NCBI GenBank assembly: GCA_013138735.1
Contig: WTCE01000147.1
Location: 1 to 45,430, forward strand
Direction of reading: 5' to 3'
Source of the DNA: Crocinitomix sp.
Lineage (GTDB): Bacteria; Bacteroidota; Bacteroidia; Flavobacteriales_D; Crocinitomicaceae
DNA: 45,430 bases
The notes beneath the pieces were generated by a model. The model was not told the origin of the DNA. It made no database searches and worked only from the letters and a program-made list of their open reading frames with translations. Every line of letters starts with the position of its first letter. Position 1 is the stretch's first letter. Both the position numbers and the translations under genes were made by a program. Positions 1 through 45,430 of this stretch are shown here, in pieces.

Positions 1-307
1 GTGTTCCCCAAGGTTCACCGACAGTATTTGACTTTATATAATAACGATCAGCTCCAGAGAAGAACGTATATGTTATTGTATGTATTCCTGCTCCAGCAGC
101 AGCTGGATCGAAAATTCCGTCTGCGACCCCAGGGCCAGAGAAAGTTCCACCGGCAGGATCTCCCGTTAAATATACGGGTACTCCGTCAAGACAATGTGTA
201 GGGCTTAAACCAACAATAGAGCATTGGGCATAGGATTGGCTGACCGAAGCGAAAGTAAAAATTATGCTTAGAGCAAGCATAATTGGAGATTTGTAGAATT
301 TTTTCAT
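1..307 (-). CDS. Secreted protein, N-terminal part (cut by window edge)
   Basis: Reading down from an ATG at 305-307 the frame is open for 102 codons to the window edge. Residues 1-28 form a signal peptide (MKKFYKSP, a hydrophobic run, then SYAQ). The mature part is rich in Gly, Thr and Pro with a TGDPAGGTFSGPGV stretch, a style common in large adhesin-like or gliding/type IX-exported proteins of Flavobacteriia. That family assignment is inference; the C-terminal domain that would prove export is outside the window. A promoter match lies just upstream. Confidence 0.75.
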   Translation of the reverse strand, partial: MKKFYKSPIMLALSIIFTFASVSQSYAQCSIVGLSPTHCLDGVPVYLTGDPAGGTFSGPGVADGIFDPAAAGAGIHTITYTFFSGADRYYIKSNTVGEPWGT

Positions 308-337
308 ATTTAATTTGCTTTAAAATATTATAAGTCA

Positions 338-345
338 CAAAATTA
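338..345 (-). promoter_or_regulatory. -7 box TAATTTTG of the secreted-protein gene
   Basis: On the minus strand TAATTTTG fits the Bacteroidota -7 consensus TAnnTTTG exactly, about 30 bases before the ATG at 307. The -33 TTTG element is weak. Confidence 0.45.
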
Positions 346-447
346 GCTCAATTTAATCAACTATACAAATTGCAGGGATAAAAACCGAAAACAAGGGCGA
401 GAAAGACGCTTAAGCCACTGGCAAACAAAGGGTAATGAGATATCAGA

Positions 448-1326
448 TCAATTCCTTCTATCGAGGCCCCACATCATTTTATTTCTGATCGTATTCAAGA
501 AGTTTTGATTTTCAGTTTGGATGACATTTAATTGGAAATTAGCTTTCTTTATCGTCAACTCAACTGCAGAATCTATTGTCACTGAACGAGAATCAAGTGA
601 ACATAAAAATTCTTTACCGCGCCCTTCAATTTTCAAACGAATAGTCCGATCGTCTGGAACAACAACTGGCCTCACATTTAAATTATGTGGCGCAATTGGC
701 GTGATGACGTAGTCTTGCGCGCCAGGCACCATAATAGGGCCTCCACAGCTTAAAGAATATGCTGTTGAACCTGTTGGCGTTGCAACAATTAACCCATCTG
801 CCCAATAACTATTTAAATATAAATCTCCAATATAAGTATGAATCGTAATCATTGAAGAACTGTCCTTCTTATGAACGGTTAGTTCATTTAGGGCAAAATT
901 ATCTTCGCCGAAAAGTTGTTCTTCTGTTATCAGATTCAACATTGATCTTGTTTGAAGACGGTATTTTTTATCTTTTAAGCAATTTAAAACATTTACAATA
1001 TTCTCCTTATAGGTTGAAGCTAAAAAACCGAGTCGCCCGGTATTAACTCCTAAAATTGGTATACCACTATTGCGTACAATATTAATTGTTTCGAGAAATG
1101 TTCCATCACCACCAATACAAATTAGGACGTCAATACTATCCTTAATGTCTTGGTGTTTGTTGAAAACATGCGTCAAATCGTTTATTTGCAAACGAGGCGA
1201 GAGGTATGAACGAAATGGTTGGTAGATTGAAACACTCCAACCAAATTCCATTAAAGTATCGAATAACTCCTGAATATTAGGGATAAATGAATCGTCAAAT
1301 GATCTGCCGTAAATTCCAATTCTCAT
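448..1326 (-). CDS. nadK: NAD kinase
   Basis: A 292-residue ATP-NAD kinase, which phosphorylates NAD to NADP in the cytoplasm. The family signatures are visible: GGDGT at residues 72-76 (nucleotide binding and catalytic Asp), the NE pair in NELTVHK at about 147-148, and the glycine-rich ATPTGSTAYSLSCGGP block at 182-197. Length is normal for the family. The start is 2 bases from the stop of the CBS/ACT gene upstream, so the two are co-transcribed. Proximity of nadK, a CBS protein and pdxJ is typical of Flavobacteriia. Confidence 0.95.
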   Translation of the reverse strand: MRIGIYGRSFDDSFIPNIQELFDTLMEFGWSVSIYQPFRSYLSPRLQINDLTHVFNKHQDIKDSIDVLICIGGDGTFLETINIVRNSGIPILGVNTGRLGFLASTYKENIVNVLNCLKDKKYRLQTRSMLNLITEEQLFGEDNFALNELTVHKKDSSSMITIHTYIGDLYLNSYWADGLIVATPTGSTAYSLSCGGPIMVPGAQDYVITPIAPHNLNVRPVVVPDDRTIRLKIEGRGKEFLCSLDSRSVTIDSAVELTIKKANFQLNVIQTENQNFLNTIRNKMMWGLDRRN

Positions 1327-1328
1327 GG

Positions 1329-1991
1329 TTACATATTTAGGTAATTCATAAGCTCATCATAACGTTTCTTAAGGTCGTCATTGCTTTTGCCTTTGGCAAA
1401 GCTAGCTTTAATAACATAGTCGTACCGGTTAAAAGTCTGAATGATTCTATCCAAATCAGTCGTATTAATTTTGATTGTGACTTCTATTTCGGTTGAATCT
1501 GGAGCTGATGTTATATAAGAACTCAAAATTTTAGCATTATTCTCTTCAACTATTCGCGCAATTTCAGTTAATGTATAGTCATGCGTATTCATGACTAAGA
1601 CCAAAATACCGCCTGGTTCTTTAATTGAAATTACACCCGTAATTTGCGACATGAGATAAAGTAAATCAGTACAACCGATATATTCATTACTGTCGTTCAA
1701 GATTGGAACTACGGTGATTTTAGTATCGGCAATTAATTTCATGACTTCATACGCATGGGAATCAAGATAGATAAATGGTTTTGGTAAATTCAAAAAACAT
1801 TCATCTAATCGCAATGCTGGATCTGGCATATCATAAATATCATTTTCTGATATTAATCCAATATACTGATTTCCTTTTACCACCGGTAGGTGATTCACGC
1901 GGAATTCATTCATCCAATTGAGCGCTTTCTCGCCTGTTTCACTGTACTTCAGTGGTGGAATCATTTCCGATATGAGTTCTTCTGCTCTCAT
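1329..1991 (-). CDS. CBS-pair and ACT-like domain protein
   Basis: A 220-residue soluble protein. Residues 1 to about 115 form a pair of CBS motifs ([23 protein letters not shown], then [23 protein letters not shown]), which usually sense adenine nucleotides. Residues 122 to about 195 look like an ACT-type ligand domain ([31 protein letters not shown]). It lies immediately before nadK in one operon and is divergent from pdxJ. A role as a nucleotide-responsive regulator near NADP and PLP synthesis is plausible but inferred. Confidence 0.85.
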
Positions 1992-2077
1992 TTGGGCTTT
2001 TGCTTGTTCTTTTTACGCTCAAATCGAGCATTGATTAATTTACGTGCTAATTTAAGTATTTATTGTGCTATCCTTTC

Positions 2078-2085
2078 TAAATTTG
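2078..2085 (+). promoter_or_regulatory. -7 box TAAATTTG of pdxJ
   Basis: TAAATTTG matches TAnnTTTG and sits 26 bases before the chosen pdxJ ATG at 2112. It argues for that start rather than an extension of the frame back to 1890, because the box would fall inside the longer version. Confidence 0.45.
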
Positions 2086-2111
2086 CACACAAAATTCTTT
2101 TACCTAAAGAA

Positions 2112-2831
2112 ATGGGAACAAAATTAAGCGTGAACATTAATAAAATTGCAACTATCCGTAACGCAAGAGGCGGAAACACACCAAATGTGGTTCAAGTTGC
2201 TATTGATTGTGAATTATTTGGTGCAGATGGTATCACGGTGCACCCGCGACCTGACGAACGCCACATAACGCATAAAGATGTAATTGATTTAAATGATCGA
2301 ATTACAACGGAATTTAATATAGAGGGATACCCCAATGAGCGATTTATGGAGCTTTTAAGAAGTGTTCGCCCTGCGCAAGCTACATTGGTTCCTGATCCGC
2401 CGGATGTTTTAACATCAAATGCTGGTTGGGACACCGTAAAAGAAGCTGAATTTTTGCGCGGGATAATTTCAGAAATTAAAAGTATGGGAATTCGTACTTC
2501 ATTATTTATTGAAACGGATGCTGCAATGATTCAAAAAGCTGCTGAATTGGGTGCTGATAGAATTGAATTTTATACGGGGCCGTATGCAGACTTATTTGAA
2601 ACGGATAAAGAAAAAGCAATTGCCCCTTATCGGGAAGCAGCTAAAGTTGCGCATGAATGTAATTTAGGAATAAATGCTGGGCATGATTTAAACCTCAAGA
2701 ATTTGCGTTTTTTCAAAGCTAATCTTCCTCATTTAGCAGAGGTTTCAATTGGGCATGCCTTGATCTCGGACGCCTTGTATTTGGGACTTGAAAATGCTGT
2801 TATGATGTATAAAAGAGAGCTTGGCTCTTAG
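2112..2831 (+). CDS. pdxJ: Pyridoxine 5'-phosphate synthase
   Basis: A 239-residue protein that joins 1-deoxyxylulose 5-phosphate and 3-amino-2-oxopropyl phosphate to make pyridoxine 5'-phosphate in DXP-dependent vitamin B6 synthesis. The start [21 protein letters not shown] is the usual PdxJ N-terminus. The active-site HPRPDERHI block and the C-terminal [11 protein letters not shown] and [17 protein letters not shown] blocks are present. The frame is open back to 1890, but that extension overlaps the divergent CBS gene and is not PdxJ-like. Confidence 0.95.
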
Positions 2832-3038
2832 TAACTAGACTGCTTCGCTGTTAGTACTTAGATCGCTCGCGTTGCTCGCTGTTAGACGTAGTGTTAGGTG
2901 AATAGTGAACGGTGTTATGATAGCTATCGCGACGAACTGACGCTTGATTTTTGAATTTGTGGTGGTGTGGTGTGGAGTTGCTGGTAAAATAAGAAGTTTG
3001 AAATTGGGATTAAAAAATTGACGAAGTATTAACGACAA

Positions 3039-3833
3039 ATGACTAAAACATTGAAATTACATTACAGAATATTGGGAAATGAAAATGAGTCGGAAAATTT
3101 GAATAAGAAACCGCTCTTTATTTTACATGGTTTATTCGGGTCTTCAGATAATTGGCAAACACTTGCTAAAAAGTTTGCAGAGGATTATGTGGTTTATTTG
3201 GTTGATCAGCGCAACCATGGTCATTCACCGCATGCGGATGCTTTCAATTATGATTTAATGGCGGATGATTTTTATGCCTTAATAACAGATCTTGGTTTAT
3301 CAAAGATAAATGTTATTGGCCATTCAATGGGCGGGAAAACTATCATCAATTTCGCGAAAAATCATCCTGATTTAATAGACAAAATGATTGTGGTCGATAT
3401 TTCGCATAAGCAATACCCCATGCATCATGAACAAATATTGGCTGGTTTAAATGCGATAGATTTATCAAGTGTACGGACACGTGGAAGCGCTGATAAAGTT
3501 TTGAGTGGATATGTTTCGGAACTAGGGGTTAGACAGTTTTTATTAAAAAACCTGTATTGGATCGAGAAAGGTCAATTAGCTTGGCGCATTAATATTCCTG
3601 TTTTATCCCGTGCGATTCATGAAACGATTGGCCCAATTGAATTTGACACGATTTCAGTTAACACATTATTTATTAGAGGTGGTCGCTCGAATTACATTAT
3701 AGAATCGGACTACGCTGAAATTGCCTCAAAATTTACACACTCGGAAATTTATTCCATTGCCGAATCTGGTCACTGGATTCATGCAGAGGCTCCCGTTGAA
3801 TTTTACGCGGCAGTTATTGCCTTTTTACAATAA
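3039..3833 (+). CDS. Alpha/beta hydrolase (YbfF-type esterase)
   Basis: A 264-residue cytoplasmic hydrolase. HGLFGSSDNW at 30-39 is the oxyanion-hole block, VDQRNHGHSPH follows, nucleophile Ser96 sits in GHSMGGK, and SGHWIHAEAP near residue 245 supplies the catalytic His. These blocks match YbfF/acyl-CoA esterase-type proteins; the physiological substrate cannot be read from sequence. Its last 9 bases overlap tail-to-tail with the next gene. The 207 bases upstream hold short GCTTCGCTGTTAG-like repeats and no gene. Confidence 0.85.
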   Translation: MTKTLKLHYRILGNENESENLNKKPLFILHGLFGSSDNWQTLAKKFAEDYVVYLVDQRNHGHSPHADAFNYDLMADDFYALITDLGLSKINVIGHSMGGKTIINFAKNHPDLIDKMIVVDISHKQYPMHHEQILAGLNAIDLSSVRTRGSADKVLSGYVSELGVRQFLLKNLYWIEKGQLAWRINIPVLSRAIHETIGPIEFDTISVNTLFIRGGRSNYIIESDYAEIASKFTHSEIYSIAESGHWIHAEAPVEFYAAVIAFLQ

Positions 3834-4796
3834 GTGGTGTTTTACTTTTTTGAAGATGATATTACTTTGATCGCTTGACGAAGCAATTCTTCCAACACCT
3901 TCGGAAGAGAAATAAACACTAAAAATTAAGACGTCATCTCTTTCAAGAAAAAAGGATACTTCTGTCATCTCGTCTAAACTCCCTTTACGAAATGTGATTT
4001 TATAATCATTGGAATCGTCATCTAACATCTCAACCATTGCACCATTTTCCAATGTTTTTGTTTCACATTTTCGCTCTCCAAAATTAATTGTTGCACCGCG
4101 CGTTAAATCATGGCTCAAATTATTTAACATAGCAATCATGTATTGCGTATCAATAATAGCACCTTGAACTTTTTCCGTTAATTCTGATAATTCTTCTGTG
4201 ATTTCTTCCAAATCTTCCTCCACATTTTGTTCCACATCCTCTTCCGCAAGGGTTTCGGCTTCATCATTGCTTGAAGGTGCGACATTTTCACTGGGCGATT
4301 CAATTTCGCTTGGGCGCAACTCCTCTAACAATTCTTTCGCATCAGGAACTTCAAGTTTTGGCTTTCTTAATTCCTCCAATGGCTTTTTCATATATTCATG
4401 TGCCTCTTGTGAAAAATCTCTCTCAAATGCTCTTTCAAGCTCTTCCCGCACCATATATTCACCTTCACAATTTAGTTTAGCACGCAATGCAATTGCTGAA
4501 TTTGGCTTTATAGAATAAGAAATTTCAAGTAACCTTTTTTGGTCTTCAAACACTTCAAAATAACCCGAAGCAATAGTCCCATTAACAGTTTGCCCTTTGA
4601 ACCTAACTTCATAATCGCCCTCAACTACTTTGAATGTACTAAGACCGGTTACTTCATCCAGTATTAATGCTTCATGTGAAACAAAAGGTGCGCCAGCTAC
4701 TGTAATAAGTAGGGCTATTTCATTCATTTCTTTTAAAAACAGTTCAAAACTATGAGCTTTTGTTGGGTCAATATCTGCTAAAACAAAATGTAACAT
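3825..4796 (-). CDS. Hypothetical protein with long acidic linker
   Basis: A 323-residue protein with no family I recognise. Residues 1 to about 110 look like a compact beta-rich domain. Residues 120-215 are strongly acidic and Pro/Ser-rich (runs such as EEDVEQNVEEDLEEITEEL) and probably form a coiled or disordered linker. The last ~100 residues are again beta-rich. No signal peptide or membrane helix is visible. It starts 4 bases after the AstE/AspA-type gene upstream, so the two are probably co-transcribed. Confidence 0.7.
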   Translation of the reverse strand: MLHFVLADIDPTKAHSFELFLKEMNEIALLITVAGAPFVSHEALILDEVTGLSTFKVVEGDYEVRFKGQTVNGTIASGYFEVFEDQKRLLEISYSIKPNSAIALRAKLNCEGEYMVREELERAFERDFSQEAHEYMKKPLEELRKPKLEVPDAKELLEELRPSEIESPSENVAPSSNDEAETLAEEDVEQNVEEDLEEITEELSELTEKVQGAIIDTQYMIAMLNNLSHDLTRGATINFGERKCETKTLENGAMVEMLDDDSNDYKITFRKGSLDEMTEVSFFLERDDVLIFSVYFSSEGVGRIASSSDQSNIIFKKVKHHLL

Positions 4797-4800
4797 ACAA

Positions 4801-5742
4801 TTAATTATTTAGGTTATGTCCAATATGAAACAAGGCATCTCCCTTATTTATAACGGGGTTATTATTATGTCCAAAAATGAATCCATCCACTTTTGAAGTT
4901 ACTTTAGATTGATAGGTGTTGTAAGGATTTGTAATCCGAGCTAAAAGCTCTCCTTTTTTGACAAAGTCGCCAGATTTTTTTTCTAAAATTACTATTCCAG
5001 AGCGTGTTGCGCGCGTCCACGATTTCTTGTTAAAATAATTGGCTGCAACTTGCTTTACTTCGCCCTTAATCATTTCACGATTAACCAATACATTATGAAT
5101 GCCACGCAAACCTTCATTTACCGTATAGTCATCAATTCGAAGTGATTCGCCCCCTTCAAAAACAACCATTGGAATTCCTTTATTGTAAGCCGTTTTACGA
5201 AGTGATTTTGGAATTAGGCTCGACTTTAACGTACATGCCATGTTCATTTCCTCGGCCAATTTTAAGCTCTGTGGATCTTCTGCTGTGTATCTTGCTTGCG
5301 GATAATTATGAACGCTATTACCACCAGTATGAAAGTCAATCGCTAAATCTGCTGCTGGAAGAATATTAGTTGTAAATGTATGTGCAACTCTAGAAGATAA
5401 AGAACCTGTTTTTGTACCAGGAAAACCTCTATTCACATCTTTCCCATCAGGAAAACCACGTGAAAAATTAATGAATCCATAAACATTGAGCAAAGGAACA
5501 GCAATTACCGAACCGCAATTCAAAGAACTAAAAAGCTCATCCCGAACAGCTCTTCGAACAATCTCAACACCATTAATTTCATCTCCATGCACACCTCCAA
5601 TTAGCAAAACAGTTGGCCCTTCAACTTTACTGCGATAAACATGTGCAAATAAATCAATTTCTGTTCCCGAAGGCAAATTAGCCACCGGAATTTGTATGGT
5701 ACATTCTTCACCCAATTCAATTGTCTTATTGTGGATTATCAT
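4801..5742 (-). CDS. Succinylglutamate desuccinylase/aspartoacylase-family zinc hydrolase
   Basis: A 313-residue M14-related zinc amidohydrolase. Zinc ligands are in HGDE (His52, Glu55) and DFHTG (His138); NRGFPG at 104-109 and FEGGES are further family blocks. The C-terminal ~70 residues (SGIVILEKKSGDFVKKGELLARI) resemble a biotinyl/lipoyl-like beta barrel, as in this subfamily. It follows rimK on the same strand with an 82-base gap. Genes of this type often neighbour rimK and may act on glutamylated products; that is inference. Confidence 0.9.
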   Translation of the reverse strand: MIIHNKTIELGEECTIQIPVANLPSGTEIDLFAHVYRSKVEGPTVLLIGGVHGDEINGVEIVRRAVRDELFSSLNCGSVIAVPLLNVYGFINFSRGFPDGKDVNRGFPGTKTGSLSSRVAHTFTTNILPAADLAIDFHTGGNSVHNYPQARYTAEDPQSLKLAEEMNMACTLKSSLIPKSLRKTAYNKGIPMVVFEGGESLRIDDYTVNEGLRGIHNVLVNREMIKGEVKQVAANYFNKKSWTRATRSGIVILEKKSGDFVKKGELLARITNPYNTYQSKVTSKVDGFIFGHNNNPVINKGDALFHIGHNLNN

Positions 5743-5824
5743 TTTTAATTTCAGTGTTATGTTTTAAGTGTGATGTGTTAAGTGTTTTCTCAATGTACAA
5801 TTATCAATCTTCAATGCGCTAGTT

Positions 5825-6703
5825 CTAATTTAAATATCTTTCTTCAATAAATTTGATAATTTCTTCAGCTACTTCCACTCCAGTTACTCCTTCAATGCCC
5901 TCTAAACCTGGAGATGAATTCACCTCAATTATAAGTGCTCCTTTTTTTGATCTCAAAATGTCAACCCCAGCCACTTGCAAACCTAATATTTTCACTGCGC
6001 GAATTGCCATTTCTCGCTCTTCTTCTGATAACACGATTTGCTGACCGTTTCCACCACGGTGTATATTGGAACGGAATTCATTTGCACTCGCAATTCTCAT
6101 CATTGAAGCAACAACCTTATTGCCGACAATAAAAACTCTTATGTCTTTCCCTTTAAACTCTTCTATAAATTCTTGTAAAATTATTTTCTTTTTAGCAATT
6201 GCAAAACTGTTAAATAATTGGTGGGCCTCAAATTGATTTTTAACCAAATGCACACCTACACCTTGGGTACCTTCTAAGACTTTTAAAATAAATGGATAAC
6301 CTAATTTACGTTTAACAATTCGCTCGGCTTGATGTAAATCATTTGAAAAATAGGTGACTGGAATAGGAATGTTTTGCCCCGCGAGCAATTGTAAACTCCT
6401 AAATTTATCGCGTGAATTAAAGATGCCAGCCGGCGTATTTAAGACCGGAGCACCCATCTCTTGAAAATGCCTAACAACTGTTGTTCCATATATGGTTGCT
6501 GAACTTCCTATTCTTGGAATAACCAAATCTGGTTTTAGTAATACTTCATTATTATAAACGACAATGAAACGCCCTTCTTCAATTAATAGATCACATTCCA
6601 TATGATCTATAATTCGGACATTATGTCTCTTTTTTAGTGCCGCCCTATAAATACGTGCTGTTGAATACAGGGTCGCTCCTCGCGAAAGGATATAAATTAG
6701 CAT
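5825..6703 (-). CDS. rimK: RimK-type ATP-grasp ligase (ribosomal protein S6 glutamate ligase)
   Basis: A 292-residue ATP-grasp enzyme. In RimK the reaction adds glutamates to the C-terminus of ribosomal protein S6. The N-terminal domain has VIPRIGSSATIYGTTVVRHFQ. The ATP-grasp core shows FILKVLEGTQGVGVHLV (ATP-binding Lys and glycine loop), LQEFIEEFKGKDIRVFIVG, and the metal-binding ALIIEVNSSPGLEGIEGVTG. Length and blocks fit RimK, but related ligases with other acceptors exist, so the S6 substrate is a family inference. Confidence 0.9.
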   Translation of the reverse strand: MLIYILSRGATLYSTARIYRAALKKRHNVRIIDHMECDLLIEEGRFIVVYNNEVLLKPDLVIPRIGSSATIYGTTVVRHFQEMGAPVLNTPAGIFNSRDKFRSLQLLAGQNIPIPVTYFSNDLHQAERIVKRKLGYPFILKVLEGTQGVGVHLVKNQFEAHQLFNSFAIAKKKIILQEFIEEFKGKDIRVFIVGNKVVASMMRIASANEFRSNIHRGGNGQQIVLSEEEREMAIRAVKILGLQVAGVDILRSKKGALIIEVNSSPGLEGIEGVTGVEVAEEIIKFIEERYLN

Positions 6704-6823
6704 TTTACTTCCAAATCAATATATTTATGCTTGGGTTGAATTGATTCAAATAAAACAACCACCATATAAAAATAGACCTTTTTTCTAATTAGCACCCAAA
6801 TAAAAGACGAATCGTAATAAAAT

Positions 6824-7327
6824 TTAAAGATAAATTTCTTCTGTTTCAATGACATTACTCTCGTTCAAGGCTTTATCAATCAATTTGATCGTATATTTAA
6901 TCGTGTCAGATTCAGTTGAAAATGGATTTGAAAAATTAATCATTAACACATCCATAGTGCCTTTAATTCCGCGTGCCTTGCCTTTAACAACAATTGGTTT
7001 TAAACGATATTGAAAAACAATTGAATCTCCTTCAATATCTCTACCACGCTGCCATCCATTTGCATCATCTTTTTCATAATAATCAACATGGAGGTTATAA
7101 TGGAAGTATGATTCCGGATTATATGGCGCAAGTGAATCTTCAGGCGCTAAGCCAATATCGCCATCTCCATCCGTAAAACTAAAGGTTAATTGCGCACTAT
7201 CTCCTGAAAAAATAAAAATTGGATCCGAGATTATAGGTTCAATTGGATACTCTTCACTCTTAAAACAAGAAGAAACAAGCACACTTAGTATGATCAAGGA
7301 GAAAATTAATTTTATTTTTGCGTGCAT
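6824..7327 (-). CDS. Hypothetical lipoprotein
   Basis: A 167-residue protein with a lipoprotein signal (a hydrophobic run then LVSSC, lipidated Cys at about 21). The mature part has an Asp/Gly stretch DGDGDIGLAPEDS and beta-rich segments. It is divergent from the LuxE-type gene, with 37 bases between starts. No function can be assigned. Confidence 0.75.
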   Translation of the reverse strand: MHAKIKLIFSLIILSVLVSSCFKSEEYPIEPIISDPIFIFSGDSAQLTFSFTDGDGDIGLAPEDSLAPYNPESYFHYNLHVDYYEKDDANGWQRGRDIEGDSIVFQYRLKPIVVKGKARGIKGTMDVLMINFSNPFSTESDTIKYTIKLIDKALNESNVIETEEIYL

Positions 7328-7364
7328 GAGTTCTTATCAATTTTTAAGGTAATTTCACCTTAAA

Positions 7365-8381
7365 GTGTATAAAGTTATTAATAATAAAGTGAACGCGCAA
7401 AACGAAGATAAATTACCTTTTGATTCAAACTCCATTTTTTCCATTGCAAATGAGTTTGATTTTAATGAAAAAGCGCTACAACTTTTCAACTATCAGTTGA
7501 ACAATAATCTTGTTTACAAGACTTATTGCGGACATTTAAATATTGATAGCGCGGCGATTGATCATTATACAAAAATTCCGTTTTTACCAATTTCATTTTT
7601 TAAGACACATAGGGTGACGAGTTATGTAGGAGATGCGGCGGTAACATTTAGCAGTAGCGGAACAACTGGCGCCATTACAAGTAAACACCATGTGAAAGAT
7701 CCAACGATTTATGAAGCTTCATTTATTAAAGGATTTGAGTTGAACTATGGTCCGATTCAAGACTATGTAGTGCTCGGTTTGCTTCCCTCTTATCTTGAAA
7801 GAGAAGGTTCATCTTTAATTTATATGGTTGACCGATTCATCCAATTATCTGCTCATGCTGATAGTGGTTTTTTTCTGGATGAATATGATGCGCTTGATGC
7901 TGTAATTAAAAAAAATGCGGGTAAAAAAATACTTTTGATTGGTGTGACTTATGCCTTATTGGACTTTGGAGAGAAATATTCTCCTAACCTGTCTCAATGT
8001 ATAGTTATGGAAACTGGAGGCATGAAAGGTAAGCGCAAAGAGATGATTAAAGCGGAACTCCATATGATTTTGCGCAACCTCTTCTCTACTCCAACTATTC
8101 ATTCGGAATATGGAATGACCGAATTACTTTCACAAGCCTATAGTGAAGGTTTAAAATTTACGTGTCCGCCTTGGATGAAAATTTTAATCCGTTCTCATTC
8201 GGACCCATTTGAGTTGATACAAAATAAAACTGGCGGAATAAACATCATTGATTTAGCCAATATTCATTCATGTGCTTTTATTGCAACGCAAGACTTGGGT
8301 CGATCTAATAATGGAACATTTGAAGTGATGGGTAGATTTGACAATTCTGACATTAGAGGATGTAACCTATTGGTTCAATAA
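7365..8381 (+). CDS. LuxE-type acyl-protein synthetase
   Basis: A 338-residue adenylating-superfamily protein. FSSSGTTGAITSKHHV near 95-110 is the nucleotide-binding Ser/Thr/Gly loop, and IHSEYGMTELLSQAY is the matching downstream block of the LuxE/PaaK group. Without other lux genes nearby it is not a bioluminescence protein; activation of a carboxylic acid is the family role. The only plausible start is GTG, since no ATG occurs in the first ~150 codons. Confidence 0.8.
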   Translation: MYKVINNKVNAQNEDKLPFDSNSIFSIANEFDFNEKALQLFNYQLNNNLVYKTYCGHLNIDSAAIDHYTKIPFLPISFFKTHRVTSYVGDAAVTFSSSGTTGAITSKHHVKDPTIYEASFIKGFELNYGPIQDYVVLGLLPSYLEREGSSLIYMVDRFIQLSAHADSGFFLDEYDALDAVIKKNAGKKILLIGVTYALLDFGEKYSPNLSQCIVMETGGMKGKRKEMIKAELHMILRNLFSTPTIHSEYGMTELLSQAYSEGLKFTCPPWMKILIRSHSDPFELIQNKTGGINIIDLANIHSCAFIATQDLGRSNNGTFEVMGRFDNSDIRGCNLLVQ

Positions 8382-8409
8382 AATTTAACATTTTTTTTAT
8401 CCACATTTA

Positions 8410-8440
8410 TTTGGACAAATCAATTTTTAATCTATCTTTG
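8410..8440 (+). promoter_or_regulatory. Strong promoter upstream of ppk1
   Basis: TTTG at 8410-8413 and TATCTTTG at 8433-8440 are 19 bases apart, exactly the Bacteroidota TTTG-N19-TAnnTTTG arrangement. Transcription should begin near 8447, about 110 bases before the ppk1 start. Confidence 0.7.
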
Positions 8441-8446
8441 AAATAT

Positions 8447-8514
8447 GTTTTTTCATGGAAACATAGTTTTTTGAGGTGAAAACACCAGCTATTTTTAAAG
8501 TGGCTGGTGTTTTT
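8447..8514 (+). ncRNA. Candidate small RNA or attenuated leader of ppk1
   Basis: The segment after the promoter can form a small hairpin (ATGTTT pairing with AAACAT, about 8445-8464) and then a strong GC-containing hairpin ending in a T run. It encodes no plausible protein. It may be an independent small RNA of about 70 nt or a leader that terminates a share of ppk1 transcripts. I do not recognise an RNA family. Confidence 0.4.
8479..8514 (+). terminator. Intrinsic terminator before ppk1
   Basis: AAAACACCAGCT pairs with the downstream GGCTGGTGTTTT around a short A/T loop and runs into T residues. It lies between the promoter at 8410 and the ppk1 start at 8557. Confidence 0.65.
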
Positions 8515-8556
8515 AGTTAAAGGCTTAACGTTTTATCATTCGAATTTTAAAGTATA

Positions 8557-10608
8557 ATGAAATTATTCAATCGCGAATTAAGTTGGTTGTCATTTAATGA
8601 ACGTGTATTACAAGAGTCGCTCGACATCTCAAATCCATTAGTTGAGCGGATTCGATTTTTAGGTATTTACTCGAACAATATGGACGAGTTTTATCGTGTT
8701 CGGGTAGCGTCAATACGCCGACTCATTGCTATTAAGAAAGCCAAGGTTGAAGGTTTTGATGGCGGTCCAAAAGCATTATTAAAAAAGATTAAGCATGTAG
8801 TTTTAGATCAACAACGTCTATTTGAGCTGTCTTATCAAAAATTACTTATAGAATTAAAGGACAATGAAATTTTACAAACGGACGGAAAACAATTAGAAGA
8901 ATCAGAAGTTGATTTTATTCAAACCTTATTTCGAGAACAAATTCGACCTCAAATTGTGCCTATTATGCTTTCTTCGAAGCGGAAATTTCCGCAACTTGAG
9001 GATGGCGGAAATTATTTAGGCATTAAGATGATGGATTTTGAAAAAACCAAAGTGAAATATGCTTTGGTCGAAATCCCTGTATACGCTGAGCGTTTTATCA
9101 TAATACCTACTAAACAAGGTGCACCCAATAAATTGATTTTGTTAGACGATATTATTCGTATCAATTTAGCAGAAATATTTTCAATTTTCAAGTTTGATTT
9201 AATTGTAGCACATGCATTTAAAATAACGCGTGACGCGGAATTAGATGTAGATGATGACATTTCTAAAAGTTATTTAGAAAAAATGAAGGATAGCGTTGAA
9301 ATGCGAAAAGTGGGAGATACAGTCCGTTTTGTATTTGATGCTGCTATGCCTATTGATCAACTGCAATACTTGATGCACGCTTTGGGTTTAAAACCAGGAG
9401 AAAACATTATTCCAGGTGGGACTTATCATAACTTTAAAGATTTTATGAATTTCCCAGATTTTGGAAAAAAGTCTTTTCAGTTTAAAAAACTAAAACCGCT
9501 TGTACATCCTGAATTAAAAAACAACAGAGAACCTATTATTAAAAAGATTCTTTCAAAAGATATTCTTTTAACCTTTCCATTTCAACAATTTCAGCATGTT
9601 ATAGATGTTTTACGCGAGGCGGCAATTGACCCGAAGGTGTTTTCTATAAAAATTAATTTATACCGGGTTGCTCCTAATTCGCATATTATAAACGCATTAA
9701 TTAGTGCGGCAAAAAACGGTATTAAAGTAACCGCAATAATTGAGTTAAAGGCCCGTTTTGATGAATCAAACAACATTACCTGGTCCAACTATTTAGAAGA
9801 CAATGGTGTTGATGTATTATTTGGTGTGCAAAACTTGAAAGTTCACTCGAAATTGTTTTTAATTAAACGTAAAGTGGGTAGTAAAATTCAAATGGTTGCG
9901 CATATTGGCACTGGAAATTTCCATGAAAAAACGGCGAAAGTCTATACCGATTGTTCTTTATTGACGGCTGATAAGTCGATTACACGTGAGGTAGAAAAGG
10001 TGTTTAAAATATTCAAAAGCAATATAGATCGTAGTGTTTTCAGAGAATTACTTGTTTCTCCATTCAACATTCGACGGAAATTAAATTTATTAATTGACAA
10101 GGAAATTTCGAACGCAAAAAACGGTGAAGAAGCTTTAATTACCATTAAGCTTAACAATTTAGTTGATCCAAAAATCATTAAAAAATTATATGACGCATCC
10201 AATGCAGGGGTGATAATTAAATGTGTTATTCGGGGGATTTGCTCTTTAGTACCAGGAATAGACGGAATGAGTGAGAACATAAGTGTTCGAAGCATAGTGG
10301 GACAATTCTTAGAGCATACTCGAATTTTTGTATTCCATAATGGAGGAGACGAAAAGTATTATATCTCCTCGGCAGATTGGATGGGACGCAACTTAGATCG
10401 AAGAATCGAAGTAACTGTTCCTATTTATGACAAAAGCTTGCAAAAAGATCTTAAATTCATGTTAAACGCTTGTTTTTTAGACAACCAAAAAGCACGGAAT
10501 ATTGATGCATTGCAACGGAACAAAAATGTCAAATCTGAATTGACAGAAAAATACAATGCACAAAACGAAATTTATAACTATTTTAAATCTAAAACCAGCG
10601 CGAATTAA
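8557..10608 (+). CDS. ppk1: Polyphosphate kinase 1
   Basis: A 683-residue enzyme that reversibly transfers the terminal phosphate of ATP to inorganic polyphosphate. The N-terminus has LFNRELSWLSFNERVLQE. The two phospholipase-D-like halves carry the catalytic histidines: NLKVHSKLFLI near residue 430 and TRIFVFHNGGDEKYYISSADWM near 590, with GTGNFHEKTAKVYTD between. Length is typical. ppx follows 27 bases downstream, so synthesis and breakdown of polyphosphate are likely co-transcribed. Confidence 0.97.
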   Translation: MKLFNRELSWLSFNERVLQESLDISNPLVERIRFLGIYSNNMDEFYRVRVASIRRLIAIKKAKVEGFDGGPKALLKKIKHVVLDQQRLFELSYQKLLIELKDNEILQTDGKQLEESEVDFIQTLFREQIRPQIVPIMLSSKRKFPQLEDGGNYLGIKMMDFEKTKVKYALVEIPVYAERFIIIPTKQGAPNKLILLDDIIRINLAEIFSIFKFDLIVAHAFKITRDAELDVDDDISKSYLEKMKDSVEMRKVGDTVRFVFDAAMPIDQLQYLMHALGLKPGENIIPGGTYHNFKDFMNFPDFGKKSFQFKKLKPLVHPELKNNREPIIKKILSKDILLTFPFQQFQHVIDVLREAAIDPKVFSIKINLYRVAPNSHIINALISAAKNGIKVTAIIELKARFDESNNITWSNYLEDNGVDVLFGVQNLKVHSKLFLIKRKVGSKIQMVAHIGTGNFHEKTAKVYTDCSLLTADKSITREVEKVFKIFKSNIDRSVFRELLVSPFNIRRKLNLLIDKEISNAKNGEEALITIKLNNLVDPKIIKKLYDASNAGVIIKCVIRGICSLVPGIDGMSENISVRSIVGQFLEHTRIFVFHNGGDEKYYISSADWMGRNLDRRIEVTVPIYDKSLQKDLKFMLNACFLDNQKARNIDALQRNKNVKSELTEKYNAQNEIYNYFKSKTSAN

Positions 10609-10635
10609 TGTGCTTAAAATCTATTTTATACTGAC

Positions 10636-11529
10636 ATGAAATTTGGGGCAATAGATATTGGAACCAACGCCGCACGTTTATTAATCGGCGAAGTTGACAA
10701 GGATGATAAAAAAGGTTTTGTCAAAAAAGTTTCTTACACACGAATTCCACTACGATTGGGTATGGAAGTTTTTGAAAACGGCCTTATCTCAGAACAAAAA
10801 GCAGAGGAGTTTAAAAAATCAATGCTCGCTTTTAAATTAATAGCTGAAGTATTTCATGTAGTTGAGTTAAGGGCCTGTGCCACCTCAGCCATGCGTGAAG
10901 CTTCTAATGGCAAGGCGATTCAAGCAATGATTAAAAAAGAGACAGGTGTATCGCTCGAAATCATTGACGGAGATCAAGAAGCCAGCATAATTTTTTCAAG
11001 TTTTTTGCTAGTGGATGATTATGATTTAAGCCAACCTTTTATTGTAATTGATGTTGGTGGAGGAAGCACCGAGATTTCAATTTTCTATGAAGGAGAAAAA
11101 ACAAATGCAAAGTCATTTCAGATTGGGACTATTCGCATGATCAAAGACAAGGTTGATAATGATATTTGGCCGAAGATTGAAGCTTGGCTTGATAAGCACG
11201 TTCGAAAAAACAAGGATTATTTGGTTTTTGGAACGGGAGGCAATATTAATAAAATTCACAAGTTGCTTGGAAAAAAAGGCAATGAGTCTATACCGGTGAA
11301 AGAACTGAAAGAATTGAGCTTAGATTTACGATCACTTAGTTTATCTAAAAGGATTTCAAAATATAAGCTAAAGCCTGATCGCGCAGATGTAATAGTACCG
11401 GCAACTAAAATTTTCTTGAAGATTGTTAAAAAGTTAGCCTGCGAGGAGCTTTTTGTGCCAAAGATCGGATTATCAGACGGAATGATTCATCAAATGCACC
11501 GTAAATATTCGAATAAAAAGCTTAAATAA
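10636..11529 (+). CDS. ppx: Ppx/GppA-family exopolyphosphatase
   Basis: A 297-residue member of the sugar kinase/Hsp70/actin fold family that removes phosphate from polyphosphate or pppGpp. Phosphate-binding loops are visible as AIDIGTNAARLLIGEV at 5-20 and FIVIDVGGGSTEISIF near 135-150; ELRACATSAMREA and LSDGMIHQM are further family blocks. At about 300 residues it is the short form lacking the C-terminal HD-like domain of E. coli Ppx. It is paired with ppk1 upstream. Confidence 0.9.
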   Translation: MKFGAIDIGTNAARLLIGEVDKDDKKGFVKKVSYTRIPLRLGMEVFENGLISEQKAEEFKKSMLAFKLIAEVFHVVELRACATSAMREASNGKAIQAMIKKETGVSLEIIDGDQEASIIFSSFLLVDDYDLSQPFIVIDVGGGSTEISIFYEGEKTNAKSFQIGTIRMIKDKVDNDIWPKIEAWLDKHVRKNKDYLVFGTGGNINKIHKLLGKKGNESIPVKELKELSLDLRSLSLSKRISKYKLKPDRADVIVPATKIFLKIVKKLACEELFVPKIGLSDGMIHQMHRKYSNKKLK

Positions 11530-11570
11530 ATTTTGTTTCCGATTTAAATGAAATTAATTTCATTTTGTTT

Positions 11571-11599
11571 TTTGTTTTAAAAAATTAGTCATATATTTG
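11571..11599 (+). promoter_or_regulatory. Promoter of the tRNA-Gly/tRNA-Leu operon
   Basis: TTTG at 11571-11574 and TATATTTG at 11592-11599 (17-base spacer) match the Bacteroidota promoter, about 110 bases before tRNA-Gly. Confidence 0.5.
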
Positions 11600-11640
11600 T
11601 CGCCCGCAAAGAAAAAGTTCTTTGTTAGAAAAAGCATAAT

Positions 11641-11656
11641 ACAAGCGAGAGTAGCT
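11641..11656 (+). repeat. Upstream copy of the tRNA-Gly 5' end
   Basis: ACAAGCGAGAGTAGCT is repeated exactly 68 bases downstream at 11709-11724, where it covers the leader and first 12 nt of tRNA-Gly. After it, CGCCGGTT (11659-11666) again matches the tRNA T-arm region, so this may be a tRNA-Gly remnant with the middle deleted. Confidence 0.5.
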
Positions 11657-11712
11657 TACGCCGGTTGGCGCACAGGCAACTTCGCTAATTACCAGGGAAC
11701 TGGATATTACAA

Positions 11713-11785
11713 GCGAGAGTAGCTCAGTTGATAGAGCGCCACCTTGCCAAGGTGGAGGTCGCCGGTTTGAGCCCGGTCTCCCGCT
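11713..11785 (+). tRNA. tRNA-Gly(GCC)
   Basis: A 73-nt cloverleaf with anticodon GCC in the loop TTGCCAA closed by CCACC/GGTGG. Acceptor GCGAGAG/CTCCCGC has an A4-C69 mismatch. The D-loop reads AGTTGATA (A at 19 instead of G) and the T-loop TTTGAGC (T at 56 instead of C), so the near-universal G19-C56 tertiary pair is replaced by A19-U56. CCA is not encoded. Seven bases separate it from tRNA-Leu. It may be functional or decaying. Confidence 0.85.
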
Positions 11786-13452
11786 CAACTATGCTCGAGT
11801 GGTGGAATTGGTAGACACGCAAGACTTAAAATCTTGTGTCCTTTGGGACGTGCGGGTTCAAGTCCCGCCTCGAGTACTAGACGGGACAAGTTCAACTTTT
11901 TAGAACTTGTCCCGTTTTTCTTTCCCCGCAAATCCTCCATGAATAAAGGGATTGAAGAAAATAAAAGATTCACGCGCTCGGTTCGATAATGGTGTTTTTT
12001 GTAATCATAGACAATTCCACTAGGAAACACGATTCCTTGAATACGCTTCTTTTCTTCAATATCACCCGAAAGCCATGCTTGCGGGAGTTGCAGCGCATCT
12101 TCAACGGCATTATCTGTTGCTTTTTCAAGGTTCGATAATTTAAACTCCGAATTTTCTATTTCTTCATAAATTGTATTGATCTCATCCTCAAACTGACACT
12201 TGTATTTCAGATATAGGTCGCGCTCAATTTCACCTAAAACAAATCGTCTTTCTATTTTTTCTAAGTCTTGTTCTAGTTTAGCTACTTTCTTATTCAACGC
12301 GATTGTGTCGTTTATACTTTCTTCATGAATTTCTACAAAGGCTTCCATCATCATTGACTTAATAGGGTTTTTCCATTCCTCTGATTCTAATTGATAGCTT
12401 GAAAGAAGATCAACGAAAAGTTGGTGCATTTTTTTTGCGCTTACATTTTCTTTACTCCCAATTCGATTGTTTTTATAATAGAATAGATTCTTTTTCTTAA
12501 CAACATAACCTGTGTAAATTGTTCCGCAACTATCCGCTTTAATGAATTGCTTTAGCGGTAGGTTTTCATCATCCTTATTATAATTGCCCCCGTACTGCTT
12601 TTTTCTAAGGATGCCATTTACTTTTAAGAATGTTTCCTTAGAAACTAATGCAGGGTGATTGCCCTTAATTACTTCATCTGGAATTAAGGAACTCACAATT
12701 AAACCACAATAAAATGGATTTCGGAAATATTCGCTAAAATTTTTCGCTCTTTTCGTCCACCCTTTGGATTTTAATTTTTCGGCTAATTCCGCGTAGGTTA
12801 AATCGTATTCCGCTTTTAGTTCAAATGCGATTTTAAGTAATTCACCTTCTTTTGTTATTGCCAGTTCAGGTGTTTTACGTTTTCCGGGATTTAGATTAAC
12901 GTAACCAAACGGAGTTACACCCGTCCAATAACCTGAACGCAGTTTTCTCTGCATACCATGAACGCAAGACTTTCGTTTATTCTCGTTATCCATCCGCCCC
13001 ATTTCCATATAAATATGCTTTTGGAATTTCCCCGAAGAACTTGTATTATCAACATATTCAGTTGCCGATATTATTTGTATCCCACTTTCTTCTAAATCCA
13101 AATAGGTTTTGCTAATTCCTGTTCGTGAAAATCGCTTAAAACTATAAACAATTATGTAGCCAATATCCTTTCGTCTTTTCACATAGGCAATCATTTCATT
13201 AAATTGCTTCCGATCATCTGTCTTTGCAGATTCATTCGTTGCTCCAAAATAGTTGACAACATCCATTTTATTTTTTACCGCATAGTTTTGGCAAAATTCC
13301 ATTTGTGTCTCCAAAGATGCACCGTCTAGTTGTTCCTTGCTTGAAACTCTTGTATAAATAACACCTTTGGTTCTTTTCGATTTATCAATTTTTGGCTTTT
13401 TCTTTTGGCGCATAAATTGTCCGAATACTTCTAACTCTTTATTCTCTCCCAT
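11785..13452 (-). CDS. Large serine recombinase, C-terminus read through antisense tRNA-Leu
   Basis: A 555-codon frame. Residues 30-180 form the resolvase domain with catalytic Ser37 in VIYTRVSSKEQ and the arginines of YSFKRFSRTG (107, 110). A recombinase domain follows (GYWTGVTPFGY near 172, FRNPFYCGLIV, HPALVSKETF), then a basic region and a coiled coil near 390-460. The last 31 codons (from LVLEAGLEPARPKG) are the complement of tRNA-Leu, with the stop at 11785-11787. Copies R1-R5 carry an in-phase alternative tail, probably the native C-terminus in the circular form. It likely integrates and excises the island. Confidence 0.9.
   Translation of the reverse strand: MGENKELEVFGQFMRQKKKPKIDKSKRTKGVIYTRVSSKEQLDGASLETQMEFCQNYAVKNKMDVVNYFGATNESAKTDDRKQFNEMIAYVKRRKDIGYIIVYSFKRFSRTGISKTYLDLEESGIQIISATEYVDNTSSSGKFQKHIYMEMGRMDNENKRKSCVHGMQRKLRSGYWTGVTPFGYVNLNPGKRKTPELAITKEGELLKIAFELKAEYDLTYAELAEKLKSKGWTKRAKNFSEYFRNPFYCGLIVSSLIPDEVIKGNHPALVSKETFLKVNGILRKKQYGGNYNKDDENLPLKQFIKADSCGTIYTGYVVKKKNLFYYKNNRIGSKENVSAKKMHQLFVDLLSSYQLESEEWKNPIKSMMMEAFVEIHEESINDTIALNKKVAKLEQDLEKIERRFVLGEIERDLYLKYKCQFEDEINTIYEEIENSEFKLSNLEKATDNAVEDALQLPQAWLSGDIEEKKRIQGIVFPSGIVYDYKKHHYRTERVNLLFSSIPLFMEDLRGKKNGTSSKKLNLSRLVLEAGLEPARPKGHKILSLACLPIPPLEHS
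11793..11876 (+). tRNA. tRNA-Leu(UAA)
   Basis: An 84-nt class II tRNA. The anticodon loop CTTAAAA (anticodon TAA) is closed by CAAGA/TCTTG, the variable arm is long, and the T-loop is TTCAAGT. Acceptor GCTCGAG pairs with CTCGAGT with G-U at the first pair; CCA is not encoded. Its 3' end is the integration target of the island, and the serine recombinase frame crosses the whole gene on the other strand. Confidence 0.95.
11862..11877. other. attL-type core at the tRNA-Leu 3' end
   Basis: GTCCCGCCTCGAGTAC, the T-arm/acceptor 3' strand plus the following base, recurs with GGG for GAG at the end of R2-R5 and with a one-base deletion at R1. The shared block stops just after GTAC, where each copy passes into a different terminator. 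This is the expected identity block of site-specific recombination into a tRNA. Confidence 0.75.
11881..11919 (+). terminator. T0, terminator of the tRNA operon brought by unit 1
   Basis: A perfect 13-bp stem (ACGGGACAAGTTC with its complement at 11903-11915) and T run, four bases past the tRNA. On the minus strand it is part of the recombinase coding sequence. Confidence 0.85.
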
Positions 13453-13453
13453 C

Positions 13454-13693
13454 TTATTGCTCTTTTAATTTGTTCAACCGATTCATTTGGCTTAAAATGA
13501 TTCGGGTATATTCCCTTAGTTGGTCTATCACTTTTTCAGCTATCTCGTCTGTTAGATGTTCAAAACCTCTCATTGTTTTGAATCTAGCAACTGTTAGCTT
13601 CTGTTTGCATTTGGCTTTGAATGCTTTTAGCTTTGCCAACTCCTCTTTAATCTTTGCTTTTCTTAGTTCATTTCTTTTCTTTAAATCACTCAT
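13454..13693 (-). CDS. Small helical protein upstream of the recombinase
   Basis: A 79-residue, Lys/Leu-rich, almost wholly helical protein (MSDLKKRNELRKAKIKEELAKL...) with no recognised family. Its stop is one base from the recombinase ATG, so the two are translationally linked in one operon. A role as recombinase accessory or directionality factor is possible from position alone. Confidence 0.65.
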   Translation of the reverse strand: MSDLKKRNELRKAKIKEELAKLKAFKAKCKQKLTVARFKTMRGFEHLTDEIAEKVIDQLREYTRIILSQMNRLNKLKEQ

Positions 13694-13793
13694 TTTAAAT
13701 TTACACTACACGAACGATTTTGGGTTTTCCAATAATCGTACGTTTCCATCTCTACTTGCGCTAGGGCTTCTAGTCGCTTCTCAATTCTAATGA

Positions 13794-13822
13794 TGATTCT
13801 TTACGTGTACGCACGTGAATCA
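13794..13822. repeat. Inverted repeat after the MerR-like gene
   Basis: TGATTC-TTT-ACGTG pairs with CACGT-GAATCA around TACG, directly after the stop of the MerR-like gene. No T run follows on the minus strand, so it may be a weak terminator or a protein-binding site. Confidence 0.5.
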
Positions 13823-14725
13823 TTATTTATGTTTTGTCTTGCGCTTAACGCTGACAATTTTACCTTTTACAGTTTTGTAGGAAATTTCTTGATAACTCCC
13901 TCTTTGAATCAAATCTACCAAACGCCCTTTAGTATCTTTAATATCAATCGTTTCTTCCGTTTCAATTAAGTTAACTTCTCCGTCAACAAATTTTACACTA
14001 AGAGAGTTGATACCACCATCACGGATCAAATCAATTATTTTTGCTTCCTCATCTGTTAAATCTATTCCGCTCTCATTTAGGTTCAACGCATATAAATCTT
14101 CCCTTCCCATAAACTCTGTCACAATATGATTGAGCGGAATGCTTATATAAGGTTGATTCATAATCATAGATGAAGTAAATAAATCTTCCATTGGACTTTC
14201 ATCAAATACAATGCAATTTCCATCCTTTGCAATTGCTAAATGCACATTAGCTTGTGAAAGGATTGTAGAAAAAAGTAGAACTGATAATTTTGTATTACTT
14301 AGATTTACTTTCTTCCTATCATTCTCAACGGCTGCAATGAAGTTCTCAGGCGTTTTAAATGTTTCCTTAATGTCTTTGATAAACATTCTCCAATTTACAT
14401 CTTCCATTTCTTCACTCTCAAATAGGGAGGTATAATGTTCCATCAAATTCATTTCTGACAATAAGTAATTCTTCAATCTCAAAATGGCATGAATTGGTAA
14501 ACCAAACTCACGCAGTTCTTTTACTAATCTCAACCAAACATATTCGATACCATTGTATTTTCTACGGTATTTACTTTTTCGCTCTCTCAAATAAATACCT
14601 GCATTAGACCAATCAAAAGCAGTTTTGGCAGACAATCCTATGTCTGACAATTGAAAACTCTCATCAAACATTACCTCCGTTACCTGTCTGACATCTTCTA
14701 AATGATCCTTAAATTCTTCTTCCAT
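13823..14725 (-). CDS. MerR-like DNA-binding regulator of the element
   Basis: A 300-residue protein whose residues 20-90 read as a MerR-type winged helix (QLSDIGLSAKTAFDWSNAGIYL, then IEYVWLRLVKELREFGLPIHAILRLKNYL). The C-terminal part is not recognised; it repeats two beta-hairpin-like segments (EEAKIIDLIRDGGINSLSVKFVDGE, KGRLVDLIQRGSYQEISYKTVKGK). It sits next to the recombinase operon and two inverted repeats lie in its upstream region, so autoregulation and control of element mobility are plausible. Confidence 0.7.
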   Translation of the reverse strand: MEEEFKDHLEDVRQVTEVMFDESFQLSDIGLSAKTAFDWSNAGIYLRERKSKYRRKYNGIEYVWLRLVKELREFGLPIHAILRLKNYLLSEMNLMEHYTSLFESEEMEDVNWRMFIKDIKETFKTPENFIAAVENDRKKVNLSNTKLSVLLFSTILSQANVHLAIAKDGNCIVFDESPMEDLFTSSMIMNQPYISIPLNHIVTEFMGREDLYALNLNESGIDLTDEEAKIIDLIRDGGINSLSVKFVDGEVNLIETEETIDIKDTKGRLVDLIQRGSYQEISYKTVKGKIVSVKRKTKHK

Positions 14726-14759
14726 ATTAATAGTAATCCCCTATATATATAACGTTAAA

Positions 14760-14780
14760 GTAATGTAAAAATTACATCAC
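14760..14780. promoter_or_regulatory. Candidate operator 1 of the MerR-like gene
   Basis: GTAATGTAA-AAA-TTACATCAC is a near-perfect inverted repeat, 35 bases upstream of the gene start at 14725. Confidence 0.5.
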
Positions 14781-14859
14781 TGTACCAATTGTGTATTCAG
14801 TTGTAACAACATGACCATAAGCTGTTAATTCTATTTATTTACTAATACACTAAAAATAA

Positions 14860-14877
14860 CATTACTATAAGGTAATG
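14860..14877. promoter_or_regulatory. Candidate operator 2 of the MerR-like gene
   Basis: CATTAC-TATAAG-GTAATG is a perfect 6-bp inverted repeat sharing the half-site GTAATG with the repeat at 14760, 100 bases further upstream. Confidence 0.5.
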
Positions 14878-15277
14878 CAAATATCGATCCAAACTATTAT
14901 ATTCCGTCATATTGTCACTTTTACCAATTTATTCTGGATTTATTCTTATTAATTCACCTATCAAAGTCGTCTTAAGAACAGTATCTTGTTCTCATTGTAA
15001 TCACTTATTCAAGAGATGAAAATCGTGGCTCATTTTCACCAAAAGCCAATCAACACTATACCTAAAGTACCTACAAGTTACGAAGAACGTCTCAATTAGA
15101 CATTGGTTACTTAGCGCATAGCACGAATGCTATATTAATCGGTACTATCTATTAATCGAAGGAAAATTGAAGTTGATAAAAAGACGTTTAATTTTTAACA
15201 AAATTGAAATGTAAAATTTGCTGTTTTGGGTCTAAAAAATGGACTTGAATTACCTCGAACAATTTTTATATCCGCGA

Positions 15278-16276
15278 TTAGGATAAGTTTTTCTCCATAT
15301 CACCAATTAACTCTTTAATATAATCTTCATGTGGGTAACTGACTTTTGTTGAAACTCTTTTTTCAGAAATTTCTAAAATCATGCTATTTAACTTTTCCAT
15401 AAAGGCATAATCAAAATGTGGAGGATAATTTTCTTCTCCAGCAGTTATGCTAATTTTAGACCTGTCAAATTCAGAGGCAAATTCAATTTGAGGAGCTATT
15501 AATTCATATAATCTTTTATCATTTGTAATGAATATTGAATTTATATCTTCATTAACCATTGCTGATAGTTGTGTTGAATTCCTACTCACCCTAGCGTGCA
15601 TTAAATCCCAAGCAGTACCCCATAAAGCTTTTAAGGCTTTTTCTTTAGTTGAATTAACTTTTATCATTGAATTGAACCCAGTATTTCCTCCAAAAATCTG
15701 AATCGCTAATTGATATTCTAATCCTAAAATTAGATTTAATTCAGAATTCATCCAATCAAGAAATTCTAAAATATTTTTTTGAGATTTTTGCTTGCTTAAC
15801 CCTTTAGATGCTATTTCTCTAATTTTTAGCAATGCGCTATAATGCACCATTATTTGCTCAATAACAGGTGTTAAATTTCCTTTAGTATCTTTTTTCTCAG
15901 ATGGTATAAAATTAGAAAAATAATCAAAATCATTTTTGCGAAGTCTCTCAATAGGAAATTGAAACGCAAACTTTAACTTATTGAAAAAATCAAAAAATTT
16001 GTCTGTATCCAACTGATACGTAGATTTATCCAATGACAATTCTAATAAAGCTAAAATCTCAAAAGGAGGTGTTGATTTTTTTTGAGAATATTTTATTAGT
16101 TCGAATGCCTTTCTTTTGGATTCTTTATTAATATTTCTTTTGCTCACAATATTCACTATGTCCAAGCAAACTGAGCTATCGAGCACAAGTAATGTTTTTT
16201 TTTCTCGATTAGGATTGCTTTTTTTAAACCCCTTTACTGCCCCAAATTTATTCAAATAATGATATTCAACTTTCAA
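15278..16276 (-). CDS. PIN-like domain protein
   Basis: A 332-residue soluble protein with the spacing of acidic residues of a PIN-type nuclease: LLVLDSSVCLD (Asp33) at the N-terminal strand, AWDLMHARV (Asp224), and IFITNDKRL (Asp253) in the final strand. The middle is a long helical insertion. PIN-like proteins in islands often act as RNases in toxin or abortive-infection systems; no antitoxin is obvious, since the neighbouring MNT-HEPN gene is a separate type. Assignment rests on motif reading only. Confidence 0.55.
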   Translation of the reverse strand: MKVEYHYLNKFGAVKGFKKSNPNREKKTLLVLDSSVCLDIVNIVSKRNINKESKRKAFELIKYSQKKSTPPFEILALLELSLDKSTYQLDTDKFFDFFNKLKFAFQFPIERLRKNDFDYFSNFIPSEKKDTKGNLTPVIEQIMVHYSALLKIREIASKGLSKQKSQKNILEFLDWMNSELNLILGLEYQLAIQIFGGNTGFNSMIKVNSTKEKALKALWGTAWDLMHARVSRNSTQLSAMVNEDINSIFITNDKRLYELIAPQIEFASEFDRSKISITAGEENYPPHFDYAFMEKLNSMILEISEKRVSTKVSYPHEDYIKELIGDMEKNLS

Positions 16277-16347
16277 ATTCTTAATGACGTTTTTTTTTTT
16301 GGTTAATGTGTTACTAAACTATGTAAAAAAGGGAAAAAAAAAATTCC

Positions 16348-17214
16348 TTAATCTCTTTCCAATTCTTTAAACCCCTCAATACGCTCTGCGCAAATCTCCA
16401 CTGTCAATTTTAAAAAGGCTTCGGTTTCCTGCTTCCAAAATTCAATCTTACCCATATCCACGGGAAATTCCTTTTCGTTGCGGTAACGCCCTCCGATATA
16501 CGCATAGTTCAATTGGTCAAACAGTTTTGTATGTTCTTCACTTTCATAATGAAAAACACCCTTTAACCGCTTATGAAAACGTACACAACGATCACGCAAC
16601 ACAAATAGGTTATGCTCATGTGGATTATAATGACTGAAAACCATTTCAATAGCAGTATAACACATCTCAATGGTTTGTTGCAAATGAAATGATGCCTCCA
16701 AAAAATAGCTTTTACTAACGCTAAAACCGAAATGGTCATAAAGACGTGTGGCACTTCCGAACCAATCTTCAAAATCTGCTTCTGCAATTTCCCTCCTCCG
16801 TGTCGGAGACAGCCCTTTAAACGAAGCGAAATCATATCGCCCAGAATTAAACAACTCAATACCTTCTTTCTTAATATCAGAATAGAAATACTGATTTTCT
16901 TCCAAGGCTTTATTGACAACACTAATATTAACCACAAGCGTTTGCACAACAATTTCCATATCCTTAAAAGCACCTCTTAATTTAGAAACTACGTGCTTTC
17001 TTCTATCACCACTTTCTACAACGATAAGAATATCAAAATCACTTTTCTTTCCTTGCTCTTTGCCACGTTCAGTTTTGAAATCACCCCTAGCAAATGAGCC
17101 AAATAAAACTATAATGTCAACACGGTGCGTGTCCAAAATCTTTTGTGTGATATGCTCCAAATCGACAATACGCTCTGGCGGAAGATGGGATAGTATTTGT
17201 TTTAGGTCGTTCAT
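16348..17214 (-). CDS. Nucleotidyltransferase-HEPN fusion protein
   Basis: A 288-residue protein. Residues 30-70 hold a MNT-type nucleotidyltransferase motif, LFGSFARGD at 37-45 with the metal-binding DFDILI at 59-64. Residues about 150-285 form a HEPN-like helical domain (LEASFHLQQTIEMCYTAIEMVFSHY, then RDRCVRFH, an Rx4H match to the HEPN RNase motif). In HEPN/MNT systems the two domains are usually separate toxin and antitoxin that AMPylates the toxin; here they are one chain. Confidence 0.8.
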   Translation of the reverse strand: MNDLKQILSHLPPERIVDLEHITQKILDTHRVDIIVLFGSFARGDFKTERGKEQGKKSDFDILIVVESGDRRKHVVSKLRGAFKDMEIVVQTLVVNISVVNKALEENQYFYSDIKKEGIELFNSGRYDFASFKGLSPTRRREIAEADFEDWFGSATRLYDHFGFSVSKSYFLEASFHLQQTIEMCYTAIEMVFSHYNPHEHNLFVLRDRCVRFHKRLKGVFHYESEEHTKLFDQLNYAYIGGRYRNEKEFPVDMGKIEFWKQETEAFLKLTVEICAERIEGFKELERD

Positions 17215-17374
17215 TTATTTTTTACTATTTCAAACTTAATCAAATTTTGGTACAGTTAGACATTTCCGAATGTGACTAAAATTCAGTTTTCCTAGCTTTT
17301 TTTTATGTGATTATTGTTGTAGATATATTTCTGGAATGGAAAACTCGCACCTATTTGACAACTTATTTAAAAGT

Positions 17375-19666
17375 TTAGCTCAGATATTTTTTTTGAAAAA
17401 TTTTCGCTATTGCGGTTAATTCAGATTTTGTATGAGCTATTCTCCAATATTCTTGAGATAGTTCACCGTCCATTCCCCAAGAGAGCTCTTGATAGTCTAG
17501 CAGTTCATTCGCGGTTAATATGATTATTTCGTTAAATGGTTTATCTTGATTTTCTTTAATTTGATTATATTTTAGGAGGTCTGTGATCAGTTTTTTCTCA
17601 TTACTACTTAATTTATTGGATAAAGTTGCGAAAACGATTACAGAATTGACAAACTTCCGTCCTAAAGTTTTCATTCTCCTGATGTCAATAGATTTAAACG
17701 GAGCAAAGGTCTTTGCTTCAACTAATATAAGCCGCTTTTCACTGTTTGGTCGTCCTTTCTTTTGAACGAACATAGCTAAATCTACTTCCAATTGTTTTCG
17801 ATTTGTTTTATCAATAAGGTTGAAACTAAAAATAGAGGTAGAACGGAATTCATTATTTTCTTTAAAGAATAAGTATGTAAATAACACAGGATACACCCCC
17901 ATTGCTTTTCGTGGAAGCGAAAATGTGCCAATAGTGCGATAATTAAGGTTGAATTCACGGTACTCCCATGTCGGAGGACTAAATTCAAATAGGCATTTAG
18001 TACAATCTAAGGTATAGGCCAAATTGGTCAAAGGATACCAATTTTTTTGACCACATTCCGTACATGAAAAACTAAAACCAGCTTGAATAATACCACACTC
18101 GACTAATTCTCGAATAAAGTTTGATGCAAGTGTGCTTCCTTTTCCCGTTTTAAATACTTGCTTAATCTTATCCTCAAGCGATTTCCCATCAATTCCGCTA
18201 TCCGTAATACTATCTAATAATTCAATTGCACCCGCTCGCCCAATTGTTCTTCGTATTTGATATGGGTATTCGAAATGATGGAGCATTCTGTAAGTTATTT
18301 TTCCAGGACTTGATATTTCAAGATCGTATCCATTCGCTGACGCCCAATTTTTGAACAATAATTCAGATTTTATTAACCAAAAGGAAATGTTAGGCAAATC
18401 ATGAAATTTATTTAATATGGTATATCCTTTTCGCGAAATTCGATAGTTAGGGTAACGTTGTTCATTGTAAAAATCAGACAATTCCATTGAGTCAGGAAAA
18501 ATTTCGCAAAAACTTGTATTTGAATTCCAATTTATTTCAGAAATATCGATTGCATATTTAACGTCAGAATAGCCTGTTTTATCATCTATACTTTCATCAC
18601 CAATTGGCGCGAATATTACTCTATGATCTTTATTTGTAAAAGAGACTTCAGAAGAATCTGATTCCAAATCAACACAAACAACATCATCCTCCACCCAATA
18701 TTTGCTGTCCCACATTCGTGGAACATAAGGTTGTACAATTAATTTAAATTTATCAAATACTTGATAGCGTAAAAAGGCTGAAAATTTTTCAACCGAAATG
18801 CTTGAGGATTTTATAACTTTTACACTCATCAATCCTCTGATATCATAGCCGTTGGCATTCAAACTTTTTATTAAAACCGTCTCCAATTCATTAGATTTTT
18901 CAAGATGATAATCTATACTAATTGGATACAAGTACCATCCGTTTGATCTAAGATTCCAAAATTCTAGGACGTCATCTATCGATTTGGGGTTCAGCACATA
19001 ATATGCAACGGTAGAATTTTTATAAATTCTTTTACCAATTTTTAAGTATAATCCCGTTAACTTTCTATACGTCCAGAATGACTCTGTATAATAAGAATGA
19101 TAATTCTTTAAGTTAAAACTTCTAATTTCTGTATCAAATTTCTCAACTAGTACTTCGGAGGTTTTAATTTTTTCTGATTCAACAATTTGCCCAAAAATTG
19201 ATGTCAAAAATATTTCATTATCGTCTTTCTGTATCTGAGGAATTACTATATTCAAAGGTTCTTTAGCATTCTCCAATTTCCCGTTTTCATATAGTCTTTG
19301 GTATAAAAAATCCATTCTCGTTCCTACCTCGAAATCATCACCTAAAAAGGTTTGATAGGTATTTATTAAAACAGTAGTTTGGCCTAAAACCGAATAGACT
19401 TTATTGTCTTTTGTAGCATCAATAATGTAATCAGGATTAAAATTTCGGATGTAATCTTTCAATAAATCTTTCATTGAACGGTTTTTTCCACGCTTTTTCC
19501 AAATACCCGATTTATTTTTTTTGAATGGTATGATTGGATTGAAGTGACCGCCCCAAACCGTGGAGTTTATTTTTAGAATATTCAGCACCATCTCTTTGTC
19601 GCCATAGTCAACAACAAAAGCTAGTTTCAAAGGTCTAAGTTTTTGAGTTAATGTTCCTTCCGTCAT
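17375..19666 (-). CDS. 763-residue protein with zinc ribbon and C-terminal PD-(D/E)XK-like nuclease
   Basis: The N-terminal ~80 residues include VVDYGDKEMV and WGGHFNPIIPF, a block I associate with island proteins but cannot name. The centre (80-530) is unrecognised. Near 550-580 a four-Cys zinc ribbon is visible (SCTECGQKNW, then DCTKC). Near 640-670, LEVDLAMF followed by LILVEAKTF gives the D...ExK arrangement of restriction-type nucleases. A stand-alone defence effector or sensor-nuclease is a reasonable inference. It is flanked by large intergenic regions, so it is likely its own transcript. Confidence 0.65.
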   Translation of the reverse strand: MTEGTLTQKLRPLKLAFVVDYGDKEMVLNILKINSTVWGGHFNPIIPFKKNKSGIWKKRGKNRSMKDLLKDYIRNFNPDYIIDATKDNKVYSVLGQTTVLINTYQTFLGDDFEVGTRMDFLYQRLYENGKLENAKEPLNIVIPQIQKDDNEIFLTSIFGQIVESEKIKTSEVLVEKFDTEIRSFNLKNYHSYYTESFWTYRKLTGLYLKIGKRIYKNSTVAYYVLNPKSIDDVLEFWNLRSNGWYLYPISIDYHLEKSNELETVLIKSLNANGYDIRGLMSVKVIKSSSISVEKFSAFLRYQVFDKFKLIVQPYVPRMWDSKYWVEDDVVCVDLESDSSEVSFTNKDHRVIFAPIGDESIDDKTGYSDVKYAIDISEINWNSNTSFCEIFPDSMELSDFYNEQRYPNYRISRKGYTILNKFHDLPNISFWLIKSELLFKNWASANGYDLEISSPGKITYRMLHHFEYPYQIRRTIGRAGAIELLDSITDSGIDGKSLEDKIKQVFKTGKGSTLASNFIRELVECGIIQAGFSFSCTECGQKNWYPLTNLAYTLDCTKCLFEFSPPTWEYREFNLNYRTIGTFSLPRKAMGVYPVLFTYLFFKENNEFRSTSIFSFNLIDKTNRKQLEVDLAMFVQKKGRPNSEKRLILVEAKTFAPFKSIDIRRMKTLGRKFVNSVIVFATLSNKLSSNEKKLITDLLKYNQIKENQDKPFNEIIILTANELLDYQELSWGMDGELSQEYWRIAHTKSELTAIAKIFQKKYLS

Positions 19667-20122
19667 AATAATTTGTTCCTATCAACAATATAACCGATTT
19701 TTTATTTAATAATCCGAAATTATTTCATTACTTAGCATTTCCTAAACACAAGTATCAAAATGAAATTACAAAGAAACTTCTTGATGCGAAATTTGAAACT
19801 CCCTTTCTGAAAACGCCAGTTTGTAATACAAGAAAAATGAACGTATTTAATTTAGGTTAGTCTAATTATGATTTTTGATTGATAAAAAACACTTGATATA
19901 ATCAAGTCTGAAATTGTTGATTAAGTAGATTTTTTTTATTTTAGTGCTTGTGTTTCTGCCCAAAAGCGATTTCATGTTATTTTTTATTGATGACCATTTT
20001 CGAGTATGTGAAGAATACTTTATTCTGAATATGGAAATATAATAGTATGTTTCTATTGGATGACATCAGAAACGTTATAATATCTATATAAGCATTTACC
20101 TACAGAAATAAAATCAAGATAC
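19667..20122. other. Divergent intergenic region, no gene
   Basis: 456 bases between divergent starts, so it must hold promoters for both neighbours. I see no clear consensus promoter, no RNA gene and no frame longer than about 20 codons. Confidence 0.5.
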
Positions 20123-21751
20123 ATGGATACAACAAAAGCTGACTTAAAAGAAGAATCTTCATTAACATTATTTTTTTGGTGGTGTGCTGGAGCAGATGCC
20201 GATTTATTGAGACAACTCGACTCTGATAAACAAAGATATTTTTTAATTGGGACAACGGTCTTAATAACCGCACTTTTTGCAGCTATATCAGGAATTTATG
20301 TTTTTTCGTCAGTGTTTCAAAATATACCTCTTGCTGTCATATTTGGTATAATGTGGGGCATGTTAATTTTTACTCTTGATAGATATGTTGTAGCAACAGT
20401 TTCTAGAGGATCGAATTTTACACGAACATTATTGCAACTATTACCTCGTTTTTTGATTTCAATTCTTATCTCGATAGTAATAGCTACTCCATTATCTCTA
20501 AGGCTTTTTGAAGACGAAATTCAAAAGGAACATTCGAAGCAATTTTATGAAGAAATGCTTTCAATTGACATGATATTTGAAAAACAAAAAGCCAATATTG
20601 AAGAACAGATTTCGGCGTTACAAGAAAAAATAGATTTAAAGTTGTATGAATTAAATAAACGAGAAAAAGAATATGAAGATGAGATTATGGGTGTCAATGG
20701 CTCAGGCCTCAGCGGAAGCGGACCAATCGCAGTCTTTAAAAGACAACAATATGAATATGCTAGGCATGACTATAATGATGCCAGAACAACTACCGACTCA
20801 CTTATTACTTCTTTGAACAAACAACTTTTGACTTTTCATGCCGAGTTGAATTCTAGTCGATCATATGTTATTCCCCCAATGACATTTGTTGCTATGTCGC
20901 AGGCATTTGCAGAACTTAAGACAAAAGACTCCACTATAAATTTAATAAGCTTAATGCTAACGCTTTTTATTATGCTCATATCAACTGCTCCAATCGTAGT
21001 TCAAATTTCATCAAGAAAAAGTCTTTATGAGGAATACCTTTCGATTAAAAATAAGATACTGATAAACAAATTTGTTGTAAGTCAGGAAGGGCAGAACAAT
21101 ATGCATGAAGAGTTGAAATCAGAGGTTGAAGAATTAAAAAAGAAGTTAGATGATTTAAGTAAAGATAAGATTAACAAGATGATAGATGAATTGGAGGGAC
21201 AAAAAAAAGAGACTCATCAAAATATCAATTTCCAAATTTATTTTAACCAAATGTTAGACGGACTTTCACAAGAGTCTGATAAGATTGAACAAAAAGCAAA
21301 GGAATTCTATTGGCAAGGAATGGTTTTTAGCATTATGGGGATTCTAACCGCGTTTGGTTTTTTTGTGTTTTGGATTAATTATTTTTCAATAAAAAAATTT
21401 GAACCCTATAACATCATTGAATTAATTTCAGGAACGATTATAATTATAATAATTGAATTTTTAGGTGCTTGGTTTTTAAAACAAAACAAAGAACTTTCTA
21501 AGAAATCGCTACATATTCTAAAAATCAAGTCTACCTTAGATAGATACCTATTAATTTATCTTTCTATTGACGAATTCGCATCTTCTGATACACGTGAAAA
21601 TTATTTGAAACAGCTACTATCAACGCTTGACAAGGATATTCGTTTTCCCACTGAATCATCAACTATTAACGACACAAGTTTTAATCAGGAAGCATTTTCC
21701 ACGATTAGAAATTTGACAGACTCTATAAAAAATCTAACAAACGTAACGTAA
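20123..21751 (+). CDS. DUF4407 membrane protein with coiled coils
   Basis: A 542-residue protein with the DUF4407 start FFWWCAGADADLLRQLDSDKQRYFLIGTTVLITALFAAISG. Membrane helices lie near 40-62, 68-90 and 103-125, then after a coiled-coil domain (about 150-260) one near 272-292, a second coiled coil (320-390), and two near 395-420 and 432-455. DUF4407 proteins are widespread with no settled function. Here it stands alone in a defence-rich unit, so a membrane-effector role is possible. Confidence 0.8.
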   Translation: MDTTKADLKEESSLTLFFWWCAGADADLLRQLDSDKQRYFLIGTTVLITALFAAISGIYVFSSVFQNIPLAVIFGIMWGMLIFTLDRYVVATVSRGSNFTRTLLQLLPRFLISILISIVIATPLSLRLFEDEIQKEHSKQFYEEMLSIDMIFEKQKANIEEQISALQEKIDLKLYELNKREKEYEDEIMGVNGSGLSGSGPIAVFKRQQYEYARHDYNDARTTTDSLITSLNKQLLTFHAELNSSRSYVIPPMTFVAMSQAFAELKTKDSTINLISLMLTLFIMLISTAPIVVQISSRKSLYEEYLSIKNKILINKFVVSQEGQNNMHEELKSEVEELKKKLDDLSKDKINKMIDELEGQKKETHQNINFQIYFNQMLDGLSQESDKIEQKAKEFYWQGMVFSIMGILTAFGFFVFWINYFSIKKFEPYNIIELISGTIIIIIIEFLGAWFLKQNKELSKKSLHILKIKSTLDRYLLIYLSIDEFASSDTRENYLKQLLSTLDKDIRFPTESSTINDTSFNQEAFSTIRNLTDSIKNLTNVT

Positions 21752-22160
21752 CAATAGCCTCAAAGCAACGGTGGTGTTATTTGTTATTCTAGTGGATTAT
21801 GAATCTTTTTGGTTGGCGCAAATAAAGAGTTAATTTTGTAATTCCCAATTAATTTTATACGTGTTTATTGTCACTTCAAAACTACATTGCTATTAATCTT
21901 TGATTTGAAAAGTGAAGCGGCCAAAAATTCGATTAATTTACCCGTGTAAATATTGACTATCAGTAATTTAAACGTCTAAAACTTAGCAAGTTTACTCGCT
22001 TACGAACGCAATTACACCGATCCGCACTCGTAGCACACGACTTTACACGTCAATCTGAATTTTCATATTCAACATAGTATCTCGAATACAATCCATTGAT
22101 TTCCAAAGATAAAACCATCCGTTAATTATTACCATCCGTTTATACCCGTGGATTATCAAA
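21752..22160. other. Convergent intergenic region, no gene
   Basis: 409 bases between convergent gene ends. It holds small palindromes (for example TTTACCCGTGTAAA) but no clear terminator, RNA or coding frame. Confidence 0.5.
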
Positions 22161-23492
22161 TCACCCCTCACTTATAACTTTTTCTTCATCAATTGAATAG
22201 ACCCAATTTGTTGTACCATAACGACTTTTTTTCATGTGTGCGAATCGTTTTTTAATTCCTGTTTCTTCATTTTTCTCCACCACAACATCTATTACAGCAG
22301 CACTATTAAATGTTATTGAAGCTCCACCCTTAATTGTGTTCTTAGTCGTTTTTTGAAAGATAACAACGAACAAAGTTTTAGGGTGGGTTTGGCGCAATAT
22401 TTCGTAATCTTCGGGGTCTTTTGTTACGCTTGAATAACTATCTAAAATGATAACGTCATGAGTTTCCGCGTCTCTGTCAATATCGTCTAAACTGGCGTAA
22501 TTTACAACTCGCATTTTTCTACCAATATCATATTGATCTAATTTATTTTGGGTCAACTGACCGACACCTTCTTCAATTGAAAAGTACTTTACTTTTAGAT
22601 TGTTGTCTAAAAAAAGTTTCGCTAATTGATATGAGAAATAACTTTTTCCTGCTCCCGCATTTCCTGTTAAGGCCAAAGCGACCATGTTTCGATCCAAGTG
22701 ACCGAGAAACCTTCCCAATTCTCCCGACAGGGTAAAAGTCTCAAATTTCATGTTGCGAATTTCCTCACCATTTAATTCTATTATGGATTTTTTAGTTCGC
22801 AATGCCTCAATTCTTGCTTGCTTATCTTTTTTGGTTAATTCGTTTTGCCCTTGTTTTTTAGAAGGTAATTTTGGTGTTGGCAAATCCATTTTAATTTCGG
22901 ATTTTTCCAAAACGGCAATTTCACTCATAAGTGAATTTATAGCATCTTGTTTTTCCTCCTCTGTACTGTCACCTATTATGGATTCGAAATTTAAGGGTAT
23001 TGATTTATACCGCTCAGTGGCTAATTGATTCTTTTCTCTTAATTCAATTTTATAATCATTAACTAGTCTTAGTTTTTGTGCAGGACTAATTGAACGAAGG
23101 GTTTGGTTTTTGATATAAAACTCCTCTACATTTATCGCTTTTGAAAATGGTAATTTTCTTTTTTTTACTAAGTAATTAAATAGCTGACTATCTGAAGCTG
23201 CATTCAAACGTTCAATTGTTTCGTCAGATGTCCGCTTTTCTTTTCTTATTTTTTGTTCTCTGATATTGCGCTCTTCTTTAGAAGATTCATAGTTGATTAA
23301 ATCCGTTTCCAATTTCTCTAATTGTGATCTTAGCTTTTCTAGTTCCTCATCTTTTTGAGTTAGGGCTTGTTCATACAAACGCTTTCTATGGGCATATTTA
23401 TAGCGACATGAGGAACTGCAAAATTTTGCATCTGACCGAGAAGGCACAAATTTCTTTTGACAGAAAGAACAATTGATTTGATTCATACGCAT
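22161..23492 (-). CDS. Zinc-finger, coiled-coil, RecA-like ATPase
   Basis: A 443-residue protein. Residues 6-33 form a four-Cys zinc finger (NCSFCQKKF, then FCSSSCRYKYAHRKR). A helical, charged coiled coil follows to about 210. The C-terminal ~180 residues are a RecA/RadA-type ATPase with Walker A GNAGAGKS and Walker B DVIILDSYS, plus a sensor-like block FVVIFQKTTKN. Similar ATPases appear on Bacteroidota mobile elements and are often called replication or repair proteins; the partner here is unknown. Confidence 0.75.
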   Translation of the reverse strand: MRMNQINCSFCQKKFVPSRSDAKFCSSSCRYKYAHRKRLYEQALTQKDEELEKLRSQLEKLETDLINYESSKEERNIREQKIRKEKRTSDETIERLNAASDSQLFNYLVKKRKLPFSKAINVEEFYIKNQTLRSISPAQKLRLVNDYKIELREKNQLATERYKSIPLNFESIIGDSTEEEKQDAINSLMSEIAVLEKSEIKMDLPTPKLPSKKQGQNELTKKDKQARIEALRTKKSIIELNGEEIRNMKFETFTLSGELGRFLGHLDRNMVALALTGNAGAGKSYFSYQLAKLFLDNNLKVKYFSIEEGVGQLTQNKLDQYDIGRKMRVVNYASLDDIDRDAETHDVIILDSYSSVTKDPEDYEILRQTHPKTLFVVIFQKTTKNTIKGGASITFNSAAVIDVVVEKNEETGIKKRFAHMKKSRYGTTNWVYSIDEEKVISEG

Positions 23493-23767
23493 TTAGGCTC
23501 TTGTTAGAACTCTTATAAAAGATAACGTATTTTTTTGCTTGATTGTATGTGAAAATGAAATTTACTGATTGAATTCTTCAGGCGTTTTAAACTCAAAATT
23601 GAGAATTAGTATTAAAAAGATGCAAACTAGCCTTTTTAAGTGTCTGACAATTCAATATTTAGGTTCAAGTAAGATAGAGTATCAATATATTCGATTCTAA
23701 GAAAATTAGACTTTCGGGTTATAATCCTGTTAATTCTAATTGTCGCTAAATCTCACGTGTCTCTTTA

Positions 23768-24187
23768 TTAAGCTGCCTCACCTTCATCATCACCACCAAA
23801 AAAGGCACTAGCTAAAGCGACTAAACCCACACCGATAGCAGTTGCAAGAGCAAACTCACCAACCTTTTCCTTGATTTGTGGAGATTCCGCACGATCTCTA
23901 CTACACCAATTGACAAAATGTTCACAATTGGCTTCTGAAATCGAATAATTACTTTTACCAATAGAGTTTAATGCTCTTTGGTGAATTACATCAGAATCAA
24001 AATCCCCTGATTTACTGGGTACGATTTTCACTTCTTCCCCTTCACTAAATTCCTCCCAAGTTCTTAAAGCCGTGCCTTTTCTCGGAGCATGATCAATAAC
24101 ATGGTAATCGTACGACATGATCCCGAAATGGAAGACTCCCTTACCTCTCGACCACACTTTCACAACCATTCCTGGATACGCATTCAT
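23768..24187 (-). CDS. LRAT-domain (NlpC/P60-like) protein with C-terminal hydrophobic tail
   Basis: A 139-residue protein. The LRAT-type catalytic set is visible: His in VFHFGIMSYDYH, His in VIDHAP, and Cys in NCEHFVNWC. These enzymes transfer or hydrolyse acyl chains through a Cys thioester. Residues about 110-130 (FALATAIGVGLVALASAFFGG) form one membrane segment, so the enzyme is probably membrane-anchored and may act on lipids. It is divergent from a small membrane-protein gene, 64 bases between starts. Confidence 0.75.
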   Translation of the reverse strand: MNAYPGMVVKVWSRGKGVFHFGIMSYDYHVIDHAPRKGTALRTWEEFSEGEEVKIVPSKSGDFDSDVIHQRALNSIGKSNYSISEANCEHFVNWCSRDRAESPQIKEKVGEFALATAIGVGLVALASAFFGGDDEGEAA

Positions 24188-24251
24188 AAATTTTGTTTTT
24201 TAATTGTTATATTACTAAGATAAGGATTAAATTTTTAAAATTCACCCCAAA

Positions 24252-24683
24252 ATGAACGAATTTTTAATAACTGAATACCAAGCCTGTATTTCTGAAAGAA
24301 AGGATATTATTCATGAAACCAACAACTTAGAACGGAACAGCTTAATAGCATTGGGGATAGTTTGGACATGGCTTTACACTCAAAGTACTATTCATGTAGG
24401 CATAAAAGATATTGCATGGTTTATTCCCTTTTTCATAATTGCTATGTCAGCATTAAGAGTACGTAGTCTTAATCTTATTTTAGAATCAACCGAAGATTAT
24501 TTAAGAAATTTGGAGATCGAATTAGGCAAAGCGGATGGTATGTTCACCCGATATAAAGCACTTAGAAAAAGGAAGAATGGAAGAAAAAAGAAATCCTTAA
24601 TTGGTATATCTGCATACCTTTATTGGGGACTTTTAATTCTAGTAAGCCTTGTTATACCTCTTTATCAGATTTTGTTCAAATAA
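24252..24683 (+). CDS. Small three-helix membrane protein
   Basis: A 143-residue protein with membrane segments near 29-46, 52-72 and 118-138 and a basic loop (KALRKRKNGRKKKS). No family is recognised. It is divergent from the LRAT-like gene and may be its partner. Confidence 0.65.
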   Translation: MNEFLITEYQACISERKDIIHETNNLERNSLIALGIVWTWLYTQSTIHVGIKDIAWFIPFFIIAMSALRVRSLNLILESTEDYLRNLEIELGKADGMFTRYKALRKRKNGRKKKSLIGISAYLYWGLLILVSLVIPLYQILFK

Positions 24684-24804
24684 AGGAATTCTAGATTCTT
24701 GAATTTATCCTGATTTTTAATTTGTAATCTTATAGATTATGTGCTCTTTTTTATTTAAAAATATCTCACTGATTCAGACCACCCATCAACGCTCCATTTC
24801 ATGT

Positions 24805-27800
24805 TCATATATATGACGAAAGCTTATAAAGTCTTGAGTCCTCTAAGCAATCATTAATAATTTCCAATCGATCATATATGGTGCCGGTATTTATATAAAA
24901 ACGCTCAACTGCTAACGAAAAGTGGCTAAAATTATCCGTAAAATCATCTTCTAAATAATACATTTTATCGATTAATTGACGATAACTATCACCTTCACAG
25001 TGCATGGCAATTGCTTTCTGGTAATGTTCCTTCGCTTTTTCAAGATGTTGTTTCGGATCAAGACGGTGCATTATTCCTGCGCCAATCAAATCTTCAAGTA
25101 TGACTTTATATGTATCGTATTTGGAACCGTTAAAAAATTTGTTCCCATCTGTGATTGTCAATTCAACTTTAAGTACTTGGCACCAAATAGCCATATTCCA
25201 GTGACTTTCCGCAAGAAGGCTATGACCAAAAATTGCCGATTGTCCATGTACACCAAAAAGATTGATGGCTGTGTTTATTGTGAAGATCGTATCACATGTC
25301 TTTTGAACGATAAAATCATTCTTTTTATTCAATTGGCTGTTTTTACTTCTGTAAAAACAAAATTTTTGATAATGGGCTTTTAACCTGTTTTTACTCCAAA
25401 ATTCTTTGTTGAATGTCTCATTGTTTAGAACATCTTTTTTAAGCTCACTAGCATTTTTTTTAAAGTGCGATCTTAATTCCAAATATCTCACATACACGCT
25501 CGGAGTGTGTCCAAAAGGAGAAGATTCATAATTGTCATCATTTGAACTTGATGAAAATTTTCTAATTAAATCGTTCGTTAGAATTTCAGTTTCTTTGGCT
25601 TCTATTGAAGTGGAAATATTGTTGTATAGGCTTTTTGAATCAACTCTATTCGTATCGTAGATTTTATCTCGACAAAAGATCAATTCGTATTTGAGAATTT
25701 GTGGACGAATTGTGTTTTCGTGTGCCTGATAAAATCCACGTAGGATTTTCTTAAATAATGAACTTACTTTACTAGAAATCTGAGATTGTAATTTTTTACT
25801 TAACCGAGATGGAAAATCTAAGACATTCAAAGTATAAAGAATTTTACGTCGTTGAAATGAAGCATTTATATCCTTTCCAACGGATTCATATAATTTAGCG
25901 ATAACTTCATACAATACAACGATTTTAGGAACATCAAAGTTCCTCTTTATTTCAACAACCGAGAGCAATTTTTCGTCATTTACATTGTAGATCAGATGTT
26001 GGTCAAAACATTCCTGTAATGACAATTCTCTTTCGGAACTATTTATCCAAAAAAACATTCTAAGGTCTGATTCTTTAATTTTCCGCCCGTCTTGCAATGT
26101 TAATAAACAATCTGCCAATTTAGACAATACACCAGCTAGTGAAATAATAAATGGAGTTCCCATCCCCGAGTAAGAATACTTTGAATTTTTATAACCTTTT
26201 CTGTTAATTAAATTTATAATATGAGAAAACGAAAGTTTATCTTTCTTATTATTCCCTGTTTGTTTAAAAACAAGCAAATACCAGTGTAAGGACTCAGTGT
26301 AATCTTTCAAAGCACTGATTGAAGGACGGTAATTTACTAATCGCATTTTCCTTTGTTTGATTAACTGGTTGTCCCAATTAGTATAAAGGGTGAATTTGTT
26401 TTTTTGCTTTTTATTTTCATTTTTTAAATCAGATTGTAAATGAATATTTCCGTTTTTAAAAAATAGAATACTACCTCTATTTAAGAAAAAATTTGCTTTA
26501 AGAAACTGAAAACCTTTATCACCATCAGTATCGAAAGTCTTAATCCATACTTTAAAAGTTTTATAATTGTTGATTAAGTGTTTAGAGGTTAATCCATCTA
26601 GTGCAGACTTTTCAATTGCCACAAGTGACGATAAGAAGCCTTGCCCAATTGCTCGAATTTCGTTTTGAATCTGTCGGGAAATATTCTTGTTTTTGTTTTT
26701 CTTCAAGCCTTTTGATTTAATTCTCTCACTGAAAATCAAAATGTCGTTTTGTAATTCTAGATAATTCGACAGTGACGAGTTGAATGCTTTTATTCGCTCA
26801 TACGTATGTCCCATTTTTAGCCTAACAAGACAATACAACGTGAAGTGTTTCAATGTTAAGTTTTCGATTTTAACCCTTTTTAAAGATTGAATTGTATCGT
26901 TGTAATTTACAAGAGCATCATCATACTCTTTGTCGAAAAAATGCAGATCTCCTAGTAGGTTATTAATAAACGCAATAGAATCAATATGAACATTTTGGAG
27001 AGATGCTTCTTGGGTGTAATTTTTTCTTAGCTGATTAATTTTTGATTTATAGTGTTTTTTGATTAAAATTGATTCATCCAAAGTGAAATTGAATGCGGCC
27101 GAATCCGCTGGTGAAATTCTAGATAAGAACCGTATCTCATGCTCCAATCGTGAATAGAATTTGTATTGATGAATCCCATTTTCTATTCTCCTTATGTGAG
27201 TTTTAAAAAGAGATTCGAGCAGGTTTGTTATAAATCGTCGCAGTTCTGGCTCTTTGTTTATTGCTAGTATTTCTGGCGTTAACTCTAAGTTTCTCCATGA
27301 AAACCCCTGATTATGGAATTTTAAAATATGATCAACTAAAAAAGATGTGCTAACCAATAACTTATCACTTCGAAACTTACTGGAGCGTCCGTGCGCAATT
27401 AGGTAAGGACGATATAGATAAGTAATAAATCCGATTTTATGCTGCGTCTTATAATCTAATTTTAAAAAATAACCTTTTTCAGTTTTTCCCTCGGAAGTAA
27501 TGGCAACAACGTTGCGTCGTGAATAATTTTGATCTGAATTCAATTCGTTAAAACTAATTTTTTTGACATGCTCTTCTATAAGTTGAATTATTTTTTTTGG
27601 CATTCCATTACTTCTGTAGATTAAATAAAAAACAAAGGTTTGCAAAATGTAAATAATTTTTCTCGTGGCTTCCTCATTGTCTTTGCCGCCCAAAACACAA
27701 TCCTTATTTACGGTTTCAGTTTTGAGCAGTTCATAGTACCTTGATAATAAATTTTCTGAATCTTTCATTTCACTATTATCACCCCTTTCAATATTATCTG

Positions 27801-28971
27801 GAAACAATAATCTGAATAAAAATAATTCTGTAGGTTTGGAGATTCCAGAATATGGATTTTTGTTGGTATCACTTTTTATTAAACTTGGGACGTAGATAAT
27901 GTCATGAAAAATACTCCCATAAAAGGAGTCTCGTGCCGCAACATCTGCCAATGATGCATCATACATTTCACGTCCCGCAATAAAAATGAACTTGGCAGGT
28001 GCTTCATTAAGAAAATTTTTCATATTTGCCAAAATGGATGCAATGGCTTCTTGTCTTTGTCGTATCGCATGGGTAGTATAGATACTGCCTTCACTTTCAG
28101 TATAATTGGGTTCTTCGTCTGCCTTGTCTGAAATTCCGGCATTTGATCTCGCTTCGATTTTATCAAGCTCATCTAATACGAAAATGGGAGGGGATTTTAA
28201 TTTTTTCAGAATACGGAGGAACTCTAATTCGATCTCTTTATCATTGGGAATAGCATTTGAATAGGTTGATTTTTTGAATCTGTTGTATGAAAGAAAATTG
28301 GATGCGCTAGTTTGAAAATTACGACCTTTTTCCCTATTTATTGCAGCGTCAATTCGTAACTCTAGCTTTTTCGCTTCCAGTAAGTTACTGCTCTGAAAAC
28401 TGAATACGAAAAGCCTTATCACGCCAAGGCAAACGGCAATAAAAAGAATTAACTCGATTGTAAATCCATAATTATTTTTTATCCAATCAAAGAAAGCAAT
28501 ATTTTCAATCCAAAATGTCGTTTCAGAAATTAAGATATCAATCGAAAAAACAAGTACAAAGAGACTAACTAAGATTATTAAACAGATATCAAGAACTCTT
28601 GTTATAGCTGGTTTTTCTTTCTTTTCTTTTAGATGATCGATCAATCCTCCGACCATTGACCTAAGAACGTCCTTATAAGACAAGTTTTCTTGAGCCAGAC
28701 TTGTATATATTGGCTTAACCTTACTACCCTTGATTGCTTCCTTAACTAAAGCAGTTTTACCCACACCTCTAAAACCTGTTACTAGAATCGTTCTTGTAAC
28801 CAAATCTTCATTGCCAATCTGTTCCTTAAGTCTATTCAATAATTTTTTTCGTCCAATAAGTTCATTTTTATCATTTTTTTTTCTGTGAAAGCGTTCAAAT
28901 TGAGGTAATTCGATATAAACATCTTTGATTCGACTACAATTATCATAGTCAAATTCTAACGGTTCAGTCAT
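24805..28971 (-). CDS. Giant KAP/STAND-like NTPase with membrane helices inside the P-loop domain
   Basis: A 1388-residue protein. Walker A is GFRGVGKT at 66-73 and Walker B IFVLDELDKI at 263-272. Two membrane helices (about 127-147 and 172-192) lie between them, the layout of KAP-family NTPases. FIFIAGREMYD is a sensor-like strand. The remaining ~1000 residues are helical, with segments that look like TPR-type pairs (LLGDLHFFDKEYDDALVNYNDTIQSL, HLEKAKEHYQKAIAM), suiting a sensor. It lies 48 bases after the 554-residue secreted-protein gene on the same strand, probably one operon. Confidence 0.75.
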   Translation of the reverse strand: MTEPLEFDYDNCSRIKDVYIELPQFERFHRKKNDKNELIGRKKLLNRLKEQIGNEDLVTRTILVTGFRGVGKTALVKEAIKGSKVKPIYTSLAQENLSYKDVLRSMVGGLIDHLKEKKEKPAITRVLDICLIILVSLFVLVFSIDILISETTFWIENIAFFDWIKNNYGFTIELILFIAVCLGVIRLFVFSFQSSNLLEAKKLELRIDAAINREKGRNFQTSASNFLSYNRFKKSTYSNAIPNDKEIELEFLRILKKLKSPPIFVLDELDKIEARSNAGISDKADEEPNYTESEGSIYTTHAIRQRQEAIASILANMKNFLNEAPAKFIFIAGREMYDASLADVAARDSFYGSIFHDIIYVPSLIKSDTNKNPYSGISKPTELFLFRLLFPDNIERGDNSEMKDSENLLSRYYELLKTETVNKDCVLGGKDNEEATRKIIYILQTFVFYLIYRSNGMPKKIIQLIEEHVKKISFNELNSDQNYSRRNVVAITSEGKTEKGYFLKLDYKTQHKIGFITYLYRPYLIAHGRSSKFRSDKLLVSTSFLVDHILKFHNQGFSWRNLELTPEILAINKEPELRRFITNLLESLFKTHIRRIENGIHQYKFYSRLEHEIRFLSRISPADSAAFNFTLDESILIKKHYKSKINQLRKNYTQEASLQNVHIDSIAFINNLLGDLHFFDKEYDDALVNYNDTIQSLKRVKIENLTLKHFTLYCLVRLKMGHTYERIKAFNSSLSNYLELQNDILIFSERIKSKGLKKNKNKNISRQIQNEIRAIGQGFLSSLVAIEKSALDGLTSKHLINNYKTFKVWIKTFDTDGDKGFQFLKANFFLNRGSILFFKNGNIHLQSDLKNENKKQKNKFTLYTNWDNQLIKQRKMRLVNYRPSISALKDYTESLHWYLLVFKQTGNNKKDKLSFSHIINLINRKGYKNSKYSYSGMGTPFIISLAGVLSKLADCLLTLQDGRKIKESDLRMFFWINSSERELSLQECFDQHLIYNVNDEKLLSVVEIKRNFDVPKIVVLYEVIAKLYESVGKDINASFQRRKILYTLNVLDFPSRLSKKLQSQISSKVSSLFKKILRGFYQAHENTIRPQILKYELIFCRDKIYDTNRVDSKSLYNNISTSIEAKETEILTNDLIRKFSSSSNDDNYESSPFGHTPSVYVRYLELRSHFKKNASELKKDVLNNETFNKEFWSKNRLKAHYQKFCFYRSKNSQLNKKNDFIVQKTCDTIFTINTAINLFGVHGQSAIFGHSLLAESHWNMAIWCQVLKVELTITDGNKFFNGSKYDTYKVILEDLIGAGIMHRLDPKQHLEKAKEHYQKAIAMHCEGDSYRQLIDKMYYLEDDFTDNFSHFSLAVERFYINTGTIYDRLEIINDCLEDSRLYKLSSYI

Positions 28972-29019
28972 GAGTTAATAAGTTTTGGATATGGATAAGA
29001 TAAGTTTTACATATAATAA

Positions 29020-30684
29020 TTAATCATCAAAGAGATTGGATATAGGTATCTCAACTCCAGTTTGGATTTGCCAATAATTATTTCCTCGATAATAAGGCAT
29101 GTCAAAATATTTGATTCGCGCAAAAACAAAGGAACGTTTCGTTTCATCTTTCGAATCTGGTTTTTTCAACCTAATTGCGATCTCAACTTCAGGAGAAAGG
29201 TAGAGATTCCAATTTCGCTCATAATCTATAAAGGGTTGATCATTATTGTACGCAACATTTACTGGGAATTTAAATCGAGCACTTATTCTTGGTGTCGCGA
29301 AAATAGTCCCACCAATAGTGCCATAAAATGAAGGAGTGAATACTCTCTGAAATCTACCAGAGTCAAGGTCGCTAATTGGCGTATGATAAATTCTGTGACC
29401 TATCGTTAAGAATGCATCAGCTACTCTCGATCCCCTCAGTAGATCCGTTTCTATTTCAAAAGATGTATTTGCTTGTCTTAGAATTTTTAGAAGGTCAGAA
29501 TCTGCCCTGTTATTGAAAGTTTGTATTTCTAAGGTATCAAATTTGCTGTCAAATTTTGACCAAGAAACTCCCATTCTTACATATTTAAAAAAACTCATAT
29601 AAGAATTACCTAAATTATTAGAATTGGCCATGAACTGCGCGTTTATTTCAGTTTGAATTAAACCGTTTTCTTCTCCGCTAAGTCCTTTAGTGTCTGTATA
29701 AGCCCTAGCATCAAAGAAAGAATTAGGGCTGCCTTCTAATTTAAGGTCTTCATAATTAATTTTTTTATCTAAAACGAATTCACAATGTGAAGGAAAGTAT
29801 AACCGACTTGAGGATGGTATATAATCTATAAAATCAGTAGTTCGAATATATGAGTTGATTAGTTCACTATTAGTTCCTGCATAATGAAGTACGTAATTGT
29901 TTTTATTGTCATAGTTTGTTAGCGATATTGGCCCCTTATTTTTATAGAACTCGCATTTCCCTGCTACTTTTACAACTAATAAACTAATCTGTCCGTTTTC
30001 AATGATAACTTTCACTGATTCTGCATGAATCGTTGATTTTGATTTTTCATATCTTCTCATAAAACGCTTGTTCCTACCAGAAAGTTTATACTTTTCATGA
30101 GCTTTAGACACTTCCTCTCGTAACTCCTCCCTCTTTCCAATTTTTTTTCTTCTGTAAATTGGTATTTCCGAATTCTGTAACAAGAATATTCTACCAACTT
30201 CGTCGCTTTCAATTTCATTAAACGATAAGGAAAATTGATGTCTGTTTTCAGTATTTAGGATAATACTGAGCTCTGTTGTGTCTATTGCATTTTTGATATA
30301 GGCAAAAATTTTGAAAACCTTTGAAAAACTAACGGTATCATTATAAGATTTAAACTTCACCTGCCTTCTAATTGTATCCTGATTAACGAACGTTTCCATA
30401 GGGAAATAGATTATGGAATCAAGTAGTTCTATATCTTTAGAGGTGGAATTGAAGTGTTCAATTTTTAAAAAGACTTTAGAATCCTGTTTAATAGTATCAT
30501 TTTCATTTTTAATCCCCATCAATTCTATCGTGTGATAATTCGTTCCATCTTCTTTTAGTAAACACGTAAATTCGACGTTGTCTGATTCCTTGAATTCAAT
30601 TTTTATCTGACTCTCCTGGCCAATCAGAACATGAGATATGAAAAAACAAAAAAGTAATGCTCCGCTCAGAATATATTTTTGCAT
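29020..30684 (-). CDS. Exported hypothetical protein, operon partner of the NTPase
   Basis: A 554-residue protein with a signal peptide (MQKYILSGALLFCFFISHVLIGQ). The middle is beta-rich with a basic stretch KAHEKYKLSGRNKRFMRRYEKS. The C-terminal ~200 residues alternate like an outer-membrane beta barrel (FYGTIGGTIFATPRISARF, WNLYLSPEVEIAIRL, VFARIKYFDMPYYRG). Together with the NTPase behind it this would put an outer-membrane or periplasmic component and an inner-membrane NTPase in one system. No family recognised. Confidence 0.65.
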   Translation of the reverse strand: MQKYILSGALLFCFFISHVLIGQESQIKIEFKESDNVEFTCLLKEDGTNYHTIELMGIKNENDTIKQDSKVFLKIEHFNSTSKDIELLDSIIYFPMETFVNQDTIRRQVKFKSYNDTVSFSKVFKIFAYIKNAIDTTELSIILNTENRHQFSLSFNEIESDEVGRIFLLQNSEIPIYRRKKIGKREELREEVSKAHEKYKLSGRNKRFMRRYEKSKSTIHAESVKVIIENGQISLLVVKVAGKCEFYKNKGPISLTNYDNKNNYVLHYAGTNSELINSYIRTTDFIDYIPSSSRLYFPSHCEFVLDKKINYEDLKLEGSPNSFFDARAYTDTKGLSGEENGLIQTEINAQFMANSNNLGNSYMSFFKYVRMGVSWSKFDSKFDTLEIQTFNNRADSDLLKILRQANTSFEIETDLLRGSRVADAFLTIGHRIYHTPISDLDSGRFQRVFTPSFYGTIGGTIFATPRISARFKFPVNVAYNNDQPFIDYERNWNLYLSPEVEIAIRLKKPDSKDETKRSFVFARIKYFDMPYYRGNNYWQIQTGVEIPISNLFDD

Positions 30685-30777
30685 GATTTAGAAAGTTTAA
30701 TTCAGGTAAACCTAATTAAGTCATTCATAAACATCAAGCGTATTTATACGTTTTATTAATTGGGCAAACCTTCCGCT

Positions 30778-30801
30778 CAAACAAACAAACAAACAAACAA
30801 A
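30778..30801. repeat. (CAAA)6 tetranucleotide repeat
   Basis: Six exact CAAA units followed by CAAC. On the minus strand this is (TTTG)6, about 95-120 bases before the start of the secreted-protein/NTPase operon. TTTG is also the -33 promoter element of this phylum. Confidence 0.85.
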
Positions 30802-30826
30802 CAACGCTCACTACCTTGATGGCATA

Positions 30827-30840
30827 AAAGTTCGATATTG
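30827..30840. other. Possible degenerate copy of the R site
   Basis: AAAAGTTCGATATT matches the centre of R2-R5 over 14 bases and is followed by G, but the GTCCCGCC core and the tRNA end are missing. If real, the FRG gene would be a separate 1.1-kb unit. Confidence 0.25.
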
Positions 30841-31004
30841 TTTTCTGCTCAAATTCCAAAGATTCGAAAACAGTTTATTTTCAATAGTATAAATTAAACT
30901 AATGTTTTTGTATTTTTGGTGATAACTAATCGCCCCAAAACAAGCACTTATAAATATTCAGGAATGGGATGTCCGTTAAATCGAATTAATAACGAATATT
31001 AGCC

Positions 31005-31886
31005 ATGAAAAGTCATACATTAAAAATAGCTCGTAATATTGATGAGTACCTCGAAATTATAGAGGTCGCTAAATCAAAAAACAGAGTTTGGTATAGAGGG
31101 ATGAGTAAAGCAAACAGAATGTTAACACCTTCTCTATATAGAGAAAAACGGGATATAGGTCTCAAATATAGCGGCGGAAATGCAAAAAACGGAAAATGGT
31201 ACCGAAAATCAGAAGCTGTAATGAAGTCTGATATTGGAGTAATTGAAAAATTTAAAAAAAAGTATTGTGAATTGTATCCTGAGAAATCAAAAAAATACAA
31301 TCTAATTGATTATTTGTATATAATGCAGCATTATGATATTCCGACTAGGTTACTAGACTTTTCAACTAATGAATTAATCGGATTATATTTTAGTGTAGCA
31401 AAAGACATAAAATCAAATGAAAACGCAGAAGACCAAGAAGAAGATTTTTTGAATAATTATGGGCGCACTAACAAAGGTTCTTCCGTCCATTGCATTGACC
31501 CTTTTTTTTCTAATGAAATTTGCTATGACAATCCTGAGATTATAAACATGGATGATGTTAATGACTTAAATTCTATACACGAACTAGACTTCCCTATATG
31601 CGTAACCACCAATAATAAAGACCCAAGAATACAAGCACAAAATGGTGTTTTCATGCTATACGGAAGGGAATACCCAAGTTATGATTCGAGAGAAATATTT
31701 ATACCTAAAATAACTAAGATATTTATTCCAAATCATTTTAGATCTAAAATTAAACAAGAACTAAAAGAAAAACATAACATATATCATTCAATAGTTTATC
31801 CCGATTTAAAAGGTATCTCTTTGGAAATAATTGAAGAAATTGAACTGAACTATTTGAAGGATTGTAAAGAAGTGTTCGGTGATTAA
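31005..31886 (+). CDS. FRG-domain protein
   Basis: A 293-residue protein. VWYRGMSKANRMLTPSLYRE at 28-47 carries the defining F/Y-R-G motif, and DYLYIMQHYDIPTRLLDFSTNELIGLYFSV at about 102-131 is the second FRG block. FRG proteins are common in defence islands of many bacteria; the biochemical activity is not established to my knowledge. It is the last gene before R1. Confidence 0.85.
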   Translation: MKSHTLKIARNIDEYLEIIEVAKSKNRVWYRGMSKANRMLTPSLYREKRDIGLKYSGGNAKNGKWYRKSEAVMKSDIGVIEKFKKKYCELYPEKSKKYNLIDYLYIMQHYDIPTRLLDFSTNELIGLYFSVAKDIKSNENAEDQEEDFLNNYGRTNKGSSVHCIDPFFSNEICYDNPEIINMDDVNDLNSIHELDFPICVTTNNKDPRIQAQNGVFMLYGREYPSYDSREIFIPKITKIFIPNHFRSKIKQELKEKHNIYHSIVYPDLKGISLEIIEEIELNYLKDCKEVFGD

Positions 31887-31923
31887 AGAATACTAGCAGC
31901 CGACGAGAAGTAAACAGTTCACC

Positions 31924-31980
31924 CCAAACACAACCCAATATCCTCCACCAAAAAGTTCGCTATTTGTCCCGCCTCGATAC
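31924..31980. repeat. R1, attR-type site ending unit 1
   Basis: 57 bases: CCAAACACAACCCAATATCC, a variable triplet region, AAAAAGTTCGCTATTTG, then GTCCCGCC and a tRNA-Leu 3' end reading TCGATAC (one base shorter than R2-R5). On the minus strand it encodes EAGQIANFLVEDIGLCLG with TGA directly after. Confidence 0.9.
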
Positions 31981-32010
31981 AGATCACTTCCTTTTGAAGC
32001 AGGCAGTATT

Positions 32011-32044
32011 AAAAGCCCTTTACTATTTTTAGTGAGGGGCTTTT
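32011..32044 (+). terminator. T1, terminator after R1
   Basis: A 15-bp stem with two G-U pairs (AAAAGCCCTTTACTA with TAGTGAGGGGCTTTT), loop TTTT. Same right arm as T2 and T3. Confidence 0.8.
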
Positions 32045-32049
32045 GTTTG

Positions 32050-32991
32050 TTAACTGTTTTTTAAATTTCCAATCTGAGAAATAATATTGCTCATAACATT
32101 TAATTCCTCATTTGAAAATTTTCTATTTTCTATTGACTCGGTTGTCTCACTGTTTTTCAATAAATTGGGATTATTAAACAGACTCAAATTTTTTATTAAA
32201 GTTTGTAATTTTTCTTGGTCATTATCAAACATACTTTCAGACTGTAATTTTAGTATGATTAAATTTGATTCACGTTGTCGCTTAATCGATTCGTAGTACT
32301 TAAAATCATCCATTGTTATACGATACTGTTTAAGGAAAAAAAAGGCTACAAATTCAACAAAAAACAAAGCCCCAAAACGAGGGAGAAATTGAATTATCAA
32401 TTCAAAATTCCTTGGAGTGTTTTGTAGAATTGAAACGGATTGAAATGAAAAATAAACGATTCCTAAAATCGCAATAAAACTTCCAATAAACAAGTAAGCT
32501 GAAGACCTTCCATACATTTTTCTTGAAAGTCTACCAGACATCCCACATAGATGAACTAGCAAATCTTCAGATTCAAAATCTTTAAGGGATTTTTTTAATC
32601 TTTGTGTTTGCTTCTCGGTTGAATTATCAGCAACTGCTGACGGTACCAATTTATTTTCCTTTGAACTTGGAGAATCGTTTTCTTTTGTTTCTCTTGTTCT
32701 GATATAGTATCTTAAATTCTCAAACGGAAAAACGTTAAAAATTATTTTCCAAAGTATCGGGATAATCCACACCAAGGAGCCAATTATTATGCTGTTTAAG
32801 ACTATAGAATAAAAACTAAAAAGAGAGTCATTCGAATTAATTGTCTCTAATTTAAAAGAAAATATTTGTGAATAGTATGTTTTAAACCCACCTGCAACTG
32901 CAAATAAGACCCATATAACGATTTCTACTATAGCAGCTATCCTATCACGACCTTCCTCTTTGAGAGTTCTATCCCTTTCAAATTGATTCAT
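32050..32991 (-). CDS. Four-helix membrane protein, sole gene of unit 2
   Basis: A 313-residue protein with membrane segments near 22-42, 62-82, 165-185 and 195-220, separated by a charged linker (about 100-155) and followed by a ~90-residue helical cytoplasmic tail. No family recognised. It is the only gene between R1/T1 and R2, so the unit's selective value must rest on it. Size and layout resemble membrane effectors of abortive-infection systems, which is inference. Confidence 0.7.
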   Translation of the reverse strand: MNQFERDRTLKEEGRDRIAAIVEIVIWVLFAVAGGFKTYYSQIFSFKLETINSNDSLFSFYSIVLNSIIIGSLVWIIPILWKIIFNVFPFENLRYYIRTRETKENDSPSSKENKLVPSAVADNSTEKQTQRLKKSLKDFESEDLLVHLCGMSGRLSRKMYGRSSAYLFIGSFIAILGIVYFSFQSVSILQNTPRNFELIIQFLPRFGALFFVEFVAFFFLKQYRITMDDFKYYESIKRQRESNLIILKLQSESMFDNDQEKLQTLIKNLSLFNNPNLLKNSETTESIENRKFSNEELNVMSNIISQIGNLKNS

Positions 32992-33093
32992 TTATATAAG
33001 TTTTGTGATTGTAAATTACAGAATTAAATCCTCTTACTTAAAAATATACTGGATATTTAAAAGCAGGTTACCTTAGTTTTTAGGTAATCTCTC

Positions 33094-33151
33094 CCAAACA
33101 CAACCCAATATCCTCAGCTAAAAAGTTCGATATTTGTCCCGCCTCGGGTAC
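33094..33151. repeat. R2, attR-type site ending unit 2
   Basis: 58-base copy of the site. Minus strand encodes VPEAGQISNFLAEDIGLCLG, then three codons and TAA. Ends in CTCGGGTAC. Confidence 0.92.
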
Positions 33152-33156
33152 GGAAT

Positions 33157-33189
33157 AAAACCCTTCACTAATTTTAGTGAGGGGTTTTT
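33157..33189 (+). terminator. T2, terminator after R2
   Basis: AAAACCCTTCACTA pairs with TAGTGAGGGGTTTT around ATTT, then a T run. Confidence 0.85.
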
Positions 33190-33347
33190 CGTTTTTTGGT
33201 AACTTTGATTTCTAAAAGTCAATATTTAAAAACAGGAGTGACTTCGTACGTTCACGAAACAAGTAGCTCTGAAAAGACTGTTCAACTCAATAAAACCTTG
33301 CTTAAATTTTAGGGCTATTGTATTGTTGGAAAATTTTAATAAATACT

Positions 33348-34529
33348 ATGAATAGAATAATTGATTTAAAAGGCATTCCAACTATAAATATTAATGGATT
33401 AGTATTTGAAGGCTGGTATGTAAATGCAGAAAATATGCATGTTTCCCACTTAAAAACTACAACGTGCAGGTTCAATAATGATTTCACATATGATGTAAAG
33501 AAACTGGAAGGCGTCATTTTTTGGAATGTAATAGAATCGGAAAACTTCCAAGAATTGCCCCTAAACACGATTATTACAATAGATCAAATTACCTATAACG
33601 AAATACCGCCATTAGACATGTTACCGCACATATTTAATGGGATTAGCTTCATAAGAAATGAAGATGGTTATTTTGTTGAATATGATTCTATGCTTTTTCG
33701 TAACAATGCGAATACCAATAAGAAGGAGACTTGGAATAAAAAGTGGGCAGTTGACTTTTATTCTAAAGAATTATTAAAGTATTCTTCACCAAATGAGTTC
33801 GAAGTATTTATTAATGAAGCTTCTGAAGATGACTTAGAGCTTGAAATGAGCATAAAAATTTCTATCAAAACCCCCAGTAGTTTTAAAAACGCTTTTTCAC
33901 AATCATTAAATTATTTGGAAAATATTTTAAATAAAATCGAACTAGATTTGGCTGGATTTGATGATCTTTTAGAACTTTCCGATTTATGGAAAAGAAAAGA
34001 TGAAATAACGACGGAAAAATCATGGCAAAAAATTCTTAAAGCAAACTCATGGATTTTATCACTCGCATTTAGCCAACCAATGTTATTATTTGAAAACGAA
34101 GGCTTCTTAGGAGGTAAAAGTATTGGTAATAAACATGGGAAGATTGTCGATTTTGTATACCAAAATCAATTTACTAAAAATATTCTTTTAATTGAAATAA
34201 AGACTCCAAGTACTAAATTAATTGGTGCAAAGTATAGGGATACGTTTTCATTTTCGAAAGAACTAACTGGAGGAATCAGTCAGACTTTATCCTATATTAA
34301 CACCCTGAATAAAGATTTCTATTCGATAAGCGCAAATTCAGAAAATAATTTTGATTTTCTTGGGGCAAAAGCTCTACTAGTTATTGGATCAATAAGTGAG
34401 CTTAATCCAGAAAAACGACTTGCTTTTGAACTTTTTAGAAATTCCATTAGTAGTCTGGAAATAATAACATTTGATGAACTTTTTGAAAAAATATTTATGA
34501 TATTAAGTATTGCCAAAGATTCCAAATAA
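33348..34529 (+). CDS. sduA: Shedu-type defence nuclease
   Basis: A 393-residue protein from ATG 33348; an in-frame TTG at 33318 is possible but less likely. The C-terminal half has the DUF4263/Shedu layout: SWQKILKANSWILSLAF, KIVDFVYQNQ, and LLIEIKTPSTKLIGAKYR, giving the D...ExK nuclease centre followed by the conserved TP...YR segment, then SKELTGGISQTLSYI. Shedu is a single-gene anti-phage system, which fits its place as the only gene of unit 3. The N-terminal ~200 residues are variable as usual and probably sense the trigger. Confidence 0.85.
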   Translation: MNRIIDLKGIPTININGLVFEGWYVNAENMHVSHLKTTTCRFNNDFTYDVKKLEGVIFWNVIESENFQELPLNTIITIDQITYNEIPPLDMLPHIFNGISFIRNEDGYFVEYDSMLFRNNANTNKKETWNKKWAVDFYSKELLKYSSPNEFEVFINEASEDDLELEMSIKISIKTPSSFKNAFSQSLNYLENILNKIELDLAGFDDLLELSDLWKRKDEITTEKSWQKILKANSWILSLAFSQPMLLFENEGFLGGKSIGNKHGKIVDFVYQNQFTKNILLIEIKTPSTKLIGAKYRDTFSFSKELTGGISQTLSYINTLNKDFYSISANSENNFDFLGAKALLVIGSISELNPEKRLAFELFRNSISSLEIITFDELFEKIFMILSIAKDSK

Positions 34530-34630
34530 TTGACTGATAGAGATCTTAATCTTTACGTTTTATTTTCGGAATTTGATCTTATGTTACGGTAAAGAAAATT
34601 GATTAGATCTAAAATTCATTTCAATTCACC

Positions 34631-34688
34631 CCAAACACAACCCAATATCTTCCGCTAAAAAGTTCGATATTTGTCCCGCCTCGGGTAC
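34631..34688. repeat. R3, attR-type site ending unit 3
   Basis: 58-base copy. It differs from R2 in the encoded peptide only by synonymous codons (GCT to GCG, GAG to GAA, GGA to GGG); TGA follows directly. Confidence 0.92.
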
Positions 34689-34693
34689 AGATC

Positions 34694-34727
34694 AAATCCT
34701 CTTGCTATTTTTAGTGAGGGGATTTTT
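34694..34727 (+). terminator. T3, terminator after R3
   Basis: AAATCCTCTTGCTA pairs, with G-U pairs, with TAGTGAGGGGATTT, then a T run. Confidence 0.75.
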
Positions 34728-34761
34728 GATTTATGATAAATTTGAGCGTTCTAAATAAGAT

Positions 34762-36039
34762 TTATGAATTGAATGAAGAGTTTTGTTCGTTATCTGTGCT
34801 TATCTGTGAGAGGACTTCTCTAATAAGTTCCTGCACCTCATTTAATTTTTCAATTTGAGTGTTTTTTAATGAATCTAAGATCTTTAAGCAATCAATTGAA
34901 TTAATCATTAGGTTTAATTTGCGCTTTTGTGTTGAAATAATAGGATCGTTAGCACTAGGAAAAAACACTGGGAAAGGTTTACTATGAATTGTTTTCAGTT
35001 TCTCCGGTAAATTGATGTCTTTTAGTTCCTCTAAGTTGTGCCTTTCAATAAATTTCTCCTCAGATAAACCCCTACCTACTAGCTCATTAAGTAGTTCAAC
35101 ATCATTGGAAAATCTTTTGTTTAGTTTTATTAGAAAGGCAGAACCCATAAATAGTTTCCTCGTGAAATTAGAGTCAGGGTCGGTAATGTAAGGGAAATCA
35201 AGTATGTGACCGACTTCTCTTAATCCCCTTATTTTTCCGTGCATATTGAACTGCGTCTTTCTATCTCTTACCATATTAAAAGAAAGCGTATCCGTGGAAT
35301 CTTCGTAATGAGTCTCTGAGGGAGTTGGGATGTGTTCTCTTTCAACCGAAGGCATTCCATGATATAGCATTCCACCTTCATTAAAAATTGTGAAAACGGA
35401 AATGAAATAAATCGGTTTATAATCTTCGGTGGAATCTTTGATAGGTTCGTCGAAACCAACTGCCAAATAATCACCCAATATTTTTTCTGGAATTGGGTCG
35501 CCTGAATGAGGTGTTACTTGAGAACGCGTATCTACAATTTGTTTTGGATATGCTTCTATTTCAGAAGATATAAAAGTTGTTTGGTCGACAATTTTAAATC
35601 CATCTTTTAATGAAAGGTCATTTTTAAACCCTGAAAACCCCATATATCCTAAATAAATACTTAAAAAGTCTAATTGCGCTGGAGTTCCTTGTACAGTTCC
35701 TTTTTTCATGTGTGAAATTCTAGAATTGGTTAAGCTTACTTTATCCAATTCTGCTAACATCACTTTCTTGTCTTTAGTCGAAATAATCAATTTTAGAGCA
35801 CGTAAAACTGGAGAGCTTGGGAAAAAGCTTTCAACAGATGATCTCGCCTCATTTTTAATTATTCCGTTATCTAAATATTTAAAGAAAGTCCAAAGTTTAA
35901 CCGACAAAAATTCTTGAACGTGATTTTCTATTTTTTCCTGTTTTTGGCTAAATTCTTTGCGTTTTGTATCAAATGTTTTGAAAAGCGTTTTTTTGTAATC
36001 TATATTTTCCTCCTTCATAAGAAACATTTTGGTAATCAT
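34762..36039 (-). CDS. Hypothetical protein with HTH-like N-terminal part
   Basis: A 425-residue soluble protein. Residues about 85-140 (SLTNSRISHMKKGTVQGTPAQLDFLSIYLGYMGF) look like a helical DNA- or effector-binding segment; the rest is not recognised. Three Met codons lie within the first eight residues, so the start could be up to 21 bases shorter. It is divergent from the first small lipoprotein gene, and the AACAA repeats lie between them. Confidence 0.65.
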   Translation of the reverse strand: MITKMFLMKEENIDYKKTLFKTFDTKRKEFSQKQEKIENHVQEFLSVKLWTFFKYLDNGIIKNEARSSVESFFPSSPVLRALKLIISTKDKKVMLAELDKVSLTNSRISHMKKGTVQGTPAQLDFLSIYLGYMGFSGFKNDLSLKDGFKIVDQTTFISSEIEAYPKQIVDTRSQVTPHSGDPIPEKILGDYLAVGFDEPIKDSTEDYKPIYFISVFTIFNEGGMLYHGMPSVEREHIPTPSETHYEDSTDTLSFNMVRDRKTQFNMHGKIRGLREVGHILDFPYITDPDSNFTRKLFMGSAFLIKLNKRFSNDVELLNELVGRGLSEEKFIERHNLEELKDINLPEKLKTIHSKPFPVFFPSANDPIISTQKRKLNLMINSIDCLKILDSLKNTQIEKLNEVQELIREVLSQISTDNEQNSSFNS

Positions 36040-36203
36040 AAATTTAATAAAAGAAATTCAGGCTGAAATTATTCATCTAATTTCAAATAAACACATAATT
36101 ATTTTTAGGAGTATTATTTCGAAATCTTCTATATAATTATTTCCGAGAAATACTCATTTATTTGGCATTGTGATAACCTAAATCAATTAATTATAAAAAG
36201 GCC

Positions 36204-36250
36204 AACAATTTCTCAACAACTCCTAACAATTTCGAACAACGCTCAACCAG
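36204..36250. promoter_or_regulatory. Helically phased AACAA repeats upstream of lipoprotein A
   Basis: AACAA (last copy AACCA) starts at 36204, 36215, 36225, 36235 and 36245, spacings 11, 10, 10, 10. On the other strand this is TTGTT, matching the phased TTG repeats upstream of the paralogous gene at 38483. Candidate operator for the response regulator of the same unit. Confidence 0.5.
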
Positions 36251-36327
36251 AATAATCTCTCGAAATTCATGGAAAATAATTGACAAGGTGGGTGCACCAA
36301 TTCCTGTCAGAACTAAAACAAAATATC

Positions 36328-36492
36328 ATGAGACAAGCAAAAATCATGATAGCTGTTCTGACCGTGCTATGTGCACTATCGTTCAGCTGTCAAAAAGAAG
36401 AAATCAAAATTAACAAACCTAAAAGAGGTTTAAATGTCCAGCCTCCGCCGTCAGAATCAGAATCGGGTGAGTTAACCCCCAATGGTTTATAA
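36328..36492 (+). CDS. Small lipoprotein A (KRGLN-PPPSESES tail)
   Basis: A 54-residue protein from ATG 36328 (an in-frame extension back to 36280 would spoil the signal peptide). Signal MRQAKIMIAVLTVLCALSFS with Cys21, then QKEEIKINKPKRGLNVQPPP and SESES, ending PNGL. It is a paralogue of lipoprotein B at 38483: both tails carry KRGLN(V/I), PPPSESES and PNG. Likely exported and lipidated; a secreted signal, inhibitor or sensor ligand is possible. A terminator follows. Confidence 0.75.
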   Translation: MRQAKIMIAVLTVLCALSFSCQKEEIKINKPKRGLNVQPPPSESESGELTPNGL

Positions 36493-36515
36493 CCTTGGGA
36501 TTGCTTTAAAGCATG

Positions 36516-36547
36516 GGAAGGGAGTTGAGATTCCCTTCCTTTTTTTA
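36516..36547 (+). terminator. Terminator of lipoprotein A
   Basis: GGAAGGGA pairs with TCCCTTCC, followed by a T run. Confidence 0.75.
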
Positions 36548-36563
36548 TTAGAAATTTCGAGTT

Positions 36564-38339
36564 TTAAATTAACTCTAAACGAAAGGCCATTTCTAATGAC
36601 TTCCATGTTACAGGACAAAGCCAAGTTAATGGATTATCCTCTCCCTGAATATCCGCAATAGATTCATCATTTTCTCCAACTATTTGTCTAAAGGGTTTTT
36701 GAAAATCTCCCAACCAGTCCGAATAGAATCTTTTTTCAAGCTGATTCTTATTTTTTGGATCATTGATTCTACGCTTTTTCAGCTCAATGTCCGCCCCAAA
36801 AATCTTAAATGCGGATTTTGGAATGTTAGATAGACTAATTGATTCCTGTGCATTTTTATTTCCCTTAACGAGTTCACCTAACTTTCCATCCTTCTCAAAT
36901 TTTTCTCTCAAAAAATCAATTGAAATGAGCATTGGAGGCCTGCGCATCAAAAAGAGGTCAGATTCATGCATTTCCCCATCAAGAATATAATCTTCATCCT
37001 TCATATTAAACATCAATAATCGTAATATCTCAATCCCATATTCAAACGGATTGATATTAAAGATAATTTCACGGCAGTAATCATGCTCTTGATCCACTTC
37101 CAAATCGAAAGGGGTTGGTATTGTCTTAATCCGTACTTTGTTTTTAGAATCTTTATCAAAACCAATTCTTAGACCGTCTTGCTGACCTCTTAAACGGTGT
37201 TGTTTGATGTAAAAAGAAGGGCTTAAAAAAGAATCTTTTGCGGTCATCTCTGGCAAATAGAATTGTTTTTGAATCATTGCACGTCTTTCTAACGGATGAT
37301 CGGAGAACAGATTAATCTCTTCTGAAAACTCTCTAAAAATCACACGATTTAGGTTTTCTCTTTCAGCTTTGTTTTCTGAAGCTCCGTTTGCAATATTCCA
37401 TCCTAGAGGAGCAATGTCTCTAAAAAAAGTAAGTAGCCACTTTTTATTTTGATAATTAACAATTGGGATCGCTCCACCAGACGCCCAACGATATGGATGA
37501 TTTTTTAACTTGAAGATTGATCCGTTACTTTCAGCATAGAGAAAGTTTTTCAGTTTCTCATTAAATGAAAAGAGTTCTTTTCGTTCCTTTTCAGAACGGC
37601 TAAACCAAGATCTTATAAATTGTTTCCCTCTATTATTATATATTCCGTAAGGTTCCTTTTTAGTAGAAATTTTAAGTACGATTCTATCAGGTTCTTTTTC
37701 AATTTCAATATTTTCGGTTAGTAATAATTGAATTGCAAAGGCTTTATTCTTCCAATAAGGATCATTTAGGTCGATATCGTTTATCAAAGCTAGAACGGGT
37801 TTATTAGAATTAGTACTTGTTTTTGACTCGGCAATTAACCAAAAGTTTGAGTCCAATTCAGTCTGTTGATCAATTGTTTCATAAAATTGTCCTAATTCAC
37901 TTAAATCTGCCTCTTGCTCTTCCACCTCCTCTATGTCAGTTTCAAAATCAGGATGACAGTTTTCTTTTTTTATTTCATAGGCAAATTTTAACGAACTAAA
38001 ATACGCGTCAATTTCGTTTTGAAACTCTTCAACGAATTCTTCGAAATACAAAATCCCTAACCCCTTATCTTCCGAATAAAATTGCAGTAAAACTTCAACG
38101 GTATCTTTCATATCGGGTCGCTTCCCTGTATCCCCTCTCAAATAAGCAAATGTTCTGCTTAAAGTTTTGGCACTTGGTGTTTTTTCTGTTTCTATCCCAC
38201 TGAGCATGGAATGTAATCGTTCAATTTCTTTTGACCTCACTATTGGAGCATCATCCAGATACAATTTTCTCAATTGATTCAGGAGGTAAACTAGAGCTGG
38301 TATTTGATGATCTGCCAAATATCTTTCGTTGTATTTCAT
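36564..38339 (-). CDS. Nudix-like domain protein
   Basis: A 591-residue protein. Residues 1-120 are helical and may bind DNA or a partner (SAKTLSRTFAYLRGDTGKRPDMKDTVEVLL). The centre has a Nudix-box-like stretch: GWNIANGASENKAERENL then NRVIFREFSEEINLF, with the REFSEE core of the REUxEE motif. The C-terminal third is unrecognised. If active it would cleave a nucleoside-diphosphate-linked substrate. It sits between the two small lipoprotein genes on the opposite strand. Confidence 0.65.
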   Translation of the reverse strand: MKYNERYLADHQIPALVYLLNQLRKLYLDDAPIVRSKEIERLHSMLSGIETEKTPSAKTLSRTFAYLRGDTGKRPDMKDTVEVLLQFYSEDKGLGILYFEEFVEEFQNEIDAYFSSLKFAYEIKKENCHPDFETDIEEVEEQEADLSELGQFYETIDQQTELDSNFWLIAESKTSTNSNKPVLALINDIDLNDPYWKNKAFAIQLLLTENIEIEKEPDRIVLKISTKKEPYGIYNNRGKQFIRSWFSRSEKERKELFSFNEKLKNFLYAESNGSIFKLKNHPYRWASGGAIPIVNYQNKKWLLTFFRDIAPLGWNIANGASENKAERENLNRVIFREFSEEINLFSDHPLERRAMIQKQFYLPEMTAKDSFLSPSFYIKQHRLRGQQDGLRIGFDKDSKNKVRIKTIPTPFDLEVDQEHDYCREIIFNINPFEYGIEILRLLMFNMKDEDYILDGEMHESDLFLMRRPPMLISIDFLREKFEKDGKLGELVKGNKNAQESISLSNIPKSAFKIFGADIELKKRRINDPKNKNQLEKRFYSDWLGDFQKPFRQIVGENDESIADIQGEDNPLTWLCPVTWKSLEMAFRLELI

Positions 38340-38354
38340 CTTCTTAAAATTTTG

Positions 38355-38405
38355 GACAACTGATTTTGCACGTTAGTTGTCTTGGTTGACTTTGGTCGTC
38401 TTTGA
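38355..38405. promoter_or_regulatory. Phased TTG repeats and inverted repeat upstream of lipoprotein B
   Basis: TTG begins at 38366, 38377 and 38386, with TCG at 38396 (spacings 11, 9, 10), and GACAAC (38355-38360) is the inverse of GTTGTC (38376-38381). The array abuts the -33 element of the promoter at 38401, the usual place for an activator. Confidence 0.5.
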
Positions 38406-38431
38406 ACACCCCTACTATAGCCATAGATTTG
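38401..38431 (+). promoter_or_regulatory. Promoter of lipoprotein B
   Basis: TTTG at 38401-38404, 19-base spacer, TAGATTTG at 38424-38431: an exact consensus promoter 52 bases before the ATG at 38483. Confidence 0.75.
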
Positions 38432-38482
38432 TTGAAACAAACAAGCTGAGTGAGCGCTCGCAAAGCATAAAATTTATTTATT

Positions 38483-38641
38483 ATGAAAATTGAAAAGCTA
38501 GTAAAAATAGCTTTGGTAGTAGCGCTATGCTTCGGAACCATTGCTTGTGAGAAAGAAGTCTTTAATCCAAAAAGGGGGTTGAATATCGATCCGCCACCAA
38601 GCGAATCTGAGTCACCAATCCTAAACCCGAATGGTGGTTGA
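38483..38641 (+). CDS. Small lipoprotein B, paralogue of A
   Basis: A 52-residue protein. Signal MKIEKLVKIALVVALCFGTIA with Cys22, then EKEVFNPKRGLNIDPPP and SESES, ending NPNGG. The signal peptides of A and B differ in sequence while KRGLN, PPPSESES and PNG are kept, so the mature tail is the conserved part. It has a consensus promoter and its own terminator and lies tail-to-tail with the response regulator gene, 27 bases apart. A 141-codon frame on the other strand here is a shadow. Confidence 0.75.
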   Translation: MKIEKLVKIALVVALCFGTIACEKEVFNPKRGLNIDPPPSESESPILNPNGG

Positions 38642-38660
38642 TTATGACAGTTTAATAGAT

Positions 38661-38689
38661 GGGGGGAGCTACACACTTCCTCCATTTTT
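38661..38689 (+). terminator. Terminator of lipoprotein B
   Basis: GGGGGGAG pairs with CTTCCTCC (two G-U pairs), then ATTTTTA. It overlaps the end of the response regulator gene. Confidence 0.6.
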
Positions 38690-39352
38690 ATCTTCTTGTA
38701 AAAATGGAGGAATTCGATCTTCAATATGTTCATAATTTGATTTTTTATATTGGATATACTTAGCCACAAGTTCCGGAGTGTTTATTGCACCTATTTTCAC
38801 TCTTAAATTCATGGTATGACTAACAATTGTATTTTCGCTTAAGTGGAGTAGTAATGCGATCTCTTTTTTGATTTTTCCTTGTGCCAATAAGTGCAATACT
38901 TGAAATTCTCTTTCTGATACCTTTCTCCATTTCCCAAGTTGCCGAATAGATTGTAATTCTTGATCTAAATATTGCCGACCATTATATACTGATTCAACTG
39001 CTTTCAATATTTCAGAATCATCAATGAGTTTGCTCAAATAACCATCAACTTTTACCGTATTAAGTAAATAGTTTGCATAATCAACCTTTATATGTGAACT
39101 GACAATGATTATTTTTAATATTGGAAATTCTTTTTTCCATTCTTTAGCTAACTGAAAACCGTCATATTCGTTTGAATTCAAGTCAAGATCAATAAAAGCT
39201 AAATGAATGTTATTTTCATCTAAAATTAGGCGAGCTTTTTCCTTCTTCTTAGATTTATAAATATCCTCAATTAACGGACTTAAAAGCAATGTGTAATTCA
39301 ATCCTTTTAAATAAATGGGGTTATCATCAATTAACAATACGTTATACTTCAT
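38669..39352 (-). CDS. LuxR/NarL-type response regulator
   Basis: A 227-residue protein. The receiver domain has the acidic pair Asp9-Asp10 in LLIDDNPIY, phospho-acceptor Asp55 in LAFIDLDLN, and the SK pair near 107-108 in GYLSKLI. The LuxR-type HTH is at about 148-205 (SEREFQVLHLLAQGKIKKEIALLLHLSENTIVSHTMNL). It overlaps the histidine kinase by 4 bases, so they form a cognate pair. Likely targets are the phased repeats upstream of lipoproteins A and B. Confidence 0.92.
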   Translation of the reverse strand: MKYNVLLIDDNPIYLKGLNYTLLLSPLIEDIYKSKKKEKARLILDENNIHLAFIDLDLNSNEYDGFQLAKEWKKEFPILKIIIVSSHIKVDYANYLLNTVKVDGYLSKLIDDSEILKAVESVYNGRQYLDQELQSIRQLGKWRKVSEREFQVLHLLAQGKIKKEIALLLHLSENTIVSHTMNLRVKIGAINTPELVAKYIQYKKSNYEHIEDRIPPFLQEDKNGGSV

Positions 39353-41241
39353 TTCAAATGCGATTTAATAGGGAAATAACCTTTAACTACAGTTCCATTT
39401 TTTGAAGAACTAATGGCGAGTTTCCCGTTTAACGTTTTCATTCGCTCCTCCATATTTTGAATTCCTATTCCAGATTGATTTGTATCAGAAAAACCATTTC
39501 CATTATCAGAAATAGAAAAATTTATTCGACTTTTTTTTGAACTAATTTCAATTTTTATTCGGTTCGAAAAAGTATGTTTTTCAATGTTTGTGTGGATCTC
39601 CTGAATAATGGCATAAAAATTAGTTTGTGCGGAAAGGGAAAGTTGATTAAGTAATAATGGAAATTCAGTCTTACGTTGTATTTCAATCTTATGAAAATGC
39701 TCAAATTCTGATAAGAAATTATCCAAAAGTTCGGTAAACTTGATTTTTTCCAGCCGTTTTCCAATTGGTGACAGTCGGTGAGCCACTAATCGAATTTGCT
39801 CTGATACATGTTGTAAGTCATTTGCGATTTCTCCTATTATTTCTGTGGTTGCCTCGTCATTTGATTTTACCGCTTGCACCATGAGCCTTATACCATTCAA
39901 GTTAGAACCCAAAATATCATGAAGGTCTCGACCCATACTTTCTTTCAATCGGCTCTGAACCTCAAGGCTTTTTAATGCTTCTCTTCGTTTTCGTTTCTGA
40001 TAGAAATTCCAGCTAGCTAAGCCAAGTATTAAAGCTATTAATGCAACAATAATCAAAATTAAATTTCTAATGTAAATTGCTCGTTCTTGTCTATCAATTA
40101 TTATCGACTTTTCTTGATTAGATTCTGTTAACCACTTTTCTTCTGCTTCAAGTTTTTTTAGTCTTTCTTCCTTTCGTTTTGTTTCAAAAGTTTCATGAAG
40201 AAGCATTACCTGTTCCATTTTATTTACGTCATAATATTCTGAATAAAGCGTAGCATATTCATTTGCTTTCAAGTAAGCTAGATTATATTTCATTTGTTTC
40301 GCATAAAGCAAAGCTTCGTTTTCCAACGTTCTTAACAATACTGGTGAATCACTAATCCAATTGTATGTTCTAGCCGAATCAAGATACAGTTCAGCTTTAT
40401 CGAACTTATCGAGTTCTATATAATTCCCTGCAATTTCGTTGAAGGAGTATGCCAATGATAGACTATCATTGAACTGTCGTTTAATATTTAAAGCAGATAT
40501 ATTCTCTTCTAACGACTTTTCAAAATCTCCTTCTAAGTAACTCACAATTGCCAAATTACTCAACGTGATAGCTTGTCCTTTCACCAAATTAAGTTCCTTT
40601 TTTAGAGCTAAAGAATTGTTGTAGTATAGTCTGGCTGAATCCAATTGTTCTTGGTTTTTATACACGTTACCTATGTTATTATATAAGTTGCCGATAAATT
40701 CAAACTGTTCTTGCTGTTTTGCAATTACAAATGCGAACTGATAATACTTAATTGCTTCATTGTAGTTTTTTAGCAATTCTTGAATTTGAGCAAGTGCATT
40801 ATAAGCTTTACCTAAAGATGCTTTATCTTCAAGTACTTTAAACACATCAATGGCATTAATAAAGGCATTGGCGGCAAGTTCATAATTGCCATAAGATTTG
40901 TAGATTGAACCTAAATTGAATAACGCATTTGCCTTTTCCTTTTTAGCGTTGTGAAATTCATATAATGAAATGGCGATTTGAATATTTTCTATTCCCTTAT
41001 CGGTATGATCTAACAAGTACGCTACTAAACCTAAGTTATGAAAAGCATCAGCAGCTACTTTTGAAGTAGTATCGGTAATTAGTATTTCTTCAAAACAGGT
41101 TGAGGCACTGTCTAAATTTCCATTACCCCAATATTCTAGACCTTTTTCCAAAAGATTTTCACCATTATTTGAAACAGCAAAACCGTTTTGTGATAACAAC
41201 AAAAATATCAATAGAAATCGGAAGAAATAAATAAGTCTCAT
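39349..41241 (-). CDS. TPR sensor histidine kinase (HisKA_3 type)
   Basis: A 630-residue protein. Signal peptide 1-22, a periplasmic TPR array to about 370 (YEFHNAKKEKANALFNLGSIYKSYGNYELAANAF and similar units), a coiled coil, one membrane helix near 390-412, then the kinase: HisKA_3 with RDLHDILGSNLNGIRL (phospho-His) and HATPase with NIEKHT, DNGNGFSD and GIGIQNMEERMKTLNG. This architecture is common in Bacteroidota. The periplasmic TPRs would be placed to bind an exported peptide or lipoprotein. Confidence 0.92.
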   Translation of the reverse strand: MRLIYFFRFLLIFLLLSQNGFAVSNNGENLLEKGLEYWGNGNLDSASTCFEEILITDTTSKVAADAFHNLGLVAYLLDHTDKGIENIQIAISLYEFHNAKKEKANALFNLGSIYKSYGNYELAANAFINAIDVFKVLEDKASLGKAYNALAQIQELLKNYNEAIKYYQFAFVIAKQQEQFEFIGNLYNNIGNVYKNQEQLDSARLYYNNSLALKKELNLVKGQAITLSNLAIVSYLEGDFEKSLEENISALNIKRQFNDSLSLAYSFNEIAGNYIELDKFDKAELYLDSARTYNWISDSPVLLRTLENEALLYAKQMKYNLAYLKANEYATLYSEYYDVNKMEQVMLLHETFETKRKEERLKKLEAEEKWLTESNQEKSIIIDRQERAIYIRNLILIIVALIALILGLASWNFYQKRKRREALKSLEVQSRLKESMGRDLHDILGSNLNGIRLMVQAVKSNDEATTEIIGEIANDLQHVSEQIRLVAHRLSPIGKRLEKIKFTELLDNFLSEFEHFHKIEIQRKTEFPLLLNQLSLSAQTNFYAIIQEIHTNIEKHTFSNRIKIEISSKKSRINFSISDNGNGFSDTNQSGIGIQNMEERMKTLNGKLAISSSKNGTVVKGYFPIKSHLK

Positions 41242-41306
41242 TGGGTGGGTTAATATGCTTCAATTTAAATATTATTTGGCAGTTCCGCACATAACCAATT
41301 AAAATT

Positions 41307-41322
41307 TGGTCAAAAATGACCA
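41307..41322. promoter_or_regulatory. Palindrome between kinase and outer-membrane gene
   Basis: TGGTCA-AAAA-TGACCA is a perfect inverted repeat in the divergent region, 66 bases before the kinase start and 90 before the outer-membrane gene start. It is a candidate operator. Confidence 0.45.
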
Positions 41323-41411
41323 TAGTTTTTAGTTTGAATGTTCCGTTACTTTGGAAACTGAAAAACGATTTTTATACACACCCAAAATCAATTAAATCTA
41401 ACCCAACAGAT

Positions 41412-41993
41412 ATGCCATTCAAAACTATCTTCTTCCTGCTTAGCATTAATCTCTTCCTAATATGCTTTAATTCTTATGCTCAAACAAAACACAATCCTGG
41501 AGGTGAAGCAGTTAGTGTACCACTGGGAGATGGAGAATTGTTTCCTTATGCTGACATTATTACAACACCGCTTATGGGCTACACAATTAGCCCAAGAGGT
41601 TCCAACATTCCTACTCATTTTCTAATTGCGAATGGTTTAAAGGCAAATTTAGGTATTGAGGTTGGTTTACTTTATCCAGTTTTCACAACGACTGGAAATG
41701 CAAGGGCATTCATATCAGGAGGTTACTCCTCACATTTTATTGGATTTGAATACGGTGGTGCGATTATTAACATTGGGGGAAATACTATTTCTAATCACAG
41801 ACATACCCGATTTTTTTTCGGCGCAAAATTTATTCCAATAAAGCAATTAAAATTTCTTTCGCTTGGGGCGTCATTTGGCTATGGGACGATCAAGGCAAAT
41901 TTTTCGACAAAAAATATTAATGGAAAAATAAAGGCTAGAGCTGGAGATGTCTCTTTTAGCTTGTCATTCGGAATTAATCACTTTGTAAACTAA
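41412..41993 (+). CDS. Outer-membrane beta-barrel-like protein
   Basis: A 193-residue protein from ATG 41412, chosen because MPFKTIFFLLSINLFLICFNSYAQ is a clean signal peptide; the frame is open back to 41316. The mature part alternates as in small barrels (ARAFISGGYSSHFIGFEYGGAI, FLSLGASFGYGTI) and ends in SLSFGINHFVN. No specific family. First gene of a same-strand run to 43643. Confidence 0.7.
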   Translation: MPFKTIFFLLSINLFLICFNSYAQTKHNPGGEAVSVPLGDGELFPYADIITTPLMGYTISPRGSNIPTHFLIANGLKANLGIEVGLLYPVFTTTGNARAFISGGYSSHFIGFEYGGAIINIGGNTISNHRHTRFFFGAKFIPIKQLKFLSLGASFGYGTIKANFSTKNINGKIKARAGDVSFSLSFGINHFVN

Positions 41994-42003
41994 AAGAACC
42001 ATT

Positions 42004-42321
42004 ATGAAATGTATTTATTCAATATTAATTCTATTTCTTTTCTACTCTTGTAATGATGATAATTATGTTCCTGTTGTTGCACATATAATTGAAAAGGGAA
42101 CCCAAAATCCAGTTCATAACGCAATTGTAACTTTTAATGCGCTAGAAGAGTTCAAATCCGATACTATTGGAGAAATAAGAACATCCTACAATTTACACCA
42201 CCACTTGGCAGATTCAATTTCTTTTTATGTAAAAAAAGACGGATACATCTCCACAAACTTCTCTTTCATTATTGGCAATACGCAAAAAGATGTATATGTC
42301 CTTGAGTTTGAAAAAGAGTAA
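42004..42321 (+). CDS. Small lipoprotein with carboxypeptidase-regulatory-like fold
   Basis: A 105-residue protein with lipobox FYSC (Cys16). VAHIIEKGTQNPVHNAIVTFNALE followed by HHHLADSISFYVKKDGYISTNF resembles a beta-sandwich surface domain. It starts 10 bases after the preceding gene. Confidence 0.65.
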   Translation: MKCIYSILILFLFYSCNDDNYVPVVAHIIEKGTQNPVHNAIVTFNALEEFKSDTIGEIRTSYNLHHHLADSISFYVKKDGYISTNFSFIIGNTQKDVYVLEFEKE

Positions 42322-42350
42322 AAATTTAATGTAAAAACTAAAAAACAAAT

Positions 42351-42887
42351 ATGAGTAAATTGAAAATTATTATTCCTTTATTCACCCTGATAGTATTCAG
42401 TTCATGCGGTGAAACTAATTGTCCAAAATGTAATGGAGTTGGACATTTTGTAGAAAATTACGACACAATAGAGACATATATAGATACCATTAAATTTGAA
42501 GTTCCAATTGATCGTATCGTGAAAACAAACTGCAGGAGTTGTAATGGAATCGGTCGTAAAGATTGTCAATTCGTAGGAAGAGCTACAACAATTTTGGGGT
42601 TTTCAACAACGTACGACTGCATCAACGGAACGCTTGAAGTAAGTCACAATAATAATCCTTATGGTGGAAGTCACTCAGGTAAAAAATGTCAAGAATGCAA
42701 TGGTTTGGGAGATTATAAATGCGGCACGTGTAACGGAATTGGCTACAAAAGCATAAAGAAAACTGAATACGAAACCCAAACCAAATATGAAACAAAAATA
42801 AAAAGTGTCACAAAAGAAAAAGAAATCGTAGATGAATACTGCAATGGAACAGGTGTTGTGGGCAAATTCAGTGAAATGTTTAAATAA
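42351..42887 (+). CDS. Lipoprotein with DnaJ-type CxxCxGxG zinc-binding motifs
   Basis: A 178-residue protein with lipobox FSSC (Cys19). It carries CPKCNGVG (24-31), CRSCNGIG (about 62), CQECNGLG (about 113), CGTCNGIG (about 124) and a broken fifth, YCNGTG (about 165). Four complete motifs are what the DnaJ zinc-finger domain has, but there is no J domain and the protein is exported, so this is not a DnaK co-chaperone. A periplasmic zinc-binding or disulfide-related role is possible. Confidence 0.75.
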   Translation: MSKLKIIIPLFTLIVFSSCGETNCPKCNGVGHFVENYDTIETYIDTIKFEVPIDRIVKTNCRSCNGIGRKDCQFVGRATTILGFSTTYDCINGTLEVSHNNNPYGGSHSGKKCQECNGLGDYKCGTCNGIGYKSIKKTEYETQTKYETKIKSVTKEKEIVDEYCNGTGVVGKFSEMFK

Positions 42888-42920
42888 AATGAATAATGAA
42901 CACTTTAAATTTATCTAATT

Positions 42921-43253
42921 ATGAAGACAGCTAGAAGCCTAAATATTGCCTTATTATTAGCTTGTATTGCAGGTGGCGCATTTTACTTTTTTCAATACGA
43001 GTCACCTGAATTAATTATCTTATTAATAGTGCAATCAATTGCCATACTATTCTTAATTATAGCACTCCTTTCGAAAAAACTAGTAAATCAAAAAATATTC
43101 GGGATTATTCCGTACATACTTTTCTTAACGGATATAGGCTATGTGGCATTCCTCGCTTCTGAATCTCAATATTTAGGCTTGATAACGAATTTGACGGCCC
43201 CAACGCTTTTAGCGGTGATTGGCCTAGTCAAACTTATCCGTGTTAAATCTTAA
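42921..43253 (+). CDS. Small membrane protein
   Basis: A 110-residue protein with four hydrophobic segments (about 7-25, 30-50, 58-75, 85-105). No family recognised. Part of the 41412-43643 run. Confidence 0.65.
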   Translation: MKTARSLNIALLLACIAGGAFYFFQYESPELIILLIVQSIAILFLIIALLSKKLVNQKIFGIIPYILFLTDIGYVAFLASESQYLGLITNLTAPTLLAVIGLVKLIRVKS

Positions 43254-43259
43254 TTAACT

Positions 43260-43643
43260 ATGTTAGCAATTTCATTACACAATTATAGAGGCGCAAATGT
43301 TAATGGCGCAAGGATATTCTTAGACAATTCTGGAGGAGATTACCTCGCTACTACGATCAAAAATCATGGTTCAACAATTCATTTAAAGTTTAGCCAATTA
43401 ACAATGGATTCCGTTATTGGAATGATCGAACTTTATACAACTCATGGAAAAGTAATCATTAGACAGAAAATTGAATACTTCGAAATTGGAGATTTTGAGA
43501 TATATTTGAATGATCGAAATACTGTTTACAAAGGTCAATCTGAAAATTTCAAAACTCAAAAATCCAATGGTTGTTTAAACCCATTTCTTATAATTGCAAT
43601 AATAATATTCATAATTATAATGGTATTAACGGAGGGAGGGTGA
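43260..43643 (+). CDS. Hypothetical protein with C-terminal membrane anchor
   Basis: A 127-residue protein, beta-rich for ~100 residues, ending in one membrane helix (NPFLIIAIIIFIIIMVLTEGG). It starts 6 bases after the preceding stop. No family recognised. Confidence 0.6.
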   Translation: MLAISLHNYRGANVNGARIFLDNSGGDYLATTIKNHGSTIHLKFSQLTMDSVIGMIELYTTHGKVIIRQKIEYFEIGDFEIYLNDRNTVYKGQSENFKTQKSNGCLNPFLIIAIIIFIIIMVLTEGG

Positions 43644-43758
43644 ATTATCTTTCTCTTCACTAACTGTATTGCCAATTAGATTAATGATCGAATAACCAAG
43701 TTTAAACCATAGGTTAAGTCTGCTATTCATCACTCATTTCACATAATAAAACTCGTAC

Positions 43759-43953
43759 TTAAAAAAATCGATCATAGCTACTGTCGTTTGACTTAACTCC
43801 TTTTAACTTCCTCACAGCTTTAATCGTTTTGCTTGAATCAATTGTCTTCCCTGACTTATTTCCAGTATATATTTTACTTCCAGTATTCGAATCTTTTACG
43901 TAGTGCTTGCCATCATTGTCACACCCCTCAGAATATGTGCTATATCTACCCAT
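43759..43953 (-). CDS. Small polar protein
   Basis: A 64-residue protein from ATG 43953 (an upstream TTG at 43980 is less likely). Gly/Ser/Lys-rich, GRYSTYSEGCDNDGKHYVKD, no family recognised. Last gene before R4. Confidence 0.5.
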   Translation of the reverse strand: MGRYSTYSEGCDNDGKHYVKDSNTGSKIYTGNKSGKTIDSSKTIKAVRKLKGVKSNDSSYDRFF

Positions 43954-44080
43954 AATTTGTATTTTCTCTTTAAGGTACAACTTTTTTTACTTTTATGCAA
44001 AATTGCGATTATATAGGATACATGCTATATCCTCTTCTCTCGCTCATTAAACGTTATTTCACAAAGAATACATATTCATA

Positions 44081-44138
44081 CCAAACACAACCCAATATCC
44101 TCAGTCAAAAAGTTCGATATTTGTCCCGCCTCGGGTAC
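44081..44138. repeat. R4, attR-type site ending unit 4
   Basis: 58-base copy. The minus strand encodes PEAGQISNFLTEDIGLCLV with TGA directly after. Confidence 0.92.
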
Positions 44139-44177
44139 AAAAGCCTCTGAAACGTATGTTTTAGAGGCTTTTTTTGG
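44139..44177 (+). terminator. T4, terminator after R4
   Basis: AAAAGCCTCT pairs with AGAGGCTTTT, with an inner AAAC/GTTT helix, followed by a T run. Unrelated in sequence to T1-T3. Confidence 0.85.
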
Positions 44178-44336
44178 TTTTTGGTGCTGAATAATTACTA
44201 TTTATTTTGGGATAAGACGATTCACGTTGCCAACGCAGACTAGTTTAGGTTATATACAATTCCTCCAAAAAACACAATTTGTTGTAATCTTCGTTTTTCT
44301 TGTAAATCGTTAGATAACCATTATTAAAATTAGCAA

Positions 44337-44639
44337 TTAAGACTTTTTTAAGATTAGCTTTTTCGGGTCTTGATGATTATTCCAAAATCGTAACAATTCA
44401 ACTTTATCTTTTCTAACTTGATAAAATAAATTAATCTCCTTGGTTACTGGAACTGTATGAATATTTTGTTTGTAGTTGAATCTTCTAAACGTTTTGGGAC
44501 TTTCTTTAATAATCTGAAGTAGAGCATCAGTTTTAAAAATAAACGCTGATGCCTCAGACTCTGTCCATTCGTCAAGCAGAAATTCAATATTTTCCCAGTA
44601 ATCAATTTGAGCAGGTTTTGACCAAATTAGTTCAATCAT
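44337..44639 (-). CDS. RelE/ParE-superfamily toxin
   Basis: A 100-residue protein starting MIELIWSKPAQIDYWENIEFLLDEW, the classical ParE/RelE N-terminus, with FRRFNYKQNIHTVPVTKEINLFYQV and LLRFWNNHQDP at the end. Such toxins act on gyrase or ribosome-bound mRNA; the subgroup cannot be fixed here. It overlaps the antitoxin stop by one base. Confidence 0.85.
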   Translation of the reverse strand: MIELIWSKPAQIDYWENIEFLLDEWTESEASAFIFKTDALLQIIKESPKTFRRFNYKQNIHTVPVTKEINLFYQVRKDKVELLRFWNNHQDPKKLILKKS

Positions 44640-44869
44640 TATTTAAAAAGTTTGGGGAACTTTTTTTGAGTCTCACTCATCATTTGAGTATGAGAAGTTC
44701 CACCTTCATCTTTTAATGATTTTATAGATTCATCCAAAGCCTTTTTTAAATCATCAGTTAGTTCTATTTCATTGTCGCTATTTGACTCTAATTTGACATA
44801 ATCAAGCGTTCTAATGAAATTTAAGAAAGCAACGGCCTTACTATCTTGTATGTTTAACGATATTTTCAT
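44639..44869 (-). CDS. Antitoxin partner of the ParE/RelE toxin
   Basis: A 76-residue protein from ATG 44869. The frame continues to a TTG at 44902, but that codon lies in the -7 box of the promoter, so the longer form is rejected. Short beta start (MKISLNIQDSKAVAFLNFIRTLDYVKLE), then an acidic helical part that would wrap the toxin. Overlapping antitoxin-toxin order supports the pair. Confidence 0.8.
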   Translation of the reverse strand: MKISLNIQDSKAVAFLNFIRTLDYVKLESNSDNEIELTDDLKKALDESIKSLKDEGGTSHTQMMSETQKKFPKLFK

Positions 44870-44899
44870 ATTCTCTATATCAAACCAAAATTTATTACT

Positions 44900-44929
44900 C
44901 AAAGATACGAAAAAAGCATTTTGTACAAA
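44900..44929 (-). promoter_or_regulatory. Promoter of the toxin-antitoxin operon
   Basis: On the minus strand TTTG (44926-44929), 18-base spacer, TATCTTTG (44900-44907); ATG 31 bases downstream of the -7 box. Confidence 0.7.
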
Positions 44930-45049
44930 AATTTATTTCGATAAGACCCTTGCCAAGTGAATTAAACGTATCTGTATTGATAAGTCTAATCTTGACGTTT
45001 AAGTTAAAACACTATTTCTAACAAGAATATTTTATAGATTCATTTCCAC

Positions 45050-45107
45050 CCAAACACAACCTAATATCCTCTGCCAAAAAGTTCGATATTTGTCCCGCCT
45101 CGGGTAC
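45050..45107. repeat. R5, attR-type site ending unit 5
   Basis: 58-base copy. The minus strand encodes PEAGQISNFLAEDIRLCLG; the frame runs ten more codons to TAG. Last copy seen in the window. Confidence 0.92.
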
Positions 45108-45112
45108 GGAAG

Positions 45113-45146
45113 AAGCCCTTCAGAATTTCTGGAGGGCTTTTTTTTG
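45113..45146 (+). terminator. T5, terminator after R5
   Basis: AAGCCCTTCAG pairs with CTGGAGGGCTT around AATTT, followed by a T run. If the array ends here, this is the original chromosomal terminator of tRNA-Leu. Confidence 0.8.
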
Positions 45147-45430
45147 ATATTTAAAGCACTTTGCGAGAGCTTCCAGGTCTCGCAGATAGAAGAGCCCCGA
45201 CCCTTAGAAGTTGGGGCTTTTTGTTTTATCTATGTATCATTAGTTACAGAATCAATCATTTATTGTCATCAATTTTGTATTCAAACTAATATGTTAAAAA
45301 TGAGGCTTAATGGACAAAATTTAGGCTCATATTCTCTGTAAGCATTGTTATTATTAGCTTTGACGCAAATGAAAGGTTATGAATAAAAAAAGTGTATAAA
45401 CTGTAAAGGGAAAAACACCAAGAAAAATGG
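45147..45430. other. Sequence beyond R5/T5, no gene recognised
   Basis: Contains the T6 hairpin and a small GCGAGA/TCTCGC stem before it. The open frame from 45090 runs across R5, T5 and T6 and is not a gene. It may be chromosome or the start of another unit. Confidence 0.5.
45193..45223 (+). terminator. T6, second terminator beyond the array
   Basis: AGCCCCGAC pairs with GTTGGGGCT (one G-U pair), followed by a T run. Confidence 0.75.

Follow-up and report, generated by a model that had tools for sequence, protein, structure and literature searches.

The 33.2 kb that separate a tRNA-Leu gene from the last of five repeated sites (R5) in the genome of this marine-type Crocinitomix sp. probably form a tandem array, in which an element encoding a large serine recombinase (LSR) lies next to the tRNA and four passenger units behind it (U2 to U5) were moved by hitch-hiking. 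The window analyzed, 45,430 nt long, is the entire contig C122 (WTCE01000147.1, assembly GCA_013138735.1) and ends 323 bp past R5, these last bases including native flank. The target gene, tRNA-Leu(UAA), was located with ARAGORN at 11793..11877 on the plus strand. An empty site was found in G046, a relative from the Crocinitomix group, whose tRNA-Leu(UAA) is directly joined to the DNA that follows R5 in the window (45092-45227 versus 5376-5241 of locus L197, 90.4%, directly after its tRNA-Leu). Because the tRNA-Leu of G046 runs straight into this DNA and is continuous through the junction, positions 11878-45107 are, as judged from sequence comparison, an insert whose junctions fall at the GTAC core, in line with the insertion at the tRNA core proposed in the original prediction. 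The match to G046 also marks 45108..45227 (plus strand) as the native chromosome formerly 3' of the tRNA. The crossover is taken to fall within GTAC (11874-11877), the last bases of tRNA-Leu(UAA).

A repeat search of the window returned five direct copies of 62 nt, all in one orientation, starting at 31915, 33085, 34622, 44072, and 45041, with copies 2 to 5 being 84-92% identical to the first. Across the 6.84 Mb genome, the R site gave five matches (E values of 1e-17 to 5e-24) and no sixth copy, the next match having an E value of 0.7, which rules out a chance repeat. The sites lie on the plus strand at ~31922..31980 (R1, a degenerate P half-site plus core, from the repeat search), 33093..33151 (R2), 34630..34688 (R3), 44081..44138 (R4), and 45049..45107 (R5, the far end of the array), the last four from both the repeat and the genome searches. 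Consequently, the five predicted sites are real, and the predicted unit sizes of ~20.1, 1.2, 1.5, 9.5, and 1.0 kb were correct. Their supposed near-identity holds for R2 to R5, which are close in sequence, but not for R1, whose degeneracy (one base changed in the motif, a core one base short) had been missed.

Each site had also been described as the 3' end of tRNA-Leu followed by a terminator. A terminator-like hairpin, judged by eye, does lie 3' of every R site; however, the block to the left of GTAC is, by its sequence, more than a displaced tRNA end and in part the P arm of the recombinase, so that the similarity between R and the tRNA end is partly that of a recombinase arm. The displaced tRNA end was dropped as the full account because GTCCCG, left of GTAC in R, is mirrored by CGGGAC (11882-11887) in the arm after the tRNA, and because R in the tRNA-Met arrays described below has few bases in common with the tRNA. 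This post-tRNA segment (11878..11919, plus strand) comprises the P' arm of the LSR element with its terminator hairpin, the right side of attL, and mirrors the P arm of R with a score of 15 (z of 7.9, 0 of 500 shuffles as high). As a general rule the symmetry failed: only two of the seven LSR-type units tested, that of the window and one of G049, showed a significant mirror, and G641 showed none.

Unit U1 (~20.1 kb, 11878..31980) was delimited and annotated from open reading frames (ORFs) and profile matches. Large serine recombinases are proteins of ~450-700 aa that combine a Resolvase catalytic domain with a Recombinase domain, and the gene at 11785..13452 on the minus strand encodes 555 aa with both domains (Pfam Resolvase, PF00239, 1.2e-21; Recombinase, PF07508, 1.6e-8), which places it in this class. 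Its YTRVS motif contains S37, invariant in 11 aligned homologues, which we take to be the catalytic serine. The translation shows an intact frame in U1 that stays open across P' and the core and continues into the tRNA in antisense. The unit further encodes MerR-like (13823-14725), nucleotidyltransferase/HEPN (16348-17214), DUF4407 (20123-21751), LRAT-like (23768-24187), STAND-like ATPase (24805-28971), and FRG-domain (31005-31886) proteins, the others being without a clear family match. No relaxase or conjugation families were found among the U1 proteins scanned, and the scanned ORFs of the window include no tyrosine integrase. Staphylococcal SCC elements use ccr serine recombinases, insert serially at the 3' end of rlmH, and build composite islands. 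The likeness to SCC that had been drawn is apt as an analogy; however, the target here is tRNA-Leu and not rlmH, and the LSR reaches only 62.4 bits against the NCBIfam CcrB cut-off of 900, so it was not identified as CcrA, CcrB, or CcrC. Searches for the LSR in free form, as a phage or plasmid, matched 36 phage records and one plasmid record, all distant (23-29% identity among the matches listed, which cover 15 of the 36 phage records). In IMG/VR, the single LSR protein found no confirmed relative as a query, and the LSR profile found four, none of which proved to be the element of the window in free form.

The units behind U1 are of a different kind. U2 (~1.2 kb, 31981..33151) holds an ORF at 32050-32991 on the minus strand without family match; U3 (~1.5 kb, 33152..34688) encodes the anti-phage Shedu protein SduA at 33318-34529 on the plus strand (Pfam SduA_C, 2.6e-26; PADLOC SduA, 5.9e-66); U4 (~9.5 kb, 34689..44138) encodes a response regulator (38669-39352), a TPR histidine kinase (39349-41241), and several further proteins without a clear match; and U5 (~1.0 kb, 44139..45107) carries two small minus-strand ORFs (44337-44639 and 44639-44902), toxin-antitoxin-like by layout only and without a clear family. 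Among the ORFs scanned in U2 to U5 there are no intact recombination or transfer families. U2 to U4 have neither an LSR nor a matching P' arm, and in all four units the near end lacks a P' mirroring R and shows an ordinary tRNA-type terminator. U5 retains a broken 3' end of an LSR gene (44249..44320, minus strand), detected by tblastn (15 of 24 residues identical to residues 460-483 of the LSR, P0001; 1.8e-7) and by profile (1.4e-8), in the same orientation as the LSR of U1 and at a similar distance from the core. This indicates that U5 is a former recombinase element that has lost most of its LSR. Since U2 to U4 are without LSR and P' and U5 keeps a broken scrap, the four look like passengers, or cis-mobilizable elements, framed by the recombination sites R1 to R5, though without a P mirror on their near side. 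Because four of the five units lack a working recombinase and the matching P' arm, the claim that five units each arrived and moved alone was not upheld, and hitch-hiking behind the LSR element is no less likely.

Such units have a parallel in the CIMEs of Streptococcus salivarius, described as framed by att sites and without recombination genes (PMC7563491). According to the same source, these derive from ICEs and IMEs, form tandems at rpmG, rpsI, fda, and rplL, include microCIMEs of 130-220 bp that resemble the 106-185 bp units in some of the present arrays, and have their decayed units farthest from the target gene (PMC7563491). In contrast to that ICE/IME origin, derivation from an LSR element was seen for only two of the present units: within the window, the remnant points to an LSR element as the source of U5, with no such trace in U2 to U4, and a profile search of 28 LSR-less units detected an LSR 3' remnant in U5 and in one unit of G123 and none in the other 26.

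According to the proposed mechanism, the LSR of U1 would join an attP (P arm, core, P' arm) to the attB of the tRNA, and integration would place P' next to the tRNA, with the P arm ending up, as R, at the far end of the element. If the left end of U1 then recombined with a distal R in place of R1, the element and its passengers would be excised together, an event that we infer from the anatomy of the array. A later loss of the LSR element alone would leave the passengers at a new tRNA, which is the presumed route of transfer. Neither circles nor excision events nor transfer genes were observed. Such a route would allow defense genes (e.g., Shedu) to be stacked, reordered, and lost at Bacteroidota tRNA genes, a single recombinase and very small cassettes being sufficient.

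Two R-ended units in other genomes (L069 and L074) carry tyrosine integrases, and these count against the LSR account. It is nevertheless most improbable that tyrosine integrases made the R sites, with the tRNA-like block as the usual overlap of a tRNA island. Besides these two phage-integrase-family genes, there is the precedent of the Riemerella tRNA-Arg island, described as having a tyrosine integrase and a repeat made of the tRNA end plus terminator (PMC6764341). Against this origin, R in the window is a mirror of the arm adjoining the LSR, and R arms share the reading frame of the LSR gene. The idea is also weakened by the finding that these two integrases, as queries, match only four loci of the set from L050 on (L069, L074, L052, and L072).

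Comparison with other genomes, made across species with one genome per species, revealed the polymorphism that a stacked array was predicted to show, with junctions at the core block as expected. In addition to the empty tRNA-Leu of G046, the tRNA-Met locus is empty in G193 and holds two units in G186. G188 matches G186 at 99.68% along 4080 bp, a stretch that stops at the tRNA 3' end, and has a further element in front of it, that element being on another contig. G221 carries an LSR element and homologous units in reverse order. Two LSR elements stand in tandem in G641, and the one-contig genome G854 has an element followed by six R-type sites 0.7-2.3 kb apart. Serial stacking is supported by these arrays, by the tandem LSR elements of G641, and by G854; five self-moving units are not. 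At 24-36 kb past the LSR, R-type sites are also present in G049 (two) and G060, with weaker examples in G058:C3 and G052:C11. Among the sequences retrieved from behind the LSRs of G241 (three), G061, and G058:C2, none has a convincing R-type site; the weak motif matches there, judged by eye to be chance, score like the accepted sites of G058:C3 and G052. G868, with an LSR nearly the same as that of G854, yielded no R-type site with the pattern applied. The R half-site can serve as a sequence signature for finding further cassettes. An exact 20-mer had no match in IMG/VR; in GTDB contigs it matched 13 stretches, of which one (L076, Omnitrophota) has no recognizable core and is probably due to chance.

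Integrons are arrays of small cassettes, one site per cassette, with a recombinase at one end, the tyrosine integrase IntI, and with attI/attC sites. The present arrays share the small cassettes with one site each and the recombinase at one end and differ in having a serine recombinase. An integron-like process, in which each unit is a mobile circle (P arm, core, terminator) inserted singly by the LSR in trans, would suit the many one- or two-gene units of 1-2 kb at a tRNA without LSR in the fetched stretch, as well as the opposite order of units A and B in G186/G188 and G221. We consider it unlikely, as it requires recombination between attR-type and attB-type sites, and for characterized serine integrases pairings other than attP with attB are described as inert without a factor (PMC3783163). 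Moreover, the LSR element is tRNA-proximal wherever both were seen (the window, G221, and G854; G188 by a P'-like arm only). A fossil array, with R sites as relics of successive fixed islands, units shaped by deletion, and no present mobility, is less likely still. The degenerate R1, the broken LSR end in U5, and the units of merely 106-185 bp are in its favor, as is the genus comparison: the R motif in the right orientation was absent from all seven assessable genomes (with 0.4 to 18 kb of sequence following the tRNA) of eight, the contig of the eighth ending 9 bp past the tRNA. Against it, R2 to R5 are still close in sequence, the recombinase frame of U1 is intact, and the difference between G186 and G188 in front of a 99.68% identical stretch suggests recent events.

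Hitch-hiking behind an LSR element would extend an accretion by serine recombinases that is already known. In Dehalococcoides, tandem islands with repeats of the RNA gene end, as here, occur at ssrA, with the CcrB-like serine recombinases DsiB/DsiA beside the RNA gene, and 15 islands without integration module were suggested to be cis-mobilizable (PMC3146451). Those islands differ in their tmRNA target and in the reductive dehalogenases of their cargo, and the excerpted text of that report does not mention a recombinase tail encoded in the repeats (PMC3146451). What seems new here is the LSR tail apparently encoded in the R half-sites; no account of this LSR/R-site family was found by title or abstract opening in the openly licensed literature.

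In all 39 LSR ends read, the frame stays open beyond the core, from which attP would lie inside the LSR 3' end and each R half-site would be a possible C-terminal tail, the last ~20 codons. Over six codons beyond the selection pattern, none of 36 de-duplicated R sites has a stop in this frame, against a mean of ~13.5 in shuffles (0 of 5000 as low) and 14 and 10 in the other two frames of the same sites. Indels between the two conserved R blocks are whole codons, and in G641 a neighbor's arm completes an LSR that reads continuously through it. These three observations speak against non-coding tails, in which conservation of the half-site concerns the DNA alone and the open frame arises incidentally, a reading that is rather doubtful but draws on several features. 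The part of R closest to the core is nearly invariant, as expected of a binding site, and the core-to-motif spacing is mostly fixed, making phase agreement partly geometry. Furthermore, a GTA/GTG codon lies in phase near the core in 34 of 45 R sites, is absent there in nine, and is only out of phase in two, and the frame is broken in R1, one G049 site, and one of the six G854 sites.

If the tails are coding, we tentatively propose, as possible and short of probable, a bacterial serine integrase with attP in its own gene: integration would swap the last ~20 codons for antisense tRNA, the stacking of a second element in front would supply a new tail, as in G641, and passengers would keep their frames open because a distal R completes the integrase in the composite circle. 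Arrays would then exchange integrase tails besides defense and toxin-antitoxin cargo, and stacking could be an on-switch for a displaced integrase. In archaeal suicidal integrases, attP is described as lying within the integrase gene, which is altered on integration, and activity may be regained through a second, related element; the same review presents self-disrupting recombinases as exclusively archaeal and as tyrosine recombinases (PMC8371274). The present case differs in that a serine recombinase in a Crocinitomix-group bacterium would be deprived of just its final ~20 codons. Should the tail interpretation prove right, this would be a bacterial serine-recombinase counterpart of the self-interrupting integrases, with integrase control tied directly to stacking.

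The window is the whole of one contig (C122) of a 6.84-Mb genome. Its first 11.7 kb have the look of ordinary chromosome and end with polyphosphate kinase, Ppx/GppA, tRNA-Gly and tRNA-Leu(UAA) (11793-11877), after which come five stretches, U1 to U5, terminated respectively by R1 to R5 (57 to 62 nt, all in the same orientation). A genome search returned these five R copies and a sixth match at chance level. Within the family, R was matched partly or wholly in 16 of 240 genomes at E 0.01, this one counted; by eye, these share a half-site (approximately CTC, then a few bases and CAAAAAGTTCGATATTTGT) and differ in their cores. The tRNA-Leu region had a match in each of the nine genus genomes (this one counted, and G045 and G046 among the others). 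The orthologous tRNA-Leu of G046 directly abuts the DNA found after R5 in the window, with a 90.4% match from inside the tRNA-like block of R5 (45092) to 45227. When the window flanks were joined, their alignment to G046 ran unbroken across GTAC, within the block at which the original prediction had placed the junctions, and across the terminator, whereas the contiguous sequence 3' of the window tRNA aligned only with scattered gaps. Given this empty site, the comparison shows the stretch from tRNA-Leu to R5 to be inserted DNA. The correctly oriented R motif was found in none of seven assessable other genus genomes, over 0.4 to 18 kb downstream of tRNA-Leu; an eighth (G042), whose contig stops 9 bp past the tRNA, was left out.

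Empty, partly filled and reordered arrays had been anticipated at this tRNA. The empty state was recovered at tRNA-Leu, and all three at tRNA-Met of other genomes. Within a single genus, at the same tRNA-Met, G193 carries no unit and G186 holds units A and B, although about 0.8 kb past the distal R of G186 is unmatched in G193, and therefore the two cannot be compared base for base at the far end. G188 has 4080 bp in common with G186 (99.68%), a stretch that reaches the tRNA 3' end and has another element in front of it. The tRNA end of this element sits on a second G188 contig with a P'-like arm; no large serine recombinase (LSR) was found at that end. In G221, an LSR element lies at tRNA-Met and homologues of B and A follow in the opposite order.

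The tRNA-proximal ORF of U1 (11785-13452, reverse strand) is an LSR. Within the order, it has homologues at E 1e-70 in 50 of 399 genomes, and a profile search at 1e-80 gave relatives in 12 of 395 genomes across the phylum. A tRNA gene lay at most 200 bp from the LSR end in 12 of 20 loci, four viral contigs included. On long contigs, R-type sites were located 36.4 and 23.8 kb beyond the LSRs of two G049 elements and 25.8 kb beyond that of G060. Weaker sites occurred 27-29 kb past the LSR in G058:C3 and G052:C11, and none was accepted for G241 (three), G061 and G058:C2; accepted and rejected weak matches had similar scores and were sorted by eye. Immediately past the window tRNA, the sequence is a mirror of the R arm (score 15, z 7.9), and no mirroring was detected to the right of R1-R5 (shuffle fractions 0.18-0.84). 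The best reading of R in the window is thus a P arm at the far end of the LSR element, U1. Arm symmetry as a general rule was dropped, since mirroring was significant in two of the seven LSR-type units tested, fell below significance in the other five, and was without significance for the G641 arms. The source genome has a second LSR (G000:C97:24349-25923, L064; 38% identical), overlapping tRNA-Arg(acg), and its element and U1 have a nucleotidyltransferase/HEPN gene region in common (about 69% DNA identity over 905 bp). That gene (window 16348-17214) turns up again close to LSRs or R sites in G046, G045 and G000:C97 (68-83% DNA identity). Because of this recurrence, it may belong to the element's backbone and not to its cargo.

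The R arm also appears to encode the integrase tail. A survey of LSR ends at E 1e-40 or better covered 46 rows, including six locus repeats and one upstream piece of a stop-broken gene, hence 39 distinct loci; by eye, the frame continued beyond the conserved core valine in all 39. Translated from the core, R arms commonly read V-x-x-x-G/S-(Q/E)-I-S-N-(F/L)-L-x-E-D, and the distance from I to a stop is mostly 14-39 codons. Of 76 candidates, 45 fitted a peptide pattern, 36 once near-duplicates were removed. None of these 36 has a stop within six codons past the pattern, where shuffling gave 13.5 on average and in none of 5000 rounds so low a count, a test that is only indicative because the sites are related; over five codons, the other two frames had stops in 14 and 10. 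The SN-to-ED spacing shifts in whole codons (3 residues in 33 sites, 4 in five, 2 in four; three unassigned). A GTA/GTG codon near the core was in phase in 34 of 45 sites, absent in nine and solely out of phase in two, an agreement partly explained by fixed core spacing. The frame is broken in R1, one G049 site and one of six G854 sites.

G641, from another family, carries two tandem LSR elements at tRNA-Met (26.8 kb, then 15.0 kb). Its inner LSR stays free of stops across the P arm of the outer element, as far as ...SVALTGQFSNHFINDLKILG, and the arm at the inner element's own far end encodes VAGSIQLSNRFFDDFNEVLRLVS; provided that the boundaries of both elements are drawn correctly, this would be a natural tail exchange through stacking. 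The one-contig genome G854 has an LSR at tRNA-Met that shares 97.7% identity with the outer LSR of G641. Filtering matches on the S-N pair in the tail left six R-type sites, spaced 2.1, 0.7, 2.3, 1.8 and 2.3 kb, and a seventh match beyond a second tRNA-Met; one of the five intervening units encodes HicA- and HicB-like proteins. This locus (G854:C1:2176495-2185612, L274) has two kinds of arm, and near-identical terminators follow five of the six sites. G868, with the same LSR, gave no such R-type site by the pattern used for G854.

Canonical attP x attB joining would account for U1. For U2-U5, we favor co-excision together with the LSR element via a distal R, inferring both excision and transfer, because characterized serine integrases require a factor to join any other pair of sites (PMC3783163) and because the LSR element is tRNA-proximal wherever both kinds were seen. 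Streptococcal composites are reported to share this order, with decayed units farthest out (PMC7563491). In Dehalococcoides, serine recombinases are described as stacking islands in series at an RNA gene, some of them lacking integration genes (PMC3146451). Among the U1 proteins scanned, neither a conjugation nor a relaxase family occurred. As far as the openly licensed literature was searched, a Bacteroidota family of this type, its several tRNA targets, its single-gene passengers (Shedu among them) and a putative att site inside a serine integrase gene are new. According to one review, self-disrupting recombinases are found in archaea alone (PMC8371274), whereas here the predicted att-containing gene is a serine integrase of a Bacteroidota bacterium.

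The passengers U2-U5 had no recombinase family in the ORFs scanned and no mirrored arm at their near ends. The LSR C-terminal region, searched in 28 LSR-less units, left remnants in U5 (44249-44320; 15 of 24 residues identical, stop-broken) and a G123 tRNA-Leu(gag) unit (58 residues), both close to the core and oriented as in the intact gene, and none in the other 26. Since they retain LSR 3' remnants, we consider that these two units were LSR elements. On G123:C122 and C133 (L060, L059), one terminator sequence follows tRNA-Leu(gag) and two R sites, with the remnant in the tRNA-proximal unit; these shared terminators and the remnant suggest that the G123 units may be stacked, decayed LSR elements.

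An ORF of at least 60 aa was present in 22 of 28 delimited units and absent from six (106-648 bp). Pfam searches covered one or more proteins from 17 of the 22, and eight of these 17 had toxin-antitoxin or defense-type families (Shedu, D12 methyltransferase, zeta toxin, three Fic, a nucleotidyltransferase and AbiEii), a purely descriptive count in which some units are homologous to one another. U1 in turn encodes a nucleotidyltransferase-HEPN protein, an FRG-domain protein and a STAND-like ATPase. At 44337-44902, two small ORFs have a toxin-antitoxin-like layout and no clear family match. Units of 106-185 bp without a 60-aa ORF (L147 24-209, L148 7577-7733, L149 9953-10059 and L176 8848-9012) resemble the microCIMEs published for streptococci (PMC7563491). 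Two R-ended units (L069 3193-4269 and L074 4037-5185) carry a tyrosine integrase. In L069, a further pair of tRNA-Arg-like repeats, separated by about 160 bp, may represent another type of attachment site.
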